From Polaromonas sp. JS666 (GTDB taxonomy: Bacteria > Pseudomonadota > Gammaproteobacteria > Burkholderiales > Burkholderiaceae_C): a stretch of DNA of 64,000 nt. This document shows, in pieces, positions 1 to 64,000 of this stretch. The notes below the pieces were generated by a model. The model was given only the letters and a program-made list of their open reading frames with translations, ran no database searches and was not told the origin of the DNA. The stretch lies in assembly GCF_000013865.1 (NCBI RefSeq), contig NC_007948.1, positions 5,136,265-5,200,264 on the forward strand, given 5' to 3'. The translations under genes and the position numbers were made by a program. How positions within the stretch are numbered: position 1 is the first letter of the stretch; each line of letters starts with the position of its first letter.

Positions 1-2
1 AG

Positions 3-92
3 TCGCGCGCCGCGCAGGCCCTGGGGCTGACGGTGCGGCAGTTCTCCTACCGGCTGCGCAAGATGGGCCTGCACAATGTCGACAATTTGTAG
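3..92 (+). CDS. C-terminal end of a sigma-54-dependent activator (NifA/AnfA-like Fis helix-turn-helix), partial
   Basis: Only the last 29 codons are in the window; the stop is at 90-92. The translated tail (RAAQALGLTVRQFSYRLRKM) is a Fis-type helix-turn-helix of the kind that closes NifA/AnfA-class sigma-54 activators, with the LGLTxRQ turn typical of that branch. Sensor and AAA+ domains lie outside, so the signal it responds to cannot be read. It is followed 120 bp later by a well-formed sigma-54 promoter in the same direction, so it probably activates the downstream redox cluster. Assignment to NifA itself is not secure; another sigma-54 activator with a similar tail would look the same. 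Confidence 0.6.
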   Translation, partial: SRAAQALGLTVRQFSYRLRKMGLHNVDNL

Positions 93-101
93 ACATTGTG
101 C
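71..101. promoter_or_regulatory. Perfect 10-bp inverted repeat, candidate upstream activator site
   Basis: GCACAATGTC (71-80) and GACATTGTGC (92-101) form a perfect inverted repeat with an 11-bp spacer, overlapping the stop codon of the activator gene. The dyad lies about 125 bp upstream of the -24 element, a usual distance for sigma-54 enhancer sites. It does not fit the NifA site TGT-N10-ACA. No T-run follows, so it is a poor terminator. Confidence 0.45.
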
Positions 102-213
102 GAGGTCGCGTCGGCCCGTCCAACACCGAATGCTACTGATTCAATAGCATCAGACTCTCGTTTTTATTGGGCTTATCGCCTGTTTTTCACAAACCTTCAG
201 AAAGCGGAAACGC

Positions 214-229
214 TGGCATGTCCGTTGCA
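214..229 (+). promoter_or_regulatory. Sigma-54 (-24/-12) promoter of the rhodanese-OsmC-flavoprotein cluster
   Basis: TGGCATGTCCGTTGCA matches the -24/-12 consensus TGGCAC-N5-TTGCA with one mismatch. The invariant GG (215-216) and GC (227-228) are separated by exactly 10 bp. A transcript would start near 240, leaving a leader of about 35 nt before the start codon at 276. Confidence 0.75.
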
Positions 230-275
230 ATAAGGACAGGGACGGCATGTGCCGTGACCTCATCTGGAGAGTTTC

Positions 276-1178
276 ATGACGACCGAAAACGCGCTTCCCC
301 CCGTCCTCGTATCCCCCGAACAACTGTCGGCCATGATGGGCACCGAGCCGGTAGTCATCATCGACACCCGCGATGCTGACACCTATGCCGCCGGCCACCT
401 GCCCGGCGCCGTCAACCTGCGCGAGATCTTCACCTTCCTGGCGACCTCGACGGCCGAAGGCCTGACCGCTCTCCAGTCCACGTTTGCCGAGCACTTTGGC
501 GCGATCGGCCTGTCAGGCAACGAGACGGCCGTGTTTTACGAAGACGCGCTCAACAGCGGCTACGGCCAGTCCTGCCGCGGCTACTACCTGCTGACCTGGC
601 TGGGCTACCCGAAGATCAAGGTGCTCAATGGCGGCTTTTCTGCGTGGAAGGCCAGGGGCCTGCCCGTCAGCACCGACCCGGTCACGCCGGCGGCCGCCAC
701 CTTCCCGGCCAAGCTCGCCATGGCCGACGTGATGCTGACCAAGGACGAGGTGGCCGCGGCGCTGGGCACCGACACCGTGCTGCTGGACGTGCGCGACATC
801 GACGAGTGGACCGGCGAAAGCTCCTCGCCCTACGGCAAGGACTTCGCCCCGCGCAAGGGCCGGCTGCCGGGCGCCAGGTGGATCGAGTGGTACCGCTTCA
901 TGAAGCCTTCGGCGCAGGGCCCGGTGTTCAAGTCGCCGCTGGAAGTGCAGGCCGAATGCGCGACCGCCGGCATCGCGACCGACGACACGGTGTACCTCTA
1001 CTGCTTCAAGGGAGCGCGCGCGTCCAACACCTTCCTGGCCCTCAAGCAGGCCGGCTTCTCGGACGTCCGCATGTACTTCGGCTCCTGGAACGAGTGGTCG
1101 CGCGACGACTCGCTGCCGATCGAAACCGGGGCGCCGGTGATCAAGCCCAAGGCGCCGGCGCTGGCCCTGGCGGCCTGA
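276..1178 (+). CDS. Two-domain rhodanese (thiosulfate/3-mercaptopyruvate-type sulfurtransferase)
   Basis: A 300-residue protein with the tandem rhodanese fold: an inactive-type N-terminal domain (about 10-130, with the sequence LNGGFSAW closing it) and a catalytic C-terminal domain (about 150-285). The active-site loop YLYCFKGARAS carries Cys243, which would hold the persulfide. Such enzymes move sulfane sulfur from thiosulfate or mercaptopyruvate to a thiophilic acceptor in the cytoplasm. The ATG at 276 has GGAGAG 6 bp upstream. First gene behind the sigma-54 promoter and 53 bp ahead of the OsmC-like gene, so probably co-transcribed. The CFKGAR loop differs from the classical CRxGxR/T loops, so the donor cannot be predicted. 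Confidence 0.85.
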   Translation: MTTENALPPVLVSPEQLSAMMGTEPVVIIDTRDADTYAAGHLPGAVNLREIFTFLATSTAEGLTALQSTFAEHFGAIGLSGNETAVFYEDALNSGYGQSCRGYYLLTWLGYPKIKVLNGGFSAWKARGLPVSTDPVTPAAATFPAKLAMADVMLTKDEVAAALGTDTVLLDVRDIDEWTGESSSPYGKDFAPRKGRLPGARWIEWYRFMKPSAQGPVFKSPLEVQAECATAGIATDDTVYLYCFKGARASNTFLALKQAGFSDVRMYFGSWNEWSRDDSLPIETGAPVIKPKAPALALAA

Positions 1179-1231
1179 ATTGCTGAATTTTCCTGACCTT
1201 TTTGACCTTTTGATTTTTTTTAGGAAACACC

Positions 1232-1795
1232 ATGTCCGAGGCCACTGTCATCGAACCCACCGCACCCACCACCGTGAAGGCCTTTCTGAAACCCATTGAC
1301 GGCGAGGGCCTGGCCGCCTTTGCCGCCAAGGGCCGTGCCAACCCGGCCTCGCGTGGCACCAACAAGGTCCGCACCGTGATGCAGGGCATGTACCGCTCGC
1401 TGAGCTACGTGGGCGACCACCAGCCCGTGGTGGTGGACGAGCCGCTGCACCTGTTCGGCGAAAACACCGCGCCGGCGCCCGGCGAGATTGTGCTGTCGGG
1501 CCTGGGCGGCTGCCTGGCCGTGGGCATCACGGCGGTAGCCACCTGGAAGAAGGTCAGGCTGTCCCGGCTGGAAATCTTTCTGGAAGGCGACATCGGCAAC
1601 CCGGCCGCCTGGGGTGCGGACGGCGCGCTCAAGCAAGCGCCCGAGATGGGCTTTCAGACGATCCGGGTGAAGGTGGTGGTCGAGGGCGATGCCAGCCGGG
1701 AGGTGCTCGACGGGATCGTGCAGCATGCGAATTTCTACTCCCCGGTGGCCAACAGCATGCGCAACCCGATCCCGTTCGAGATTGCGCTGGCCTGA
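1232..1795 (+). CDS. OsmC-family protein with only the first redox cysteine
   Basis: A 187-residue OsmC/Ohr-fold protein. The conserved segment LSGLGGCLAVGI contains Cys94, the position of the peroxidatic cysteine. The second family cysteine, normally just before PVxxTL, is absent; here the segment reads NFYSPVANSMRNP. One-cysteine members occur in the family and are less clearly organic-hydroperoxide reductases. A T-rich stretch (1206-1222) precedes the gene and AGGAAA gives a ribosome site about 6 bp from the ATG. Its place between a rhodanese and a flavoprotein fits a role with reactive sulfur or peroxide, but that is inference. Confidence 0.8.
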   Translation: MSEATVIEPTAPTTVKAFLKPIDGEGLAAFAAKGRANPASRGTNKVRTVMQGMYRSLSYVGDHQPVVVDEPLHLFGENTAPAPGEIVLSGLGGCLAVGITAVATWKKVRLSRLEIFLEGDIGNPAAWGADGALKQAPEMGFQTIRVKVVVEGDASREVLDGIVQHANFYSPVANSMRNPIPFEIALA

Positions 1796-1832
1796 ATGGC
1801 CTGAAGCCCGTCCACCCCCATACGGAGAGATC

Positions 1833-3020
1833 ATGGAAGTCCTCGAACGCGCCCCAACAGATGCTGACATGGCCGCCAACGCCGGGATGCCCGCCGAAGC
1901 GGCGTTGATCCAGGCGGTCCGGTCGCTGGCCGACGGGCCGCTGGCCGAGTTGGCCGACGACATCGACCGCCGCGGCGTCTACCCGAAGTCCATCCTGCAG
2001 CGGCTCGGCGAACTGGGCGCGCTCAAGGCCCACATCGCCGAGCCGGGCCGCCCGTCGGACTACGCGCTGGCGATACAGGCGATGACCGAGGTCTCCCGCG
2101 TCTGCGGCGCCACCGGCTTCATGGTCTGGTGCCACGCGGTGTGCGGCGTGTACATGGAGCAGTCGGGCAACCCGGCACTGACGGGCGCGCTGCTGGCGCA
2201 GCACGGCAACGGCCAGACCCTTGGCGCGACCGGCATGTCCAACCCGATGAAGACCTTTGCCGGCATCGAGACTTTCTTGCTGCATGCACGGCGGGTTGAA
2301 GGCGGCTTCCGCGTGAACGGCACCTTGCCCTGGGTCAGCAACCTGGGGCCCGACCATTATTTTGGCGCTGTTGCGGATATTGACAGCATTGAAGGCGCCG
2401 ACGACACCGAGGCGGCCACGCCACAGCAGGAAATCATGTTCCTGGTGCGCTGCGACGCGCCGGGCGCGGCCTTGCGCAACTGTCCCTCGTTCTCGGCCAT
2501 GGAAGGCACCAACACCTGGGCGGTACGGCTGACGGACTATTTTGTCGGCGCGAACGACCTGATCGCCGACCCGGTGCGCCCCTTCATCGGCCGCATCCGC
2601 GCCGCCTTCATCCTGCTGCAGACCGGCATGGGGCTGGGCGTGGCGCAGGGCGCGATCGATTCCATGTGGAAGGTCGAGCGCCAGCTCGGCCACGTCAACG
2701 AGTTCCTGGAGGACCGGCCCGACGCGCTGCAGCAGGAGCTGGACGAGTTGACGGCCCGCATCATGACGCTGGCGCAGACCCCGTTTGGCACGGGGCACGA
2801 GTTCCTGATCGACGTGCTCGACGCCCGCGCCCATGCGTCCGAACTGGCGCTGCGCGCCGCGCAGTCCGCGCTGCTGCACCAGGGGGCACGCGGCTACCTG
2901 ATGACGTCCGATGTGCAGCGGCGCGTGCGCGAGTCGCATTTCGTCGCCATCGTGACGCCGGCGATCAAGCACCTGCGCAAGGAGATTGCCCGCCTGAGCG
3001 CCGAGGAGCAGCCGGCATGA
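1833..3020 (+). CDS. Acyl-CoA dehydrogenase-fold flavoprotein, substrate unknown
   Basis: A 395-residue protein with the acyl-CoA dehydrogenase architecture: an alpha-helical N-terminal domain ([20 protein letters not shown] and [13 protein letters not shown] regions), a central beta domain ([14 protein letters not shown] to about residue 240) and a C-terminal four-helix domain. Start at ATG 1833 with GGAGAG just upstream; a longer frame from 1689 overlaps OsmC and is not needed. The fold also hosts FMN monooxygenases of the DszC/SfnC type. The neighbours (rhodanese, rubredoxin reductase, sigma-54 control) make a sulfur-compound oxygenase as likely as a fatty-acid enzyme. It overlaps the next gene by ATGA, so they are translationally coupled. 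Confidence 0.75.
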
Positions 3021-4354
3021 ACACCCCAGCGGCATCACCGCCTGCACCCGCTGCTGCCGGGCTGCAAACCGACGGCTCCGGGCTGCCATGGGAAATTTTC
3101 ATCTGCCGCGCCTGCGGCTTGCTGTACGACGAAGCCAGGGGCGACGAAGACAGCGGCCTGGCGCCGGGCACCCGCTTTGCCGACATTCCCGAGGACTGGG
3201 CCTGCCCGCTCTGCGGCGTGACCAAGGCGGACTTTGAACCCTATGTTCGCGAGGAGCCGGTCCGGCAGGCCCGGCCGTCCTCATCCGCCACGCCGCATCG
3301 GCCGGCCGCCCGACGTGACGCGGGCACGGTGATCGTCGGTGCGGGGCGCGCCGGCTGGCAAATGGCCGAGGCGCTGCGCGCGCGCGATGCCGGCCTGCCG
3401 ATCACCCTGGTCACCGCCTGCAACGGCGATGTGTATGACAAGCCGTTGCTGTCGGTCGCCCTGGCCCGGGGCCTGGCACCCGACAGGCTGGCGCATGAAA
3501 CCGGCCTGCAGGCCGCCGCACGGCTGGGTGTCCGGTTGATGGCGCACACGCAGGCGGTGCGCATCGTGCCGGCCAGCCGGCAGCTGCGCACCAGCCGCGG
3601 CACGCTGCAATACCGGCATCTGGTGCTGGCGCATGGCGCCCAGGCGCGTTCGCTGCCGCAGTTTCCGGCCGCGCTGTGCTGGCGCATCAACCATTTGCAG
3701 GCCTATTCCCGCTTTCGCGCCTGCCTGGGCGAGGCGGCGCAACGCATCGCAGTCGTGGGCGCGGGCCTGATCGGCTCCGAACTGGCCAATGACCTGGCGC
3801 TGGCCGGCCATAACATCACGCTGCTGGATGTGGCGGCGCGCCCGCTGGCCGCCTGCCTGTCCGAAGCGCAGTCGCAACAATTGCTGGAGGCCTGGCGCAC
3901 GCTGCCGCTGCGCTTTGTTGGTGGCGTGCAGGTCAGCCAGGTGACGGAGGTGCAGGAGGAGGTGCAGGAGGAGGTGCAGCAAGGCGCGGCCGGTGAGAGC
4001 CGGGCCATCAAGCAAATCAGCACCCATTGCGGCCAGCTGTTCAGTGTCGACCACATCATCGTGGCCGCCGGCCTGCAAACGCCCCATCGGCTGGCCGACA
4101 GCGCGGGCCTGGCCTGGAACAACGGTATCGATGTGCATCCCGAGACGCTGGCCACCAGCGTGGAGGGCATTCACGCGCTGGGTGACTGCATCGCCATCGA
4201 CGGACAGGTCAGCCGCTTCATCGAACCCATTGGCCGGCAAGCGCATACCCTGGCCGCGCACATTTTGGGCCAGCCGGCCGCGCCCTACCGGCAAACCGCC
4301 GTGCCCTTGCGCATCAAGACCGGCTCCTTGCCGTTCACGCTGCACCCGGCCTGA
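3017..4354 (+). CDS. Fusion of rubredoxin to an FAD/NAD(P) rubredoxin-reductase-like domain
   Basis: A 445-residue fusion. After about 28 proline/alanine-rich residues comes a rubredoxin domain (about 29-78) with both iron-binding pairs, CRACG and CPLCGV. A linker leads to a pyridine-nucleotide-disulfide oxidoreductase with an FAD motif ([15 protein letters not shown]), an NAD(P) motif ([18 protein letters not shown]) and the closing FAD motif GIHALGDC. Electrons could pass NAD(P)H to FAD to the attached rubredoxin in one chain. Start ATG 3017 overlaps the flavoprotein stop (ATGA), suggesting this is its reductase. A 12-bp tandem repeat at 3948-3980 gives a run of EVQE units. Confidence 0.85.
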
Positions 4355-4548
4355 GCCCGGGCGGCAAGCGCCGGGTGGGCGGCAGCGCACCCCGAAGCCC
4401 TTGCTCGCTCACGGCGATGGTGTCAACCTGCGGCTCGTCATCGTTGCTATCAATCGCTTAGGCAAAACCAATTGGCTCATTCAATAGTATTTTTGTATCA
4501 TTTCTCCTGTTACGATAATTTATAGCTATCAACCCACAGGAGTTCACG

Positions 4549-5046
4549 ATGAGCACAACGCGACGCCCCGAAATCAAGACCATGGCCAATCTGGAGGCCG
4601 CCTTTGCCGGCGAATCCATGGCGCACATCAAATACCGCTATTTCGCCAAGCTGGCCCGCGAAGCCGGTGACGAAGCCACGGCGCGCACCTTTGAAGAAAC
4701 CGCCGACCAGGAAGTCATGCACGCCTTCGGCCATCTGGACCTGCTCTACCCCAAGGCGACCATGACGCCCGCCAGGGCGCTGCAAATCGCCATCGATGGT
4801 GAAACCTACGAATACACCGAGATGTACCCGGGCTTCCGCGCAACCGCTGAAGCCGAAGGCAACGCGGCGGCCGTGGCTGAAATGGACGAGCAGATCGAGG
4901 AGTCCAAAGTGCATGCCGCACAATTCAAGGCCACCCTGGAAAAAGCCCAGAAACGCTTTGCGGCCCTGGCCCGGGTGGAAGAGCGCCACGCCAACCACTA
5001 CCAGGCGCGGCTGAACGTTGTCAACGAAGGCGCCGCTGCGGCCTGA
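4549..5046 (+). CDS. Rubrerythrin (diiron domain only)
   Basis: A 165-residue rubrerythrin. It carries the four-helix diiron ligand pattern: AFAGES, ADQEVMHA (ExxH), YEYTEMYP and QIEESKVHA (ExxH). It reduces hydrogen peroxide in the cytoplasm using electrons from rubredoxin. The usual C-terminal rubredoxin domain is missing; the protein stops after the VEERHANHYQARL helix. A separate rubredoxin gene follows 200 bp later and could fill that role. ATG 4549 has AGGAG 8 bp upstream. The 195-bp gap before it is AT-rich near 4460-4530 and probably holds its own promoter. Confidence 0.9.
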   Translation: MSTTRRPEIKTMANLEAAFAGESMAHIKYRYFAKLAREAGDEATARTFEETADQEVMHAFGHLDLLYPKATMTPARALQIAIDGETYEYTEMYPGFRATAEAEGNAAAVAEMDEQIEESKVHAAQFKATLEKAQKRFAALARVEERHANHYQARLNVVNEGAAAA

Positions 5047-5246
5047 ACCGGCGGACCCGCACGGCTGACCCGGCAAGGCAACCAAGTCTGTAAGACGCGG
5101 GCGCCAGCAGCGACTGATAGCCAGTACCATGAAAGCAGCAGCGCCGGCGCGATCGACGGCCCTGAGCGCTATATTTTTAATAGCTTGCAGCCCCGACAGC
5201 AAATGGTCCGGGAGCACTTTTAACACCTGAAACCGAAGGAATCCCC

Positions 5247-5411
5247 ATGAAAACCTATCTCTGTATCGTTTGCGGCTTTGTGTACGATGAAGCGGCTGGC
5301 CGGCCGGAAGACGGCATTGCAGTCGGCACCCGCTGGGCCGATGTGCCCGAAAGCTGGGCATGCCCGGACTGCGGCGTTGCCAAGGCCGATTTTGAAGTGG
5401 TCGAAATTTAA
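5247..5411 (+). CDS. Rubredoxin
   Basis: A 54-residue rubredoxin. It has both CxxCG iron-binding loops ([13 protein letters not shown] and [13 protein letters not shown]) at the normal spacing, with the aromatic core positions kept. It carries one electron at a mononuclear iron site. It lies between rubrerythrin and a RubB-like reductase, giving a complete NAD(P)H to rubredoxin to rubrerythrin route. The length is normal for the family. Confidence 0.95.
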
Positions 5412-5481
5412 GAAACCTACGCCCCCCGGCCCGTCATGCCGGCGTGGCCGGCCCTTGTTTATTGATTTTGTGGAGTCCGTG

Positions 5482-5742
5482 ATGGCCAAACTTGCCCGCG
5501 CCAACTTAACTGCCCTGAAGAAAACTGCCAGCTACTACGTGCTGCACGTCACCGTCGCCGCATTGGTGGCCTACGCTGTCACGGGCAATTTTTTGCTGGC
5601 CCTGACGCTGAGTCTGCTGGAGCCCACGGTTCAGGCCTTTGCCTTTTTCTTCCATGAGAAAGCCTGGGAACGCTGGGGCGGACAGCGCAACGCGATGCGC
5701 GCCATGCCAGCGACGCCATTAACGGCAGGAGTAGCCGCATGA
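5482..5742 (+). CDS. Small membrane protein of the DUF2061 family
   Basis: An 86-residue protein with two hydrophobic segments (about 18-35 and 37-57) and the DUF2061 pattern: KTxSYxxLH near residue 14, a glycine-containing hairpin, a membrane glutamate (SLLEP) and the closing FxHEKxWER. The biochemical role of the family is unknown. It overlaps the following reductase by ATGA and lies 70 bp after rubredoxin, so it sits firmly inside the rubredoxin operon. A membrane partner for the electron chain is possible but not shown. Confidence 0.8.
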   Translation: MAKLARANLTALKKTASYYVLHVTVAALVAYAVTGNFLLALTLSLLEPTVQAFAFFFHEKAWERWGGQRNAMRAMPATPLTAGVAA

Positions 5743-6947
5743 CCCGGCCCGTGCTGGTCATTGGCGCCGGGCTGGCCGGCTGGACCACGGTGCGCGAGTT
5801 CCGCAAACTGGACAACGGCACGCCCGTGGTGATGATCACCGCGGACAGCGGCGACTTCTACGCCAAGCCGTCCCTGTCGAATGCCTTCGCGCAGGGCCGG
5901 CTGCCGGCGCAGCTCATCAGCACGCCCGCCGCCAAAATGGCCGAATCGCTGAATGTGACGCTGATGCCCCACACGCGGGTGGAAGCGCTTGATGTGGCGG
6001 CCAAAACCGTCAGCACGTCTGCCGGGACAATGGCCTACCGCGATCTGGTGCTGGCCACGGGCGCGCAGCCGATTCGCGTGCCGCTCGAAGGCCAGGCCGC
6101 GGACCGCGTGATCAGCGTCAATTCGCTCGAAGACTTCGCGCGTTTTCACGCGAAACTGCAGCCGGCGGGCGACGCCGCAGGCAACCGCGGCCGGCATGTG
6201 CTGGTCATGGGTGCCGGGCTGATTGGCTGCGAGTTTGCCAATGACCTGGCCCAGGCCGGCTACCGCGTCAGCGTGGTCGATCCCGGTACCCGCCCGCTGG
6301 CCGCCCTGCTGCCGGAAGCGGCCAGCGCGACCCTGCAGCAGGCGCTGGAGGGACTGGGCGTGCACTTTTATTTCGGCGCCACGGTGCGCGCGGTCGATCC
6401 TGTTGATCCGGCCACAACACAACCGGCAGGCGCGGATTCACTGGAAATTTCGCTGGCCAATGGGGAAGTCATTGACGCCAGCTGCGTATTGAGCGCCATT
6501 GGCCTGAGAGCCGACACGGCCCTGGCCCGGGCGGCAGGCCTGGCGGTCGACCGTGCCATTGTGGTCAATACCCGCCTGCAGACCAGCGCCGAGGGGGTGT
6601 ATGCGCTCGGCGACAGCGCCCAGTACGCCAGCGCGGTGTCAAAACTGTCGGTGCATGGCAGCGCGCTGCCTTATGTCATGCCCATCATGGCGGCGGCCAA
6701 GGCGCTGGCCGCCAATCTGGCGGGCACACCGGCAGAACTGGTTTTCCCGCTGATGCCGGTTTCCGTGAAAACACCCTCGCTGCCGTTGGTGGTGGCCGCG
6801 CCGCAGCCCGGCACGGACGGCCAGTGGCACATGCCGGAAGCCGGTTTGTGGCAATGGATGGATGAGGCCGGCCTGCAGCGCGGTTTTGTGCTGGCGGGCG
6901 CGCAGACCGCCCAGCGCATGGTGCAGGCCAGGCGGGTCGCGCTGTAG
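5739..6947 (+). CDS. rubB: Rubredoxin-NAD(+) reductase (RubB/AlkT type)
   Basis: A 402-residue FAD/NAD(P)-dependent oxidoreductase. The N-terminus LVIGAGLAGWTTVREFRKLD and the segment DFYAKPSLSNAF closely follow pseudomonad rubredoxin reductase. An NAD(P) motif (LVMGAGLIGCEFANDLA) sits near residue 155 and GVYALGDSAQYA closes the FAD site. The C-terminal domain matches the small rubredoxin-docking domain of these enzymes. It would reduce the rubredoxin encoded two genes upstream. Start ATG 5739 overlaps DUF2061. Together with the fusion at 3017 the cluster holds two different rubredoxin reductases. Confidence 0.88.
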   Translation: MTRPVLVIGAGLAGWTTVREFRKLDNGTPVVMITADSGDFYAKPSLSNAFAQGRLPAQLISTPAAKMAESLNVTLMPHTRVEALDVAAKTVSTSAGTMAYRDLVLATGAQPIRVPLEGQAADRVISVNSLEDFARFHAKLQPAGDAAGNRGRHVLVMGAGLIGCEFANDLAQAGYRVSVVDPGTRPLAALLPEAASATLQQALEGLGVHFYFGATVRAVDPVDPATTQPAGADSLEISLANGEVIDASCVLSAIGLRADTALARAAGLAVDRAIVVNTRLQTSAEGVYALGDSAQYASAVSKLSVHGSALPYVMPIMAAAKALAANLAGTPAELVFPLMPVSVKTPSLPLVVAAPQPGTDGQWHMPEAGLWQWMDEAGLQRGFVLAGAQTAQRMVQARRVAL

Positions 6948-6955
6948 GCGCTTGC

Positions 6956-6992
6956 ACCGGCATGGGCCTGCAGGCCAGTGCCCATGCCCGGT
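6956..6992 (+). terminator. Hairpin after the rubB-like gene
   Basis: ACCGGCATGGGC pairs with GCCCATGCCCGGT across a 12-nt loop, with one bulged base. It lies 9 bp after the reductase stop. No U-tract follows, so it may stop transcription with help or protect the 3' end. Confidence 0.4.
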
Positions 6993-7094
6993 TCCTTGGT
7001 AAAAAGTCAAAAGCGCAACACCTGATTTGCGTAGATTTACTGACTGGGGTTTTCCCCCGCAACGGCCTACAATCGCAGACCTTACAAGAAATTG

Positions 7095-7111
7095 ACGGTC
7101 ATACCGACCGT
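7095..7111. promoter_or_regulatory. Short palindrome in the maeB leader
   Basis: ACGGTC-ATACC-GACCGT is a perfect 6-bp dyad, 20 bp upstream of the maeB start and between a possible -10 (TACAAT, 7068-7073) and the ribosome site. It could be an operator or a leader hairpin. Confidence 0.3.
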
Positions 7112-7131
7112 TTCTGCTGGAGACCCCCTAG

Positions 7132-9450
7132 ATGCCGACACCCACCGCCGCGACGCCCGACAACCGTGACGAAAAACGCGCAGAACTGCGCCGCGCCGCG
7201 CTCGAATACCACGAGTTTCCCACCCCCGGCAAACTGGCCATCGCAGCCACCAAGCAACTCACCAACCAGCGCGACCTGGCGCTGGCCTACTCGCCCGGCG
7301 TGGCGGCGCCCTGCGAGGAAATTGTCAAGGACCCGAACGCGGCCTTCAAATACACCAGCCGCGGCAACCTGGTGGCAGTGGTGACCAACGGCACGGCAGT
7401 GCTGGGCCTGGGCGACATCGGCCCGCTGGCGTCCAAGCCGGTGATGGAAGGCAAGGCGGTTTTGTTCAAGAAGTTTGCCGGTGTTGATGTGTTCGACATC
7501 GAAATCGACGAAAAGGACCCGGCCAAACTGGTCGACATCATCGCCGCGCTGGAACCGACCTTTGGCGCCATCAACCTGGAAGACATCAAGGCGCCCGACT
7601 GTTTTTACGTGGAGCGTGAACTGCGCAAGCGGATGAAGATACCGGTGTTCCACGACGACCAGCATGGCACGGCCATCACGGTGGGCGCGGCGGTGCTGAA
7701 TGCGCTGAAAGTCGTGGGCAAGGACCTGAAACAGGTCAAGCTGGTGACCTCAGGCGCGGGCGCGGCGGCGCTGGCCTGCCTCGGGCTGCTGATCAAACTC
7801 GGCATTCCGCGCGAAAACATCTATGTGACCGACCTGGCCGGCGTGGTCTATGAAGGCCGCACCGAACTGATGGATGAAGACAAGATCCAGTTCGCGCAAA
7901 AAACGTCGGCCCGCACCCTGGGTGAAATCATCGAAGGCGCGGACATCTTTTTGGGTCTTTCGGCAGGTGGTGTGCTCAAGAAGGAGATGGTCAAGAAGAT
8001 GGCGGCCAAGCCCATCATTCTGGCCCTGGCCAACCCCAATCCGGAGATATCGCCAGAAGACGTCAAATCGGTGCGTGATGACGCCATTATGGCAACAGGT
8101 CGGACTGATTACCCGAACCAGGTCAACAACGTCCTGTGCTTCCCCTATATTTTCCGGGGTGCCCTGGACGCCGGCGCGTCAACCATCACCATCGAGATGG
8201 AAATTGCCGCAGTGCACGCGATTGCCGAGCTGGCCCAGGCCGAGCAGAGTGAGGTGGTGGCGGCCGCCTACGTCGGCGAGAAGCTCACCTTCGGACCGGA
8301 CTACCTGATTCCCAAGCCCTTCGATCCTCGCCTCATGATGAAGATTGCGCCGGCCGTGGCCAAGGCGGCTGCCGACAGCGGCGTAGCCCTGCGGCCGATC
8401 CAGGACATGACCGCCTACCGCGAGAAGCTGCAAAGTTTTGTCTATGCCTCCGGCACCGTGATGAAACCGATCTTTGCCTCGGCCAAGACGGCGGCCCGCA
8501 AGCGCGTGGCCTATGCCGAGGGCGAGGAAGAGCGCGTGCTGCGCGCCTGCCAGATCGTGGTGGACGAGAACCTGGCGCGCCCGACCCTGATCGGCCGGCC
8601 CGCGATCATTGCCCAGCGCATTGAAAAGTTTGGCCTGCGCCTGAAGCAGGACCTCGACTACGACGTGGTCAATGTCGAGCAGGACCACCGCTACCGCGAC
8701 TTCTGGCAGACCTACCACCGCATGATGGAGCGCCGCGGCGTGACCGTGCAGATGGCCAAGATCGAAATGCGCCGCCGCCTCACGCTGATTGCCGGCATGC
8801 TGCTGCACAAGGGCGATGTGGACGGGCTGATCTGCGGCACCTGGGGCACCACCGCCCACCACCTGGACTACCTGGACCAGGTGATTGGCAAGCGCGAGGG
8901 AGTATGCACCTACGCCTGCATGAATGGTCTGCTGCTGCCCGGACGTCAGGTGTTTCTGCTCGATACCCATGTGAACTACGACCCGACGGCGGAGCAGCTG
9001 GCTGAAATCACCACCATGGCGGCCGAGGAAATGGTGCGCTTTGGCATCAAACCCAAGGCGGCCTTGCTGTCGCACTCCAACTTTGGCTCGTCCAGCCAGC
9101 CCAGCGCCCTGAAAATGCGCCGCACGCTGGAACTGTTGCGCGACAAAGCACCCTGGCTGGAAGTCGACGGCGAAATGCACGGCGACATGGCGCTGGATGC
9201 CGATACCCGCGGCGTCATCATGCCCAACAGCACGCTGACGGGTGAAGCCAATTTGCTGGTGCTGCCCAACATCGATGCGGCCAATATTGCCTACAACCTG
9301 CTCAAGACTGCCGCCGGTGGCAACATTACCATCGGCCCCGTGCTGCTGGGGGCCAACAAGCCCATGCACATCCTGACTCCGACCGCCACCGTGCGCCGTA
9401 TCGTCAACATGACAGCCCTCACCGTGGCGGATGCGAACGCGGCGAGATAA
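7132..9450 (+). CDS. maeB: NADP-dependent malic enzyme with phosphotransacetylase-like C-terminal domain
   Basis: A 772-residue MaeB-type enzyme that decarboxylates malate to pyruvate and makes NADPH. The N-terminal half (about 1-430) has the malic-enzyme signatures [11 protein letters not shown], the metal-site segment [10 protein letters not shown] and a nucleotide-binding loop ([14 protein letters not shown]). The C-terminal half (about 440-770) resembles phosphate acetyltransferase, as in E. coli MaeB, where it acts in regulation. Length is typical. ATG 7132 is preceded by GGAGA. No operon partner is evident. Confidence 0.95.
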
Positions 9451-9630
9451 CGAAGAATTAGACAGCTAGCACTAACTTACTAGCGGCTTATTCCCCGCTC
9501 TTGGTGCTTAAATTTTCAGCAGCCACTTGCGTTTTCCGTTCATATGCGGCAAACTACGCCTCTTGAAATTTAAGGGTTAACCCGAAAAATCTGGGTGGTT
9601 AAACCTGAATTCAAGAAAGGCATTTTTTGC

Positions 9631-10059
9631 ATGTTGCGCAATGGTGGGCGCGGTGAACGGGGTCATTGGCGGGCGGCGGTAGCCGCTGGATTGTGGGTTC
9701 TGGCGGCAAGCCTGGTCGGGATAAGCCCCGATTTGGTGCAAGCCAGAACGCAAGCCAATGCAGGCCCGGTTGCAACGATTTCGGCAACCCAGCTGCCCCC
9801 TCAAGGGCGCGACATGATGAGGCTGATTTACCAGGGTGGGCCGTTCAGGTACGACAAGGACGGCGCAGTGTTTGGCAACCGGGAACGGATTCTTCCCGCC
9901 AGCCATCGCGGCTACTACCGCGAGTACACCGTCCGGACACCCGGTGAGCGCAGCCGGGGAGCCCGGCGCATTGTTTGTGGTGGCCTGAAACCCGCCGCAC
10001 CTGATGCCTGTTATTACACCGATGACCACTATGCGAGTTTTCGCAAGATCGCTCCGTAA
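9631..10059 (+). CDS. Secreted barnase-type (N1/T1 family) ribonuclease
   Basis: A 142-residue precursor. An N-terminal hydrophobic segment (about 12-30, AAVAAGLWVLAASLVG) is a signal peptide or membrane anchor. The mature part is a microbial ribonuclease domain with catalytic Glu98 (GYYREYTV), an arginine pair 112-113 (GARRIV) and His133 (TDDHYASF), the barnase triad. Two cysteines near the end could form a disulfide. ATG 9631 is chosen over an upstream GTG-type extension because AGAAAGG lies 10 bp before it and the signal sequence then starts normally. A barstar gene follows 64 bp later. Confidence 0.88.
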   Translation: MLRNGGRGERGHWRAAVAAGLWVLAASLVGISPDLVQARTQANAGPVATISATQLPPQGRDMMRLIYQGGPFRYDKDGAVFGNRERILPASHRGYYREYTVRTPGERSRGARRIVCGGLKPAAPDACYYTDDHYASFRKIAP

Positions 10060-10123
10060 AGTTCAATAAATTGGACTGTGGTTGTTAATTCGAGTTTTTG
10101 ACTTAAGAGAAAGAGAAGCGGAG

Positions 10124-10549
10124 ATGGATACACCACTTCGTCGGGACAACGAAACGCCCTTGCGTGGCGTGCGGCCCAATATCGTGCAGTCCATACGCGC
10201 ATTCCGCGTACAGGACCTGCAGGATGCGGCCACGCAGCTGAATCAGCATTTCCTGTATGCCAACCTGGGCAACGCCCAGAGCAAACAGGACGTGCTGGAC
10301 ATGATCGCGGCGCAATACACCTTCCCGGCACATTTCGGCAAGAATTTCGATGCGCTGTACGACTGCATGACGGACCTGGTCCACAAATCAGGCCCGCAAC
10401 CCGGTTTCATCGTCGTGCTCGAGCAAATTCCGGCCAACGCCAAGTTTGACAAGGAAGCGCGGGAGCAACTGCTCGACATCTTCAGGGATGCCGCGGACTA
10501 CTGGGCGGATCGAAAGATCCCGTTCAGATGTTTCTATTCTTTTCTGTAG
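10124..10549 (+). CDS. Barstar-family ribonuclease inhibitor
   Basis: A 141-residue protein whose C-terminal part (about 55-140) is the barstar fold. KQDVLDMIAAQYTFP leads into HFGKNFDALYDCMTDL, where the aspartates of the inhibitor helix match those that plug the barnase active site. Residues 1-50 are an extension of unknown use. ATG 10124 has GCGGAG just before it; a longer frame from 10082 lacks a good ribosome site. It would protect the cytoplasm from the ribonuclease encoded immediately upstream. Confidence 0.85.
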   Translation: MDTPLRRDNETPLRGVRPNIVQSIRAFRVQDLQDAATQLNQHFLYANLGNAQSKQDVLDMIAAQYTFPAHFGKNFDALYDCMTDLVHKSGPQPGFIVVLEQIPANAKFDKEAREQLLDIFRDAADYWADRKIPFRCFYSFL

Positions 10550-10734
10550 CCCGCTCCCCAGACATTGGCCAAGGGGATCGGGCGAATGAGGCCCAGCAAG
10601 CAGTTGCAGACGGTGAAGAACCCATGCCTACCGACAAACTGGTAGACGTGTCACCGCTGGCGCTGCGCATGAGCAGTCCGTTTAACGCGGGGTACTGGCT
10701 CGCAGCCGCCTGACACCGAGGTTTCAGGCAAACA

Positions 10735-10765
10735 GAAAAAAGGCCGTCATCAGACGGCCTTTTTT
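10735..10765. terminator. Bidirectional intrinsic terminator between barstar and ksgA
   Basis: A-run, GGCCGTC, 4-nt loop, GACGGCC, then six T. The flanking A and T runs make it work on both strands, ending the barstar transcript (+) and the ksgA transcript (-). Confidence 0.9.
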
Positions 10766-10788
10766 CATGGCTGAACGCCTGGCAGGCA

Positions 10789-11730
10789 CTACACGGCCAT
10801 GGCAGCCACCTGCTGCGCCAGCGCCACATACTCGGCCACCGGCACCTCCTCGGCCCGGCGCTGCACATCAAATGCGCCCGGGAAGCCCCGCGCCGTCAGC
10901 CACTGGCCCAGGGTATGGCGCAGCAGCTTGCGGCGCTGGCTGAAAGCCACCTGCACGAGCTGGCTCAGCAGTTTGACGTCCAGCGCCGCAGGATGGGCAT
11001 GCGGCACCATGCGCACGACCGCACTGTCCACTCGCGGCGGCGGGTCAAAGCTCTGCGGCGGTACAAACAGCACGTTTTCCATCGCGTAGCGCCACTGCAG
11101 CATCACGCTGAGCCGGCCATAGTCGCTGGTGGAGGGCGCCGCCACCATGCGGTCAATCACTTCCTTTTGCAGCATGAAGTGCTGGTCTTCAATCACGTCC
11201 ACGGCATCCAGCAGGTGGAACAAAATGGGCGTGGAAATGTTGTAGGGCAGGTTGCCGACCACCCGGAGCTTATGAGCCCCCACGCTTGTCACTTCGTGTA
11301 CTGCGCTGCCCCTCGAGGGGGCCGCTGCGCCTGCGGTCTGGCGAAGCCAGTCCCGCGGCCCCTGCTGGGATGAAGAGCCCGCAGGCTCCAGCCCCTTGGG
11401 AGCTGTTTCGGCTTGGGGCAGCCCTGCGCTGCGCACGGGGCCGTGTTGCAAGCGCTCTGCCAGTTGGCGAAAGTCCACCTTCAGGACATCCGATTCCACC
11501 ACCGTCAGCTGCGGATGGGCGCGCAGCTGCTGGGCCAGATCACGGTCCAGTTCAATCACCGTGAGATGCCCCAGCCGCTCAACCAGCGGCTGCGTCAGCG
11601 CCGCAAGGCCGGGGCCGATCTCCACCACCGCCTGGCCCGCCCTGGGCGCAATCGCCTGGACAATACCTTCAATAATGCCCTGGTCCGTCAGGAAATGCTG
11701 GCCAAAGCGCTTGCGCGGGATATGTTTCAC
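10789..11730 (-). CDS. ksgA: 16S rRNA dimethyladenosine transferase with an in-frame repeat insertion
   Basis: KsgA/RsmA methylates A1518 and A1519 of 16S rRNA using SAM. Family landmarks are RKRFGQHFL at the start, [12 protein letters not shown] (SAM motif I), [10 protein letters not shown] (motif IV) and the C-terminal [12 protein letters not shown] start it at GTG 11730, which gives the family's usual [11 protein letters not shown]-terminus; a TTG at 11781 would add 17 residues. The product is 313 residues, about 50 longer than usual. The excess is one block (about 99-152) encoded by a dispersed repeat and placed just before motif IV. The rest looks intact. The gene lies downstream of surA. 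Confidence 0.92.
11275..11434. repeat. Dispersed GC-rich repeat, copy inside ksgA
   Basis: The copy runs from GCCCCCACGCTTGTCACTTC through the core palindrome around CCTCGAGGGG to GCTTGGGGCAGCCCTG. Its first 95 bp match the intergenic copy at 11825-11920 almost base for base. Read in the ksgA frame it gives the peptide VHEVTSVGA without a stop. Confidence 0.85.
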
Positions 11731-11824
11731 GATCAGTTCTGCCCGCCAAAGTTGGGGCCGCTCTCCGACAGGCTCAAGCAATTTCCCGCCGGGCCGCCCA
11801 GTGACAAGCGCGGGGACTCTCCAA

Positions 11825-11920
11825 CCCAGCAGGGGCCGCGGGACTGGCTTTGCCAGACCGCAGGCGCAGCGGCCCCCTCGGGGGGCAGAGCGCTACACGC
11901 AGTGAGCAAACGTGGGGGCC
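11825..11920. repeat. Dispersed GC-rich repeat, intergenic copy between surA and ksgA
   Basis: This copy is in the opposite orientation to the one in ksgA and shares about 95 bp with it. It fills most of the gap between surA and ksgA, where many proteobacteria carry pdxA. Confidence 0.8.
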
Positions 11921-11924
11921 ACAT

Positions 11925-13346
11925 TCACTGCGGCGATTCGCGGTATTCCACATAGGCACGGCCGCGGACTTCCTGCGCCCACAGCACATACGCTTCTTCC
12001 TGCTTTTTCCCGCGCAGGACGTTGCGCGCCATCTCCCGCTGGTCGCGCTGGGACATCTGCGCCTCGCGCCGCTCCAGCACCTGGATCAGGTGCACACCAA
12101 AGCGCGACACCAGCGGGTCGGAAATCTGGTTGGGAGCCAGGCCGTTCATGACCTTCTCGAACTCGGGCACAAACATGCCGGGATTGGCCCAGCCCAGATC
12201 CCCGCCTTGTTTGGCGGAGGCGTCTTCACTGTTTTCGCGGGCCAGGGCGGCAAAATCGGCCTGGCCGGCCAGGATGCGCTTCCTGAGCGCGGCCAGCTTC
12301 TCCGTGGCGGCGGTTTCGCCCTGCTTGGGGGACAGCCGCAGCAGGATGTGGCGGGCATGGGTCTGCGTGATGACTGAGCCGGGCATGCCAGCCTGCCTTT
12401 TTTCAATCACCTTCAGGATATGAAAGCCGGCACCGCTGCGTATCGGACCGGCGAGCCCGCCCACCTTCAGGCTCTTGGTGCTTTCCACAAAAAGCGGCGG
12501 GTAGCGGTCTGCCTCGCGCAGGCCCATCAACCCGCCAGTGCCGCGGGTGGGGGAATCGGAGAACTCATTGGCCAGGGCCGCAAAGTCAGCGCCCCCGCGC
12601 GCCTTATCCATCACCTGCTGGGCCTTGGCCTGCAAGGCTGCGACCTGCCCGGGCGTGGCATTTTCAGGGACCGCCACCAGAATCTGGGCCAGATTGAGGG
12701 CCAGCGAAGACAACTCGGTGCCGCCTTCCTGTTCGCGCAGGAACTGGTCAATGTCCTGCTCGGTCACCGTCACCCGCAAGTCGACCTCACGCTGGCGCAA
12801 GCGGCTGACCAGCAGCTCGTCGCGCAAATCAGACTCGAACTGGCTGTAGGCAATGCCATCGGCCTTCAGGCGACGGCGCAGTTCATCCACACTGATCTGG
12901 TTTTGCCGGGCGACCGTCTGCACGGCGGCTTCGACGGCGTTGTCGTCGACGCGCATACCGGCCGATCGGGCCAGCTGCAACTGGGCCTTGTCGCTGATCA
13001 ACCGCTCCAGCACCTGCGGAACCAGTTCCCTGCGCGGGGGCAGGGGTGAGCCCTGCTGGATGATTTGCTGCTCGGTGCGGACCAGCTTGGTACGGACCTC
13101 GCTGTTGGTGATGGGCTCCGAATTCACGACCGCGACGATGAAGTCAGCCTGCCGCTGGCCCGAAGCGCTTCCGGCTGCAGCGCCCGCGCTGGCGGCGGGG
13201 GTGGGGAGCCGCAGCCCGCTGGAAGGCCGCAGGCTTTGGGCCTGCACGCCGATCAGGGGCAGGGTCAGCAGGAGCGCCAGCGCGGCAGCCAGGGGCCGGA
13301 CGGAGAGCACTCTGGCGATTCCGGCGAAAAGACGGTCATTAGTCAT
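11925..13346 (-). CDS. surA: Periplasmic chaperone / peptidyl-prolyl isomerase SurA
   Basis: A 473-residue SurA that escorts outer-membrane proteins, including LptD, through the periplasm. It has a signal peptide (hydrophobic stretch after VLSVRPLAAALALLL, cleavage near VQAQS), the SurA N-terminal domain (ADFIVAVVNSEPITNSE onward) and two parvulin domains (LAQILVAVPE and HARHILLRLSP). ATG 13346 is used. A frame extending to 13559 runs back through lptD coding sequence and is an artefact. It overlaps the end of lptD by 8 bp, so both are made from one message. Confidence 0.95.
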   Translation of the reverse strand: MTNDRLFAGIARVLSVRPLAAALALLLTLPLIGVQAQSLRPSSGLRLPTPAASAGAAAGSASGQRQADFIVAVVNSEPITNSEVRTKLVRTEQQIIQQGSPLPPRRELVPQVLERLISDKAQLQLARSAGMRVDDNAVEAAVQTVARQNQISVDELRRRLKADGIAYSQFESDLRDELLVSRLRQREVDLRVTVTEQDIDQFLREQEGGTELSSLALNLAQILVAVPENATPGQVAALQAKAQQVMDKARGGADFAALANEFSDSPTRGTGGLMGLREADRYPPLFVESTKSLKVGGLAGPIRSGAGFHILKVIEKRQAGMPGSVITQTHARHILLRLSPKQGETAATEKLAALRKRILAGQADFAALARENSEDASAKQGGDLGWANPGMFVPEFEKVMNGLAPNQISDPLVSRFGVHLIQVLERREAQMSQRDQREMARNVLRGKKQEEAYVLWAQEVRGRAYVEYRESPQ

Positions 13347-15807
13347 AGGTGGTAAAGCGGCTTGGGGTGTTGATTTTCTCACGCAGGTATTGGTAGCGTG
13401 GAACGTTGGATTTGAGGGTTTCCAGAGGGTTCGCGCCAATGCGCGAAAAACCGACCAGTTCAAGCTGGAACAGGATCCGGGTGTCGGACGTTGCCGTGCC
13501 GTTTTGCGTGCGCTGCAGCACGACCCGGCCGATCCAGCAGCAGCCGTCGTATTCCACACCGACGATCGCGTCCACCAGCTTCCTGTCGGGCACGCTGTAA
13601 TTCAGGCGCCCAACCGCATAGTAACGCCCTCCGCCCTGACCCTGCCCAGCCCCCAGGTCGCGCCCCTTGTCGCCCCACAGGTCATTGAGGGGCCACTGCC
13701 AGCCCACGTCAATCTGTTCGCTGATGTTGCGCTGGCGCCGGTACGCGGCGCTGATCACGCGGTAGTTTCCGGGGTTGTAGCGCACCCCGATCGAGCTGCG
13801 TTCGGACTGTTTGGTCTTGGGGTTGTATTGCACCGTGCTGTCAAAAGACCACTGCGGCACCCAGTTGACCGACGCGCCCACCAGCAAATCGCTGATGCGG
13901 TCGGTGATGGGCAAGGCGCCCGGCAAGGTCACGCGCTGGTCGGCAAAGCGCAGGCGCTGCGCGACACCCACGCGCACGGCCTCGGCACCGGTGGCAGGGT
14001 CCAGCAAACGGGAGGTCACGCCCAGGGTGAGCAGGTTGGCGTCTGAAATGCGATCGTTGCCGACAAAGGCATTCTCGGTAAACACCGTCGCAAAGTTGAA
14101 GTCATTGGCGCCCGAGTCGTAGTTGGGCAACAGGCTCTGGTCGCGGTAAGGCGTGCGCACATAAAAAGCCCGCGGCTCCAGTGTCTGGGTAAAACTGCGG
14201 CCCAGGAAGCCAGCCTGGCGTTCGAACTGCAGGCCGCTGTCCAGGCTGAAGGTCGGAACCGTGCGCGACGCCGACCGCGCGCCATTGACCAGCGGCGCGT
14301 CGAACTGGTAGCTGGTGGCGTGCAACTGCATTTTGGGGGTGATGAATCCGGCCGGCGACAGCCACGGGTGGCTGAGCTGGGCGCGGGTGAAGGCCCGGTT
14401 GCTATTGGGTTGCCCCGTCAACGTCCTGTCAGCGGAGAATCGGGTGTAGTCGCCCTCCACCGACCAGTCGAATCCGCGACCCAGGCCCAGCAGTGGCGCA
14501 TCCACCCGGGTGTAATTGGCGGTGAACTGGGGCAGGCGGTCGTAGGGCGGGACGATGGGCGCGCTCAGGTCCTGCAGTGTCTGCCATTTGAGGGTGCGTA
14601 CGGCAGCGGCAAAGAACCCACGGTTCCAGCTCACGGTGGCGTCCTGGGCTAGCAGACGCTGGGTGGTGGAGTTCGAGGCGATGGGGAAATCGCGCCAATA
14701 ATCGTTGTCGCTGACCCGGCTCAAATTGAGGTTGACGCCCAGATTGCCGATGGCGGACAGCCCGCTGTCGATGGTGCCGCTGTGCTGGTAGCCGTAGGAC
14801 CAGCGATCCCGGTTGCGCAACTTGTCGCCGGGCAGGATGTTGGCGCGCAGCTCGCCCTTGTAGGTCGGCTCCAGGTAGCGGAACTCGCCGGCCAGATCCA
14901 CGCCGCGCTTGGTCATGATGGCGGGCGAGAATGTCGCATCGCGGTTCGGCGCAATGTCGAAATAATACGGTTGCCGCACTTCAAAGCCGTTGACCGAACT
15001 CATGTTGAGGGTCGGCGGCAGCAGGCCCGACTTGCGCTTGTCGCTCAGCGGAAAGCTGAATTTGGGAAACCCCAGAATGGGCACGTTCTTGAAACGCAGC
15101 ACCGCGCCGTTGGCCACGCCGACTTCCTCGTCGAAATCAAATTCGAAGCTCCTGGCGCGCAATTCCCAGGCGGGCTTCCAGCTGGCTTCGTTGTCGCGCT
15201 CGCAGGTGGTGTAGCTGGCACGGTGCGCCGTGAGGTGTTTGTCATCGATAAAATCGACCCGCTCGGCCTGGCCGTTGCCGCCATTACTCAGAAAGCGGTA
15301 GCGCGGCTGGGTGAAAAAGCCCTCAAACCGGTCCAGCGTGATCTCCAGCTCGGGACCTTCAAACCGGTTGCCGGCGTTGTTGATGCGCACGTTGCCACGG
15401 CTTTTGACGCGATCTTCGGGCTGGTAATACTCGATCCGGTCGGCGCGTATGCTGGTGGCGCCGCGGCGCAGTTCCGCGTTGCCATCGATCACGGTTTCCA
15501 GATTGGGGCGGCCCGAGACGCTGTCGCCGAACACAAAGGTCGGCCCTTCATCTCCGGGTCCGTTGGGCACCTCCTCGGCCAGCGCCGGAGAGCTTTTGAG
15601 CTTGAGCGGGGTTTCCTGCTGCGCCGCAACCGGCGCAGAAGCGGGCGGGCGCGCTCCCAACGGGACTTCAGAGCCCCCCGCAGGCGCAGGCACCTGGGCA
15701 TGCCCCGACCCGGCGTACGTCCAGCCCAGCGTGGCGCACAGCACCAGACGGGAGACGGCGTGAGCCACCGGGGAAAGAATAAAGGGGGAGCGGGATGCGC
15801 GGCGCAT
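13339..15807 (-). CDS. lptD: LPS-assembly outer-membrane protein LptD
   Basis: An 822-residue LptD that inserts lipopolysaccharide into the outer leaflet. After a signal peptide comes an OstA-like jellyroll (about 105-230, with VIDGNAELRRGATSIRADRI), then a large beta-barrel rich in alternating aromatic strands. Conserved cysteines are seen in TTCERDNEASWKP and near the C-terminus (YDGCCWIGRVV), matching the cysteines that form LptD's disulfides. ATG 15807 is the natural start. surA follows and amgK is divergent, an arrangement also known in Pseudomonas. Confidence 0.95.
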   Translation of the reverse strand: MRRASRSPFILSPVAHAVSRLVLCATLGWTYAGSGHAQVPAPAGGSEVPLGARPPASAPVAAQQETPLKLKSSPALAEEVPNGPGDEGPTFVFGDSVSGRPNLETVIDGNAELRRGATSIRADRIEYYQPEDRVKSRGNVRINNAGNRFEGPELEITLDRFEGFFTQPRYRFLSNGGNGQAERVDFIDDKHLTAHRASYTTCERDNEASWKPAWELRARSFEFDFDEEVGVANGAVLRFKNVPILGFPKFSFPLSDKRKSGLLPPTLNMSSVNGFEVRQPYYFDIAPNRDATFSPAIMTKRGVDLAGEFRYLEPTYKGELRANILPGDKLRNRDRWSYGYQHSGTIDSGLSAIGNLGVNLNLSRVSDNDYWRDFPIASNSTTQRLLAQDATVSWNRGFFAAAVRTLKWQTLQDLSAPIVPPYDRLPQFTANYTRVDAPLLGLGRGFDWSVEGDYTRFSADRTLTGQPNSNRAFTRAQLSHPWLSPAGFITPKMQLHATSYQFDAPLVNGARSASRTVPTFSLDSGLQFERQAGFLGRSFTQTLEPRAFYVRTPYRDQSLLPNYDSGANDFNFATVFTENAFVGNDRISDANLLTLGVTSRLLDPATGAEAVRVGVAQRLRFADQRVTLPGALPITDRISDLLVGASVNWVPQWSFDSTVQYNPKTKQSERSSIGVRYNPGNYRVISAAYRRQRNISEQIDVGWQWPLNDLWGDKGRDLGAGQGQGGGRYYAVGRLNYSVPDRKLVDAIVGVEYDGCCWIGRVVLQRTQNGTATSDTRILFQLELVGFSRIGANPLETLKSNVPRYQYLREKINTPSRFTTYD

Positions 15808-15924
15808 CGTTTATGTGAGATAAACCCGTTTGTAAAATCAAGGCCGATTATCCATGACCCTCCACTCCATCCTTGGCGCCGCGAAGCAGCGCCGGGCCGC
15901 CGCCCTGACGAGGGCCCGCCAATC

Positions 15925-17091
15925 ATGATTCCTTCCCCTGTCGTCTGGGCCGATCCGGCGCGTGCCAGCGCCTTTGACAGCTGGCTGGCCGACATGGCCG
16001 GGCAGCACCGCCTGCGGGCCGATAGCGTGAGACTGGCTTCCGCTGACGCGAGCTTTCGCCGTTATCTGCGGGTAGACCGGGCAGACGGTGCGGGCAGTTT
16101 CATCATCATGGACGCGCCGCCGGCCCAGGAAGACTGCAAGCCCTTCGTCAAGGTGGCGGGGCTGATGCAGGACGCGGGCCTGAATGCGCCGCGCGTGCTG
16201 TCCTGGGATGAGCCCCTGGGCTTCATGCTGCTCACGGACCTGGGCGCGCAGACCATGCTCGACGTGATCGGACCACCCCAGGCCGCCGATGCCATCGCCA
16301 GCCCGACGGCTGCACACCATGCGCTGTACATGGATGCGGTGGATGCGCTGGTGCGCTGGCAGCTCGCCTCCCGGCCGGACGTGCTGCCGCCCTATGACGA
16401 TGCATTGTTGTCGCGCGAACTGGCGCTCTTCCCCGAGTGGTATGTCGCCCGGCACCGCGGCTTGGCACTGGATACCGGACTGCAGGACAAGCTCGATGGC
16501 CTGTTTGCGCAGATCAAAGCCAGCAACCTGCAGTCGCTGGGCGGGGCGCGCGTCTATGTGCACCGGGACTTCATGCCCCGAAATTTGATGGCCCCCACGC
16601 TTGTCGCTTCGCGTGCTGCACTGCCCCCCGAGGGGGCTGTTTCGCCTTGGGGCGGCCCGGCGGCGAAACCTCATGGTGAGTCCAGCACGCGCTTGGGCAT
16701 CCTGGACTTCCAGGATGCGGTGTACGGCCCCATCACCTATGACATTGCCAGCCTGATGCGCGACGCGTTCCTGAGCTGGGACGAGGACTTCGTGCTCGAC
16801 GTCACCGTGCGCTACTGGCAAAAGGCGCGCACGGCCAGCCTGCCGGTCGGTGATGATTTCGGCGAGTTTTACCGCGCCGTGGAATGGATGGGCCTGCAGC
16901 GCCACCTCAAGGTACTCGGCATCTTTGCGCGGCTCACGCTGCGCGACGGCAAGCCCAAATACCTGGCGGACACGCCGCGCTTTATCAAGTACGCACGCAA
17001 CACCGCCGCCCGCTACCGGCAGCTCGGTCCGCTGATGGTCCTGCTCGACGAGATTGAAGGCAACGAAACCCGCGTGGGCTACACTTTCTGA
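15925..17091 (+). CDS. amgK: Anomeric N-acetylmuramate/N-acetylglucosamine kinase, with an in-frame repeat near the active site
   Basis: A 388-residue aminoglycoside-phosphotransferase-fold kinase. AmgK phosphorylates C1 of MurNAc/GlcNAc in cell-wall recycling. Visible are the nucleotide region (SFRRYLRVDR), the catalytic HRDFMPRNLM near residue 215 and the magnesium site LDFQDAVYGP. In the family these two motifs are separated by only a few residues. Here about 33 extra residues (223-255) from a dispersed repeat lie between them. Position divergent from lptD supports the amgK call. The usual partner murU does not follow; rsmE does. ATG 15925 is chosen because the long upstream frame is antisense to lptD. 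Confidence 0.85.
   Translation: MIPSPVVWADPARASAFDSWLADMAGQHRLRADSVRLASADASFRRYLRVDRADGAGSFIIMDAPPAQEDCKPFVKVAGLMQDAGLNAPRVLSWDEPLGFMLLTDLGAQTMLDVIGPPQAADAIASPTAAHHALYMDAVDALVRWQLASRPDVLPPYDDALLSRELALFPEWYVARHRGLALDTGLQDKLDGLFAQIKASNLQSLGGARVYVHRDFMPRNLMAPTLVASRAALPPEGAVSPWGGPAAKPHGESSTRLGILDFQDAVYGPITYDIASLMRDAFLSWDEDFVLDVTVRYWQKARTASLPVGDDFGEFYRAVEWMGLQRHLKVLGIFARLTLRDGKPKYLADTPRFIKYARNTAARYRQLGPLMVLLDEIEGNETRVGYTF
16591..16664. repeat. Dispersed GC-rich repeat, copy inside amgK
   Basis: GCCCCCACGCTTGTCGCTTC, the GCCCCCCGAGGGGGC core and GGGGCGGCCCGGC are all present. Here the repeat is read in the opposite orientation to the other four gene-internal copies, giving APTLVASRAALPPEGA. Confidence 0.85.
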
Positions 17092-17188
17092 TGCGAATCG
17101 ACGCACCAGCCCATACACCACGGCACCTGACAGCTATTGTTTTTGTAGCCATCGAGTCATGCTGCCGGCCTAACCCTGTCCCGACGCC

Positions 17189-17971
17189 GTGACCGCCCGC
17201 TTCCACGCCGACCTGGCGCTGGTGCCCGGCAGTTCCGTCAGCCTGCCGGATCAGACCGCCCGCCACGTGCAGGTCCTGCGCCTGCAGCCCGGTGATCACA
17301 TCACGCTGTTCAACGGGGCAGGTGAGGGCGGCGGGATCGGCGAAGGTGAGTTTGACGCCACCATTGAACACATGGGCCGCAGCGATGTGCGGGCGATGGT
17401 GGGGGCCTATACCGCAACGCGGCGTGAAACAGACCGCGCCGTCCACCTGGCGCTGGGCATGCCCGCCAATGAACGCATGGACTGGCTGATCGAAAAAGCC
17501 ACCGAACTGGGCGCGGCCAGTATCCAGCCGCTGATGAGCGAACGCAGCGTGCTGCGCATCAAGGGCGAGCGGGCCGACAAGAAGCTGGCGCACTGGCGGG
17601 GCGTGGCCGTGGCGGCATGCGAACAATGCGGCCGTAACCGCCTGCCGGCCATTCGCGAGGTGATGGGCCTTGGCGACTGGCTGAAAGCCCAGGCCGGGCA
17701 GACCGCTGGCGTTACGCAAGATAGCGCGGAGGCAGTGGGCACAAGGCTGCTGCTGTCACTGCAGGCGGGCACACGCCCGCTGGCCCAGGCCGTGGCCAAC
17801 ACCGGTGCCCTGACCTTTCTGAGCGGCCCCGAAGGCGGCCTGAGCCCTGCCGAAGAAGCCGCCGCCATCGCCTGTGGTTTTGTCCCCGTGACCCTGGGCC
17901 CGCGCGTGCTGCGCGCCGAAACCGCGCCGCTGGCCTGCCTGTCGCTGCTGATGCTGGCGTCTGCGCTTTAA
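17189..17971 (+). CDS. rsmE: 16S rRNA m3U1498 methyltransferase RsmE
   Basis: A 260-residue SPOUT methyltransferase. The N-terminal PUA-like part ends near LFNGAGEG. The SPOUT core has the family motifs ATELGAASIQPLMSERS, AACEQCGRNRLP, FLSGPEGGLSPAE and LGPRVLRAETA, the last two making the SAM-binding knot. It starts at GTG 17189. The MFS gene follows after 9 bp. Confidence 0.93.
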   Translation: MTARFHADLALVPGSSVSLPDQTARHVQVLRLQPGDHITLFNGAGEGGGIGEGEFDATIEHMGRSDVRAMVGAYTATRRETDRAVHLALGMPANERMDWLIEKATELGAASIQPLMSERSVLRIKGERADKKLAHWRGVAVAACEQCGRNRLPAIREVMGLGDWLKAQAGQTAGVTQDSAEAVGTRLLLSLQAGTRPLAQAVANTGALTFLSGPEGGLSPAEEAAAIACGFVPVTLGPRVLRAETAPLACLSLLMLASAL

Positions 17972-17980
17972 GCTTTACCC

Positions 17981-19231
17981 ATGAACCGCAACCTCTGGCT
18001 GCTGGCGATCTGCCAGGGTTTGTTTCTGACCAACAACGTCACCTTCATTGCCATCAATGGGCTGGTCGGCCTGAATCTGGCGCCACTGGGCTGGATGGCG
18101 ACGCTGCCCGTCATGGGCTATGTCGTCGGCGGTGCGCTCTCGACCGGGCTGGTGGCGCATACGCAAAGCCGCTTCGGCCGCAAAACCTCGTTCCAGCTCG
18201 GGCTGGCGGTCGCCCTGGCGTCGGCCTTGCTCTGCTGCTATGCGGCTTACAGCAAAAACTTCTGGCTGTTGGTCACGGCGACCGTGGTGGCGGGTTATTA
18301 CAACGCCAATGCGCAGTTGTACCGTTTTGCAGCCGCAGAGTTGGCGCTTCCGGCCTTTCGTGAAAAAGCCATTTCATGGGTGATGGCCGGCGGGCTGATG
18401 GGCGCGGTGGCGGGTCCGAATCTGGCGGCCTACACACGCGGCCTGACCGAGGTGCCCTTTGCCGGCGCCTACCTGGCGCTGGCCGGCGTGGCACTACTGG
18501 CCATGGGGCTGCTGGCCTTCATCCATTTTCCGCCGGCCGAATCCGGCGATGGCCATGGCCGCCGCGCCGGGCCGCCCCAAGCAAGGCCAGCCCCCTCGGG
18601 TGGCAGCGAAGTACACGAAGTGACAAGCGTGGGGGCGCCTGAAGGCCGGCCGCTGGGCCTGATCATGCGCCAGCCGGTCTTCATTGTCGCCGCGGCGGCG
18701 GGTGCGCTGGGCTATGGCGTGATGAACCTCCTGATGGCGGCGACGCCGATTGCCATGCAGGTCTGCGGCCTGCCGTTTTCCGATGTGGCGGTGGTGCTGC
18801 AATGGCATGTGATCGGCATGTTTGCGCCAGGCTTTTTCACCGGCCATCTGATCAAGCGCTACGGCACCCTGCCCATCATGGCGGTGGGTCTGGCACTGAA
18901 CATCCTGTGCGTGGGCATTGCGCTGTCGGGCGTTGATTTCAGGCAGTTTTTGCTTGCGCTGTTTTTACTCGGCCTGGGCTGGAACTTCCTCTTCACCGGC
19001 GGCACTGCACTGGCGCTGACCGCTTACCGCCCCGAAGAAAAAGACAAGGCCCAGGGTGCGCTGAATTTCTGCGTGTTTGCGGTGCTGGCGGTCTCTTCCC
19101 TGGCGTCCGGCGTGCTGGTGACCACCCAGGGCTGGGCACTGCTGAACCTGGGCTCGTTGCTGCCACTGGGTCTGACCGGACTGGCACTGGGCTGGCTTGC
19201 CCTGAAGCAGCGCCGGTACCAAACTGCCTGA
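17981..19231 (+). CDS. MFS transporter with an in-frame repeat in its central loop
   Basis: A 416-residue major-facilitator carrier with about 12 hydrophobic segments, grouped six and six. The sequence HTQSRFGRKTSFQ after TM2 is the MFS loop 2-3 signature. The substrate cannot be told. The central cytoplasmic loop (about 190-222) is lengthened by a dispersed repeat (residues 196-219, ending EVTSVGA), the part of the protein most likely to tolerate it. ATG 17981 is used. The reading frame stays open for 51 codons after the stop (see the entry at 19232). Confidence 0.85.
   Translation: MNRNLWLLAICQGLFLTNNVTFIAINGLVGLNLAPLGWMATLPVMGYVVGGALSTGLVAHTQSRFGRKTSFQLGLAVALASALLCCYAAYSKNFWLLVTATVVAGYYNANAQLYRFAAAELALPAFREKAISWVMAGGLMGAVAGPNLAAYTRGLTEVPFAGAYLALAGVALLAMGLLAFIHFPPAESGDGHGRRAGPPQARPAPSGGSEVHEVTSVGAPEGRPLGLIMRQPVFIVAAAAGALGYGVMNLLMAATPIAMQVCGLPFSDVAVVLQWHVIGMFAPGFFTGHLIKRYGTLPIMAVGLALNILCVGIALSGVDFRQFLLALFLLGLGWNFLFTGGTALALTAYRPEEKDKAQGALNFCVFAVLAVSSLASGVLVTTQGWALLNLGSLLPLGLTGLALGWLALKQRRYQTA
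18566..18636. repeat. Dispersed GC-rich repeat, copy inside the MFS gene
   Basis: Reverse-oriented copy, from CCGGGCCGCCCCAAGCAAGG to GACAAGCGTGGGGGC. It matches the M20 peptidase and sulP copies in orientation relative to coding and in frame (VHEVTSVGA). Confidence 0.85.
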
Positions 19232-19387
19232 GTGGGTGGGCCCGGTTTTTATCCATACTGGGAGCAGCTCGTCGGTCTGCTTGATTCCCTGTTGGGTGCA
19301 GTCGTGAACGGGCGGCAGCCGCAAAGCGGTGACAGCGCCGCCAGCGGCGGCTTGGGTGGGCTGGGCGGCCTGCTGCAAAAAGGCTGA
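19232..19387 (+). pseudogene. Possible remnant of a YidB/DUF937-type gene
   Basis: Fifty-one codons stay open directly after the MFS stop and in the same frame, with the GC3 bias of a gene. From 19271 the peptide reads VGLLDSLLGAVVNG and then a glycine/leucine tail SGGLGGLGGLLQ. That resembles the N-terminus of YidB-type DUF937 proteins, which begin MGLLDSLLG. The start codon is GTC instead of ATG and a TGA stops it after the glycine stretch. I read it as a decayed N-terminal fragment; a chance open frame is the alternative. Confidence 0.35.
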
Positions 19388-19466
19388 GCCGTCGTCCACG
19401 TCCCGCTTTTGTTATCAATTCAATCGCTCACCACGGCTGCAGAGCATGGGCTGCGGGCTGTTTTCT

Positions 19467-20459
19467 CTAAAACCTGGCGTCCAGCCAGTCCTTGAGCGTG
19501 TCAAACACCTGCGCGGCATCCACCTCGTTGAAAATCTCGTGATAGAAGCCCTCGAAGCACTTGCTAGTCACGGTGCCGGGCGCCACGGCCGATGAGCTGG
19601 CGGCAGCCTCCGCAAAAGCGCGGCTGCCTGCGGGGTTGACGAGGCGGTCGGCGCCGGCGTACATCAGCAAGGTGGGCGTGCTCCAGCGGGCGGCGGCCGC
19701 CACGGTGGCCGGCCCTCCGACGGCAATGAACTCACCCAACCGGGAAGATATCTTGTTGTGCACCCGACGGTCAGCCAGGTATTTTTGAACCACCAGGTCA
19801 TCGTGAGAAAGGGCATAGGGGTCCAGCCCATTGCTGACGCACAGATTGGGCGCCAGCCTGGGCATCACGGCCAGCAACAGTTTCTGCAGTGCATTGAGCC
19901 CCGGGTCCAGCGCCGGGGACGACATCACCAGACCGTCCACCGGGCGCATATTGAGCGCGACGAAGCGGCTCACGACAAGACCACCCAGGCTGTGCCCCAG
20001 CAGGATCAAGGGCAGGGGCTGCGGCTCCGGCTGCGAGGCGCTGCCGGCAGGCCGCAAGCGCCTGCAGTGCAGCCGCATATCATCGACCATCTCTGCCAGG
20101 TCTTCGAGCAGGGCTGTGTCATCGGGCAGCACACCGCGCGCGCCACCCGACCGCCCGTGGCCGCGCTGGTCGTAGGCCCGTACTTCAAAACCCCATTCCA
20201 GCAGCCGGCGGGCCACCGGCGCATAGCGGCCGGCGTGCTCGCCCAGACCGTGAACCATCAGCACCACCGCGCGGGGTGGCCGCCTGATCCGGCCCATTTC
20301 ATTGGCCCAGTCATCCAGCGGCCACTCGTACAGCGCCAGGTTTTCGCCGTCGCGGGCAGTGAAGGGCACGACCACCGTGGAGGGTGTGTGGTGAGGCTTC
20401 GATTTGGGGAAAACGACTTTGGGCGCAGTCTTGTTGAAAGAAAAAACAGCCATGCGCAT
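19467..20459 (-). CDS. Alpha/beta hydrolase of the monoacylglycerol lipase / lysophospholipase family
   Basis: A 330-residue serine hydrolase. It has VHGLGEHAGRY (oxyanion region), the nucleophile elbow GHSLGG, an acidic residue in LLMYAGADRLVNP and a histidine in FEGFYHEIFNE, completing the triad. The hydrolase-4 pattern suggests mono- or lysolipid ester cleavage. The start ATG 20459 abuts the M20 peptidase stop (TGAATG), so translation is coupled; ATG 20453 is an alternative. Confidence 0.85.
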   Translation of the reverse strand: MRMAVFSFNKTAPKVVFPKSKPHHTPSTVVVPFTARDGENLALYEWPLDDWANEMGRIRRPPRAVVLMVHGLGEHAGRYAPVARRLLEWGFEVRAYDQRGHGRSGGARGVLPDDTALLEDLAEMVDDMRLHCRRLRPAGSASQPEPQPLPLILLGHSLGGLVVSRFVALNMRPVDGLVMSSPALDPGLNALQKLLLAVMPRLAPNLCVSNGLDPYALSHDDLVVQKYLADRRVHNKISSRLGEFIAVGGPATVAAAARWSTPTLLMYAGADRLVNPAGSRAFAEAAASSSAVAPGTVTSKCFEGFYHEIFNEVDAAQVFDTLKDWLDARF

Positions 20460-21962
20460 TCAACCCGGCATCCGGGCCATGACATGCGCTACCGCTGCGG
20501 TCAGCTTCTTGGCATAGGGCACGTTCAGGAATTCATTGGGCCCATGGGCATTACTCTTGGGGCCCAGCACGCCGCAGACCATCATCTGCGCCTTGGGAAA
20601 GCCATGGCTCAGCATGTTCATGAGCGGGATCGTGCCGCCCTGGCCAATGGTGCCGCAGGGCGCGCCAAAGAAACTCTGCGAGGCATCGTTCAGCGCCTGC
20701 TCAAACCAGGGCACGGTACCGGGGGCGTTCCAGCCGGTGGCGCCGCCGCTGCTTTCAAAGGTGACCCGGGCCTGGTAGGGAGCGTTGTCTTCGAGCAGGG
20801 TTTTCAGTTCCTGCACGGCGGCGCTGGCGTCAATCAGCGGCGGAAAGCGCAGCGAGAGCTTGAAGGCGGTGTAGGGTCGCAGCACATTGCCCGCATCCTG
20901 GAGCGCCGGAAAACCTTCCGCGCCGGTCACGCTCAGGGTGGGCCGCCAGGTGCGGTTGAGCAGCGCCTCCACCGGGTCGTTGGTGGTCGGCAGGGCCAGG
21001 GTGTTTGAGCCTTCGCAGTCGTAGTGGGCCCACGGAAAGCGCTTGTAGATTTCATCGCCCAGAATTTGGGCCGTGGCCTGCGCCTGGGCCAGCCGGTCGG
21101 CCGGGATTTCACAGTGAAAGCTCTGCGGCAGCAGGCGCCCGGTCTTGCTGTCCTCCAGGCGGTCCAGCACCTGCCGCATGATGCGAAAGCTCGACGGCAC
21201 CAGCCCGCTGGCATCGCCCGAATGCACGCCCTCGGTCAGCACCTCGACCTTGAGCACACCGGCCGCATTGCCGCGCAGGCTGGTGGTGAGCCAGAGCTGG
21301 TCGTAATTGCCCGCGCCGGAGTCCAGGCAGACCACCAGCGCCACGTCGCCCAGCCGGTCTTTGAGCGCGTTCACATAGGGCAGCAGGTCATAGGAGCCGC
21401 TTTCTTCGCAGGATTCGATCAGGCCGACGATGCGCGGGTGCGCCACGCCCTGCGCCTTCAGGGCCTGTACCGCGGCAATGCTGGCATACACCGCATAACC
21501 GTCATCGGCGCCGCCGCGGCCATAGAGCTTGCCGTCCTCGTATTTCGGCGTCCACGGGCCCAGGTCATTGCGCCAGCCGGTGAACTCGGGCTGCTTGTCG
21601 AGGTGGCCGTACATCAACACCGTGGGACGTGCCCCCACGCTTGTCGCTTCGCGTACTGCGCTGCCTGACGAAGCCGGAATCTCAAAAAACAGCACCGGCG
21701 TGCGCCCTTCCAGCCGCACGATCTCCAGCGTCAGGCCTTCGACTTTTTGCGCCTCCACCCAGCTGGCGGCGTTGCGCATGACGGTGTCGATGAAACCGTG
21801 CTGCGCCCAGTCGCTGTCAAAAGTGGGCGACTTGGCGGGAATGGCGATGTAGTCGGTGATCTGTTGGACGATGTCGCCGTCCCACTGAGCGGACACCTGC
21901 GACAGGGCTTGGGCGGCGTTGAGGACGCTGGCGGGAATTTCGCGGTGCAGGGGGGCATTCAT
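20460..21962 (-). CDS. M20-family metallopeptidase (dipeptidase-like) with a short in-frame repeat
   Basis: A 500-residue M20 zinc peptidase. Metal ligands and catalytic residues are in YGHLDKQPE, YGRGGADDGYA and ESCEESGSYDL. A dimerisation (lid) domain lies in the middle, and the C-terminal ligand region is HGPNEFLNV. It probably cleaves small peptides in the cytoplasm. I use ATG 21962 with GGAG 9 bp upstream rather than 22001. A 46-bp repeat copy adds about 15 residues (96-110, REATSVGA), directly before the first metal-ligand strand. Confidence 0.88.
   Translation of the reverse strand: MNAPLHREIPASVLNAAQALSQVSAQWDGDIVQQITDYIAIPAKSPTFDSDWAQHGFIDTVMRNAASWVEAQKVEGLTLEIVRLEGRTPVLFFEIPASSGSAVREATSVGARPTVLMYGHLDKQPEFTGWRNDLGPWTPKYEDGKLYGRGGADDGYAVYASIAAVQALKAQGVAHPRIVGLIESCEESGSYDLLPYVNALKDRLGDVALVVCLDSGAGNYDQLWLTTSLRGNAAGVLKVEVLTEGVHSGDASGLVPSSFRIMRQVLDRLEDSKTGRLLPQSFHCEIPADRLAQAQATAQILGDEIYKRFPWAHYDCEGSNTLALPTTNDPVEALLNRTWRPTLSVTGAEGFPALQDAGNVLRPYTAFKLSLRFPPLIDASAAVQELKTLLEDNAPYQARVTFESSGGATGWNAPGTVPWFEQALNDASQSFFGAPCGTIGQGGTIPLMNMLSHGFPKAQMMVCGVLGPKSNAHGPNEFLNVPYAKKLTAAVAHVMARMPG
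21631..21676. repeat. Dispersed GC-rich repeat, short copy inside the M20 peptidase gene
   Basis: Only the first half of the repeat is present, GCCCCCACGCTTGTCGCTTC followed by GCGTACTGCGCTGCC. It is cut off before the central palindrome. Confidence 0.8.
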
Positions 21963-22156
21963 GGGGGCAAACTCCGGGAACGAAAAGTGCGCGCTGGGCA
22001 ATGGCTGCTACTTTACGCTGACCTTAAAAATCGCGCCACTGAATACTGGCGCGGAATGCGACTTACAGCTGCAGTTGCGGCCCCGGCCTGTTTGATCGAT
22101 GATTTCTGGCCCAACTATCTCCTTCATTTAGAGGAGATCCCGCACATGGAGACCTG

Positions 22157-23029
22157 ATGACCCGTCCATCCAGCGAACGACTGCAAGCTACATCCGACCC
22201 TGTTACCGCGCAAACCCCGACATCCATCCGTGTCGGTGTGGGTGGCTGGACCTATGAACCCTGGCGGGGCAACTTCTTTCCGGACGGCCTGCCGCACAGC
22301 CAGGAACTGGCCTACGCAAGCCGCCAGCTCAGCGCCATCGAGGTCAACGGCACCTACTACGGCACGCTCAAGCCGGCCAGCTTCAAAAAGTGGCATGACG
22401 AAACGCCGGATGATTTCGTTTTTTCGCTCAAGGCCTCGCGTTACGCCACCAACCGCCGGGTACTGGCCGAGGCGGGCGACTCGATCACCCGCTTTGTGGA
22501 GAGCGGCATCAGTGAACTGGGCCGCAAGCTCGGCCCCATCGTCTGGCAGTTCATGCCCGGCAAGGTGTTTGAGGCGCAGGATTTCGAGGCCTTCCTGGCG
22601 CTGTTGCCAGCGCAGGTTGATGGGCGAGCGCTGCGCCATGTGGTGGATGTGCGCCATGAAAGCTTCATGGACCCGGCGTACCTGGCGCTGGCGCGGCGTT
22701 ACCGGGTGGCGACGGTGTTTACCGACGCCGACAAGTTCCCCTCGTTTGCCGACCTGACGGGCGACCTCGTCTATGCCCGGCTGATGATGAGCGATGCCGC
22801 ACTGGCCACCGGCTACGCGGAGGCGGCACTGGACGCCTGGGCGGAGCGCGCCCGCCGCTGGGCCGCCGGCGAGACGCCGGAAGACCTGCCGGCCGTAGAG
22901 GCGCCGCCAGCTCCCGTTCGGTCCCGCGAAGTGTTCATTTACTTCATCAATGGCGCGAAGGAAAAGGCACCTGCTGCAGCGATGGCACTGCTGGCACGCC
23001 TGGGCTTCCAGCCAACGCCCGCACCCTGA
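22157..23029 (+). CDS. DUF72 (YecE-type) protein
   Basis: A 290-residue member of the DUF72 TIM-barrel family. Recognisable are VGVGGWTYEPWRGNFFP, IEVNGTYYG, FVFSLKASRYATN, HVVDVRHESF and the C-terminal VFIYFINGAKEKAP. No reaction is established for the family. ATG 22157 follows a three-codon mini-frame (ATG 22146, stop overlapping at 22155-22158), an arrangement that may couple initiation. Confidence 0.85.
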   Translation: MTRPSSERLQATSDPVTAQTPTSIRVGVGGWTYEPWRGNFFPDGLPHSQELAYASRQLSAIEVNGTYYGTLKPASFKKWHDETPDDFVFSLKASRYATNRRVLAEAGDSITRFVESGISELGRKLGPIVWQFMPGKVFEAQDFEAFLALLPAQVDGRALRHVVDVRHESFMDPAYLALARRYRVATVFTDADKFPSFADLTGDLVYARLMMSDAALATGYAEAALDAWAERARRWAAGETPEDLPAVEAPPAPVRSREVFIYFINGAKEKAPAAAMALLARLGFQPTPAP

Positions 23030-23062
23030 AAGTAAAGGCCCGGATTTTTTAACCCGACTTCT

Positions 23063-23917
23063 TCAGGCGTAGTTGGCCATGGCTTCGCCCAGCCGGATGA
23101 GGCGGCCGGGCGCCCAGTCGGGATTGAAGTGCAGCGGTCCGGCGGGAAAGAGCATGACGACCGTCGAGCCGAGCAAAAAGCGGCCCATCTCCTCGCCGCG
23201 CCGCAACACCACAGCGGCCTCGGCGTTGGGGTCGTAGTCCCAGGCGCGCACCTGCTTGCCGCGCGGTGGATTCACCACGCCATGCCACACCGTGGCCATG
23301 CTGCCCACAATGGTGGCGCCGACCAGGATCAGCACAAACGGTCCGCGCGGCGAGTCGAACACGCACACCACACGCTCGTTGCGCGCAAACAGCCCGGGCA
23401 CGCCGCGTGCGGTAACGGGGTTGACGGAAAACAGCTCGCCAGGCACGTGGACCATGCGCGCCAGGCGCCCGTCGCAAGGCATGTGAATGCGGTGGTAATC
23501 CTTGGGGCTCAGGTACAGCGTGGCAAAGCTGCCGTTCTGGAATTGCGCGGCCAACGCGGCGTCGCCACCCACCAGCGCCGTGGTGGAATAGTGGTGCCCC
23601 TTGGCCTGGAAAATCTGGTCATGCTCAATCCGGCCGAACTGGCTGATCGCACCGTCGACCGGCGAAATCAGGTCGGCGTCAGCCAGGGGCCGCACACCGG
23701 GCTTGAGCGCACGGGTGAAAAAATCATTGAATGTCAGGTAACTGGCGATGTCGGAACGGGCGGCTTCCTCCATGTTCACCTGGTATTTGGCAACAAAGCG
23801 ACGAATGATTTCGGTGGTGATCCAGCCACGCTCCCGCGATGCAACGAAACCTGCGAAAGCAGTCAGCGCCTGCTTGGGCAGCAGGTATTGGGGTAGTACG
23901 GAAAAGCGGTGGGACAC
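23063..23917 (-). CDS. psd: Phosphatidylserine decarboxylase proenzyme
   Basis: A 284-residue Psd that makes phosphatidylethanolamine at the inner membrane. The self-cleavage site LGST is intact (Ser251 becomes the pyruvoyl group). The charge-relay segments ISPVDGAIS and SPKDYHRIHMPCDG are both present. Length and start (ATG 23917) are typical. No operon partner. Confidence 0.95.
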   Translation of the reverse strand: MSHRFSVLPQYLLPKQALTAFAGFVASRERGWITTEIIRRFVAKYQVNMEEAARSDIASYLTFNDFFTRALKPGVRPLADADLISPVDGAISQFGRIEHDQIFQAKGHHYSTTALVGGDAALAAQFQNGSFATLYLSPKDYHRIHMPCDGRLARMVHVPGELFSVNPVTARGVPGLFARNERVVCVFDSPRGPFVLILVGATIVGSMATVWHGVVNPPRGKQVRAWDYDPNAEAAVVLRRGEEMGRFLLGSTVVMLFPAGPLHFNPDWAPGRLIRLGEAMANYA

Positions 23918-24032
23918 AGGCGCTGGCGGTAGTGAGGGGAAGAATCATTCTATCGGCGCACACAACACGCCCCCTGTGGCCGCACCCGCACCTCATGCGC
24001 CTGCTCCCGCGAGACCCACAGGATGCGGAGGT

Positions 24033-24230
24033 TCAGTGGGTGGGATAACCGGCTTGCGACAGCGCCGCCGCGATCTTTTGCCGGTCTTGCGTGGTCTGGA
24101 CCATCACCTTTTTACGGGCCAGGTCCACATTGACCTCCGCGGCGGGATCCAGCCCCTTCAGCGTCTGGGTGATCGCGCTGGCGCAGTGCCCGCAGCTCAT
24201 CGAGGGGACATCGAATTCCTTGAGTTCCAT
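24033..24230 (-). CDS. copZ: Copper chaperone, heavy-metal-associated domain
   Basis: A 65-residue single HMA domain with the metal site MSCGHC near residue 11 and the typical beta-alpha-beta-beta-alpha-beta pattern. It would hand Cu(I) to the CopA ATPase encoded divergently. A run of AGG lies 6 bp before the ATG. A CueR-type promoter lies about 195 bp upstream, and a foldback repeat occupies most of that leader. Confidence 0.9.
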   Translation of the reverse strand: MELKEFDVPSMSCGHCASAITQTLKGLDPAAEVNVDLARKKVMVQTTQDRQKIAAALSQAGYPTH

Positions 24231-24255
24231 AAAACCTCCTTGAACAATTGAAGCA

Positions 24256-24417
24256 AGTGCAGTGTTGCATGCTTGATGGAACCCATAAACGCGATGGATG
24301 TTGGGTCAGGGCAAGGCGCAAACCACCGCGATACCCGCCGGTATCGCGCGGATTTGCAACGCCGCCATGGCGCAAAAGACGCGGTTTTATGTTCCAGATA
24401 GCATGCAACACTGCACT
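24256..24417. repeat. MITE-like foldback element with 17-bp perfect terminal inverted repeats
   Basis: AGTGCAGTGTTGCATGC (24256-24272) and its exact complement (24401-24417) bound a 162-bp element. Inside, pairing continues imperfectly (GGAACCCATAAA with TTTATGTTCC), and a central dyad GCGATACC-CGCC-GGTATCGC lies at the middle. It is non-coding and would fold into one long hairpin. It sits in the transcribed leader of copZ. No clear target duplication is visible. Confidence 0.75.
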
Positions 24418-24420
24418 CAC

Positions 24421-24451
24421 AGTTTGAACCTTCCCACGGGGGCAGGGTCAA
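24421..24451 (-). promoter_or_regulatory. CueR-type promoter of copZ
   Basis: On the minus strand TTGACC (24446-24451) and CAAACT (24421-24426) are separated by 19 bp. The spacer holds the dyad ACCCTGCC...GGGAAGGT. A 19-bp spacer with this dyad is the hallmark of MerR/CueR-controlled copper promoters. Confidence 0.85.
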
Positions 24452-24501
24452 CCCGCCCGACCCAAAGTCCCGGCGAATTGAGGGTTATTGGCGGCACAGG
24501 C

Positions 24502-24532
24502 TTGACCCTGCCATGATGGTAAGGTTCAGACT
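24502..24532 (+). promoter_or_regulatory. CueR-type promoter of copA-cueR
   Basis: TTGACC (24502-24507), a 19-bp spacer with the dyad ACCCTGCC...GGTAAGGT, and CAGACT (24527-24532). It has the same architecture as the copZ promoter but faces the other way, so one regulator would drive both arms. Confidence 0.85.
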
Positions 24533-24588
24533 GCGGTTTCGCCTCTTCCCTCCATCCCTCTCCAACCACCTGCCGCAGGAGCGCACCC

Positions 24589-27039
24589 ATGAGCATCGCA
24601 GAAACATTGACAACGCCCGATACCACCGTGGCGCTGAACGATTGGCGCTTTCCGGTGCAGGGCATGACCTGTGCGTCCTGCGTCGCCCGGGTGGAGCAGG
24701 CCCTGCGCGGCATTGCGGGGGTGCTGGAGGTCAATGTCAATTTTGCGACCGAGCAGGCCGCCGTCAAGGCGCGTGGTGATGTAGCGATGGGAACGCTGAA
24801 GGCCGCCGTGGAGAAGGCGGGCTATGCCGTCACCGAGCAGCCGCTGCGGCTCGGCATAGAGGGCATGACCTGCGCGTCCTGCGTCTCGCGCGTGGAGAAG
24901 GCGCTCAGGCAGCTGCCCGGCGTGCTGTCGGCCGAGGTCAATCTGGCCACCGAGACGGCCGAGGTCAATCTGATGGGTGGCACGATCTCGATGCCTCAAC
25001 TCATCGCCGCGGTGGCCAAGGCGGGCTACCAGGCCCACGAAATGCGGGCCCCCGGCGACAGCCTGGCCGATCAGGCCCGCGCCGCCGGCAAGCCCGGCGC
25101 GCCGTGGTGGCCGGTCGCGCTGGCGGCGCTCCTGTCCGCGCCGCTGATCCTGCCCATGCTGGGTGCGCTGGCCGGCCGGCACTGGATGCTGGACGGCTGG
25201 CTGCAATGGGCGCTGGCCACGCCGGTGCAGTTCTGGCTGGGTGCGCGCTTTTACCGCGCGGGTTTCAAGGCCCTGCGCGCCCGGACCGGCAACATGGACC
25301 TGCTGGTGGCCATCGGTACATCAGCCGCCTATGGCCTCAGTGTTTACCAGCTGCTGGTGCACGGCGAACACGCGATGGATCACCTCTACTTCGAGGCCTC
25401 GGCCGTCGTGATCACGCTGGTGCTGATGGGCAAATGGATGGAAGCGCGCGCCAAGCGCCAGACCACCGAAGCGATCCGCGCGCTCAATGCGCTGCGGCCG
25501 GACACCGCACGCCGGCGCCGCGACGGCCGGGACGAAGAGGTCGCCATCTCCGAGGTGCGGGTGGGCGACCTGGTCGTGGTGCGCCCCGGGGAACGCATCG
25601 CCGTCGACGGTAACATCATCGAAGGCGACACCCAGGTCGACGAGTCGCTGATCACGGGCGAAAGCCTGCCCGTCAGCAAGCACGCGGGCGACCGCGTCAC
25701 CGGCGGAGCCATCAACGCCGAAGGCCTGATCGTGGTGCGCACCGCGGCCGTCGGAGCCGAATCCACGCTGGCGCGCATTGTGCGCATGGTGGAGTCGGCG
25801 CAAGCCCGCAAGGCACCGATACAGCGGCTGGTCGACCAGGTCAGCGCGGTGTTCGTGCCGGTGGTCATGGCCATCGCGCTGCTGACGCTGCTGGGCTGGG
25901 GCTTACTCACCGGCCAGTGGGAGGCCGCCATCCTGCATGCCGTGGCCGTGCTGGTGATCGCCTGCCCGTGCGCGCTGGGGCTGGCCACACCGACGGCCAT
26001 CATGGCCGGCACCGGGGTGGCCGCGCGCCATGGCATCCTGATCAAGGACGCCGAGGCACTGGAAGTCGCGCACCGCGTCAAGCTGGTGGCCTTTGACAAG
26101 ACCGGCACGCTGACGCAGGGCCATCCCGAGCTGGTCGCGCTGGAGCCTTACGGCGGTTCGCGTGATGCCCTGCTGGCCTGGAGTGCCGCCATCCAGGCCG
26201 GCAGCGAGCACCCGCTGGCCAAAGCCGTGGTCGCGCAGGCCGCGCGGGACGGCCTGCACGTTCCTGCCGCGTCACAGGTGCAGGCGGTCGCCGGGCGCGG
26301 CATGTCGGCAGTGGTCGAGGGGCGGGCACTTCGGCTGGGCAGCCCGCGCTTCATGCAGGAGCTGGGGGTCGACCTGGGTGCCTGCGCGGCACGCGCCCAG
26401 GCGCTGGAGGACGAAGGCCGCACCGTGTCCTGGCTGGCCGACGTCACCGTCCAGCCGCAACTGCTGGGCCTGATGGCGTTTGGCGACAGCCTCAAGCCGG
26501 CCGCAGGCCCGGCCATTGCCCGGCTGCACGCGCTGGGCATACAGACCGCCCTGATCACCGGCGACAACCGCGGCAGCGCTGAAAGCGTGGCTCGCCAGCT
26601 TGGCATTGACCGGGTGCATTTTCAGGTGCTGCCGGAAGACAAGGCCGGCATCCTCAGCCGGCTCAAGCGGGAGCTGCAGGGCACGGCCGGCCACACCGCG
26701 ATGGTGGGCGACGGCATCAATGACGCACCGGCCCTGGCGGCCGCCGATGTCGGTATTGCCATGTCCACCGGCACCGATGTGGCCATGCATGCGGCGGGCA
26801 TCACGCTGATGCGCGGCGACCCTGCGCTGGTGGCCGATGCCATCGACATCTCGCGCCGCACCTACGCCAAGATCCGGCAAAACCTGTTCTGGGCATTTTT
26901 CTACAACGTGGTGGGCATACCGCTGGCGGCCTTTGGCCTGCTGAACCCGGTGATTGCCGGTGCCGCCATGGCCTTGAGCAGCGTCAGCGTGGTGATGAAC
27001 GCGCTGCTGCTGCGGCGCTGGAAAGGAAGCACGACATGA
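24589..27039 (+). CDS. copA: Copper-exporting P1B-type ATPase with two HMA domains
   Basis: An 816-residue CopA that pumps Cu(I) out across the inner membrane. Two N-terminal HMA domains each carry GMTCASC (Cys28/Cys31 in the first; the second near residue 92). Eight membrane segments follow. The transmembrane metal site is CPC in [12 protein letters not shown] (about residue 459), the phosphorylated aspartate lies in DKTGTLT (about 503), with GSEHPLA and [12 protein letters not shown] in the ATP-binding and hinge regions. It shares an ATGA overlap with cueR. Confidence 0.97.
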
Positions 27040-27461
27040 TGGACAAACACATCGCACACATCGCCAACGGCCCCTTCAACATCGGCCAGGCGGCCGCCCG
27101 CTCCGGCGTGTCTTCCAAGATGATCCGCCACTACGAATCCCTGGGCCTGCTGCCGGCCGTGCACCGCACCGGCGCGGGCTACCGCCAGTATGGCGAGAAG
27201 GAAGTGCACACCCTGAGCTTCATTCGCCGCGCCCGCACGCTGGGCTTCAGCATGGCCGAGATCGCCGAGCTGCTCAAGCTGTGGCAAAACAAGCGCCGCG
27301 CCAGCGCCGACGTCAAGCGCATCGCGCTGGCCCATGTGGCCGACCTGGAACGGCGCATTGCCGAGATGGCGGCGATGAAGCAAACCCTGCAGCATCTGGC
27401 GCATTGCTGCCAGGGCAACAACCGGCCGGATTGCCCCATCCTGACCGAGCTGGCTGCCTGA
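27036..27461 (+). CDS. cueR: CueR-type MerR regulator
   Basis: A 141-residue MerR-family activator. A winged helix at the N-terminus ([20 protein letters not shown]) is followed by a long dimerisation helix and a C-terminal cysteine region ([14 protein letters not shown]) matching the two-cysteine Cu(I) site of CueR. It would bind the 19-bp-spacer promoters at 24421 and 24502 and so control itself. It starts at ATG 27036, overlapping copA, or three bases later at 27039. Confidence 0.92.
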
Positions 27462-27527
27462 GCCGGGGTCGCCATGAAATGTCCGGATACGGCGTGCATA
27501 CAGGGGCCCGCCGATTTATGCTGATGC

Positions 27528-28256
27528 ATGGACCTGTTTGCTTCACGCCTTGCTTCACACCTCACGCCCGACGCCGCTCACTGGAGCGAGACCACGGCCG
27601 AGTTGAACCGCCAGGGCAGCGCGATCATCCCGCAGCTGCTCAGCGCCTCTGAATGCGAGGCCCTCGTCAGGCTCTACCCTGACGGCCGGCACTTCCGCAG
27701 CCGTGTCGTGATGCAGCAGCATGGCTTTGGGCGCGGCGAATACCAGTATTTCAGCTACCCGCTGCCCGAAACCGTGGCGCGCCTGCGCGCCACCTTGTAC
27801 CCCGAACTGGTCGGCGTGGCCAATGCGTGGAACGAGGCCATGGGCCTGGAGGTGCGTTACCCCGAGGACCACGCCAGTTTTCTGGCGCGCTGCCATGCGG
27901 CCGGCCAGCAGCGCCCGACACCGCTGCTGCTGCAATACGGGCCCGGCGACTACAACTGCCTGCACCAGGACCTGTATGGCGAGCATGTCTTTCCGATCCA
28001 GGTGACGGTATTGCTGTCGCGCCCCGGTGAAGACTTCACGGGCGGCGAGTTTGTACTGACCGAACAGCGCCCGCGCATGCAGTCCCGGCCGGAAGTGGTG
28101 CCGCTGGCGCAGGGTGATGCCGTGGTGTTTGCGGTGCACCACCGACCGGTGCAGGGCAGCCGGGGGGTTTACCGGGTCAACATGCGGCATGGGGTCAGCC
28201 GGCTGCGCGCTGGCCACCGCTACACGCTGGGTGTAATCTTTCATGATGCGCAGTAA
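27528..28256 (+). CDS. 2-oxoglutarate/Fe(II) oxygenase
   Basis: A 242-residue double-stranded beta-helix oxygenase. The iron ligands are HQD in NCLHQDLYGEHVF, and a distal His near RHGVSRLRAGHR, with the arginine that would bind 2-oxoglutarate. The sequence TGGEFVLTEQRPRMQS is typical of prolyl-hydroxylase-like members. The substrate is unknown. AlkB follows 18 bp downstream, which suggests nucleic-acid or damage-related work, though this is inferred from position alone. Confidence 0.8.
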   Translation: MDLFASRLASHLTPDAAHWSETTAELNRQGSAIIPQLLSASECEALVRLYPDGRHFRSRVVMQQHGFGRGEYQYFSYPLPETVARLRATLYPELVGVANAWNEAMGLEVRYPEDHASFLARCHAAGQQRPTPLLLQYGPGDYNCLHQDLYGEHVFPIQVTVLLSRPGEDFTGGEFVLTEQRPRMQSRPEVVPLAQGDAVVFAVHHRPVQGSRGVYRVNMRHGVSRLRAGHRYTLGVIFHDAQ

Positions 28257-28274
28257 GCACCCGGGGAAAGCCCT

Positions 28275-28928
28275 TTGACCCAAGACCTTTTCGAGGAAGA
28301 GCCGCTGGCCTATGTTGCGCCGCAAGTGATGGCGCCGGGTGCCGTATTGCTGCGCGGTTTTGCCTGTGATGTGGAGCAAGCATTGATGCACGCGGTGGAG
28401 CAGGTCACCGCTGCCGCGCCGCTGCGCCATCTGGTCACACCGGGCGGCTACACCATGTCGGTGGCCATGAGCAATTGCGGCGCGCTGGGCTGGGTGTCGG
28501 ATCGCACCGGTTACCGCTACACCGGCACCGATCCGCTGTCTGGCCAGCCTTGGCCACCCATGCCCGACTGCTTTGCCCGCCTGGCCCGGCGCGCGGCGGC
28601 CGAAGCCGGTTTCGGCGGCTTCAGGCCGGATGCCTGCCTGGTCAACTGCTACGAACCCGGCGCGCGCCTGTCGCTGCACCAGGACAAGGACGAGGGCGAC
28701 ATGAGCGCGCCGATTGTGTCGGTGTCGCTGGGTTTGCCGGCCGTGTTTTTATTTGGCACCACGCGGCGCAAAGACCGCCCGGCGCGTTACCGGCTGGTGC
28801 ACGGCGACGTGGCCGTGTGGGGCGGCCCCTCGCGGTTGGCCTACCACGGCGTTGCGCCGCTGGCCGCGGGCGAGCACGCCCTGCTGGGACGGCAGCGCAT
28901 CAACCTGACTTTTCGCTGCGCAGCCTAG
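28275..28928 (+). CDS. alkB: DNA/RNA alkylation-repair dioxygenase AlkB
   Basis: A 217-residue AlkB that removes methyl groups from 1-methyladenine and 3-methylcytosine. Visible are GGYTMSVAMSNCG, YRYTGTDPLSGQPWPPMP (nucleotide lid), VNCYEPGARLSLHQDKDE (HxD), VSLGLPAVFLFG and RINLTFR with the 2-oxoglutarate arginine. It starts at TTG 28275 with GGGGAAAG 5 bp upstream; no ATG gives the normal N-terminus. Confidence 0.93.
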   Translation: MTQDLFEEEPLAYVAPQVMAPGAVLLRGFACDVEQALMHAVEQVTAAAPLRHLVTPGGYTMSVAMSNCGALGWVSDRTGYRYTGTDPLSGQPWPPMPDCFARLARRAAAEAGFGGFRPDACLVNCYEPGARLSLHQDKDEGDMSAPIVSVSLGLPAVFLFGTTRRKDRPARYRLVHGDVAVWGGPSRLAYHGVAPLAAGEHALLGRQRINLTFRCAA

Positions 28929-28935
28929 GCGCTGG

Positions 28936-29757
28936 TTAGGCGCTGGCTTTCGCGTTCGCCTTCATCCAGCCCAGCCCGGCCGACGTACCGCCCGCCTGCG
29001 CGCCACGGCTGGGCCGGTATTCGCAGCCGACCCAACCGGTCCAGCCGCACTGCTGCGCCACCTCGTCGATCACCTTGAACAGGTAGGGGTAGTTCATCTC
29101 CCCGATATCAGGCTCATGGCGCTCGGGCACGCCGGCGATCTGAAAATGGCCGACGCGGCCGGTGGGCAGGTACTGGCGTATCTTCATGGCCACATCGCCC
29201 TCGACGATCTGGCAGTGGTACAGATCGAACTGCACCTTGACGTTGGGCGCGCCGATCTCGGCGACCAGCTCATGCGCATGGTCCTGCCGGTTCAAAAAGA
29301 AGCGCGGGATGTCGCGCGTGTTGATCGGTTCGATCAGCACATCCACGCCCTGTTTCGCCGCCTCGGCCGCGGCCCAGCGCAGGTTGTCCACATAGGTCGG
29401 GCGCACCGCCTCGCGCTCGCTGCCCGCAGGCAGCAGGCCGGCCATCACATGGACACGCGGGCAGTTCAGCGCCGCCGCATAGTCCAGCGCCCGGGTGATG
29501 CCACTGCGAAACTCCGCCTCGCGCCCGGGGAGGCAGGCCAGGCCGCGTTCGCCCTGGTCCCAGTCACCGGGAGGCGCATTGAACAGCACCTGCTGCAGGC
29601 CATTGGCCTTCAGCCGGGCGGCGAGCTCATCCTTCGCATAGGCATAGGGGAACAGGTATTCGACCGCCTGGAAGCCGTCTTTCGCGGCCGCGTCAAAGCG
29701 GTCCAGAAAGTCGAGTTCCGGGTACATCATGGACAGGTTGGCAGCAAATTTTGGCAT
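28936..29757 (-). CDS. otnI: 2-oxo-tetronate isomerase (hydroxypyruvate-isomerase family)
   Basis: A 273-residue TIM-barrel isomerase. [20 protein letters not shown] is the usual N-terminus; [26 protein letters not shown] and [14 protein letters not shown] supply the metal/acid residues. In the known pathway OtnI converts 2-dehydro- to 3-dehydro-tetronate. ATG 29757 gives the family N-terminus; a GTG at 29766 overlapping the otnC stop is possible. It is the last gene of the operon. Confidence 0.9.
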
Positions 29758-29762
29758 GGGGT

Positions 29763-30437
29763 TCACCAGTGCGCGCCAAAGGTCTGGCGCAATTGATCGA
29801 TCTGGATGTCGGTCAGGGGTTGGGGTAAGGGCTGGCTCAGGGCCATCAGCCTGGCGGTTTCTTCCAGTTCTTCCAGCACGGCCATGGCTGCGGCGGGCGA
29901 GTCGTGCCAGACATTGGGCCCCAGGCGCTCCAGCATGACAGCACGGATCGGCGTGCCGCGCTCACCATAGCGCGTGATGGTTTGCGCCACCAGGGCCGCT
30001 GCATCGGGGTCACCGGGGCGGTGATAGGGGATCAGCGGCACATGGCCGACCTTCATCACGAAATAGGGCGTGATCGGCGGCAGCAGCTCCGTCCCCTTGG
30101 CCTGCAGGCTCAGCGCCACGCAGTGCGTGCTGTGGGTATGGATGACGCAGCAGGTGTTGGCATCAAACCGGCCCGCAGCGCCATAGATATGGGCATGCAG
30201 TGCAATGGTCTTGCTGGCCCGGTCGCCGCTGAGCTGTTGCGCGTTGGCGTCCAGCCGCGCCAGCCTGGCCGGATCGAGAAAGCCCAGGCAGGCGTCCGTC
30301 GGCGTGATCAGGAAGCCGCCGCCCGCCGAAGCATCGAGCCGTACGCTGATATTGCCGGCAGTGGCGTGCACATAGCCGCGCTCGAACAGGCTTTTGCCCA
30401 CGCGGCAGATTTCTTCACGGGCCTGGTTTTCAGTCAT
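29763..30437 (-). CDS. otnC: 3-oxo-tetronate 4-phosphate decarboxylase (class II aldolase family)
   Basis: A 224-residue class II aldolase/adducin-fold enzyme. Zinc-binding histidines are in [21 protein letters not shown] and ITPTDACLG form the substrate site. OtnC decarboxylates the 4-phosphate to dihydroxyacetone phosphate. It lies 72 bp after otnK; the gap carries a degraded copy of the dispersed repeat. Confidence 0.9.
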
Positions 30438-30458
30438 GCGGACCGCTCCAAGGAAAGC

Positions 30459-30509
30459 ATGCGCCCCTCAGGGGCAGTGCAGCCGCGCAGCGGCAAATGT
30501 AGGGGCTCA
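30459..30509. repeat. Dispersed GC-rich repeat, diverged intergenic copy between otnK and otnC
   Basis: CGCCCCTCAGGGGCAGTGCAGCCGC and the following AAATGTAGGGGCTC line up with the repeat core and its 5' arm in reverse, with many substitutions. Confidence 0.5.
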
Positions 30510-31793
30510 TCATTGCAGCATCGTAAAGGCTTTGGTGAAGAAGTCATCACTGCCGAAGTTGCCCGACTTCAGCGTCAGGTGCACCCCTTGACCGGCAGCG
30601 GCGTCCGACAACGCATGGCACCAGGGCACGCCCGGATCGATCTGCGGGCCGATCTGCAGCTGGGAGATGTTCAGGGCCTGCACGCAGGCGCCCGAGGTTT
30701 CCCCGCCGGCCACCACCAGCTGGCGCACGCCGCGCTCGACCAGGCCGCGCGCAATGGCCGCAATGGTGCGCTCAACCATGGCGCCGGCTTCTTCGACGCC
30801 GAGGCGGCCTTGCACCGATTTCACCGCATTCGAGTCCGCCGTGGAATACACCAGCACCGGGCCTTGCTGGATCAGCGGCGCAGCCCAGGTCAGTGCCTCG
30901 GCCGCAACGTCCACGCCGGCCGCGATGCGCAGGGGTTCGATGGCCAGCGCCGGCCGGCCGGACTTGATGAAGGCCAGCACCTGGCGGTTGGTGGCCAGCG
31001 AGCAGCTGCCCGACACCACGGCCTGCAGGCCGCCTGCCGGGGGCAGCTCGCTGGCTTTGGAGGAGGGCGTGATGCCGAAGTTCTGCGGCAGGCCGATGGC
31101 CACGCCGGAGCCGGCGGTCACCAGCGGCATGCCCTTGAGCGCCGGGCCAAGGCGCAACAGGTCGTCGTTGGACAGCGCGTCCACCACGGCGACCCCGATC
31201 CCCTCGGCCTTGAGCTGGTCAATGCGCGCACGGATCGCTGCCTCGCCCCGGGCCACGACACGGTAGTCAATCAGCCCGACCTTGCGCCGCGTCTGCGCCT
31301 GCAGCACGCGCACCAGGTTGGCGTCGGTCATAGGGGTGAGCGGGTGGTTCTGCATGCCGCTTTCATTGAGCAGCACGTCGCCGGCAAACAGGTAGCCCTT
31401 GAAGACGGTGCGCTGGTTGTCGGGAAAAGCGGGTGTGGCGATGGTGAAGTCAGTCTTCAGCGCATCCATCAGGGCTTCGGTCACCGGGCCGATGTTGCCG
31501 CGGGTTTCTCCGCTGAAGGTGCTGTCGAAGGTGGAGCAGTACTTGAAATAGATTTGCTGCGCGCCCTGGGCCTGCAGCCAGGCCAGCGCTTGCAGCGATT
31601 GCGCCACGGCCTCGGCCGGCGCAATGGTGCGCGACTTCAGCGCCACCACCACGGCATCCACTTCGGCGCCGAGCGGGCCGGCCGGCACGCCTATGGTCTG
31701 CACCACGCGCATGCCGGCGCGCACCAGGTTGTTGGCCAGGTCGCTGGCCCCGGTGAAGTCGTCGGCAATACAGCCCAGAAGAATCTTGCCCAT
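30510..31793 (-). CDS. otnK: 3-oxo-tetronate kinase (four-carbon acid sugar kinase family)
   Basis: A 427-residue DUF1537-type kinase. The N-terminal domain begins LLGCIADDFTGASDLANNL, the family signature; the C-terminal nucleotide domain has VVAGGETSGACVQAL and SGNFGSDDFF. It phosphorylates 3-dehydro-tetronates at C4 in the cytoplasm. The start (ATG 31793) touches the denD stop, so translation is coupled. Confidence 0.92.
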   Translation of the reverse strand: MGKILLGCIADDFTGASDLANNLVRAGMRVVQTIGVPAGPLGAEVDAVVVALKSRTIAPAEAVAQSLQALAWLQAQGAQQIYFKYCSTFDSTFSGETRGNIGPVTEALMDALKTDFTIATPAFPDNQRTVFKGYLFAGDVLLNESGMQNHPLTPMTDANLVRVLQAQTRRKVGLIDYRVVARGEAAIRARIDQLKAEGIGVAVVDALSNDDLLRLGPALKGMPLVTAGSGVAIGLPQNFGITPSSKASELPPAGGLQAVVSGSCSLATNRQVLAFIKSGRPALAIEPLRIAAGVDVAAEALTWAAPLIQQGPVLVYSTADSNAVKSVQGRLGVEEAGAMVERTIAAIARGLVERGVRQLVVAGGETSGACVQALNISQLQIGPQIDPGVPWCHALSDAAAGQGVHLTLKSGNFGSDDFFTKAFTMLQ

Positions 31794-32812
31794 TACTTTT
31801 CCTTTTGCAATGACAACTTCACGGCCTCTGGATTCTCACGCACGTAGGCGCGGATCACCTCCTCGAAGTTGCCGTCAGCGCGCAGTCCCAGCGCGCCGGC
31901 GCGCGCCGTGTCAATCCGGCTGGGCCAATTGCCCACGATGGCCGTGATGCCCGCATCGACATCCCAGTCGAGCAATGCGGTCGCAGCCGGCCCGGCAACA
32001 CGCTCCAGCGCCGCGGCCATGTCACGCACGGTGACCGTGAGTGCCGGCAGGTTGACCGCCGTGCGGGCGCCCCACTCGCGGGGGCTGGCCTGCGCCGCGC
32101 GCAACAAGCCTTCGATGGTACTCGCCGGGGAGGAGAGCGCAACGGCCGTGTCGGGGTGGACCGGCACACGGGCACGCTCGCCGGCCAGTGGCTCGCGCAG
32201 CATGCCGCTGAGAAAGCTGGATGCCGCACCGTTGGGGCGGCCCGGGCGCACCGACACCGTCATCAGCCGGACATTGCGGCCCTGCACAAAGCCCTTGCGG
32301 GTGTAGTCGGCGACCAGCTGTTCGCCGATGAATTTCTGGATGCCGTAGCTGCCCTGGGGTGTGGGCAAGGTCATGTCTTCGATCACGGCCGGCAGCGGCT
32401 GCTCGGGGGAATTGCCGAATACCGCGACCGAGCTCGAGAACACCAGCACCGGCTGGGTGCCGAGCGCGCGACAGCCTTCGAGCAGTGCACGCGTGGCATC
32501 GAGGTTGCTGCGCATGCCAAGATCGAAGTCGGCCTCGCAGTCGCCGCTGACGGCAGCGGCCAGGTGAAAGATCAGCGCCGCACCCGCGTTGGGAAGCTGC
32601 CGGCAGTCCAGCAACGCATTGAGGTCGCCGCCAACGAAGGCAATGCGCGGGTCCTTGGCCAGGTCGGCGGGCGGCGGCGCACGGTCGGCCAGCGTGATGC
32701 TGGTGATGGGCTGCGCGGCCGCGCCCGCCAGGGACAGCGTGCCCCGGGCCAGCAGCGTGCGCGCCAGCCGCGCACCGAGAAAGCCGCAACCGCCGGTGAT
32801 CAGGATATGCAT
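31793..32812 (-). CDS. denD: D-erythronate dehydrogenase (extended SDR)
   Basis: A 339-residue NAD-dependent extended short-chain dehydrogenase. The nucleotide motif is ITGGCGFLGARLA, and the catalytic pattern is SSSVAVFG with YGIQK. In the known pathway DenD oxidises D-erythronate to its 2-dehydro form. The gene context (OtnK, OtnC, OtnI, TRAP transporter) supports this over a sugar-epimerase role. Confidence 0.9.
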   Translation of the reverse strand: MHILITGGCGFLGARLARTLLARGTLSLAGAAAQPITSITLADRAPPPADLAKDPRIAFVGGDLNALLDCRQLPNAGAALIFHLAAAVSGDCEADFDLGMRSNLDATRALLEGCRALGTQPVLVFSSSVAVFGNSPEQPLPAVIEDMTLPTPQGSYGIQKFIGEQLVADYTRKGFVQGRNVRLMTVSVRPGRPNGAASSFLSGMLREPLAGERARVPVHPDTAVALSSPASTIEGLLRAAQASPREWGARTAVNLPALTVTVRDMAAALERVAGPAATALLDWDVDAGITAIVGNWPSRIDTARAGALGLRADGNFEEVIRAYVRENPEAVKLSLQKEK

Positions 32813-32889
32813 CTCAGGGTTTCCTTCAGGAGGTGGAATTCGACAAAGTTGACTTCGCTGCGCTTTGCGCCAAAACGGTCAGGCCTGCG

Positions 32890-34182
32890 CTATTTAAACC
32901 CCATGGCATGCGGCAGCCAGTTGCTCAGCGCCGGCACAAAGGTCAAAAGAACCAGCACCACGCCGTGCGCCCACAGGAAGGGTTTCAGTTCACGCGTGAG
33001 GGCGCTCAGCGGAACGCGCGACACGTTCGAGGTGACAAACAGCAGCCCGCCCACGGGCGGCGTGATCATGCCCAGCGTCAGGTTGTAGATGACGATCATG
33101 GCGAAGTGGATCGGGTCGATGCCGACCTTGGCCGCGACCGGCGCGAGAATCGGCACCAGCACCATCACGCCGGGCAGCGGCTCGATGAAGATGCCGAACA
33201 GCAGCAGGAAGACGTTCACCACCAGCAGGAACATCCAGGAGCTCAGCTGCATGTCAGCGATCCAGTTTGCGGCCAGTTGCGGCACGCCTTCGATCGTCAG
33301 CACCCATGCAAACGATGCCGACATGGCGATGATGACCAGCACCGAGGCGGTCAGCAGCGCCGAGCGCGACAGAATGTCCGGTACCGCCTTCCATTCCAGC
33401 GTGCCGTACACGTATTTGCCGCAGACCAGCGCGTAGAAAACGGCTACGACGGACGCTTCGGTCGGCGTGAACCAGCCGGCGCGCATGCCGCCCAGGATCA
33501 GCACCGGCAGCAGGATGGCCGGCAGCGCCTTCCAGGTCGTGCGCAGGATTTCCGCCATCGTGGGATGTTCGTTGTCACCGCGGTAGTTGCGCCGTTTGGA
33601 CACATGCCAGTTCACGACGCACATCGCCGCCGCAATCAGGATGCCGGGCACCAGGCCCGCAATGAACAGGGCACCCACCGACACGTTGTCGTCGGCCAGC
33701 GCGTAAATGATCATGATGATAGAGGGCGGGATGATAGGCCCCACGATCGCGGTTGAGGCCGTCAGCGCCGCGGCGTAGGCGCGGTCGTAGCCGGCCTTGT
33801 CCATCATGCGGATCATCATGGACCCGGGCCCGGCGGCATCAGCCAGCGCCGAACCGGAGATGCCCGAGAAGAAAGTCAGCGACACCACGTTGGTATAGCC
33901 CAGGCCCCCGCGCTTGTGGCCGACGAATTGCCCGGCAAAGCGCAGCAGCACCTCGGTCAGCGAGCCGCCGCTCATCAGTTCTGCCGCGAGGATGAAAAAG
34001 GGCACCGCCATCAGCGGGAAGCTGTCAATGCCGGTGAAAGTCTCCTTGAGCATCACGATCATCGGAAACTGGTCCGACAGCACCAGCGCGGTCACGGTGG
34101 ACAGCCCCAGCGCAAAAGCCACGGGCACACCGATGGCGAGGTAGATGCAAACGGAAGCGAGAAGGATGGCACTGGCGGTCAT
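32890..34182 (-). CDS. dctM: TRAP transporter large permease (DctM)
   Basis: A 430-residue membrane protein with about 12 hydrophobic segments and DctM signatures: IGVPVAFALGLS, FFILAAELMSGG, GSGSALADAAGPGS-like SGISGSALADA and IPPSIIMIIYA. With DctP and DctQ it imports C4 sugar acids using a sodium gradient. I start at ATG 34182; the frame reaches back to 34386 through a repeat but shows no family homology there. The G-run of that repeat lies 5 bp before the ATG and may serve as the ribosome site. Confidence 0.92.
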   Translation of the reverse strand: MTASAILLASVCIYLAIGVPVAFALGLSTVTALVLSDQFPMIVMLKETFTGIDSFPLMAVPFFILAAELMSGGSLTEVLLRFAGQFVGHKRGGLGYTNVVSLTFFSGISGSALADAAGPGSMMIRMMDKAGYDRAYAAALTASTAIVGPIIPPSIIMIIYALADDNVSVGALFIAGLVPGILIAAAMCVVNWHVSKRRNYRGDNEHPTMAEILRTTWKALPAILLPVLILGGMRAGWFTPTEASVVAVFYALVCGKYVYGTLEWKAVPDILSRSALLTASVLVIIAMSASFAWVLTIEGVPQLAANWIADMQLSSWMFLLVVNVFLLLFGIFIEPLPGVMVLVPILAPVAAKVGIDPIHFAMIVIYNLTLGMITPPVGGLLFVTSNVSRVPLSALTRELKPFLWAHGVVLVLLTFVPALSNWLPHAMGFK

Positions 34183-34184
34183 AA

Positions 34185-34338
34185 AGCCCCCACGTTTGCC
34201 GCCAAGGCGGCTGCACTGGACAGGCCGCCGCCAGAGTCGGCGGCTCTTCGTCCCGTCCCAGCCTGCGAAGGCAGGCTGGGAGCCGCGGGACTCAGCCCCT
34301 CGGGGACACAAGCTTGCTTGAAGCGGTTCTGCGCGGCG
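34185..34338. repeat. Dispersed GC-rich repeat, diverged copy between dctQ and dctM
   Basis: The region begins AGCCCCCACGTTTGCCGCC and ends with CCCCTCGGGGACACAAGCTT and GCTTGAAGCGG, which match the two ends of the family. The middle is expanded, with an extra hairpin (CCCAGCCTGCGAAGGCAGGC). Confidence 0.55.
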
Positions 34339-34339
34339 C

Positions 34340-34852
34340 TCATAGGGAAGCACTCGCGTTGGCGTCAAAATGGGCGTCGGCGGCAAACTCGCGGCGCGCC
34401 ACGTAGCCGCGCACGATCAGCAGCCAATGCACGACGGTGAATGCGATGCCCAGGGGCAAAGCCATGTAGACATACGCAAACGACAGCTGCGTGGCCGGCG
34501 TCTGCTGGTACTGCGTGCGCTGCATATATTCGATGCCGAACCAGACAATGAACACGAAGAACCCGAGCAGCAGCACCGCAATCACCACGCGCAAGGCCAC
34601 GGCCAGCCGGGCCGGCAACGCGTCCTGCAGGTTATCCACGGCAATATGGCCGCCGTAGCGCAGCACCGGGCCACAGCCGAGAAAAGTCAGCCAGATCATC
34701 ATGTGGCGGGACACTTCCTCAGCCCACTCGAGCGACTCGCTGGTGAGGTAGCGCAGGCAGACATTGGTGAAAATGATGACCGCCATGGTCGCCAGCAGGC
34801 CGATCAGCGCCCAGCGGTTGGCCGAAAGAAACAGTCGTTCCAGGTTTTTCAT
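34340..34852 (-). CDS. dctQ: TRAP transporter small permease (DctQ)
   Basis: A 170-residue four-helix membrane protein of the DctQ family. Markers are NVCLRYLTSESLEWAEEVSR, the MIWLTFLGCG helix and the closing VVHWLLIVRG helix. It couples the periplasmic binding protein to DctM. Start ATG 34852. Confidence 0.9.
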   Translation of the reverse strand: MKNLERLFLSANRWALIGLLATMAVIIFTNVCLRYLTSESLEWAEEVSRHMMIWLTFLGCGPVLRYGGHIAVDNLQDALPARLAVALRVVIAVLLLGFFVFIVWFGIEYMQRTQYQQTPATQLSFAYVYMALPLGIAFTVVHWLLIVRGYVARREFAADAHFDANASASL

Positions 34853-34893
34853 GGGGAGCTCCGGTGCCGCGATACCGCGGCACGCGCTGCAAG

Positions 34894-35862
34894 TTACTTG
34901 ACGGCCTGGATGGCGGCGATGCGCTCGGCGCCGAACTCTTTGGCGTATGACGCATAAGCCGGCTTGAGGGCATCGCGGAAGCTGTCCGCACGCACCTGCT
35001 CAATCACCTGCATGCCGTCCTTGCGGAGCTGGGCGACACCGTTGGCCTCGTCGTCATTGACTTTCTTGCGCTGGGCGGCGACGCTTTTCTTCGCGGCTTC
35101 AGTGAAGATTTTCTTGTCCTGCTCGCTCAGCCTGGACCACACGCGGGGCGAGGTCAGGATCAGGGCAGGCGAGTACACATGGGACGTCAGCGACAGGTGC
35201 TTCTGCACCTGGGAAAACTTGGACGCCAGGATCACCGGAATCGGGTTTTCCTGGCCGTCAACGACGCCTTGCTGCAGCGCACCGAACACCTCGGGAAAAG
35301 CCATCGGCGTAGGCAGGATGCCGAAGGTGCGGTAGCCTTCCATGTGGACCTTGTTTTCCATGGTGCGCATCTTCAGGCCCGATGCGTCCGTCGCCTGCAC
35401 GATGGGGCGCTTGCTGTTGGTCATGTGGCGAAAACCGTTTTCCGTCCAGGCGAGTGCAACCAGACCTTTCGACGGGAACTTGGTCAGCAGCTCCTGGCCG
35501 GTCGCGCCGTCCAGGGTGTGTCGTGCATGCGCGTAGTCGCGAAACAGAAAAGGGATATCCAGGATCTTGATTTCAGGCACGAAATTTCCCGCAGGGCCCG
35601 TGGAAGTGATCACCATGTCCTGGGTGCCGAGCTGCACCGCTTCGATCTGTTCGCGCTCACCGCCCAGCGCGCCTGCCGGGAACTGCTGGCATTTGTAGCG
35701 GTTCTGCGTGGCCTTCTCGATGTCCTCGCAGAAGACGTTGGCGCCCACGTCGTAGTGGGAACCTTTGGCCAGCACATGGCCGAGCTTGATCACGGTTTGG
35801 GCCTGGATGGCCTGGCAGGCGAGGGCCAGGCCGGCAAGGGCGGCGAGCTTGAAGAGTTTCAT
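34894..35862 (-). CDS. dctP: TRAP substrate-binding protein (DctP)
   Basis: A 322-residue periplasmic DctP with a signal peptide (MKLFKLAALAGLALACQAIQ, cleavage after AQA). Family markers are VIKLGHVLAKGSHY, FPAGALGGEREQIE, NGFRHMTNSKRPI and GVVDGQENPI. The arginine in LKMRTMENKVH corresponds to the one that binds the substrate carboxylate. Gene context predicts threonate or erythronate as ligand. Confidence 0.93.
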   Translation of the reverse strand: MKLFKLAALAGLALACQAIQAQTVIKLGHVLAKGSHYDVGANVFCEDIEKATQNRYKCQQFPAGALGGEREQIEAVQLGTQDMVITSTGPAGNFVPEIKILDIPFLFRDYAHARHTLDGATGQELLTKFPSKGLVALAWTENGFRHMTNSKRPIVQATDASGLKMRTMENKVHMEGYRTFGILPTPMAFPEVFGALQQGVVDGQENPIPVILASKFSQVQKHLSLTSHVYSPALILTSPRVWSRLSEQDKKIFTEAAKKSVAAQRKKVNDDEANGVAQLRKDGMQVIEQVRADSFRDALKPAYASYAKEFGAERIAAIQAVK

Positions 35863-35908
35863 CGGTTGTCTCCGTTGAGGGTTGGAAGGCCGGCTTGCGG
35901 GTGCAGGC

Positions 35909-36805
35909 TCAGCTGGTGCTTTTGGGCAGCTGGATGCCCGGGAAAATCTTGATCACGGCGCTGTCGTCTTCCCTGGCGAAGCCAGCAGTCGAGGCCTGCA
36001 TGAACATCTGGTGCGCGGTCGACGACAGGGGCAGCGGGAATTTGCTGGCGCGCGCGGTGTCGAGCACCAGCCCCAGGTCCTTGACGAAGATGTCGACCGC
36101 CGACAGCGGCGTGTAGTCGCCAGCCAGCACATGGGCCATGCGGTTCTCGAACATCCAGCTGTTGCCGGCGCTGTGGGTGATGACCTCGTACAGCGCGTTT
36201 GGATCCACACCTTCGCGCAGCCCCAGGGCCATGGCCTCGGCGGCAGCAGCGATGTGCACGCCGGCCAGCAGCTGGTTGATGATCTTGACCTTGCTGCCCG
36301 CGCCGGCACAGTCGCCCAGGCGGTATACCTTGCCCGCCATCGCCGCGAGCACGTCTCCGGCTTTTTCATAGGCCGCGGGCCGCGCAGAACTCATGACGGT
36401 CATCTGGCCAGCCGCGGCCTTGGCCGCTCCGCCCGAGATGGGTGCGTCCACATAGTGAATGCCCAGCTTGTCCAGGCGGGCCTCGGTGGCGATCGACCAT
36501 TGCGGATCAACGGTTGAGCACATCACGAAGACACTGCCGGATTTCATCGCAGAGGCAACGCCCTGTTCACTCCACAGCACATCTTCCGTCTGAGCGGCAT
36601 TGACCACCACGGACACCACGACCTCGCAGGCGGCGGCCAGCTGCGTCAGGGTGTCGCATGCGACGCCGCCAGCGGCGACAAATTCCTGGACGGCCTGCGC
36701 GCGGACGTCGTACACATGCACCGCGTAGCCGGCGCTTCTCAAGGTCTGGGCAATGCCCCTGCCCATGGCGCCCAGGCCGATGACGCCCACGTTGGTCTTG
36801 CTCAT
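35909..36805 (-). CDS. ltnD: L-threonate dehydrogenase (beta-hydroxyacid dehydrogenase family)
   Basis: A 298-residue NAD-dependent beta-hydroxyacid dehydrogenase. VGVIGLGAMGRGIAQTL is the Rossmann motif, DAPISGGAAKA the substrate loop, and the catalytic lysine lies in GAGSKVKIINQLL. LtnD oxidises L-threonate to 2-dehydro-L-erythronate. It is the first gene of the catabolic operon, about 100 bp downstream of a GntR-type operator. Confidence 0.92.
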   Translation of the reverse strand: MSKTNVGVIGLGAMGRGIAQTLRSAGYAVHVYDVRAQAVQEFVAAGGVACDTLTQLAAACEVVVSVVVNAAQTEDVLWSEQGVASAMKSGSVFVMCSTVDPQWSIATEARLDKLGIHYVDAPISGGAAKAAAGQMTVMSSARPAAYEKAGDVLAAMAGKVYRLGDCAGAGSKVKIINQLLAGVHIAAAAEAMALGLREGVDPNALYEVITHSAGNSWMFENRMAHVLAGDYTPLSAVDIFVKDLGLVLDTARASKFPLPLSSTAHQMFMQASTAGFAREDDSAVIKIFPGIQLPKSTS

Positions 36806-36910
36806 TGGTTTTCAGTCCTTTTTGACGTTGGTGGAGGCAATCCCCTTGCATCCTTTGGCGACTCCGCCGGCGTTGCCGGCCTGGCCGGCCCCGGTTTGGC
36901 CAGCATTGAG

Positions 36911-36930
36911 TCGTATGGTTATCATACAAC
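36911..36930 (-). promoter_or_regulatory. GntR/FadR-type operator upstream of ltnD
   Basis: On the minus strand the site reads GTTGTATGATAACCATACGA, an inverted repeat GTATG/CATAC with 5-bp spacing. The left half (GTTGTAYGATAA) recurs upstream of the GntR gene at 37782-37793, so both are probable sites for that regulator. Confidence 0.65.
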
Positions 36931-36990
36931 TTTGGAGTTTTTGACCTCTTGGGGTTTTCCCGAAGGACAAGGCTGACGATTGGGGCCGGC

Positions 36991-37767
36991 TCAGGCGCCG
37001 GGATGCAGGCTGGTAACCAGCGGATGGGCCAGTTTCATGCCCTCCTCCTGCCAGAAGGAGGGGTCGGCCTGCTCGATGCGCTTGATGGCGTTGTCCATGT
37101 GGCGCGCGGCCGATCGCCGGGCGGCGGCCACATCGCCGGCCTCGATCGCCTGGAAGATGTGTTCGTGTTCGTCGGCCACCTGCCGGGCGAAGTCGGCGCG
37201 CCGCGCTTCGTTGGCCCGGGTGACGCGCGTGGCCCCCTGCAGGAACTGCCCCAAGTACTCCAGCGTGCCGATGAGGAAAGGGTTGCGCGCTGCGTCGGCG
37301 ATGGCGCGATGAAACTTGACATCCTCGCTCACGCCGTCCCCGCCAGCCAGCACGGCCTTTTCCAGCGCGGCAATCGACTGGCGGATGCGTTTCACGTTAG
37401 CCTGGGTGCGCCGTTGGGCCGCGAGCGCGGCGACCTCGGCCTCCAGCGCGCGCCGCACTTCGACCATCTGGATCACCGCCTGTTTGGACAGCGCGGAACG
37501 GGCGTCAAAGTTCAGCGGCGAAAAGCCCGCCTCCTTCACATAGACCCCGCTGCCTTGCCGGGAGTCGACCAGCCCCAGCGACTTCAGGCGCGAAACCGCC
37601 TCCCGCACGACCGTGCGGCTGACCGAGAACTGCCCGACCAGCACCGCCTCGGTCGGAAGCTTGTCGCCCGCGACCAGGCGGCCCGCGCGAATCTCTGCGG
37701 CGAGCGCCTCGGCAACCCGGTCTGACAGTTGGGCGCCGGGAGTGATGGACTTGAAGTGGCTGATCAT
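36991..37767 (-). CDS. GntR-family (FadR/FCD) regulator of the tetronate operon
   Basis: A 258-residue regulator. The N-terminal winged helix contains DKLPTEAVLVGQFSVSRTVVREAVSRL; the FCD ligand domain (about 95-235) has the metal-binding histidines in DVKFHRAIA, EHEHIFQAI and ARRSAARHMDNAI. It lies upstream of ltnD in the same direction, separated by 185 bp holding an operator. It probably represses the operon until threonate, erythronate or a derivative binds. Confidence 0.88.
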   Translation of the reverse strand: MISHFKSITPGAQLSDRVAEALAAEIRAGRLVAGDKLPTEAVLVGQFSVSRTVVREAVSRLKSLGLVDSRQGSGVYVKEAGFSPLNFDARSALSKQAVIQMVEVRRALEAEVAALAAQRRTQANVKRIRQSIAALEKAVLAGGDGVSEDVKFHRAIADAARNPFLIGTLEYLGQFLQGATRVTRANEARRADFARQVADEHEHIFQAIEAGDVAAARRSAARHMDNAIKRIEQADPSFWQEEGMKLAHPLVTSLHPGA

Positions 37768-37769
37768 GG

Positions 37770-37793
37770 GTACGACTTAATTTATCGTACAAC
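37770..37793 (-). promoter_or_regulatory. GntR operator upstream of the regulator gene
   Basis: GTACGA (37770-37775) and TCGTAC (37785-37790) form a perfect dyad. Read on the minus strand it begins GTTGTACGATAA, matching the ltnD site at 11 of 12 positions. It suggests autoregulation. Confidence 0.65.
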
Positions 37794-37815
37794 TTTAACG
37801 CACCGGCCCGAAGTT

Positions 37816-39912
37816 TCAAACAGGGTGGGTATCCGTGTCCGTGTCCGTGTCGGTGTCCGGTCCAGGCACGCTCTGGCACTCCCAGAAAATGCGCGCCGTG
37901 CAGCGCCGGCATATCGCGGGATCGAGCTTGTTGAAAATCGTCGCGATCGCGGTGAACTTGTCGGGAAACTGGTGCTCGGGACCCAGCACACGGGTAAAGC
38001 CGGTCTTGCGCCACATGCGGATCACCTCGGGCCGCGGCCGATGAAAATACAGGTCGCCCCCCATGGCGCGGCGCGCGGCCAGCTCGGCCTCCCACAACTC
38101 GGCGCCGGCCAGGTCAATGAAGTTCATGCTCTTGCCCATGACCAGCAAATGCTTTTGCGGTTGCGGCTGGTGGCGCAGTGCATGCAGGATGTCGGCTACA
38201 TGCTGGGTCGCCCCGAAATACACCTCGCCCTCCATGCGCAGCAGCTTGAGCTGCGGGCATTCAGGCAAGAATGTGGCCCCCACGCTTGTCGCTTCGCGTA
38301 CTACGCTGCCCCCCGAGGGGGCTGAACTTGCTTGGGGCGGCCCTGCGCTGCGTTCGCTGGCCCCCACGCTTGTCGCTTCGCGTGCCTTCGGCGTTGCGCT
38401 GCCCCTTTCACGGGGAAACGGGGCTGAACTTGCTTGGGGCGGCCCTTCGCGGCGTTCGCTGTCGTCATCCGCTTTCTGCGGCAAAGTCATCTCAGTTTCA
38501 AGCCCGGCATCGGGGGTGCTGTCGATCACCACAAACTGCCGGTCCAGCCCGCGGCTGTCAAAGCCCATGGTGCGCATCGCGGGGCGCGAGGTGCGGTACA
38601 AAAAGGACATCAGCGACAGGATCATGCCCAGCAAAATGGCAATCTCCAGCCGAATGGTGACCGTCGCGACCATGGTGGCCAGCGCCACCGCAAAATCGCT
38701 GCGGCTCAAGCTGAACAGCTGGCGCCAGCGCGCAAAGTCCAGCAGGGCGACAGCCACCAGCACCAGCAAGCCGGCCAGTGCAGCCATGGGAATGAGCGCC
38801 AGCAGTGGTGCGCTGACTGCAACCAATACGAGCAAGAGCAGTGCAGAAAACACCGAGGCCAGTGGTGTCCGGGCACCCGCTTGCAGATTGGGCATGGAGC
38901 GGTTCATGGAGCCGCAGGACACATAGCAGGAGAAAAACCCGCCGACGATGTTGGACAGCCCCTGGCCGCGAAACTCGCGGTTCGCATCAATGCGCTGGCC
39001 CGAGCGCAGCGCCACCGTCTTGGCAATCGAAATCGCCTGCCCCAGGGCCACGATGGTCAGCGCAAATGCCAGGCCGACCAGGTCTGTGGCTTGGGCCCAG
39101 CTGATGCGGGGCAGCTCAAAGCGCGGCCATGGCACAGGGATCTGCCCCACGGTACGCAGCGCGAAAGATGGCGTGGCGCTGCCGGCGTTCAGGAAATGGC
39201 TCCACAGCCACGCCAGCGCGGTGGCTACCACCAGGCCGATCAGCATGTGCGGCCAGCTGCGACGCAGGCGGCGCAGCAGCAGTGCCACGCCGATGGTGAT
39301 GGCGCCCACCGCCAGCGCCACAGGTTGCACCAGATACAGCTGCGTGAACACATGCCTGAGCACGGCCGCGGCGCTGTGCTCGGGCGCGGCGGGCAAGCCC
39401 AACAGGTCGGGCAGTGCATGCACCGCAATCAGCAATGCCGCGCCCGAGGTAAAGCCAAAGAGCGTTGCCGGAGAAATGAAATTGGCCAGCACGCCCAGGC
39501 GCAGCGCGCCAATCAGCCACTGCATCACGCCGACCATCACGGTGATGGCCAGCGCCAGCTGGATGTACTGCGGGCTGAAGGCCATGGCCAGCGGCGATAG
39601 CATGGCAAACAGCGCCAGCGAATTGGCGTTGGTGGGGCCCGACATGACGTGCCAGCTGGAGCCAAACAGCGCGGCGATGATGCAGGGAATGACGGCGGTG
39701 TACAGGCCATATTCCGGCGGCAGCCCGGCCAGCGTGGCAAAGGCAATGCCCTGCGGCAGCACCAGCACCGCGCCGAGCAGGCCGGCCATGGCATCAGCGC
39801 GCAGTGTGACGGGCGACACCTGCCGCACCCAGTCGCCAAACAGGCGCTCAACCCTGGTGCGGGTGGGCGCTTCCTGGTGTTTTTCGGGGTCTCCTGCCAT
39901 GGGCTTGAGCAT
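37816..39912 (-). CDS. SulP-family anion permease with STAS domain and a double in-frame repeat in the linker
   Basis: A 698-residue SulP transporter. The membrane part (about 30-470) has family signatures AMAGLLGAVLVLPQGIAFA, PPEYGLYTAVIP and SGPTNANSLAL. A STAS domain follows (about 550-640, LLVMGKSMNFIDLAGAELW). Sulfate or another anion is the likely substrate. The linker is lengthened by some 60 residues from two tandem copies of the dispersed repeat, each ending EATSVGA. The C-terminus is a (Asp-Thr) run from a hexanucleotide tandem repeat, after a cysteine-rich CRRCTARIFWEC segment. ATG 39912 or 39900 can both serve as start. Confidence 0.85.
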   Translation of the reverse strand: MLKPMAGDPEKHQEAPTRTRVERLFGDWVRQVSPVTLRADAMAGLLGAVLVLPQGIAFATLAGLPPEYGLYTAVIPCIIAALFGSSWHVMSGPTNANSLALFAMLSPLAMAFSPQYIQLALAITVMVGVMQWLIGALRLGVLANFISPATLFGFTSGAALLIAVHALPDLLGLPAAPEHSAAAVLRHVFTQLYLVQPVALAVGAITIGVALLLRRLRRSWPHMLIGLVVATALAWLWSHFLNAGSATPSFALRTVGQIPVPWPRFELPRISWAQATDLVGLAFALTIVALGQAISIAKTVALRSGQRIDANREFRGQGLSNIVGGFFSCYVSCGSMNRSMPNLQAGARTPLASVFSALLLLVLVAVSAPLLALIPMAALAGLLVLVAVALLDFARWRQLFSLSRSDFAVALATMVATVTIRLEIAILLGMILSLMSFLYRTSRPAMRTMGFDSRGLDRQFVVIDSTPDAGLETEMTLPQKADDDSERREGPPQASSAPFPRERGSATPKAREATSVGASERSAGPPQASSAPSGGSVVREATSVGATFLPECPQLKLLRMEGEVYFGATQHVADILHALRHQPQPQKHLLVMGKSMNFIDLAGAELWEAELAARRAMGGDLYFHRPRPEVIRMWRKTGFTRVLGPEHQFPDKFTAIATIFNKLDPAICRRCTARIFWECQSVPGPDTDTDTDTDTHPV
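37830..37859. repeat. Hexanucleotide tandem repeat at the 3' end of the sulP gene
   Basis: About five units of GTGTCC (one with G for C) encode alternating Asp-Thr on the minus strand. A six-base unit keeps the frame when it changes in number. Confidence 0.85.
38275..38461. repeat. Two tandem copies of the dispersed GC-rich repeat inside the sulP gene
   Basis: Unit 1 is 38275-38358 and unit 2 is 38359-38461. Both begin GGCCCCCACGCTTGTCGCTT and end CGGCCCTKCGCKGCGTTCGC (K = G or T). Unit 2 carries a changed, longer central hairpin (GCCCCTTTCACGGGGAAACG). Both are read in the same frame. Confidence 0.9.
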
Positions 39913-39978
39913 AACGCGCCGCGCGCTCACCGGGCACGCCGGCACCTGGGCGCCACCACAGCCGGCGCAGCGCCAGCC

Positions 39979-41349
39979 TCAGGCCAGACCGCTCCAGCGC
40001 AGCAGCAAGCCGGCCACGGCGCAGGCGGCGATCAAGGGAATCACGCCCACCTTGTAACGCAGCAGCGCCACCCCGGCCGCCACCATGATGAGCAGCGAAG
40101 GCCACGCCACATTGGAGGGGAAACCAGCCGCAGCCTCCTTGTTGAAAGCGATATGCACTATAAAAAACAGGGCAAGACTGGCGATAACGCCAACCACCGC
40201 GGCGGTGATGGCCGCCAGCGGCGCGGTGAACTGCAGCTTGCCATGGGTGGACTCCACCAGCGGCCCGCCCGCCAGGATGAAGATGAAGGACGGCAGGAAG
40301 GTGAACCAGGTGACCAGCGTCGCCGCCAGCGCGGCGCCGAGGAATAGCGCGTCCGGACCCAGCACCTGCCGGGTCCAGCCGCCGACAAAGCCGACAAAGG
40401 CCACCACCATGATCAGCGGCCCCGGCGTGGTTTCGCCGAGCGCCAGCCCGTCGATCATCTGTGGCCCGGTGAGCCAGCCGAACTGCTCCACCGCACCCTG
40501 ATAAACATAGGGCAGCACCGCGTAGGCGCCGCCAAACGTCAGCAGCGCGGCCTTGGTGAAAAACCAGCTCATCTGGGTCAGCGCACCGCTCCAGCCCTGC
40601 CAGGCCATCAGCGCGCCCATGGGCAGCAGCCAGAGCGTGGCCCCGATCATCAACACCGCCGCCAGCCGCGATGTCTTGAAGCGTGCATGCTCGGGCGTCG
40701 GCGTGTCATCGTCGATCAGTGCCGGACCCTGCGCCACGAGAGCGGCCCCGTGCCCGCCGCCGCTGGCAAACTGCCCCGGCGCGAACTTCGCGCACAGCCA
40801 GCCGGTCAGCGCCGCGCTCAGCACCACCCACGGAAACGGTACGTGCAAAATGGCAATGGCCAGGAAACTGAGGACGGCCACCGCCCACGGAACCGGAGCT
40901 TTCGCCGGGTTTTTCAGCGATTTGCTGCCGATGCGATGCACCGCCTGCACCACGATGGCCGCTACGGCGGGCTTGATGCCGTAGAAGATGCCGGCAATCA
41001 GCGGTACGTCGCCAAAGGCGACGTAAATCCAGCTGAGCGCCACCAGGATGAACAGCGAAGGCAGCACGAACAAGGCACCGGCCACCACGCCGCCCCAGGT
41101 CCGGTGCATCAGCCAGCCGATATAGGTGGCCAGCTGCTGCGCCTCGGGCCCGGGCAGCAGCATGCAGTAGTTCAAGGCGTGCAGGAAGCGCTTTTCCGAG
41201 ATCCAGCGTTGTTGTTCCACCAGCTCGCGGTGCATGATGGCAATTTGCCCGGCCGGCCCACCGAAGCTGATGAATCCCAGCTTGAGCCAGAACCTGAAGG
41301 CCTGCGCAAAGCTCACTGTGGCGGGAAGGGACGTTGCAATGTGGCTCAT
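39979..41349 (-). CDS. chrA: Chromate transporter ChrA (long-chain)
   Basis: A 456-residue CHR-family protein made of two homologous halves. The first has FWLKLGFISFGGPAGQIAIMHRE and LNYCMLLPGPEAQQLATYIGW; the second has FFTKAALLTFGGAYAVLPYV and DGLALGETTPGPLIMVVAFVG. It would export chromate. ATG 41349 overlaps the upstream gene by ATGA; the frame beyond it runs into that gene. Confidence 0.9.
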   Translation of the reverse strand: MSHIATSLPATVSFAQAFRFWLKLGFISFGGPAGQIAIMHRELVEQQRWISEKRFLHALNYCMLLPGPEAQQLATYIGWLMHRTWGGVVAGALFVLPSLFILVALSWIYVAFGDVPLIAGIFYGIKPAVAAIVVQAVHRIGSKSLKNPAKAPVPWAVAVLSFLAIAILHVPFPWVVLSAALTGWLCAKFAPGQFASGGGHGAALVAQGPALIDDDTPTPEHARFKTSRLAAVLMIGATLWLLPMGALMAWQGWSGALTQMSWFFTKAALLTFGGAYAVLPYVYQGAVEQFGWLTGPQMIDGLALGETTPGPLIMVVAFVGFVGGWTRQVLGPDALFLGAALAATLVTWFTFLPSFIFILAGGPLVESTHGKLQFTAPLAAITAAVVGVIASLALFFIVHIAFNKEAAAGFPSNVAWPSLLIMVAAGVALLRYKVGVIPLIAACAVAGLLLRWSGLA

Positions 41350-42239
41350 GCGGTGGTCGCTTTCACGATCATGGTTTCGGGTTTCCAGCTGTGCGTCTCG
41401 GCTTGCGCACTGCGGCACCAGGCATACAACGCGTCATACAGCGGCAGGGCGGCTTCCAGCATGCCGGCGTCGCTGGTGGCGTGCAGCTGTGACAGCCCCA
41501 GCGAGAAGGCCAGCAGACCCGCCGACTGCGGTGCGAGTTCAAGGCGGTCGGTGTCGGCGCCGCGCACGATGCGGGCGAGTATTTCAAGCGCCGGATCGCT
41601 CAACTCAAAGGCGCGCAGCAGGGTGTCGAAGCTGCACAACTCACCCTCGTGCGAGACCGGCGCGCCGGGAATGTCGTAAGCCACAGCGCCCAGGCGTGCC
41701 GCCTCGTCAAACACCCGGGCCGTGGGCACATAGAAGAACTCCGACCGTGAGTCGATAAAGCGGCGGATCAGCCAGGGGCAGGCGATGCGGTCAATCTTGG
41801 GGCGTTCGCGCGTGATCCAGCGCGACGCCTGCTCGCTACTTCCGCCGCCGACGCCCCAATCGGGCCGCTTGAGCATGGTCAGCGGGCGATGCGCGCGCCA
41901 CTGCGCGATGTCCTGCGGTGAGTCGACGCCATCTTCGCCGCCCTCGATGCCGCCGGCCAGCGCGCGTGCGTTCCAGTCCGCTGCACGCAGCGTGGCCACG
42001 GCATCGGCACTCACGTTGTGGCCATAAACACAATAAACCACCACCTCGCGGTGACCCGATGCGGCGCGCTGCGACGTGGCGAAGGCCGCCACGTCTTCAG
42101 GCGCGCAGCGCCTCGCGCCGGCGAGCAGGTATCGGCTTTCAAGAAATTTGTTTTCGCGCCGCACGTCGAGCAGCAGCGGTGCATCGGCGCGACCCATGCG
42201 GGCGGCCAGTTCCTGCGGGGAAATGATAGAGGTGTCCAC
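41346..42239 (-). CDS. Rhodanese domain fused to a ChrB-type chromate-resistance domain
   Basis: A 297-residue two-domain protein. Residues 1-105 are a rhodanese domain with a cysteine loop (VVVYCVYGHNVSADA). Residues about 130-290 match the C-terminal domain of ChrB (WITRERPKIDRIACPWLIRR, FDTLLRAFEL), without the usual ChrB N-terminal part. The fused gene is coupled to chrA by ATGA, so a role in chromate sensing or detoxification is likely. I choose GTG 42239, with TTGGAG 7 bp upstream, over TTG 42257. Confidence 0.83.
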   Translation of the reverse strand: MDTSIISPQELAARMGRADAPLLLDVRRENKFLESRYLLAGARRCAPEDVAAFATSQRAASGHREVVVYCVYGHNVSADAVATLRAADWNARALAGGIEGGEDGVDSPQDIAQWRAHRPLTMLKRPDWGVGGGSSEQASRWITRERPKIDRIACPWLIRRFIDSRSEFFYVPTARVFDEAARLGAVAYDIPGAPVSHEGELCSFDTLLRAFELSDPALEILARIVRGADTDRLELAPQSAGLLAFSLGLSQLHATSDAGMLEAALPLYDALYAWCRSAQAETHSWKPETMIVKATTA

Positions 42240-42378
42240 GGAAATACTCCAAGTCAATTGCCAGCGCTTGGACGGGACACCGTCTATCTGTGAAGAGTCG
42301 GGAGGCTGAAATCCCGATGGCTAAATGGTAACACCGCCGCCGGGGGCGCGCCACCCCTGGGCCTGCGCGTCGGGGCCG

Positions 42379-42987
42379 TCAGGCGCGGCGGAACTTGAAG
42401 ACCGCTCGGCTGGCCCGGGCATTGGGCCAGAAACGGACCTCCCGGCCATCCTGCAGTCCAAACTGGTCGAGAATCTCCAGCCGGTTTTGCAGTGCCAGCG
42501 CTTCAAAATCCTGCAGCGTGCCGACACGGATGTTGGGGGTGTCGTACCACTGGTAGGGCAGCACCTTGGTGACCGGCATGCGGCCGCGCAGCACCGCCAG
42601 GCGGTTCGGCCAGTGGCCGAAGTTCGGGAAGGCGACGATGCCGATGCGGCCCACGCGGGCGGTTTCGCGCAGCATGATTTCAGCATTGCGCAAGTGCTGC
42701 AGCGTGTCGATCTGCAGCACCACGTCAAACGAGCCGTCGCCAAACATCGCGAGGCCTTCCTCCAGGTTCAGCTGGATCACGTTCACACCGCGCGCCACGC
42801 AGGCCTGCACATTGGCGTCGTTGATCTCGACGCCGTAGCCGGAACAGCCGCGCTCGCGGATCAGGTGGGCCAGCAGCTCGCCGGTGCCGCACCCGAGGTC
42901 GAGCACGCGCGAGCCATGCGGCACCAGCCGGGCAATCGACAGCAGATCCGCCGAGGGCTCCACATTGAGTTCGACAGGCAGGTTCAT
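42379..42987 (-). CDS. metW: MetW methyltransferase-fold protein
   Basis: A 202-residue MetW. SAM motif I is [15 protein letters not shown], and the family segments [21 protein letters not shown] and [21 protein letters not shown] are intact. It works with MetX in methionine synthesis in many proteobacteria; its exact activity is debated. It overlaps the metX stop by 4 bp. Confidence 0.95.
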
Positions 42988-44147
42988 ACGGCCACCTTGC
43001 TCTGGAAGTAGGAGCGCACCACGCCGAGGTAGCGCTCGTCCTCCAGCAAAAACGCATCATGCCCGTGCGGCGCATCGATTTCGGCATAACTCACGTCGCG
43101 CTGGTTGTCGAGCAGGGCCTTGACGATTTCACGGCTGCGGGCCGGCGAAAAGCGCCAGTCGGTGGTGAAGCTCACCAGCAGGAATTTGGCCGTGACGCCG
43201 GCCAGCGCCAGGGTGAGGTTGCCGCCAGATGCCTTGGCCGGGTCAAAGTAGTCGAGCGCGCGGGTAATCAGCAGATAGGTGTTGGCGTCGAAGTACTCGC
43301 TGAACTTGTCGCCCTGGTAGCGCAAGTAGCTTTCAATCTGAAACTCGACCTCCTGGGTTGAAAACCTGTACCCGCTGGCGTGGCTGCCGATGGCGTCGCG
43401 CAGCTTGCGGCCAAACTTCTCGTTCATCACATCGTCGCTCAGGTAGGTGATGTGGCCAATCATGCGCGCAATGCGCAGGCCGCGCTGGGGCAGCACGCCA
43501 TGGCGGTAAAAATGGCCGCCATGAAAGTCGGGGTCGGTGACGATGGCGCGTCGCGCCACCTCGTTGAAGGCGATGTTCTCGGCCGTCAGGTTGGGCGCGC
43601 TGGCCACCACCACCGCATGGCGCACGCGGTCCGGGTATTGCAGCGTCCAGCTCAAGGCCTGCATGCCGCCCAGGCTGCCCCCCATGACGGCGGCCAGCGT
43701 CTGGATGCCCAGCGCATCGAGCAGCCTGGCCTGCGCGCAGACCCAATCCTCGACCGTGACCACCGGGAAGTCGGCGCCGTAGATTTCATGCGTATCCGGA
43801 TTGACCTGCATGGGGCCGGTGGAGCCGAAACAGGAGCCCAGGTTGTTGACGCCGATGACAAAGAACTGATTCGTGTCCACCGGCTTGCCCGGGCCGATCA
43901 TGGTGTCCCACCAGCCTTCGGATTTGCCTTTGATGTGCCCGGTCTCGTCGAGGTAGACGCCGGCCACATGATGGGAGGCATTCAGCGCGTGGCAGATCAG
44001 CACCGCGTTGGATTTGTCGGCATTGAGCTCGCCATAGGTTTCGTAGCTCAGGTCATAGGCGCGGATCGATGCGCCGCTTTGCAGCGGCAGCGCGTCTGCA
44101 AAATGCATGGACTGTGGCGTGGCAACAAGAACTGGGGCAGAAGACAC
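42984..44147 (-). CDS. metX: Homoserine O-acyltransferase MetX
   Basis: A 387-residue alpha/beta hydrolase-fold acyltransferase, the first committed step to methionine. The nucleophile is in [13 protein letters not shown]; the acid and His are in [13 protein letters not shown] and [11 protein letters not shown] start at GTG 44147, giving a family-like N-terminus ([19 protein letters not shown]). The first ATG of the frame (44249) lies inside the upstream terminator hairpin and cannot be the real start. Weak ribosome site; ATG 44108 is another option. Transcription into the gene is controlled by a SAM-II-like riboswitch. Confidence 0.92.
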
Positions 44148-44207
44148 AATAAGAAGACCCGTGATCGGAACAAGACTGGAGACGGACTGACCGGAAAGTG
44201 AAACGGC

Positions 44208-44246
44208 AAAAAGAAAACCCGGCATCGCTAAGGGCGAGTCCGGGTT
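44208..44246 (-). terminator. Intrinsic terminator in the metX leader
   Basis: On the minus strand AACCCGG pairs with CCGGGTT across a 17-nt loop and is followed by TTCTTTTT. It lies 9 bp after the riboswitch and 60 bp before metX, so it is the likely off-switch. Confidence 0.8.
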
Positions 44247-44254
44247 CATGGATG

Positions 44255-44310
44255 TTCGTCTTTAGCGGTACTTTTTAAGCGCCCGCAAGCTGAGCAAATC
44301 GGCGCTGCGG
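44255..44310 (-). promoter_or_regulatory. SAM-II (SAM-alpha)-like riboswitch of metX
   Basis: Minus-strand sequence: GCGCC, then GATTTGCTCAGCTTGC, then GGGCGC closing the stem, TTAAAAAGTACC and CGCTAAAGACG. The stem GCGCC/GGCGC, the loop start GATTTG, the GCTTGC, the A-rich linker and the final GCTAAAG match the SAM-II aptamer, whose pseudoknot pairs the loop with the GCTAAAG tail. A -10 TATACT (44313-44318) just upstream would start the transcript at the aptamer's 5' edge. SAM-II is best known from alphaproteobacteria. Confidence 0.8.
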
Positions 44311-44402
44311 CAAGTATAGCAAGGCTGAAGCGGGGCCACCCCGCTCGCCCTGTGCCCCGCCCTGTGCCCCGCCCGGTGCGCCTGTCGGGCACTGGCAGTC
44401 GA

Positions 44403-44966
44403 TCAGGCGGGTATCAGCAGCGCCATGACACCCAGCACCGCAAAAATCACCGCCGACACGATGTGGACCACGCGCAGCGGCACCAGGCGGGTGACGCGCT
44501 CCCCCAGCCACACCACCGGCACATTGGCCAGCATCATGCCCAGGGTTGTGCCGGCCACGACATACAGGTAGGCGTCATAGCGGGCGGCCAGCATGACCGT
44601 GGCGATCTGGGTTTTGTCACCCATTTCTGCCAGAAAAAACACGAGGACGGTGGTGCCGAACACACCCAGGCTCGGCGACCGGCCTTCGTCGTCATCCTCG
44701 AGCTTGTCGGGGATCAGCATCCACGCCGCCATGAGCAGAAAGGACGCACCCAGGATCAGGCGCAAGGCTTGGGGGCCGATCAGCGTGGTGACCCAGGCGC
44801 CCAATGCGCCGGCCATCGCATGGTTGGCAATGGTGGCGACCAGAATGCCCATCACGATGGGCCAGGGTTTGCTGAACCGGGCGGCCAGCAGCAAGGCAAG
44901 CAGCTGGGTTTTGTCGCCCATTTCGGCGAGGGCAACGATGCCGGTGGAGATGAGGAAAGCTTCCAT
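44403..44966 (-). CDS. Manganese exporter of the GDT1/TMEM165 (UPF0016) family
   Basis: A 187-residue protein of two homologous three-helix units. Each carries the signature EMGDKTQ (in ALAEMGDKTQLLAL and FLAEMGDKTQIATV), whose acidic residues bind the cation. Bacterial members export Mn(II). ATG 44966 has GGAG 8 bp upstream; the frame extending to 44993 is not needed. The manganese riboswitch directly upstream independently supports the function. Confidence 0.92.
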   Translation of the reverse strand: MEAFLISTGIVALAEMGDKTQLLALLLAARFSKPWPIVMGILVATIANHAMAGALGAWVTTLIGPQALRLILGASFLLMAAWMLIPDKLEDDDEGRSPSLGVFGTTVLVFFLAEMGDKTQIATVMLAARYDAYLYVVAGTTLGMMLANVPVVWLGERVTRLVPLRVVHIVSAVIFAVLGVMALLIPA

Positions 44967-45034
44967 GAATGACTCCGGCCGGTACAAACCCATGACTGCA
45001 CGACGACCCCGGCCTATAACTTTTTCAAGCTATG

Positions 45035-45172
45035 GAGGCTGTGCAGTCAAAGGTCTCGCCAAGTCCGGAAAACCGTTTGCGCCATGCCGGCCCTGTTGCA
45101 AGGCCAGACAAGTCTGTTGACGCAAACCCCTCTCACTCAAGGAAGGAGGCTACTCCCCAATGACAGCCTGCA
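45035..45172 (-). promoter_or_regulatory. yybP-ykoY manganese riboswitch
   Basis: The minus strand contains GGGGAGTAGCC (about 45147-45157), GTCAACAGACT (45111-45121) and GGCGAGACCTTTG (45048-45060), the three near-invariant segments of this class. A closing stem is formed by AGGCTGT and ACAGCCT. The aptamer ends about 70 bp before the GDT1-type exporter, its typical target. Confidence 0.92.
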
Positions 45173-45236
45173 TTCTACCCGCCCACGATGACGTTTGCCC
45201 CATGAACCGACGCCGGAGCGCTATTTTGCACACTTG

Positions 45237-45251
45237 TGGCGCATTTCTTGC
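45237..45251 (+). promoter_or_regulatory. Sigma-54 promoter of the ammonium transporter gene
   Basis: TGGCGCATTTCTTGC has GG and GC separated by 10 bp as sigma-54 requires, 84 bp before the start codon. Downstream, TTGGTGCG and CGCACCAA form an inverted repeat around 45256-45296 resembling NtrC half-sites. Confidence 0.7.
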
Positions 45252-45334
45252 TTGTATTTGGTGCGATTTTTGGACTTTCCCAATAAACGCACCAAAACAG
45301 CACTAAAACACCCCATTTCACCCAAGAGGAATTT

Positions 45335-46537
45335 ATGGAAGCACTAAAACAGGGCTCGGATGCCCTGTTCATTCTGCTCGGCGGCATCATGGTGCTTGCC
45401 ATGCACGCCGGTTTTGCCTTTCTCGAGCTCGGCACGGTCCGCAAAAAGAACCAGGTCAATGCACTGGTCAAGATACTGGTCGACTTTTCTGTGTCTACCG
45501 TGGTCTATTTTGTGGTGGGCTATGCGGTGGCCTATGGCACCCATTTCTTCGTCGGGGCGGAGCAACTGGCCGCCAAAAACGGTTATGAGCTGGTCAAGTT
45601 CTTCTTTCTGCTGACATTTGCGGCCGCCATCCCGGCGATTATTTCCGGCGGCATTGCCGAACGCGCCCGCTTTTACCCGCAACTGATCGCAACAGCAGTC
45701 ATCGTCGGGCTGGTCTATCCGTTTTTCGAAGGCATCGCCTGGAACCAGCATTTTGGCGTGCAGGCCTGGATCAAGTCGCTCACCGGCGCGGAGTTTCACG
45801 ATTTCGCCGGCTCCATCGTGGTCCATGCGGTGGGTGGCTGGCTGGCGCTGCCGGCCGTGATTCTGCTCGGCGCACGCAGCAACCGTTACCGCAAGGATGG
45901 CGCAGTCTCGGCCCACCCGCCGTCCAACATCCCGTTCCTGGCGCTGGGCGCCTGGATCCTGACCGTAGGCTGGTTTGGCTTCAATGTGATGAGCGCGCAA
46001 ACCATCGACAAGATTTCCGGCCTGGTGGCGGTGAATTCCCTGATGGCCATGGTGGGCGGCACCCTGGCCGCGCTGGTGTTCGGCAAAAACGACCCCGGTT
46101 TTGTGCACAACGGGCCGCTGGCCGGGCTGGTGGCCGTGTGTGCCGGCTCCGACCTGATGCATCCGCTGGGCGCACTGGTAGTGGGTGGCGTGGCCGGCGG
46201 CGTGTTTGTGGTGATGTTCACGCTGACGCAGAACAAATGGAAAATTGACGACGTGCTCGGCGTCTGGCCGCTGCATGGCCTGTGTGGCGCGTGGGGCGGC
46301 ATCGCCGCCGGCATTTTTGGCAGCCGGGCGCTGGGGGGCTTGGGCGGGGTGAGCCTAGGCGCGCAATTGATCGGCAGCGCCATGGGCGTGGCGTGGGCGC
46401 TGCTGGCAGGCTTTGTCGTGTACGGCACACTCAAGGCCACGCTCGGGCTGCGGCTGAGCCAGGAAGAAGAGTTTGAAGGCGCCGACCTGTCGATTCACCG
46501 CATCGGCGCTACGCCTGACCGTGAAGTCAATTGGTAA
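45335..46537 (+). CDS. amtB: Ammonium transporter (Amt/MEP family)
   Basis: A 400-residue Amt channel with 11 membrane helices. The pore twin histidines lie in FAGSIVVHAVGGW and GVWPLHGLCGAWGG. FLELGTVRKKNQVN and GGIAERARFYP are family landmarks. It lacks the signal peptide seen in E. coli AmtB; the first residues run straight into TM1. No glnK gene adjoins it, which is unusual. RBS AGAGGA sits 7 bp before ATG 45335. Nitrogen control through sigma-54 is indicated by the promoter. Confidence 0.93.
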   Translation: MEALKQGSDALFILLGGIMVLAMHAGFAFLELGTVRKKNQVNALVKILVDFSVSTVVYFVVGYAVAYGTHFFVGAEQLAAKNGYELVKFFFLLTFAAAIPAIISGGIAERARFYPQLIATAVIVGLVYPFFEGIAWNQHFGVQAWIKSLTGAEFHDFAGSIVVHAVGGWLALPAVILLGARSNRYRKDGAVSAHPPSNIPFLALGAWILTVGWFGFNVMSAQTIDKISGLVAVNSLMAMVGGTLAALVFGKNDPGFVHNGPLAGLVAVCAGSDLMHPLGALVVGGVAGGVFVVMFTLTQNKWKIDDVLGVWPLHGLCGAWGGIAAGIFGSRALGGLGGVSLGAQLIGSAMGVAWALLAGFVVYGTLKATLGLRLSQEEEFEGADLSIHRIGATPDREVNW

Positions 46538-46629
46538 TAGACACTCTGCCGGGTTTGGTGCGGCGAGACGCTCGCCGCCCGTTGCAGCGTTGTGCACACA
46601 AGCGGCTCCGCTGCCGCTAGACTGCCCCC

Positions 46630-47196
46630 ATGCCGACCTTTGAAGAACAGCTGGTTGAACACCGCGTCTACCTGATGCGCTTTGCGCGCCTGCAGCTGCG
46701 CAGTGACGACTGGGCAGAAGATGCGGTGTCGGAAACATTGCTGGCGGCGCTGTCCAAGCCGCAGAGTTTTGGCAACCGCTCGCAACTCAAGACCTGGCTG
46801 GTCGGCATCCTCAAGCACAAGGTCATTGACCTGATTCGTAGCAACGCACGGCTGGTGGCCATGCCGGATGCTCAGACCGACGAGGACGGCGACGAGCTTG
46901 ACCGACTGGCATTCAAGGCCGACGGCCACTTTGCCGAGATGCCAAATGATTGGGGCGACCCCCACCAGACCTTGCAGCAGGTGCAGTTCTTCGAGGTGCT
47001 GGACGCCTGCATGGAGCGGCTGCCGCCGGCATTGGGCCGGCTGTTCCTGATGCGTGAGTGGCTGGAGCTTTCCTCGCAGGAGGTCTGTAAGGAGTTGTCC
47101 CTCACCCCGACCAATTTGTATGTCCAGTTGCACCGGGCCCGGTTGCGCCTGCAGGAATGCCTGAACATTCACTGGTTTGGCAAACACAGTACCTGA
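46630..47196 (+). CDS. ECF-type RNA polymerase sigma factor
   Basis: A 188-residue sigma-70-family factor with only regions 2 and 4. Region 2 spans about 8-75 (YLMRFARLQLRSDDWAEDAV, LKTWLVGILKHKVIDLIR); region 4 covers about 130-180 (LDACMERLPPALGRLFLMRE, LSSQEVCKELSLTPTNLYVQ). An acidic linker joins them. A small zinc-finger protein follows 55 bp later, the usual arrangement for a sigma/anti-sigma pair. Confidence 0.88.
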   Translation: MPTFEEQLVEHRVYLMRFARLQLRSDDWAEDAVSETLLAALSKPQSFGNRSQLKTWLVGILKHKVIDLIRSNARLVAMPDAQTDEDGDELDRLAFKADGHFAEMPNDWGDPHQTLQQVQFFEVLDACMERLPPALGRLFLMREWLELSSQEVCKELSLTPTNLYVQLHRARLRLQECLNIHWFGKHST

Positions 47197-47251
47197 CTAT
47201 TTATATTTACCTGACTGTCTACCTGACGATTTAACCTATCAGCTTTTTGGC

Positions 47252-47503
47252 GTGAAACCGAATATCACTTTGCTCAGACGCACCTGTCGGCAGGCTGCCG
47301 CGCTGCTGATCGCCCGGGAAGACCGCGTGCTCAGCCTGCCCGACCACCTTGCGCTGAAATTGCATCTGCTGGCTTGCAAAGCCTGCCCCAAATTCGAGAA
47401 CCAGGTGCTGACCATGCGCGCCGCCATGGGCCGCTGGCGCAACTACACCAGCGATGCGGAACGGGCGGCCGCCGACACGTCAACCGGCCCATCGCCGGAG
47501 TGA
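47252..47503 (+). CDS. zf-HC2-type small protein, probable anti-sigma factor
   Basis: An 83-residue protein with the pattern TCRQAAALLIAREDR, a histidine in LPDHLALKLHLLACKACPKF and the CxxC, i.e. the HxxxCxxC zinc motif of ZAS-type anti-sigma factors. No membrane helix, so it would act in the cytoplasm. GTG 47252 gives MKPNITLLRRTCRQ, the usual start of such proteins. The frame reaches back to TTG 47177, inside the sigma gene. Confidence 0.78.
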   Translation: MKPNITLLRRTCRQAAALLIAREDRVLSLPDHLALKLHLLACKACPKFENQVLTMRAAMGRWRNYTSDAERAAADTSTGPSPE

Positions 47504-48019
47504 AGAAACCGTCACGACCATCGCGGTGCAGCTGGCACGTACCAGCCCTCCGGCCCAGATCCGGCGCAAAAGACAGCGAGTGGCACTGCAAATTTGTGTA
47601 ATTATTTACCCCGCTGCTGCAAGGCTTGTTTCCGCCGCACCAGCGGCGGGGATAGCGTTTGGGACGGTTGGGCAGCCGATGGCCTGCACCCCTCCATGGC
47701 TTGAGGGGGTTCACCGGGAGGAAGCTTGAGGCAGATCCTGTGCCGGATATATTTTTTTGTATGTATGCACTAACTCCCACCGATTATCAATGTCAGCCGT
47801 GATTAAAGCCTGATGTTCCTGCGGCATTGGGGTGCTGGCCCCAGGATCGTCGTCAGACGCCACCCGCTCTCATTGCACCCAGCCGCGCCATCCCCAATGG
47901 ACCAGGCGACAACCGACAGGCGGCGCACATGACGCGCTGCCCACCTCCGTGATGCCTACCAAACCGTCAAAGCCCCTGTTTATGCGGGCTTTCACTACCC
48001 GGGTAATCGAGATAACTGG
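47504..48019. other. Non-coding stretch upstream of the RRM gene
   Basis: No open frame here has coding character, and no tRNA or repeat family member was recognised. A G+C-rich dyad (GCCGCACCAGCGGCGG, 47635-47650) is visible. The only assigned signal is the promoter at its right edge. Confidence 0.5.
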
Positions 48020-48048
48020 TTGTCTTTTGAATAAGTGAAGCATAATAT
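48020..48048 (+). promoter_or_regulatory. Sigma-70 promoter of the RRM protein gene
   Basis: TTGTCT (48020-48025), 17 bp, TAATAT (48043-48048). The transcript would have a leader of about 125 nt, beginning with a hairpin GTGTGCATGC-CAA-GCATGTGCACAC (48053-48077). Long structured leaders are usual for cold-inducible RNA-binding proteins. Confidence 0.6.
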
Positions 48049-48182
48049 GGGGGTGTGCATGCCAAGCATGTGCACACGTTAGGTGATCGGTCAGTTTCGC
48101 GCGCTACAGCGGTACGTATCAAGATTTGTTGTGCTTTCGGGACCCCATCGCTTTTGTTTTTGTGTTTTAGAGGAGTCCCTTC

Positions 48183-48638
48183 ATGGGCAACAAACTATAC
48201 GTCGGCAACCTGCCTTACTCGGTGCGTGACGAAGACCTGCAACAATCTTTTGGCCAATTCGGCTCTGTCACCAGCGCTAAAGTCATGATGGAACGCGACA
48301 CCGGTCGCTCCAAAGGCTTTGGCTTTGTCGAAATGGGCAGCGATGCAGAAGCCCAGGCAGCTATCAATGGCATGAACGGTCAGCCTCTGGGCGGCCGCAG
48401 CGTCGTCGTGAACGAAGCGCGCCCCATGGAAGCACGTCCTCCACGTAGCGGCGGCTTCGGCGGCGGCTCTGGTGGTGGCGGTTACGGCGGTGGTGGTGGT
48501 GGTGGCGGCTACGGTGGTGGCGGCGGCGGCCGTTCCGGTGGCGGCGGCAGCGACGGTGGTTTCCGCAGTCCTTACGGCGGCGGCGGTAGCGGCGGCGGCC
48601 GTTCCGGCGGCGGCGGCGGTGGACGCGGCGGCTACTAA
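48183..48638 (+). CDS. Glycine-rich RNA-binding protein with one RRM
   Basis: A 151-residue protein. Residues 1-80 are an RRM with RNP2 LYVGNLPY and RNP1 KGFGFVEM. Residues 95-151 are almost wholly glycine with serine, arginine and tyrosine (GGGGYGGGG units), a low-complexity tail. This matches the cyanobacterial/plant-like Rbp family found in many betaproteobacteria, linked to cold response and RNA chaperoning. AGAGGAG lies 6 bp before ATG 48183. Confidence 0.92.
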   Translation: MGNKLYVGNLPYSVRDEDLQQSFGQFGSVTSAKVMMERDTGRSKGFGFVEMGSDAEAQAAINGMNGQPLGGRSVVVNEARPMEARPPRSGGFGGGSGGGGYGGGGGGGGYGGGGGGRSGGGGSDGGFRSPYGGGGSGGGRSGGGGGGRGGY

Positions 48639-48703
48639 GCCCTGCAATCCCCGGTAGCTGGCCAACGCGCCAGCACATCCCCGGTCTCTATCAGGGATGA
48701 CCT

Positions 48704-48740
48704 TAAAAAGGCTTCAAGACTTCGGTTTTGAGGCCTTTTT
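48704..48740 (+). terminator. Intrinsic terminator after the RRM gene
   Basis: AAAAAGGCTTCAA pairs with TTTTGAGGCCTTTTT around a short loop containing CTTCGG. The final T-run and stable loop make a strong terminator, possibly active in both directions. Confidence 0.85.
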
Positions 48741-48875
48741 GCTTTGTGGCACCCGTAGGCAGGGCGCAGATTGCTTCTGTTTTTATAGCAGTCACGCACG
48801 GAACAGGCTTGCGTGCCGCACCGGTCGCACCGATCGCACTGGTCGCACGCAGACAGAGTCGTCCGGAAAGCTGAA

Positions 48876-49652
48876 TCAGCCCAGGCTCTGCCGGTGCTTG
48901 CGGGGCCGGCCGGCCAGGGCCCTGTCAAACACGGCATTGGGCAGCAAGCGCAACAACTTGGCCACCACACCCATTTGCCACGGAATCACGCAGTAACTGC
49001 GGCCGGCCTGGATGGCGGTGAAGGCCTTGTCGGCAAACACCTCCGCCTTCATCAGGAAGGGCATGCCATAGCGGTTTTGCCGTGTCAACGGTGTGTCGAT
49101 ATAGCCCGGGGAGATCGTCACCACCTTGACGCCGCTGGGCCGGAGTTCGCCGCGCAGGCTTTCGCAGTAGCCAATGACGGCCGCCTTGCTGGCGCAGTAG
49201 GCGCCGTGGCCCGGCAGGCCGCGTATGCCGGATACGCTGGCAATGCCCACCAGCGCACCGGTACCGCGCGCCACCATGGCCGCAACAAAGGGATGAAAGG
49301 TGGCGGCCATGCCGATGTTGTTGGTAGCAAAGGTCTGCGCCATGACGTCCAGATCTGCTCGCTCGGTGGTGTCCATGCCGATGCTGATACCGGCATTCGC
49401 GATCACCACATCGGGCACGCCCTGCGCCGCCATGCAGGCTGTCCCGGCCGCCACAATGCTGTCGATGGAGGACACGTCGGCACTATAAATCTGATAGCGG
49501 CCAGCATGCAGTGTGTTTGCCTCCGCCCAAGACTGGACCTCTGCGGTGCGGCGGGCAGCGAGTGCCAGCCGGTCGCCCGCCGCGTAAAACCGCAGGGCCA
49601 GCGCCTGGCCAATGCCGCTAGAGGCGCCGGTGATGAACACGAGTCTGGACAT
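48876..49652 (-). CDS. Short-chain dehydrogenase/reductase
   Basis: A 258-residue classical SDR. VFITGASSGIGQALA is the coenzyme motif, NAG is in VVIANAGISIG, the catalytic serine in GIASVSGIRG and YCASK supplies Tyr and Lys. Substrate unknown. It lies 57 bp after lptC on the same strand and could share its transcript. Confidence 0.88.
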   Translation of the reverse strand: MSRLVFITGASSGIGQALALRFYAAGDRLALAARRTAEVQSWAEANTLHAGRYQIYSADVSSIDSIVAAGTACMAAQGVPDVVIANAGISIGMDTTERADLDVMAQTFATNNIGMAATFHPFVAAMVARGTGALVGIASVSGIRGLPGHGAYCASKAAVIGYCESLRGELRPSGVKVVTISPGYIDTPLTRQNRYGMPFLMKAEVFADKAFTAIQAGRSYCVIPWQMGVVAKLLRLLPNAVFDRALAGRPRKHRQSLG

Positions 49653-49709
49653 GCGAGGCTCCGGCGCGGGTTGGAATGACGGGCAGGCCGTGGGGCAATG
49701 GCGCCGCGG

Positions 49710-50420
49710 TCAGCGGGCGGGCAGGCCCGGGGCAGCGGCGCTGGCCGCAGACCTGGGGACCAGCACGCCACGGACACGTCCCTTGAGATCGGCGACCTGA
49801 TCGAGATTGTCGTAGGCAAAGTTGTCGCCGGTGAACTGGTCGGTGCCGCGGATCAGGAGCACCGGCTTGTGTGACTTGACACGCTCTTCGTTCAAAAAAG
49901 CGTGCAGAAATTCGCCGCGAAACTCCAGCCGCGGCGTCTGCTTGCCGCTCGCGTCCTGGCTGGCCTCGCGCACCACCCGAGCGTTGCCCGTCAACTGGAC
50001 TTCCGAGCCATCGCCGTTGCTGTAGGCGCGATTGGCGGTGGCCGTGGTGATTTGCCCCTCCGCGTTGATGCTGCGAATTCGGGCTTGGTCGATTTCCAGA
50101 ATGTCGGTGTCGGGAAAATGCCGGGCCTCGACGCCGTAGACTTCACTTTTGAGCTTGCCGCCTTCGTCAAATGTTTTGACGGTGAACTTGTGCATGAAAT
50201 AGTCCACGTCGTGGCTGACCTCTTTGGCCTGCTCGGGTGCGCTGAAGATCGGCGTGTTGCGCACCAGCCAATAAGTGCCCAGCGCCAGCGCGCCCATCAT
50301 CAGCAGCGGCATGTAGATAGCGATGCTGTCCCACAGGCGGTAGGCCCTGCGCCACGAGCGCCTCAGCTGGTACAGCGCGCCGCTTCGTACGCGGACTGTG
50401 CCGGTCGTCGTCGTGGTCAT
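49710..50420 (-). CDS. lptC: LPS export ABC transporter periplasmic protein LptC
   Basis: A 236-residue LptC. A basic cytoplasmic tail leads to one membrane helix (about 35-55, YMPLLMMGALALGTYWLV), then the LptC/OstA-type jellyroll (PDTDILEIDQARIRSINAEG, AYSNGDGSEVQLTGNARVV). It passes LPS from LptB2FG to LptA. ATG 50420 overlaps kdsC by 4 bp. The usual followers lptA and lptB are not present in the window. Confidence 0.88.
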   Translation of the reverse strand: MTTTTTGTVRVRSGALYQLRRSWRRAYRLWDSIAIYMPLLMMGALALGTYWLVRNTPIFSAPEQAKEVSHDVDYFMHKFTVKTFDEGGKLKSEVYGVEARHFPDTDILEIDQARIRSINAEGQITTATANRAYSNGDGSEVQLTGNARVVREASQDASGKQTPRLEFRGEFLHAFLNEERVKSHKPVLLIRGTDQFTGDNFAYDNLDQVADLKGRVRGVLVPRSAASAAAPGLPAR

Positions 50421-51016
50421 TGTGTGTAGGCCTGCAGCAGACCGGCATAGCGGCCGCTGGCAACGAGCAGCAGGTCGCACAGCTCGCGGGCCGCGCCCTG
50501 GCCGCCGCAGGCCTGCGTGACGTGGTCGGCTTGCGCCCGGACCTCCGGATGCGCATTCGCCGGCGCACAGCTCAGCGCCGCGCGGCGCATCACGGGCAGG
50601 TCGGGCCAGTCGTCACCCATCGCGGCCGCCGCGCTCCAATCCAGACCCAGGACCTGCAGCGTGATTTCGGCGGCAGGGCGTTTGTCTTCGGTGCCAAAGT
50701 GCGCGTGGGTGATGCCCAGGGCTTGCAGCCGGGCGCGCAGCACCGGGCTGTCGCGTCCTGTGATCACGGCCGGTGTGATGCCCGCCTTTTGCAGCAGCTT
50801 CAAGCCCAGGCCATCCAGAATGTTGAAACGCTTGAGGGTCTCGCCGTCCTCGGACATATAGAGACCGCCGTCCGTCAGCACCCCGTCCACGTCGAAGAAG
50901 GCGACGCGTATTCCCTGGGCCTTCAGCAACAGCTCGGGTGCGAAATTCAGGGCGGGGGCGCTGCTGCGTGTCTCGCGGGACAGCGCAGCCGGCGAAGTGG
51001 CACGCGGGGGGCTCAT
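50417..51016 (-). CDS. kdsC: KDO 8-phosphate phosphatase
   Basis: A 199-residue HAD-superfamily phosphatase without cap domain. The nucleophile motif is FFDVDGVLTDGGLY; the others are VITGRDSPVLR and MGDDWPDLPVM. It makes KDO from KDO 8-phosphate. ATG 51016 overlaps the kdsD stop by 4 bp; the N-terminal 30 residues are longer than in E. coli. Confidence 0.93.
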   Translation of the reverse strand: MSPPRATSPAALSRETRSSAPALNFAPELLLKAQGIRVAFFDVDGVLTDGGLYMSEDGETLKRFNILDGLGLKLLQKAGITPAVITGRDSPVLRARLQALGITHAHFGTEDKRPAAEITLQVLGLDWSAAAAMGDDWPDLPVMRRAALSCAPANAHPEVRAQADHVTQACGGQGAARELCDLLLVASGRYAGLLQAYTQ

Positions 51017-52020
51017 ATGACCTTGGCCCGCATCAGGTCGTTGGTATTGAGGGCGCCGCACAGCACGCCGGCGTCGTCGACCACCAGCACGCTGGTGATG
51101 CTGAACTGCTCCATCAGCTCCACCGCTTCCACGGCCAGGGCGTCCGGCCGCACCGTGCGCGGATGGGCATGCATGACGTCACCGGCCCTGCTGCTGCGCA
51201 GGTCCACGCCCTTTTCAACGAGACGGCGCAAGTCGCCATCGGTGAAGATGCCGAGCACGCGCTGCTGCGCGTCCACCACCGCAGAAGCGCCCAGGCCCTT
51301 GGCGCTCATCTCGCGCATGAGCTCGGTAAAGCTGGTGTCGGGCCCCACCTTCGGGACCGCGTCGCCGCTGCGCATGACATCACTCACATGGGTGAGCAGC
51401 TTGCGACCCAGCGCGCCACCGGGATGGGAGCGGGCAAAGTCTTCTTCCCTGAAACCGCGCGCATCCAGCAGCGCTACAGCCAGCGCATCGCCGAGCGCGA
51501 GCTGGGCGGTGGTGCTGGCAGTCGGCGCCAGGTTCAGCGGGCAGGCTTCCTGCGCGACGCTGCTGTCCAGCGTGACGCGCGCCTGTTTGGCCAGCGCAGA
51601 CTGCAAGCCGCCGGTGATGGCCACCAGCGGCACGCCCTGGCGGCTCAGCACCGGCAGGATGGACGTGAGTTCTTCGCTCTCGCCGCTGTTGGAAATGGCC
51701 AGCACCACGTCCAGGCCCGTGATCATGCCAAGATCGCCATGGCTGGCCTCGGCCGGGTGCACAAACATGGCGGGGGTTCCGGTGGAGGCCAGCGTCGCGG
51801 CAATCTTGCGCCCGATGTGGCCGCTTTTGCCCATGCCCATCACCACCACGCGGCCGCGGCAGGTCAGCATCAGCTCGACCGCCCGGGCAAACTCCGGCCC
51901 CACGCGGCCGGCCAGCCCCTGCACCGCCGCCGCCTCTATTTCAAAGGTCTTGCGGGCCAGGGCAAGCGCCTGCCCGGCATTGAAGTTCACTGCGTCAAAG
52001 CTGGAGGGTAGGGATACCAT
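51013..52020 (-). CDS. kdsD: D-arabinose 5-phosphate isomerase, start codon displaced by a group II intron
   Basis: A 335-residue KdsD with a SIS domain (about 40-180, VVMGMGKSGHIGRKIAATLASTG, SHGDLGMI) and two CBS domains (from about 210). It converts ribulose 5-phosphate to arabinose 5-phosphate for KDO. The present ATG (52018-52020) and the first codons (MVSL) lie in domain VI of the intron. The native message, after splicing, would join the exon end CCATG (54805-54809) to CCCTCCAGC, restoring MPSSFDAVNF. Translation from the unspliced RNA is also conceivable. Confidence 0.9.
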   Translation of the reverse strand: MVSLPSSFDAVNFNAGQALALARKTFEIEAAAVQGLAGRVGPEFARAVELMLTCRGRVVVMGMGKSGHIGRKIAATLASTGTPAMFVHPAEASHGDLGMITGLDVVLAISNSGESEELTSILPVLSRQGVPLVAITGGLQSALAKQARVTLDSSVAQEACPLNLAPTASTTAQLALGDALAVALLDARGFREEDFARSHPGGALGRKLLTHVSDVMRSGDAVPKVGPDTSFTELMREMSAKGLGASAVVDAQQRVLGIFTDGDLRRLVEKGVDLRSSRAGDVMHAHPRTVRPDALAVEAVELMEQFSITSVLVVDDAGVLCGALNTNDLMRAKVI

Positions 52021-52043
52021 CTCTCGATGATATCCCCCCCATC

Positions 52044-52077
52044 GAACCGAGCTTGCGACTTTCACCGCACCCGGCTC
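52044..52077 (-). ncRNA. Group II intron domain V
   Basis: The minus strand reads GAGCCGGGTGCGGTGAAAGT then CGCAAGCTCGGTTC, a 34-nt hairpin with the GAAA tetraloop and a two-nucleotide bulge. It is the catalytic core of group II introns and matches the consensus closely. It lies just 15 bp after the intron ORF stop. Confidence 0.92.
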
Positions 52078-52092
52078 ACGTACGACCACTGA

Positions 52093-53850
52093 CTACACAG
52101 CTTCAACAGGTTGCATAACCTTCGACTGCTTCGCCAGATTAAAGTCCCCCGTACCGGGGACCGGCTTGATAACCTTCAAACCTAGGGCGTGGACACGCCT
52201 GTGACAGATCGGATGTAACAGCACCCGATTGGAAAGAGCATCACTCCCTCCTAGCTGCCGATAGACGATATGGTGGTCGTCCATGTTTTCATCAGCCATG
52301 TCGATTTCTTGTTGACAGAGAGCGCATTTACCACCTTGGTCGAACCACAGAGAGGCCCTTTGAGCGCTCCAAATGGTTTCACCCATTCGTTGCACTCGCA
52401 GTTTCTCCCCGTAGGCAACCCAGTCCGGGTGGAAGGGGTTGTAATCCCCCTTGACCTTGATGTGCCGGACAATTTTCATGTCCGACAGGCGATACAGCGG
52501 CAGCGGTATCCTTTCATCACCTCCGGACGGGTCATCCTGCAAGCCCGCGAACTGTTTGCGTGAGCCACACTGTTTCCAGTAATGTCCGTACACCCAGCCC
52601 GCCGTCTTGCGCGGGTGCGTCCGCATACCCCAGCGCATCAGTCTCCAATAAATCAGAGAATCCACTTTGCTGAAAATCTGCTTGGCAACCGTGCCCTTGT
52701 GGTACTGAGCCCAACCTTTGAGGATTGGGTTCAGGCGCTTTATCAACGTTTCTACTGGAACCTTCGATAGCGATTCAACGATTTCCTTTTTTACCTTGGC
52801 ATAGAACGCTTTCACGTTTTTCTGGCTCGGTTTGATGAGTAGCTTGCCCCCGTATTTACGGAAGTTCCACCCCAGAAAATCAAAACCCTGGTCAATCTGC
52901 ACAATGCGCGTCTTTTCCTCGGACAGTGTCAACCCCCGCTCGCGCAAGAATTCAACAATCCAAGGTCGGACAGTGGTCTCAAGGAAGCCTTTTGAACTAC
53001 CCGTCACCACGAAGTCATCTGCGTACCTTACCAAGTTCACCTTCACCTTTATTGCCTGCTTGACGCCCAGCTTTTCCCGGAGGAATTGCATGAGCCCCGT
53101 TTCCAAGCCATTCAGGGTGATGTTCGCTAACGCCGGCGAGATGACGCCGCCCTGCGGCGTACCGTCATCCGTGCGCTGGAGCTGACCCGCGTCAACAACT
53201 CCAGATTTCAACCACTTGCGCAGCATCACCTTGTCCATGTGGACGTGGTTCAGCAACCACTCATGGTTGATGTTGTCAAAGAACCCAGCGATGTCCGCAT
53301 CCAATACCCATTGGGCCGAAGCCTTTTTGGATAAAGATACAAACAACTGAGACCGCGCATCATGGGCTGATCTGCCCTTCCGGAACCCATATGAGTTCGG
53401 ATCGGACGCACATTCCACAGCCGGTTCCAGTGCAAGCAGATAAAGTGCTTGCATCGCTCTGTCCTTCATAGTCGGCATGCCCAAGGGGCGTTCCTTTCCG
53501 TTGGCCTTCGGGATGTAGACCCGCCGGAGGGGGCGGGCCCGATACCCTTTAGGGTTCAGACAACCAATCGCATTCCATTTCTTTGTTGGCGTGTCCCAGA
53601 GCACGCAGTCGACGCCACTCGTCCGCTTCCCCTGGTTTTCCGTTACTCGCCTGACTGCCAATGCCTTGGCTTGCCAGGATCGGATGAGACTTCGTGTGAG
53701 TCTTGCAACTCGTCGGAAGTCCTTCTCCTGTTCTGCCTGCGCTATGCGCATCTGCGCCTTTCCTACGAACCGCGTGACAGCCCTCCAATCGATGGAGTGC
53801 CATTCACTTGATTCGCCCGAAGACGCAGCATCGTTGCCGATGTTTTCCAT
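52093..53850 (-). CDS. ltrA: Group II intron reverse transcriptase/maturase with HNH endonuclease
   Basis: A 585-residue intron-encoded protein that appears intact. RT domain about 60-340: VYIPKANGKERPLGMPTMKDR, YGFRKGRSAHDA, TPQGGVISPALANI and the catalytic LVRYADDFVV. Maturase domain X follows (about 390-450, LNPILKGWAQYHKG). The C-terminal HNH nuclease has CALCQQEI, DDHHIVYRQLGGSD and NRVLLHPICHRRVHA. With no frame break, the intron may still be mobile. Confidence 0.95.
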   Translation of the reverse strand: MENIGNDAASSGESSEWHSIDWRAVTRFVGKAQMRIAQAEQEKDFRRVARLTRSLIRSWQAKALAVRRVTENQGKRTSGVDCVLWDTPTKKWNAIGCLNPKGYRARPLRRVYIPKANGKERPLGMPTMKDRAMQALYLLALEPAVECASDPNSYGFRKGRSAHDARSQLFVSLSKKASAQWVLDADIAGFFDNINHEWLLNHVHMDKVMLRKWLKSGVVDAGQLQRTDDGTPQGGVISPALANITLNGLETGLMQFLREKLGVKQAIKVKVNLVRYADDFVVTGSSKGFLETTVRPWIVEFLRERGLTLSEEKTRIVQIDQGFDFLGWNFRKYGGKLLIKPSQKNVKAFYAKVKKEIVESLSKVPVETLIKRLNPILKGWAQYHKGTVAKQIFSKVDSLIYWRLMRWGMRTHPRKTAGWVYGHYWKQCGSRKQFAGLQDDPSGGDERIPLPLYRLSDMKIVRHIKVKGDYNPFHPDWVAYGEKLRVQRMGETIWSAQRASLWFDQGGKCALCQQEIDMADENMDDHHIVYRQLGGSDALSNRVLLHPICHRRVHALGLKVIKPVPGTGDFNLAKQSKVMQPVEAV

Positions 53851-54901
53851 GCCTTTCTCCAGTGTGGTTTAACCCATTGAAGACGGCACTGACCCAGAGG
53901 GTCAGATGCCCTCTGGGTCGTTGATAAGTCGCGGCGGCTTTACGCTGTCGCACCTGAGGCAAGTCTGCCGGCTTTCGCCGCAGGTCATGAGCCCTATCCT
54001 GTCCATTACAGACAGGCATTTGCTTTTTGCCTCTTCCTCTACCCCCTCCACCGTGGCCTTTGATTGCTCGCGGGTTGCCGGCCTCTTGCGGGGCTGGCGG
54101 TGAGTGGGGCTTACCTCGTTTCCCTCTGTGCCCAGTCTGGTGGCTACCAGACCGATGGGGTTAGGGACTCTCTATCCGCCGGAAGTCGTTTTGGGAACGA
54201 TGCGAAGTCCATGACATGCGCATCCTGACTCCGTGCCTTTTGGCCGCAGCTCCTCCTTTGCGGGAGAGACAAGCGTAAGCTGCCTAATGCTGACGACGGT
54301 TCAAACGAGAGTTCACATTACATTTCCCATACCCTGTACCTTCGCGTCTCCGCACAGTCTTGCTCTGTGAGTCGGCCAAGCTCGCGCATGACCTGTGTGC
54401 CGGGGCACGGGACGTTTAACCACAGCTCCGCACCCCCCGATTACTCAGGACGCACGTGTGGTGAAGGTCACCCCGTTCCAGGGGTGGTTTTGGTGGAAAA
54501 CAAGACACAGAGAGCGGTTACGCTCCCCTACCAGTACAACCTGCTGCAAGTTAATTTGCAGCAAGAAGTAACAAGGCCTTTCCTTGCGGAAATATGTCTC
54601 TGATTGGCAACGAATTGCGTCCCTTGGGAACGCAATTCACCATTCCCGCGCCCTGAGGGAGCGGGCTGGAGCAGCCAAATAGAGCCATTTGGCTGCTACA
54701 AAGTTAACCCCTTTTGAGGGGGGCAGAATGGAGCCTCCTGAGAGGGCAACCATCCACTGATAAAGACGATCACATGGATCGAATGAAGCGACTTCGAGTC
54801 GCACCATGGCTGCATTCTATAGAGGAGCGCATGGCCCACGATGCCTGTTGTTGGCATTAAAACCGCGCTGTTCCTGCAACCTCATCAGCTACCATCAACG
54901 C

Positions 54902-56896
54902 ATGAGCGCGCTTGAACTGACCCTGCTGTACCTGCTCGCCGCCGTGCTCGGCGTGGTGGTCTGCCGCTCGTTCAAACTGCCGCCCATGCTCGGCTACCTG
55001 GCGGTGGGCGTGGTGATCGGGCCCAATGCGCTGGCGCTGGCGCAGAACTCGGATGGCGTGCGCCATCTGGGCGAGTTCGGTGTCGTATTCCTGATGTTCG
55101 TGATCGGGCTGGAGTTCAACCTGACCAAGCTGCGCTCCATGCGCCGCCATGTCTTCGGGCTGGGACTGCTGCAGGTGACGCTCACCATCGTGCTGGCGAC
55201 GCTGGGCTCGCTGTTCCTGGCCAGCCTGGCACCCACCCTGTGGAAAATGGGCTGGCAAACCGCGCTGGCGCTGTCCGGTGCCATGGCCATGAGCAGCACG
55301 GCCATCGTGGTCAAGCTGCTGGCCGAGCGGCTGGAGCTCGACTCCGAACACGGCAAGCGCATCATGGGTGTGCTGCTGCTGCAAGATCTGGCCGTGGTGC
55401 CGCTGCTGGTGCTGATTCCGGCCCTGGGCTCCTCACCCGACAAGCTGCTGGTGGCGCTGGCGATCGCCACACTGAAGGCCAGTGTGCTGGTCGGTCTGCT
55501 GCTGACCGGTGGCCGGCGCGTCATGCGCTGGTGGCTGACGCTCGTGGCGCGGCGCAAAAGCGAAGAGCTGTTTGTGCTCAACCTGCTGCTGGTCACGCTG
55601 GCGCTGGCCTGGCTGACCGAGCGGGCCGGGCTGAGCCTGGCCCTGGGGGCCTTTATTGCCGGCATGCTGATCTCGGAAACCGAATACAAGCACCAGGTGG
55701 AGACCGATATCCGGCCTTTTCACGATGTCCTGCTGGGCCTCTTTTTCATCAGCATCGGCATGCTGCTGGACTGGCGGGAAGTGGCGGTGCACTGGCGGAT
55801 GGTGCTGCTGCTGACGACCGTGCCGGTCGCGTTCAAGCTGCTGCTGATCACGGGACTGGCCCGCTCGCTGGGCGCGACGGGGGGCGTCGCATTGCGTACC
55901 GGCCTCTATCTGGCGCAGGCAGGTGAATTCGGCTTTGTGCTGCTGTCACTGGCGCAGGCGAACCGGCTGCTGCCAGCGGCCCTGGTGAACCCGATCCTGG
56001 CCAGCATGGTGCTGTCGATGCTGGCCACGCCCTTCATCATCATGTACAGCAACCAGATCGTCATGCGGCTGGTCTCCAGCGAATGGCTGCAGCAATCGCT
56101 TCAGATGACCACGATTGCGCGCAAGTCCCTCAACGCCAACAAGCATGTGATCATCTGCGGCTATGGCCGCTGCGGTCAGAATCTGGGCCACATGCTGGAG
56201 CGCGAAGGCATCCAGTACATGGCACTCGACCTGGACCCCGACCGCGTCCGGCAGGCCACGGCAGCGGGCGACTCGGTGGTGTTTGGCGACGCCGTGCGCC
56301 TGCAGGCGCTGGTTGCCGCCGGGCTGTCACGCGCCAGCGCCGTGGTGGTGACCTATCTGGACACCGCCAGCGCACTCAAGGTGCTGGCCAACATCCGCGC
56401 CCATGCGCCCACCGTACCGGTGATTGTGCGCACCGAGGACGACCATGACCTGGAAAAGCTGCAGGCCGCAGGCGCCACGGAAGTGGTGCCCGAGGCCATC
56501 GAAGGCAGCCTCATGCTGGCCAGCCACGCGCTGGCACTGGTCGGTGTGCCCATGCGCCGCGTGATCCGCGTGGTGCAGGACCAGCGCGATGCGCGCTACA
56601 ACCTGCTGCGCGGCTACTTCAGGGGTGCCGATGACGACACGGTCAATGAACTTGAGCAGGAGCGCCTCGCGACCGTGACGCTGCCCCTCGGCACCAGGTC
56701 GCTGTGCCAGCCCTTGGGCTCGCTCACACTCGACGCGGCGGGGGTGCGCGTGGTCAGCCTGCGGCGCAGCAACGGCAAGACGCTGGATGCCGATGCGTCC
56801 ACGCTGCTCGACGACGGCGATACCCTGGTGCTGTCAGGCAAGCCCGCTGCACTGGCTGTGGCCGAGGAAATGCTGTTGCGCGGCCGTCCTTCCTGA
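54902..56896 (+). CDS. CPA2-family monovalent cation:proton antiporter with RCK domain (KefB/KefC-like)
   Basis: A 664-residue membrane protein. About 12 helices form the CPA2 core (LPPMLGYLAVGVVIGP, MAMSSTAIVVKLLAERLE). A TrkA-N/RCK domain (about 415-535, HVIICGYGRCGQNLGHMLE) and a TrkA-C domain (about 565-660) regulate it. It is divergent from kdsD, the natural neighbour relation once the intron is ignored. ATG 54902 is used; the frame from 54806 runs through the upstream gap. Confidence 0.9.
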   Translation: MSALELTLLYLLAAVLGVVVCRSFKLPPMLGYLAVGVVIGPNALALAQNSDGVRHLGEFGVVFLMFVIGLEFNLTKLRSMRRHVFGLGLLQVTLTIVLATLGSLFLASLAPTLWKMGWQTALALSGAMAMSSTAIVVKLLAERLELDSEHGKRIMGVLLLQDLAVVPLLVLIPALGSSPDKLLVALAIATLKASVLVGLLLTGGRRVMRWWLTLVARRKSEELFVLNLLLVTLALAWLTERAGLSLALGAFIAGMLISETEYKHQVETDIRPFHDVLLGLFFISIGMLLDWREVAVHWRMVLLLTTVPVAFKLLLITGLARSLGATGGVALRTGLYLAQAGEFGFVLLSLAQANRLLPAALVNPILASMVLSMLATPFIIMYSNQIVMRLVSSEWLQQSLQMTTIARKSLNANKHVIICGYGRCGQNLGHMLEREGIQYMALDLDPDRVRQATAAGDSVVFGDAVRLQALVAAGLSRASAVVVTYLDTASALKVLANIRAHAPTVPVIVRTEDDHDLEKLQAAGATEVVPEAIEGSLMLASHALALVGVPMRRVIRVVQDQRDARYNLLRGYFRGADDDTVNELEQERLATVTLPLGTRSLCQPLGSLTLDAAGVRVVSLRRSNGKTLDADASTLLDDGDTLVLSGKPAALAVAEEMLLRGRPS

Positions 56897-57042
56897 CGTC
56901 CTTTCTGACGGCATATCCCCGCGGATGAGGCAGGTATCGACGGCTGGCGGCGTTAGCCGACGGTTTCGCGGCCCATCATGCAGGCCTGGTGCAGTTACAG
57001 GGACGCCTCCCGGTGGGTTGGCTCCGCGTGAAAGGACACTTC

Positions 57043-57606
57043 ATGAAACGACGTCCGTTTTTGCTGGCACTGGCTGCGGGCAGCGGTTGCTGGCCATGGC
57101 CGCTGACACACGCCCAGGCCAGTGCCGACGTAGCGGCGCTGTTGCGTGCCGGAGGCTGCGTGGTGATGCTCAGACACGCGCAAACCGAGGCTGGCATCGG
57201 CGACCCGCCTGGTTTTCGCGTCGACCAGTGCAGCACCCAGCGCAACCTCAGCCCCGAAGGCAGGGCGCAGGCGCGCCGCATCGGCGAGTGGTTCAAGGCA
57301 CGCGACCTGCAAGCCCGGGCGGTTCAATCAAGCGCCTGGTGCCGTTGCCGGGATACCGCCGATCTGGCCTTTGGCCGCCATACCGTGCTGCCGGCGCTGG
57401 CGTCCACCTTCAACAGAGGTGCCGACGAAGCGGCTCAGACGCGGGTGCTGCGCGGCCTGCTGGATGCCGTACCACCCGGACAATTTGACGTCTGGGTGAC
57501 GCACCAGGTCAACATCTCGTCACTGACGGGGGAAGGCCCGGCCATGGGCGAGGCCTTCATCCTCGGCGCGGGTGGCAAGATACTGGCGCAAACCCGCTTT
57601 GGATGA
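57043..57606 (+). CDS. Exported histidine-phosphatase-family protein
   Basis: A 187-residue protein with a signal peptide (MKRRPFLLALAAGSGCWPWP, cleavage near THAQA). The phosphatase core has the catalytic MLRHAQTEAG in place of the usual LRHGE, and the second histidine in WVTHQVNISSLTG. Substrate unknown; RHG-type periplasmic phosphatases act on many phosphoesters. ATG 57043 has AAAGGA 6 bp upstream. Confidence 0.83.
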   Translation: MKRRPFLLALAAGSGCWPWPLTHAQASADVAALLRAGGCVVMLRHAQTEAGIGDPPGFRVDQCSTQRNLSPEGRAQARRIGEWFKARDLQARAVQSSAWCRCRDTADLAFGRHTVLPALASTFNRGADEAAQTRVLRGLLDAVPPGQFDVWVTHQVNISSLTGEGPAMGEAFILGAGGKILAQTRFG

Positions 57607-57731
57607 ACCAGGCAGTATCCTCCAGTATCCTCAAGATTCGGATCCACGGGCGCCGCCAGCCAGTCCGTCAACAAACACCGCCGCCTGCATGCCCGGGAAG
57701 CCCGGACGCCGCAGGGACGCGAGGCGGGCGC

Positions 57732-58460
57732 TTAAGTCAGATCGCCGTATTGCGTGCTGCTGAGTACCGGCGACACAGCAGATGAGGCCATCTCGGTGTC
57801 TTCAAAGCCTGTCAGCAGGGTGTAGGAGTGCGGGCCACTGCGGGTCTTGGCGCTGTATTCCGGCACGCCCCCCGGGCCTTGCGCAGAGGCGGCCATCAGG
57901 GCTTGCTTGAATGCCACGACCTCATCGGCCTGGATCGGCTCGTAGCGCGGCGCAGATGACCCGTCCTGCTTGACCAGGGAAGGCTCTGTCACGGCGCCGC
58001 GCACCGGCAGGGTCGCCGTTTGCGCCGTCGTCTGGGACGCTGAGCCGGGTTTGCCCACGGCAACCGCCTCGTCTATACGCCAGTAAACAGCCGGCACCGT
58101 AATCTCAAAACGCGCCTTGGCGTTCTGCACGATCAGGGCTTCAATGTCACCCAGCAACTCGGGCGATCCGCCAAGGGCCTTCAGGTCCATCATGACCAGA
58201 AACTCGTTGCCGCGCGAGTCCAGGGAAAGCACCTTGAATTTATAGCTGGCCGACAGCACCCCGGCCCGGGTCATGGCCTCCCGGATCGCGACATAGAGCT
58301 GTTCGCGGCGGGCGTGGCGCTTGACTTTGCGGCCATCACCGATTTCTTCAGCCTCCGGCGCCTGACGCGGGGACGAGGCGGCTGATCCGCGTTTTTTTTC
58401 CTCGCGTACAGCAGCCTTGCTTTGGCGGGACTTGGCGGAAAACCAGTTGAAAAAGGACAT
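57732..58460 (-). CDS. Conserved hypothetical protein, no recognised domain
   Basis: A 242-residue soluble protein with no signal or membrane segment. After a basic, serine-rich start (MSFFNWFSAKSRQSKAAV) there is a compact alpha/beta region (about 50-125: REQLYVAIREAMTRAGVLSA, YKFKVLSLDSRGNEFLVMMD, ELLGDIEALIVQNAKARF), then a low-complexity Ser/Ala/Thr tail. ATG 58460 has GGAG-like AACTCCGAC only weakly. Coding bias is like its neighbours. Function not assigned. Confidence 0.75.
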   Translation of the reverse strand: MSFFNWFSAKSRQSKAAVREEKKRGSAASSPRQAPEAEEIGDGRKVKRHARREQLYVAIREAMTRAGVLSASYKFKVLSLDSRGNEFLVMMDLKALGGSPELLGDIEALIVQNAKARFEITVPAVYWRIDEAVAVGKPGSASQTTAQTATLPVRGAVTEPSLVKQDGSSAPRYEPIQADEVVAFKQALMAASAQGPGGVPEYSAKTRSGPHSYTLLTGFEDTEMASSAVSPVLSSTQYGDLT

Positions 58461-58700
58461 AGTCGGAGTTCTCGGGATGGATGCCGCCTCCTTGTCGGTC
58501 AGGAGAGGGCGCGTTACTGCGAAGTCACAGGCTTGTGGTCGTTGTAGTTTACTCAGCGGATTTCGTTTCGCCAAACACGACCGCACCCTCCCGGCACAGT
58601 TACCTGGCAAAGCCCGGTAAAAAATCACAATAAATCCGATTCGCTGCCCCGGGGCACTGCCGAGGGACCCCGTCCCCCACCCCCAGTGATTGCCCGTGCG

Positions 58701-59192
58701 TCAGGTCACCGCCACACGACGGGGACGGTTGTACAGGCGCTTGGCCATCACGGCGCCCATCGCCACGGTCAGTTCCAGCGCAATCGGGCTGTGGCGGTTG
58801 GCCATTTCCAGAAAGCGCATGGGCGTCAGGCACCAGAGTTTGCAGGGTGTGGAGGCATTCACCGTGGCACTGCGTGGCTGGTGCGAGAAAAATGCGCCTT
58901 CACCCACGACCGTGCCGGCACCGACCAGTGCCATCCGAACGCGCGCTTTCTCATCTTCATAGTGCACGCTCAAGGTACCGCTTTCAACAAAATACAGCGT
59001 GCGGTCCAGCGCTCCCTGCTCAATCAGCACCTGGCCGCTGTTGACGGCAAAGGGCTGTAGATAGCTGGCAAGAATGTCCCAATGTGGCTGGTTGAATTGG
59101 CAGCGCAAGGCGTCGCCACTGTGGCAATTCGTGATGGCCTGGGCCAGACCCTGAATGTCAAAACTGATGGGGGCGGCTAGGGGGGCGTTCAT
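58701..59192 (-). CDS. Single cyclic-nucleotide-binding-type domain protein
   Basis: A 163-residue protein made of one cNMP-binding beta-roll (about 40-150): GQVLIEQGALDRTLYFVESG, VHYEDEKARVRMALVGAGTV and VGEGAFFSHQPRSATVNAST. The last holds the phosphate-binding cassette E...RSAT. There is no C-terminal helix-turn-helix, so it is not a classical Crp regulator; it probably works through a protein partner. ATG 59192. Confidence 0.82.
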   Translation of the reverse strand: MNAPLAAPISFDIQGLAQAITNCHSGDALRCQFNQPHWDILASYLQPFAVNSGQVLIEQGALDRTLYFVESGTLSVHYEDEKARVRMALVGAGTVVGEGAFFSHQPRSATVNASTPCKLWCLTPMRFLEMANRHSPIALELTVAMGAVMAKRLYNRPRRVAVT

Positions 59193-59361
59193 GGTATGCC
59201 CGACGATACCTTTGCCTTGTGGGCGCAGCAAGGGACGCTAACGCTCACTTACACCTGATACAGGCGGTCCGGATTTTGTAAATCAGGCATTGGCAGCGCG
59301 CATCCGGCCATTCGTCCCAGCCGCTCGTAACGCCCCGGCAGCGTCCGGTAGCGCCGCCGGG

Positions 59362-60798
59362 CTACTTTCCGATACAGAATCTGGAAAAAATCTCGCCCAG
59401 CAGATCGTCAGGCGTGAACTCACCCGTGATCTCGCTGAGTTGCCGCTGCGCCTGCCGCAAATCCTCCGCCAGCAGGTCCAACGCCGGCCGTGCAGCCTGC
59501 AGCTGGCGCCCGGCGGTGGCCAATTGGTCCTGCACATGATGCAGCGCGCGCACATGGCGTTCACGCGCCATGAACACGCCTTCCGGTGCTGCCTGCCAGC
59601 CCACCACCTGCAGCAGGCGCTGGCGCAGGGTCTGCAGGCCGGCGCCGGTTTTGGCGGAAATCAGTACGCCCCCCTGCACCTGCTGCAGCCCGGCCGGGCT
59701 GGTCAGGTCGGATTTGTTCCAAACATCGATGATGGCCGTGTTTTCAGGCAGCTTGTTGGCCAATGTCCGTGCGATACGGTCATCGGCTGCTATGTAGTTG
59801 ATGGTGTCCTGCGCCGGCAGGGCGGCGTCCCGACGGCTCAGGTCATGCAGAAACAGGACCGCGTCGGCGCTTTCAATTTCCGCCCAGGCGCGTTCCACGC
59901 CTATTTTCTCCACCTCGTCCAGTGCCTCGCGCAGGCCGGCAGTGTCGACCACGTGCAGGGGGACGCCTTCGATCTGGATCAACTCGGACACCTTGTCGCG
60001 CGTGGTCCCGGCAATCGGTGTCACGATGGCCAGTTCGGCACCGGCCAACGCATTGAGCAGCGAACTCTTGCCGGCGTTGGGCTGGCCCGCAATCACCACC
60101 TTGATGCCCTCGCGCAGGATCGCGCCCTGCGTGGCGCGCTGCATCACGCCTGTCAGCGTGGCCTGCAGCCGCGACAGCTGGCCCTGGGCATCGGCCTTTT
60201 GCAGAAAGTCGATGTCTTCCTCCGGAAAGTCCAGCGTGGCCTCCACCAGCATGCGCAGGTGAATCAGCTGCTCCAGCAAGGTGTTCACCGCCAGCGAGAA
60301 CTCGCCCGACATGGACCGCGCCGCCGAACGGGCCGCCGTTTCGGTGCTGGCATCAATCAGGTCGGCAATGGCCTCGGCCTGCGCCAGGTCGATCTTGTCA
60401 TTAAGAAACGCGCGCTCTGTGAATTCCCCGGGCTGCGCCACCCGCAGCTGCGCCAGCCACGGTTGCCCGATGGCGGGGTTGAGCGCGGCACCGGCTTCCA
60501 GGCAGCGCGCCAGCAGCAGCTGGAGCACCACCGGCCCGCCATGCGCCTGCAACTCCAGCACATCCTCGCCGGTGTAGGAGTGGGGGGCCGGGAAGTGAAT
60601 CGCCAGGCCCTGGTCGATCACCTGGCCTTGCGCGTCGCGAAACGGCAGGTAGGTGGCCTGGCGTGGCGCCAGGGCGCGGCCGCAAATGGCCGCGATCACG
60701 GGGGCGATGTCCTTGCCCGAGACGCGCACAATGCCCACCGCGCCGCGGCCGGGTGCGGTGGCGATGGCAACAATGGGGTCGTGGTGTCGGGCCAGCAT
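59362..60798 (-). CDS. mnmE: tRNA modification GTPase MnmE
   Basis: A 478-residue MnmE that, with MnmG, makes the 5-carboxymethylaminomethyl group on wobble uridine. The N-terminal folate-binding domain begins [18 protein letters not shown]. The G domain has [14 protein letters not shown] (G1), the [11 protein letters not shown] switch, DTAGLRE (G3) and NKSDL (G4). The C-terminal catalytic motif FCIGK is complete. A normal neighbour of yidC. Confidence 0.97.
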
Positions 60799-60878
60799 GG
60801 TGTGTAGATGTTAAGGGGCAAACAAAATGTTGGCTCCTGGGCGAGGGTAACTCTCACCGCCCAGGTCAGCCTCCAAAG

Positions 60879-60907
60879 AAAAAGGGCCGCAGCGCGGCCC
60901 TTTTTTT
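60879..60907 (-). terminator. Intrinsic terminator after yidC
   Basis: GGGCCGC-AGC-GCGGCCC flanked by A and T runs, 15 bp after the yidC stop on the minus strand. It can also stop transcription from the other side. Confidence 0.9.
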
Positions 60908-60921
60908 ATTCCGAGTCCGCT

Positions 60922-62664
60922 TTACCTGAACTTCGGCAGGTTGAACTGCGGCGGTACACCCATTCGCGTGTTGATCACCCACTGCTGGGCGATGGACAGG
61001 ATGTTGTTGGTGATCCAGTACAGCACGAGGCCGGCCGGGAAGAAGAAGAACATCACGCTGAAGATCAGCGGCATGAACCACATCAGCTTGGCCTGCATCG
61101 GATCCGGCGGCGCGGGGTTGAGCGCCGTCTGCAGCATGGTCGTCAGGGTCATGAGGACGGGCAGGATGAAGAAAGGATCGGGCGCCGAGAGGTCATGGAT
61201 CCACAAGACCCAGGGCGCGTTGCGCATTTCGACGCTGGACAGCAGCACCCAATAGAGCGCAATGAACACCGGGATCTGGACCATGATGGGGAAGCAGCCG
61301 CCCATGGGGTTGACCTTTTCCTCGCGGTAGATCTTCATCATCGCCTGCTGCATTTCCTGCGGCTTGTCCTTCAGGCGTTCGCGCATCTCCATGATCTTGG
61401 GGTTGATGGCCTTCATTTTGGCCATGCTGGCGTAGGCCTTGGCATTGAGCCAGTAAAAGGCGATCTTGAGCAGCAGCACCAGCGCCACGATGGACCAGCC
61501 CCAGTTGAGGAGAAAGCCATGCAGCTTGTCGAGCAACCAGTACAGCGGCTTGGCCAGGATGGTCAGCCAGCCATAGTCCTTCACCAGCTCCAGGCCGGGG
61601 GCGAGCGCTTCCAGCTTTTTCTCTTCCTGCGGGCCGACAAACAATCTCGAGTCGATGGTTTTGGTGGCGCCCGGCGCAATGCTGTCGAGCGGCGTGATCA
61701 GGCCAACCGCATACAGGTTGGCGTCGACCTTGCGCAGGAACAGGTCGCGCTTCAGGCCATCGGCCAGAATCCAGGCTGCGGCAAAGTAGTGCTGGACCAT
61801 GGCCACATAGCCGTTGGTCGCCTGTTTTTCCACATCGACCTTGTTGTTTTCGATGTCCTTGAATTCGACCTTCTGGTACTTCTTGGCTTCGGTGTAAATG
61901 GCCGGGCCGGTGAAGGTGGAATAGAACGATGATTCGCCCGGCGGTTTGTTGCCGTCACGCACCAGCTGCATGTAAAGCTGCGGCGCCACCGGCGCGCTGC
62001 CGGTGTTGATGACGTCGTGGCGCACAGCGATGTCGTACGAGCCGCGTTTGAGCGTGTAGGTCTTGACCAGCTTGACGCCGCCGAGGTCGGCCGATTCAAA
62101 CTTGACTTGCAGCTCGTTCTGGCCGTCCTTGAGGCTGCGCTCGCCGGGCACCACGGTCATCAGGGTTTTGTGAGTCGGGAAGGTGCCGCCCGTGCCGCTC
62201 GCGATCAGGCCGGTCTGCGCCACATAAACCCGGTTGGTACTTTCGTCGAGCAGCACAAAGCCGGCGTCGGTGTTGGCCATGTCCTTGAAGCGGGTGAAAG
62301 CCGAATGGACCAGCGTGCCGCCTTCGCTGTCAAAGGTCAGCGCCAGCACGTCGGTGTTCACCACCACGCGCTCGCGGGTCGCAGCGGCTGCGGGGGACGG
62401 CGCACCTGCGGGCACAGCACCGGGGGCGGCACCAGGCGCCGAACCGGGCACCGCAGGAACCGCGCTGGCAGTGGACGGCGAAACCGGCACCGAAGAGGCC
62501 GACGCGGCGGGCGCCGATGTTGCGGCAGCAGGTGCTTTGGCGCTCTGCGTGGTCGCCGGGAAGAAAGTGGCTTTCTGGCCGTTATAGACCTGCCACTGGT
62601 CCCACAGGAGGACCATGGAAAAGCCAAAAATCACCCACAAAATGGTGCGGCGGATGTCGTTCAT
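60922..62664 (-). CDS. yidC: Membrane protein insertase YidC
   Basis: A 580-residue YidC. One N-terminal helix is followed by an alanine/proline-rich linker (about 40-110), the periplasmic beta domain (about 115-360) and five conserved helices. Signatures are WGWSIVALVLLLKIAFYWLN, NPMGGCFPIMVQIPVFIALY and PAGLVLYWITNNILS. The hydrophilic-groove arginine lies in the first conserved helix region. It inserts proteins into the inner membrane. It overlaps yidD by ATGA. Confidence 0.97.
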   Translation of the reverse strand: MNDIRRTILWVIFGFSMVLLWDQWQVYNGQKATFFPATTQSAKAPAAATSAPAASASSVPVSPSTASAVPAVPGSAPGAAPGAVPAGAPSPAAAATRERVVVNTDVLALTFDSEGGTLVHSAFTRFKDMANTDAGFVLLDESTNRVYVAQTGLIASGTGGTFPTHKTLMTVVPGERSLKDGQNELQVKFESADLGGVKLVKTYTLKRGSYDIAVRHDVINTGSAPVAPQLYMQLVRDGNKPPGESSFYSTFTGPAIYTEAKKYQKVEFKDIENNKVDVEKQATNGYVAMVQHYFAAAWILADGLKRDLFLRKVDANLYAVGLITPLDSIAPGATKTIDSRLFVGPQEEKKLEALAPGLELVKDYGWLTILAKPLYWLLDKLHGFLLNWGWSIVALVLLLKIAFYWLNAKAYASMAKMKAINPKIMEMRERLKDKPQEMQQAMMKIYREEKVNPMGGCFPIMVQIPVFIALYWVLLSSVEMRNAPWVLWIHDLSAPDPFFILPVLMTLTTMLQTALNPAPPDPMQAKLMWFMPLIFSVMFFFFPAGLVLYWITNNILSIAQQWVINTRMGVPPQFNLPKFR

Positions 62665-63014
62665 GACGGCGTCTTTTTAGAAGGAGTGGAAGTCACGGGT
62701 GTGACCAGTCGGGTGAACAAAAACGCCGAGCCCGCTGGCGGCACGGGATCGAGCCCGCCGTCGCACCAGGGATGGCAGCGCGCCAGGCGGCGCAGTGTGA
62801 GGTAGCTTCCGCGGGCCGCGCCGTGCTGCTGCAAGGCCTGCAGGGAATAGGCCGAGCAGCTCGGCTCAAACCGGCAGGCGGAGCCCAGCCAGGGGCTGAG
62901 CAGCAGACGGTAGGCTTTGACCAGGCCGATCAACACGGTTTGCGGCAAACGCAGCAAGGGCGCCACGGCCTGGAGGGCCGCAGCATACGAGGGGGATGAG
63001 CGCTGCCGCTTCAT
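62661..63014 (-). CDS. yidD: Membrane protein insertion efficiency factor YidD
   Basis: A 117-residue YidD with the family core YRLLLSPWLGSACRFEPSCSAYSLQALQQHGAAR cut here to its key parts: SPWLG, three cysteines (C..PSCS..Y) and the later CHPWCDGGLDPVP. An amphipathic N-terminal helix precedes it. It sits between rnpA and yidC with 4-bp overlaps on both sides, the standard order. Confidence 0.95.
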   Translation of the reverse strand: MKRQRSSPSYAAALQAVAPLLRLPQTVLIGLVKAYRLLLSPWLGSACRFEPSCSAYSLQALQQHGAARGSYLTLRRLARCHPWCDGGLDPVPPAGSAFLFTRLVTPVTSTPSKKTPS

Positions 63015-63421
63015 GGCGCCCTCGCCCCTGCCTGCATCAGGGCCTGCACTTCGGCGCGCACCGCTTCCTTGAGCTGCTCTGAGCTGGCGCTCATGAACTC
63101 GGCACGGGAAAAATCACGGCGCAGCCGGACCACATAGGCAGCCTGCGGATACTGATGCAGAAACTCGGCACTCACGGTATAGATCTGCCTCTTGATCGCA
63201 TTGCGCGTAACGGCCCGTTTGGCCCAGCGTTTGGGAACCATCGCACCGATCCACTGGTCCTGGACAGGAAACAGGGCGGGCGAATCGACCCCTTCGACGG
63301 GCCGCGCGGGAACGGGCTTCGCATCCAGCGCATTGCGGTGCAATGCGAAGTGCGTCGTCCTTGCAACAATGGCGCCGGCAAGTACTGCCTGGAACTGGGG
63401 TCGGGTTTGAAGCCGCTGCAC
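63011..63421 (-). CDS. rnpA: Ribonuclease P protein component
   Basis: A 136-residue RnpA. The RNA-binding signature RWAKRAVTRNAIKRQIY is intact; FALHRNAL and VVRLRRDF complete the fold. It assists the RNase P RNA in maturing tRNA 5' ends. GTG 63421 gives the family N-terminus (MQRLQTRPQFQAVL); TTG 63430 is the outer limit of the frame. Confidence 0.93.
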   Translation of the reverse strand: MQRLQTRPQFQAVLAGAIVARTTHFALHRNALDAKPVPARPVEGVDSPALFPVQDQWIGAMVPKRWAKRAVTRNAIKRQIYTVSAEFLHQYPQAAYVVRLRRDFSRAEFMSASSEQLKEAVRAEVQALMQAGARAP

Positions 63422-63469
63422 TGGCGCCAAGCGTCAGCTCAAGAGCAAAGAGCCAGCCAGAAAGCCAGC

Positions 63470-63604
63470 CTAGACGGCCAGGCGCTTGCGGCCTTTGGCG
63501 CGGCGTGCAGCGATCACTGCGCGGCCGCCACGCGTTTTCATGCGCGTCAGAAAGCCGTGCGTGCGTGCGCGCTTGACTTTGGAAGGTTGGTATGTGCGTT
63601 TCAT
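63470..63604 (-). CDS. rpmH: 50S ribosomal protein L34
   Basis: A 44-residue L34, [19 protein letters not shown] followed by the arginine/lysine-rich [20 protein letters not shown] tail, nearly identical to the universal sequence. Start ATG 63604, ribosome site AGGAT. rnpA lies 48 bp downstream, the classical order next to the origin. Confidence 0.98.
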
Positions 63605-64000
63605 GATAAATCCTACTAGCCTTAATTCGGCTGTTAGCTACAAAGCTTCCCCCGGCGATTCGAATGATCTTGGTGGCCGTACAGCACAGCCATCTTTGCA
63701 AGCCCGCAGGACTTGCGCCGCACCTGCAGCAACCTCAAAGGCCTGGGTTACAAGCCTACAAACCGGTTGTTGTGCAAGCGGCATCCATCCGCTACGAATC
63801 AGGGAAACCCATGATTATCGCAGATTTCCCAACCCTGGCAACAAGTTAGGCGGCGCAACTGGGGTAAAGCTTGAGAAGCCCCCTGGAAGGTCCGTCAGAC
63901 GCTGAAAATAGGTTGAAACCCGGGGCAAGTATTTTGTGGATAACTTGCCACGCGGACTACAATTGCAGGTGCTAAAAATAAACAATATCCACAAGCAGCC
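63605..64000. other. Origin-proximal intergenic region upstream of dnaA
   Basis: This 396-bp gap carries no convincing gene. A perfect DnaA box (TGTGGATAA, 63935-63943) and a near-perfect one on the other strand (ATATCCACA, 63985-63993) lie at its right end, in AT-rich sequence. With rpmH on the left this is the usual rpmH-oriC-dnaA junction. The rest of the origin lies beyond the window. Confidence 0.75.

Follow-up and report, generated by a model that had tools for sequence, protein, structure and literature searches.

The closest described system is the betaproteobacterial repeat element (BRE), which is defined by similarity to positions 3605317-3605401 of B. pertussis. Full-length copies measure about 90 bp (75-91 in Bordetella) and partial ones 40-60 bp, their GC content in Bordetella (69.0%) lies above the genome average, and they are found only on chromosomes, in tandem with no or few nucleotides between copies and, in the B. 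pertussis group, adjoining lexA (Hot et al. 2011, PMC3110155). The same description names Polaromonas sp. JS666 as the genome richest in BRE, with 29 copies, and notes that some copies overlap the ends of open reading frames, that others lie wholly within coding sequences and that mobility is suspected (PMC3110155). The abundance of BRE in JS666 and its presence inside some genes are thus already known from that source, whose passages on the element mention neither a structure nor a peptide and give no rule for the reading frame, no host sites that recur and no distance to stop codons. New here are the restriction of the genic copies that were kept to two reading frames and the recurrence of host loops in several species.

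Three other systems bear comparison. Di Nocera et al. (2013, PMC3733652) describe REP sequences of the GTAG and CGTC families as small and palindromic, situated a short way downstream of gene 3' ends; some lie inside open reading frames, and in two Xanthomonas recB carries one at roughly the same site. Rickettsial palindromic elements (RPE), the best-known case of in-frame palindromic insertion, are described as repeats of about 150 bp that insert a conserved peptide in frame into unrelated genes (Ogata et al. 2000, 2002, as summarised in PMC10969869). The enterobacterial RU-1, RU-2 and RU-3 (127, 168 and 103 bp) are reported as small mobile intragenic repeats that keep the frame open inside annotated genes (Delihas 2007, PMC2759123).

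The repeat analysed here was studied in a 64,000-nt stretch of Polaromonas sp. JS666 (the window), in the rest of this genome and in related ones. It is most probably BRE, matched by description and not by letters, because length, GC content, tandem spacing and location agree. Its 84-nt type fits the full-length range, whereas the 106-nt type and a partial copy of only 35 nt fall outside the stated ranges; the GC content of about 69% in the 84-nt type, above that of the window, the chromosomal location and the tandem spacing are those of BRE. The 88 core matches found here compare with the 29 copies that the BRE account lists for JS666. The initial annotation had left the repeat unnamed beyond a likeness to RPE, which is corrected by this most probable identification, JS666 being the richest genome and some BRE copies being intragenic. 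The likeness itself holds for behaviour, since insertion is in frame and a conserved peptide is present in unrelated genes, as in the definition of the rickettsial element. Unlike RPE, the repeat belongs to another bacterial class, has a unit of 84-106 nt and can be read in two frames on opposite strands. Compared by description, it resembles RU-1, RU-2 and RU-3 in being intragenic with an open frame and differs from them in size and hosts.

Copies and host genes in the window

A 35-nt core of the repeat has five matches in the window at up to three mismatches and none in 100 shuffles. R1, a covariance model of the repeat with matches accepted at E < 0.001, locates it in five host genes and three intergenic places (Table 1), bearing out the earlier claim that a single repeat is shared by ksgA, amgK, an MFS gene, an M20 peptidase gene, sulP and three intergenic sites; two weaker matches (E 0.29 and 0.44) were left aside. 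In the M20 gene the R1 match extends from 21631 to 21715, but comparison with orthologues assigns no more than its first 35 nt or so to the repeat. The degenerate intergenic copy sits in the open stretch preceding the next minus-strand protein, and its 3' end covers the final 6 nt of the 34340-34852 (-) frame.

Table 1. Host genes and repeat copies in the window.
Feature	Position	Strand	Evidence
ksgA/rsmA host gene	10789..11781	-	TIGR00755 245.9 bits, above cut-off
Repeat copy, long type, in ksgA, read antisense	11276..11355	+	R1 66.5 bits; core match; frame anti1
Further partial piece of the repeat within this ksgA insert	11377..11440	+	R1 E 0.00046
Intergenic copy; 5' end 5 nt after stop of 11925-13559 (-) frame	11843..11919	-	R1
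Open frame holding amgK (start tentative)	14653..17088	+	APH domain; NF045759 AmgK 341.7 bits, under cut-off 550
Repeat copy in amgK, read sense, APTLVASRAALPPEGAVSPWGGPA	16591..16674	+	R1 90.9 bits; frame sense0
MFS transporter host gene	17981..19231	+	MFS_1
Repeat copy in MFS gene, read antisense	18553..18636	-	R1 94.7 bits; frame anti1
M20 family peptidase host gene	20460..22001	-	Peptidase_M20
Core-only copy in M20 peptidase gene, read antisense	21631..21665	+	Exact core
Intergenic copy; 5' end 3 nt after stop of 30510-31793 (-) frame	30425..30506	-	R1
Degenerate copy outside genes	34186..34345	+	R1 E 0.00037
sulP host gene	37816..39945	-	Sulfate_transp 48-424, STAS 565-654
First tandem copy in sulP, read antisense	38276..38359	+	R1 102.2 bits
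Second tandem copy in sulP, offset by 84 nt from the first	38360..38461	+	R1 60.2 bits

As the initial annotation had stated, all host frames stay open through the copies and the flanks are those of normal host proteins, which Pfam and NCBIfam recognise as RrnaAD/KsgA, APH/AmgK, MFS_1, Peptidase_M20 and Sulfate_transp with STAS. The peptide encoded in ksgA ends in ..VHEVTSVGA, that of the M20 gene reads VREATSVGA and the two copies in sulP give AREATSVGA and VREATSVGA; the amgK copy is translated from the opposite strand as APTLVASRAALPPEGA. The copies appear to be translated together with their hosts and to add a loop to the protein, an 84-nt unit corresponding to about 28 residues. The insert in sulP falls in the linker between the Sulfate_transp and STAS domains. 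An AlphaFold2 model of this KsgA (24-row alignment) gives most of the insert (residues 109-151 of about 98-153) a pLDDT below 50 and no secondary structure, with a confident fold on either side. A search for solved structures containing the peptide gave none at E up to 10. The possibility of assembly errors, raised earlier as an objection, is unlikely because other genomes have copies at the same sites.

Structure and composition of the repeat

The unit measures about 84 or about 106 nt and contains three hairpins backed by compensatory changes. In the structure tested, which was drawn by hand, 92.2% of the cells are paired against 82.9% after shuffling, 120 cells are changed on both sides against 46.3, and covariation reaches 0.275 against 0.126, each value being attained by 0 of 500 shuffles. 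Pairs altered on both sides show no clear excess (10 against 8.1; 25 of 500 shuffles as high), and the number of further pair types (24 against 28.2) is matched by all 500. The third stem has 21 distinct 5' arms, each matched by its own 3' arm, and its mean run of 5.13, measurable in 47 of 50 copies, compares with 3.02 in shuffles and with a maximum of 3.77 among 1000 of them. The RNAalifold consensus pairs other columns, with a covariation term of just -0.52.

GC content amounts to 69.5% in 50 copies of the 84-nt type and 72.6% in 38 copies of the 106-nt type, against 64.1% for the window. An alignment of 47 copies begins with GCCCCCACGC (in a few with ACCCCC) and is variable at the 3' end; no GTAG or CGTC tag is present at the unit ends and no terminal inverted repeat of the kind that defines a MITE was noticed in this alignment, the hairpins being internal. 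The insertion junctions are strongly diverged where a target duplication was sought.

Distribution and genomic position

All 88 core matches of the genome lie on its 5,200,264-nt contig, with none on the 360,405- and 338,007-nt contigs, and a control with the reversed pattern gave 0. Eight close pairs of copies occur, at spacings that include 83, 84, 84 and 84 nt. The repeat is present in 50 of 60 genera sampled in the host's family and in 3 of 72,556 plasmid records; none of 50,697 phage records matches at E 1e-5. No copy was found at lexA in seven genomes, none of them known to belong to the B. pertussis group.

Like REP sequences, the repeat is positioned close behind stop codons. In this genome, 34 of the 88 copies start 0-13 nt past a co-oriented stop and none at 14-76, and in three other genomes 49 of 104 copies lie close behind a stop, 46 of these within 10 nt; only 19 of 4000 random positions fall within 13 nt of a stop. 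Unlike REP, the unit is longer, consists of three hairpins, has no GTAG or CGTC end tag and is associated with no copy-flanked RAYT-like gene.

Genic copies occupy two of six reading frames

The genic copies that were kept are confined to two of the six reading frames, even though another two are almost free of stops. In a genome-wide count of the kind proposed with the initial annotation, 16 of 80 clusters were kept as genic, ten in frame anti1 and six in frame sense0; all 29 kept genic copies of other loci and all 5 of three further genomes fall in the same two frames. The earlier claim of a same-frame preference stands as a strong bias and falls as a single frame, since that of amgK holds 6 of the 16 genic clusters. 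Over 80 nt, 88 of the 88 copies are stop-free in sense0, 87 in anti1 and 84 in sense1, followed by 80 in anti2, 44 in sense2 and 27 in anti0. If stops alone decided, these counts would give each event a probability of 0.427 and all 16 together one of 1.2e-6. The two used frames have the two best codon scores and the lowest mean net charge of the encoded peptide (+0.7 and +1.25, against +3.1 to +5.9 in the others).

The rows counted were selected by an exclusion rule fixed after they had been seen. It removed clusters 254033 and 847091 from the 18 that were spanned in this genome, L099 from the 30 flagged in the other loci, and L359, L365 and L377 (the last lacking the core) from the eight flagged in the additional three genomes; one edge-near cluster in the other loci and three in the further genomes were left unclassed. 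In all dropped rows except L377 the element starts at the very beginning of the open frame. The only rows labelled sense1 or sense2 are among those dropped (254033, L099, L359 and L365), and in these the element lies within about two codons of the frame start and is thus read as standing behind a stop.

Occupied and empty orthologous sites

Judged by comparison of protein sequences, the genic copies are in-frame insertions into conserved proteins, because the linkers at these sites are short in most orthologues. The linker of KsgA has 69 residues here and 8-46 in 50 unoccupied loci; unoccupied M20 orthologues have 11-19 residues, bar three of 23, 25 and 42, and unoccupied AmgK orthologues 8-13, bar two of 21 and 23. 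Equally long unrelated segments in orthologues, which had been named as evidence against insertion, are therefore mostly absent, as the short M20 and AmgK linkers show, and partly present, given the spread in KsgA and the few long linkers that seem unrelated to the repeat (M20 of L113, KsgA of L075). At the MFS site, no copy was found in 44 relatives matched by pattern. According to family searches, core-enzyme hosts of genic copies include KsgA, RecJ, FolC, GcvP, GlnE, MetX and Mpl. The 138 other loci were retrieved with the SulP, KsgA and M20 proteins bearing the anti1-frame peptide, so their host sites are not a random draw; nor are all copies independent, as L032 and L095 share an identical SulP linker.

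Origin of the genic copies

We consider it likely that the repeat is a mobile hairpin element of Burkholderiales chromosomes, REP-like, non-autonomous and most probably BRE, whose genic copies have been filtered by selection for harmless peptides. Copies would land in many places; within genes, the only survivors would be those that fall in a surface loop able to tolerate them and are translated in one of the two frames, whose stop-free peptide carries little charge and uses the least unusual codons. The inserted peptide would later drift and be trimmed in frame, with short scars left behind, such as the 20-nt remnant that persists in KsgA of L065/L095. Selection for tolerated insertions, one of two causes suggested earlier for the frame bias, is supported as the simplest; a need for the other, a mobility mechanism, is not supported, as peptide charge and codon score offer a selective explanation. 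Against the preferred account count those orthologues with long linkers and no detectable copy, the matching codon-position divergence of genic and other copies, and the lack of the repeat at the Y1 transposase loci searched. If instead the frame restriction came from the insertion mechanism itself, through codon-phased recognition of a target, selection would add little. The 5' flank is indeed biased towards a roughly TATG-like motif (T at -4, A/G at -3, T at -2, G at -1), yet this motif alone would not set the phase because ATG falls in all three gene phases, the antisense frame would put at the junction an ATA codon, presumably rare in such genomes, and the motif is missing from several genic copies, making such a mechanism unlikely.

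The recurrence of host sites lends itself to two other readings. Occupation of the SulP, AmgK, MetX, KsgA and M20 peptidase loops in several species each is what would be expected of an element that distributes a useful linker or a loop with a regulatory role under positive selection. This is very improbable: 200 of 231 site-loci are unoccupied, occupation differs between close species, and purifying selection on the peptide went undetected, the codon-position divergence profile being equal in genic and other copies. There is equally little probability that the copies are old inherited insertions lost in most species, recurrence then reflecting differential loss, although eroded remnants in KsgA of L065 and L071 and three Variovorax AmgK copies (L101, L106 and L121) that resemble one inherited insertion point that way, and although parsimony, which requires 4 changes on the tree for M20 (4 occupied among 80 rows) and 8 for AmgK, tallies changes and not gains. 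At the AmgK and MetX sites both orientations are found in different species and the copies vary in type and extent, and M20 is occupied in L096 and empty in L093 at 97% identity. An extension of the preferred account, selective filtering of a mobile repeat, is possible but doubtful: across one large family, the repeat would provide a standing supply of in-frame linkers, with readability on both strands having evolved and aiding survival in genes. On this reading the same core-enzyme loops would be entered repeatedly in different species, in both orientations and always in one of two frames kept open by the element itself.

In Rickettsia, small genomes and weak selection could explain in-frame insertions. 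Such insertions are frequent here, in large genomes of another class and in core enzymes. Pairs of occupied and empty orthologues provide a natural test of which loops tolerate a peptide of about 28 residues, and bear on why two frames survive and whether the peptides become useful.

Search for a mobilising partner

None of 17 Y1_Tnp loci from ten genomes (one in this genome and 16 from nine others) shows an R1 match at E up to 0.1 within the stretches searched, giving no RAYT-like (Y1) partner. A copy-rich stretch at C1:602528-612558 was rejected as a transposon, since its long frames, judged from their translations, look like genes for branched-chain amino-acid transport. C1:813752-814072, the single Y1_Tnp gene found in this genome, was likewise rejected as a RAYT partner, having no copy of the element; it is bounded, as seen by eye, by a different inverted repeat, GGGTCAGATTCCAAT.

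Anatomy and copy number of the repeat

The 35-nt core of the repeat has five matches in the window at ≤3 mismatches, with 0 in 100 shuffled windows, and a covariance model built on 47 copies recovers all sites named in the initial annotation, in five genes and three intergenic positions (see table). The host reading frames, identified by Pfam or NCBIfam, do run uninterrupted through the copies, as had been claimed; the M20 peptidase gene contains the 35-nt core alone. Across the genome the core pattern gives 88 matches (≤3 mismatches; reversed control, 0), all 88 on the largest contig, C1 (5,200,264 nt; the other contigs measure 360,405 and 338,007 nt). The window makes up the final 64 kb of C1, and the closest relatives with a name are Polaromonas. 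The 88 copies fall into two types, 50 of ~84 nt and 38 of ~106 nt, which diverge after the second hairpin.

Repeat copies and other features of the window
Feature	Position	Strand	Basis or remark
Repeat in ksgA, amgK, MFS gene, M20 peptidase gene and sulP (two, tandem)			covariance model
Repeat outside genes	11843-11919; 30425-30506; 34186-34345		covariance model
38-nt inverted repeat	24256-24293 / 24380-24417 (24256-24417)		82% complementary, 86 nt between; upstream of frame 24589-27039
46-nt direct repeat	24659 and 24860		87%; opens frame 24589-27039
chrB-b RNA	42261-42317	minus
Manganese (yybP-ykoY) riboswitch	44968-45170	minus
Group II intron pieces (span 52003-54487)	52003-52079; 54345-54487	minus	Rfam Intron_gpII; group-II-D1D4-7

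The ~84-nt type folds into three hairpins. For a hand-drawn structure applied to 47 of its 50 copies, 92.2% of cells are paired (82.9% when shuffled) and covariation is 0.275, against 0.126 in shuffles (0/500 as high). Hairpin 1 shows pair exchanges (G-C 33/U-A 14, U-A 38/C-G 8, A-U 29/G-C 18); over the 47 copies there is no clear excess of pairs changed on both sides (10 versus 8.1 shuffled) and none of further pair types (24 versus 28.2), and the RNAalifold consensus pairs some columns differently from the hand-drawn structure. The arms of hairpin 3 vary in sequence, with 21 distinct 5′ arms each tending to fit its own 3′ arm (mean run of 5.13, versus 3.02 when the partners are shuffled and never above 3.77 over 1000 shuffles). 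Given the hairpin pairing and these matched variable arms, the hairpins seem to be what selection acts on, whether in single-stranded DNA or in RNA.

Retained genic copies use two reading frames

Genic copies were defined with repeats masked, codon usage scored in 150 nt on each side and one open frame required throughout. In this genome, 18 of 80 core-match clusters are spanned by an open frame; two were dropped and 16 kept, the dropped clusters being those in which the element starts where the open frame starts, a structural rule that was set after the rows had been seen and that removes, here and below, rows including those labelled sense1 or sense2. The frame bias noted initially holds for all 16 kept clusters but involves two frames, not one: an antisense frame (anti1; 10/16, peptides ..SGGSxVxExTSVGA or like) and a sense frame (sense0; 6/16, APTLVxxRxxLPPEGA or like). 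Hosts outside the window comprise RecJ, an alpha/beta hydrolase, FolC, GcvP, a PhzF-like isomerase, a histidine phosphatase, a LysR regulator, GlnE and a GH94-like protein (family search), as well as an RlmI-like methyltransferase below the model cut-off and an amidohydrolase with a weak coding score, whose domain was found after the insert only. All five core-match clusters of the window (11276-38461) are genic; elsewhere on the chromosome 11/75 are.

The same two frames recur elsewhere. Among 138 other loci (1.7 Mb) fetched by SulP, KsgA and M20 queries, 30 of 68 clusters were flagged genic, one was dropped, and 29/29 kept lie in these frames (18 antisense, 11 sense). Sixty stretches from three more element-rich genomes, picked from model matches regardless of context, gave 82 clusters, eight flagged genic and three dropped; the five kept, in MetX, biotin carboxylase, Mpl, an FAD-dependent protein and a FemAB-like protein, are again all in the two frames.

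The probability of 16/16 by chance is 1.2e-6 with six frames weighted by openness, or 1.5e-5 with four equal frames. Stop codons do not explain the rule, because sense1 and anti2 are nearly as stop-free (84 and 80 of 88 copies) as sense0 and anti1 (88 and 87). The used frames encode the least charged peptides (+0.7 and +1.25, versus +3.1 to +5.9) and have the two best codon scores; cysteine content does not separate all frames, anti2 being lowest. We infer that selection causes the rule, the simplest account being that mild linkers alone would survive inside genes. The main rival is a codon-phased insertion target, which would itself set the frames. As to constraint on the peptide after insertion, none was found, codon-position divergence being alike in genic and other copies.

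Empty and recurrently occupied host sites

Comparison with orthologues bears out that the genic copies are in-frame additions, empty sites being seen directly at the DNA level. Of the 231 site-loci in which both anchors of one of five host sites are present, 31 are occupied (MetX 8/30, AmgK 8/48, KsgA 4/54, M20 4/82, SulP 7/17), a count that takes in the window and in which loci L032 and L095 share one SulP linker. The MetX site, named by NCBIfam, was found via relatives and was absent from the initial list. In the M20-gene neighbourhood (best 80 of 594 loci, organisms named), 44 loci matched the pattern for the MFS site, and their linkers there are short. Some empty orthologues, KsgA foremost, have longer linkers of their own, so that host loops are variable in length in general. 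One KsgA (L075) has a Gly-Thr repeat linker in the same loop, an unrelated route to lengthening, and the SulP of one Polaromonas (L032 and L095) has about five tandem in-frame copies, which lengthen the linker ahead of the STAS domain to 146 residues.

The same host sites have been used recurrently. On quick trees, the four occupied M20 rows (80 sequences) require four changes and the AmgK states (48 sequences) eight; an occupied and an empty M20 locus (L096 and L093) are 97% identical. Both repeat orientations occur, in different species, at the AmgK and MetX sites, a pattern that a single insertion would not produce. Three Variovorax AmgK copies look inherited.

In two loci (L065 and L095) KsgA retains a 20-nt element scar, which suggests in-frame trimming of inserts over time. 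The inserts are presumably translated, and the KsgA loop is probably disordered: AlphaFold2 (shallow 24-row alignment) gives residues 109-151 of the insert a pLDDT <50 and no secondary structure, with most of the remaining protein >90.

Position behind stop codons, distribution and known relatives

Copies also lie directly behind stop codons. In this genome, 34/88 begin 0-13 nt after a same-strand coding-frame stop and 0 at 14-76 nt. The window copies starting at 11919 and 30506 follow stops by 5 and 3 nt. In three other genera, 49/104 copies lie ≤76 nt after a same-strand stop, 46 of these ≤10 nt; among 4000 random positions the corresponding counts are 139 at ≤76 nt and 19 at ≤13 nt. The same position is described for REP elements (PMC3733652).

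Hot et al. 2011 (PMC3110155) described BRE as a chromosomal repeat of ~90 bp and of unknown function, frequently in tandem, with a GC content of 69.0% in Bordetella; its copies are mostly intergenic, at times wholly within coding sequences, and Polaromonas sp. JS666 has the largest number of them (29). In these described features BRE agrees with the present repeat. In the literature searched, which covered few subscription journals, the full BRE name appears in no other paper, and no title among the matches listed concerns BRE peptides or frames. The closest known behaviour is that of RPEs (PMC10969869) and intragenic REPs.

Own genome counted, the covariance model matches 12/120 genomes drawn across the order and 50/60 in the family (one per genus), four of these 50 at the upper scoring limit of 75. 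The repeat is probably mobile. Its 82-nt consensus occurs in 3/72,556 plasmid records (two Variovorax, one Acidovorax) and has no match in 50,697 phage records, and none of the Y1 transposase loci examined carries the repeat. The inverted GGGTCAGATTCCAAT that flanks a lone Y1_Tnp gene (C1:813752-814072) bears no relation to this repeat.
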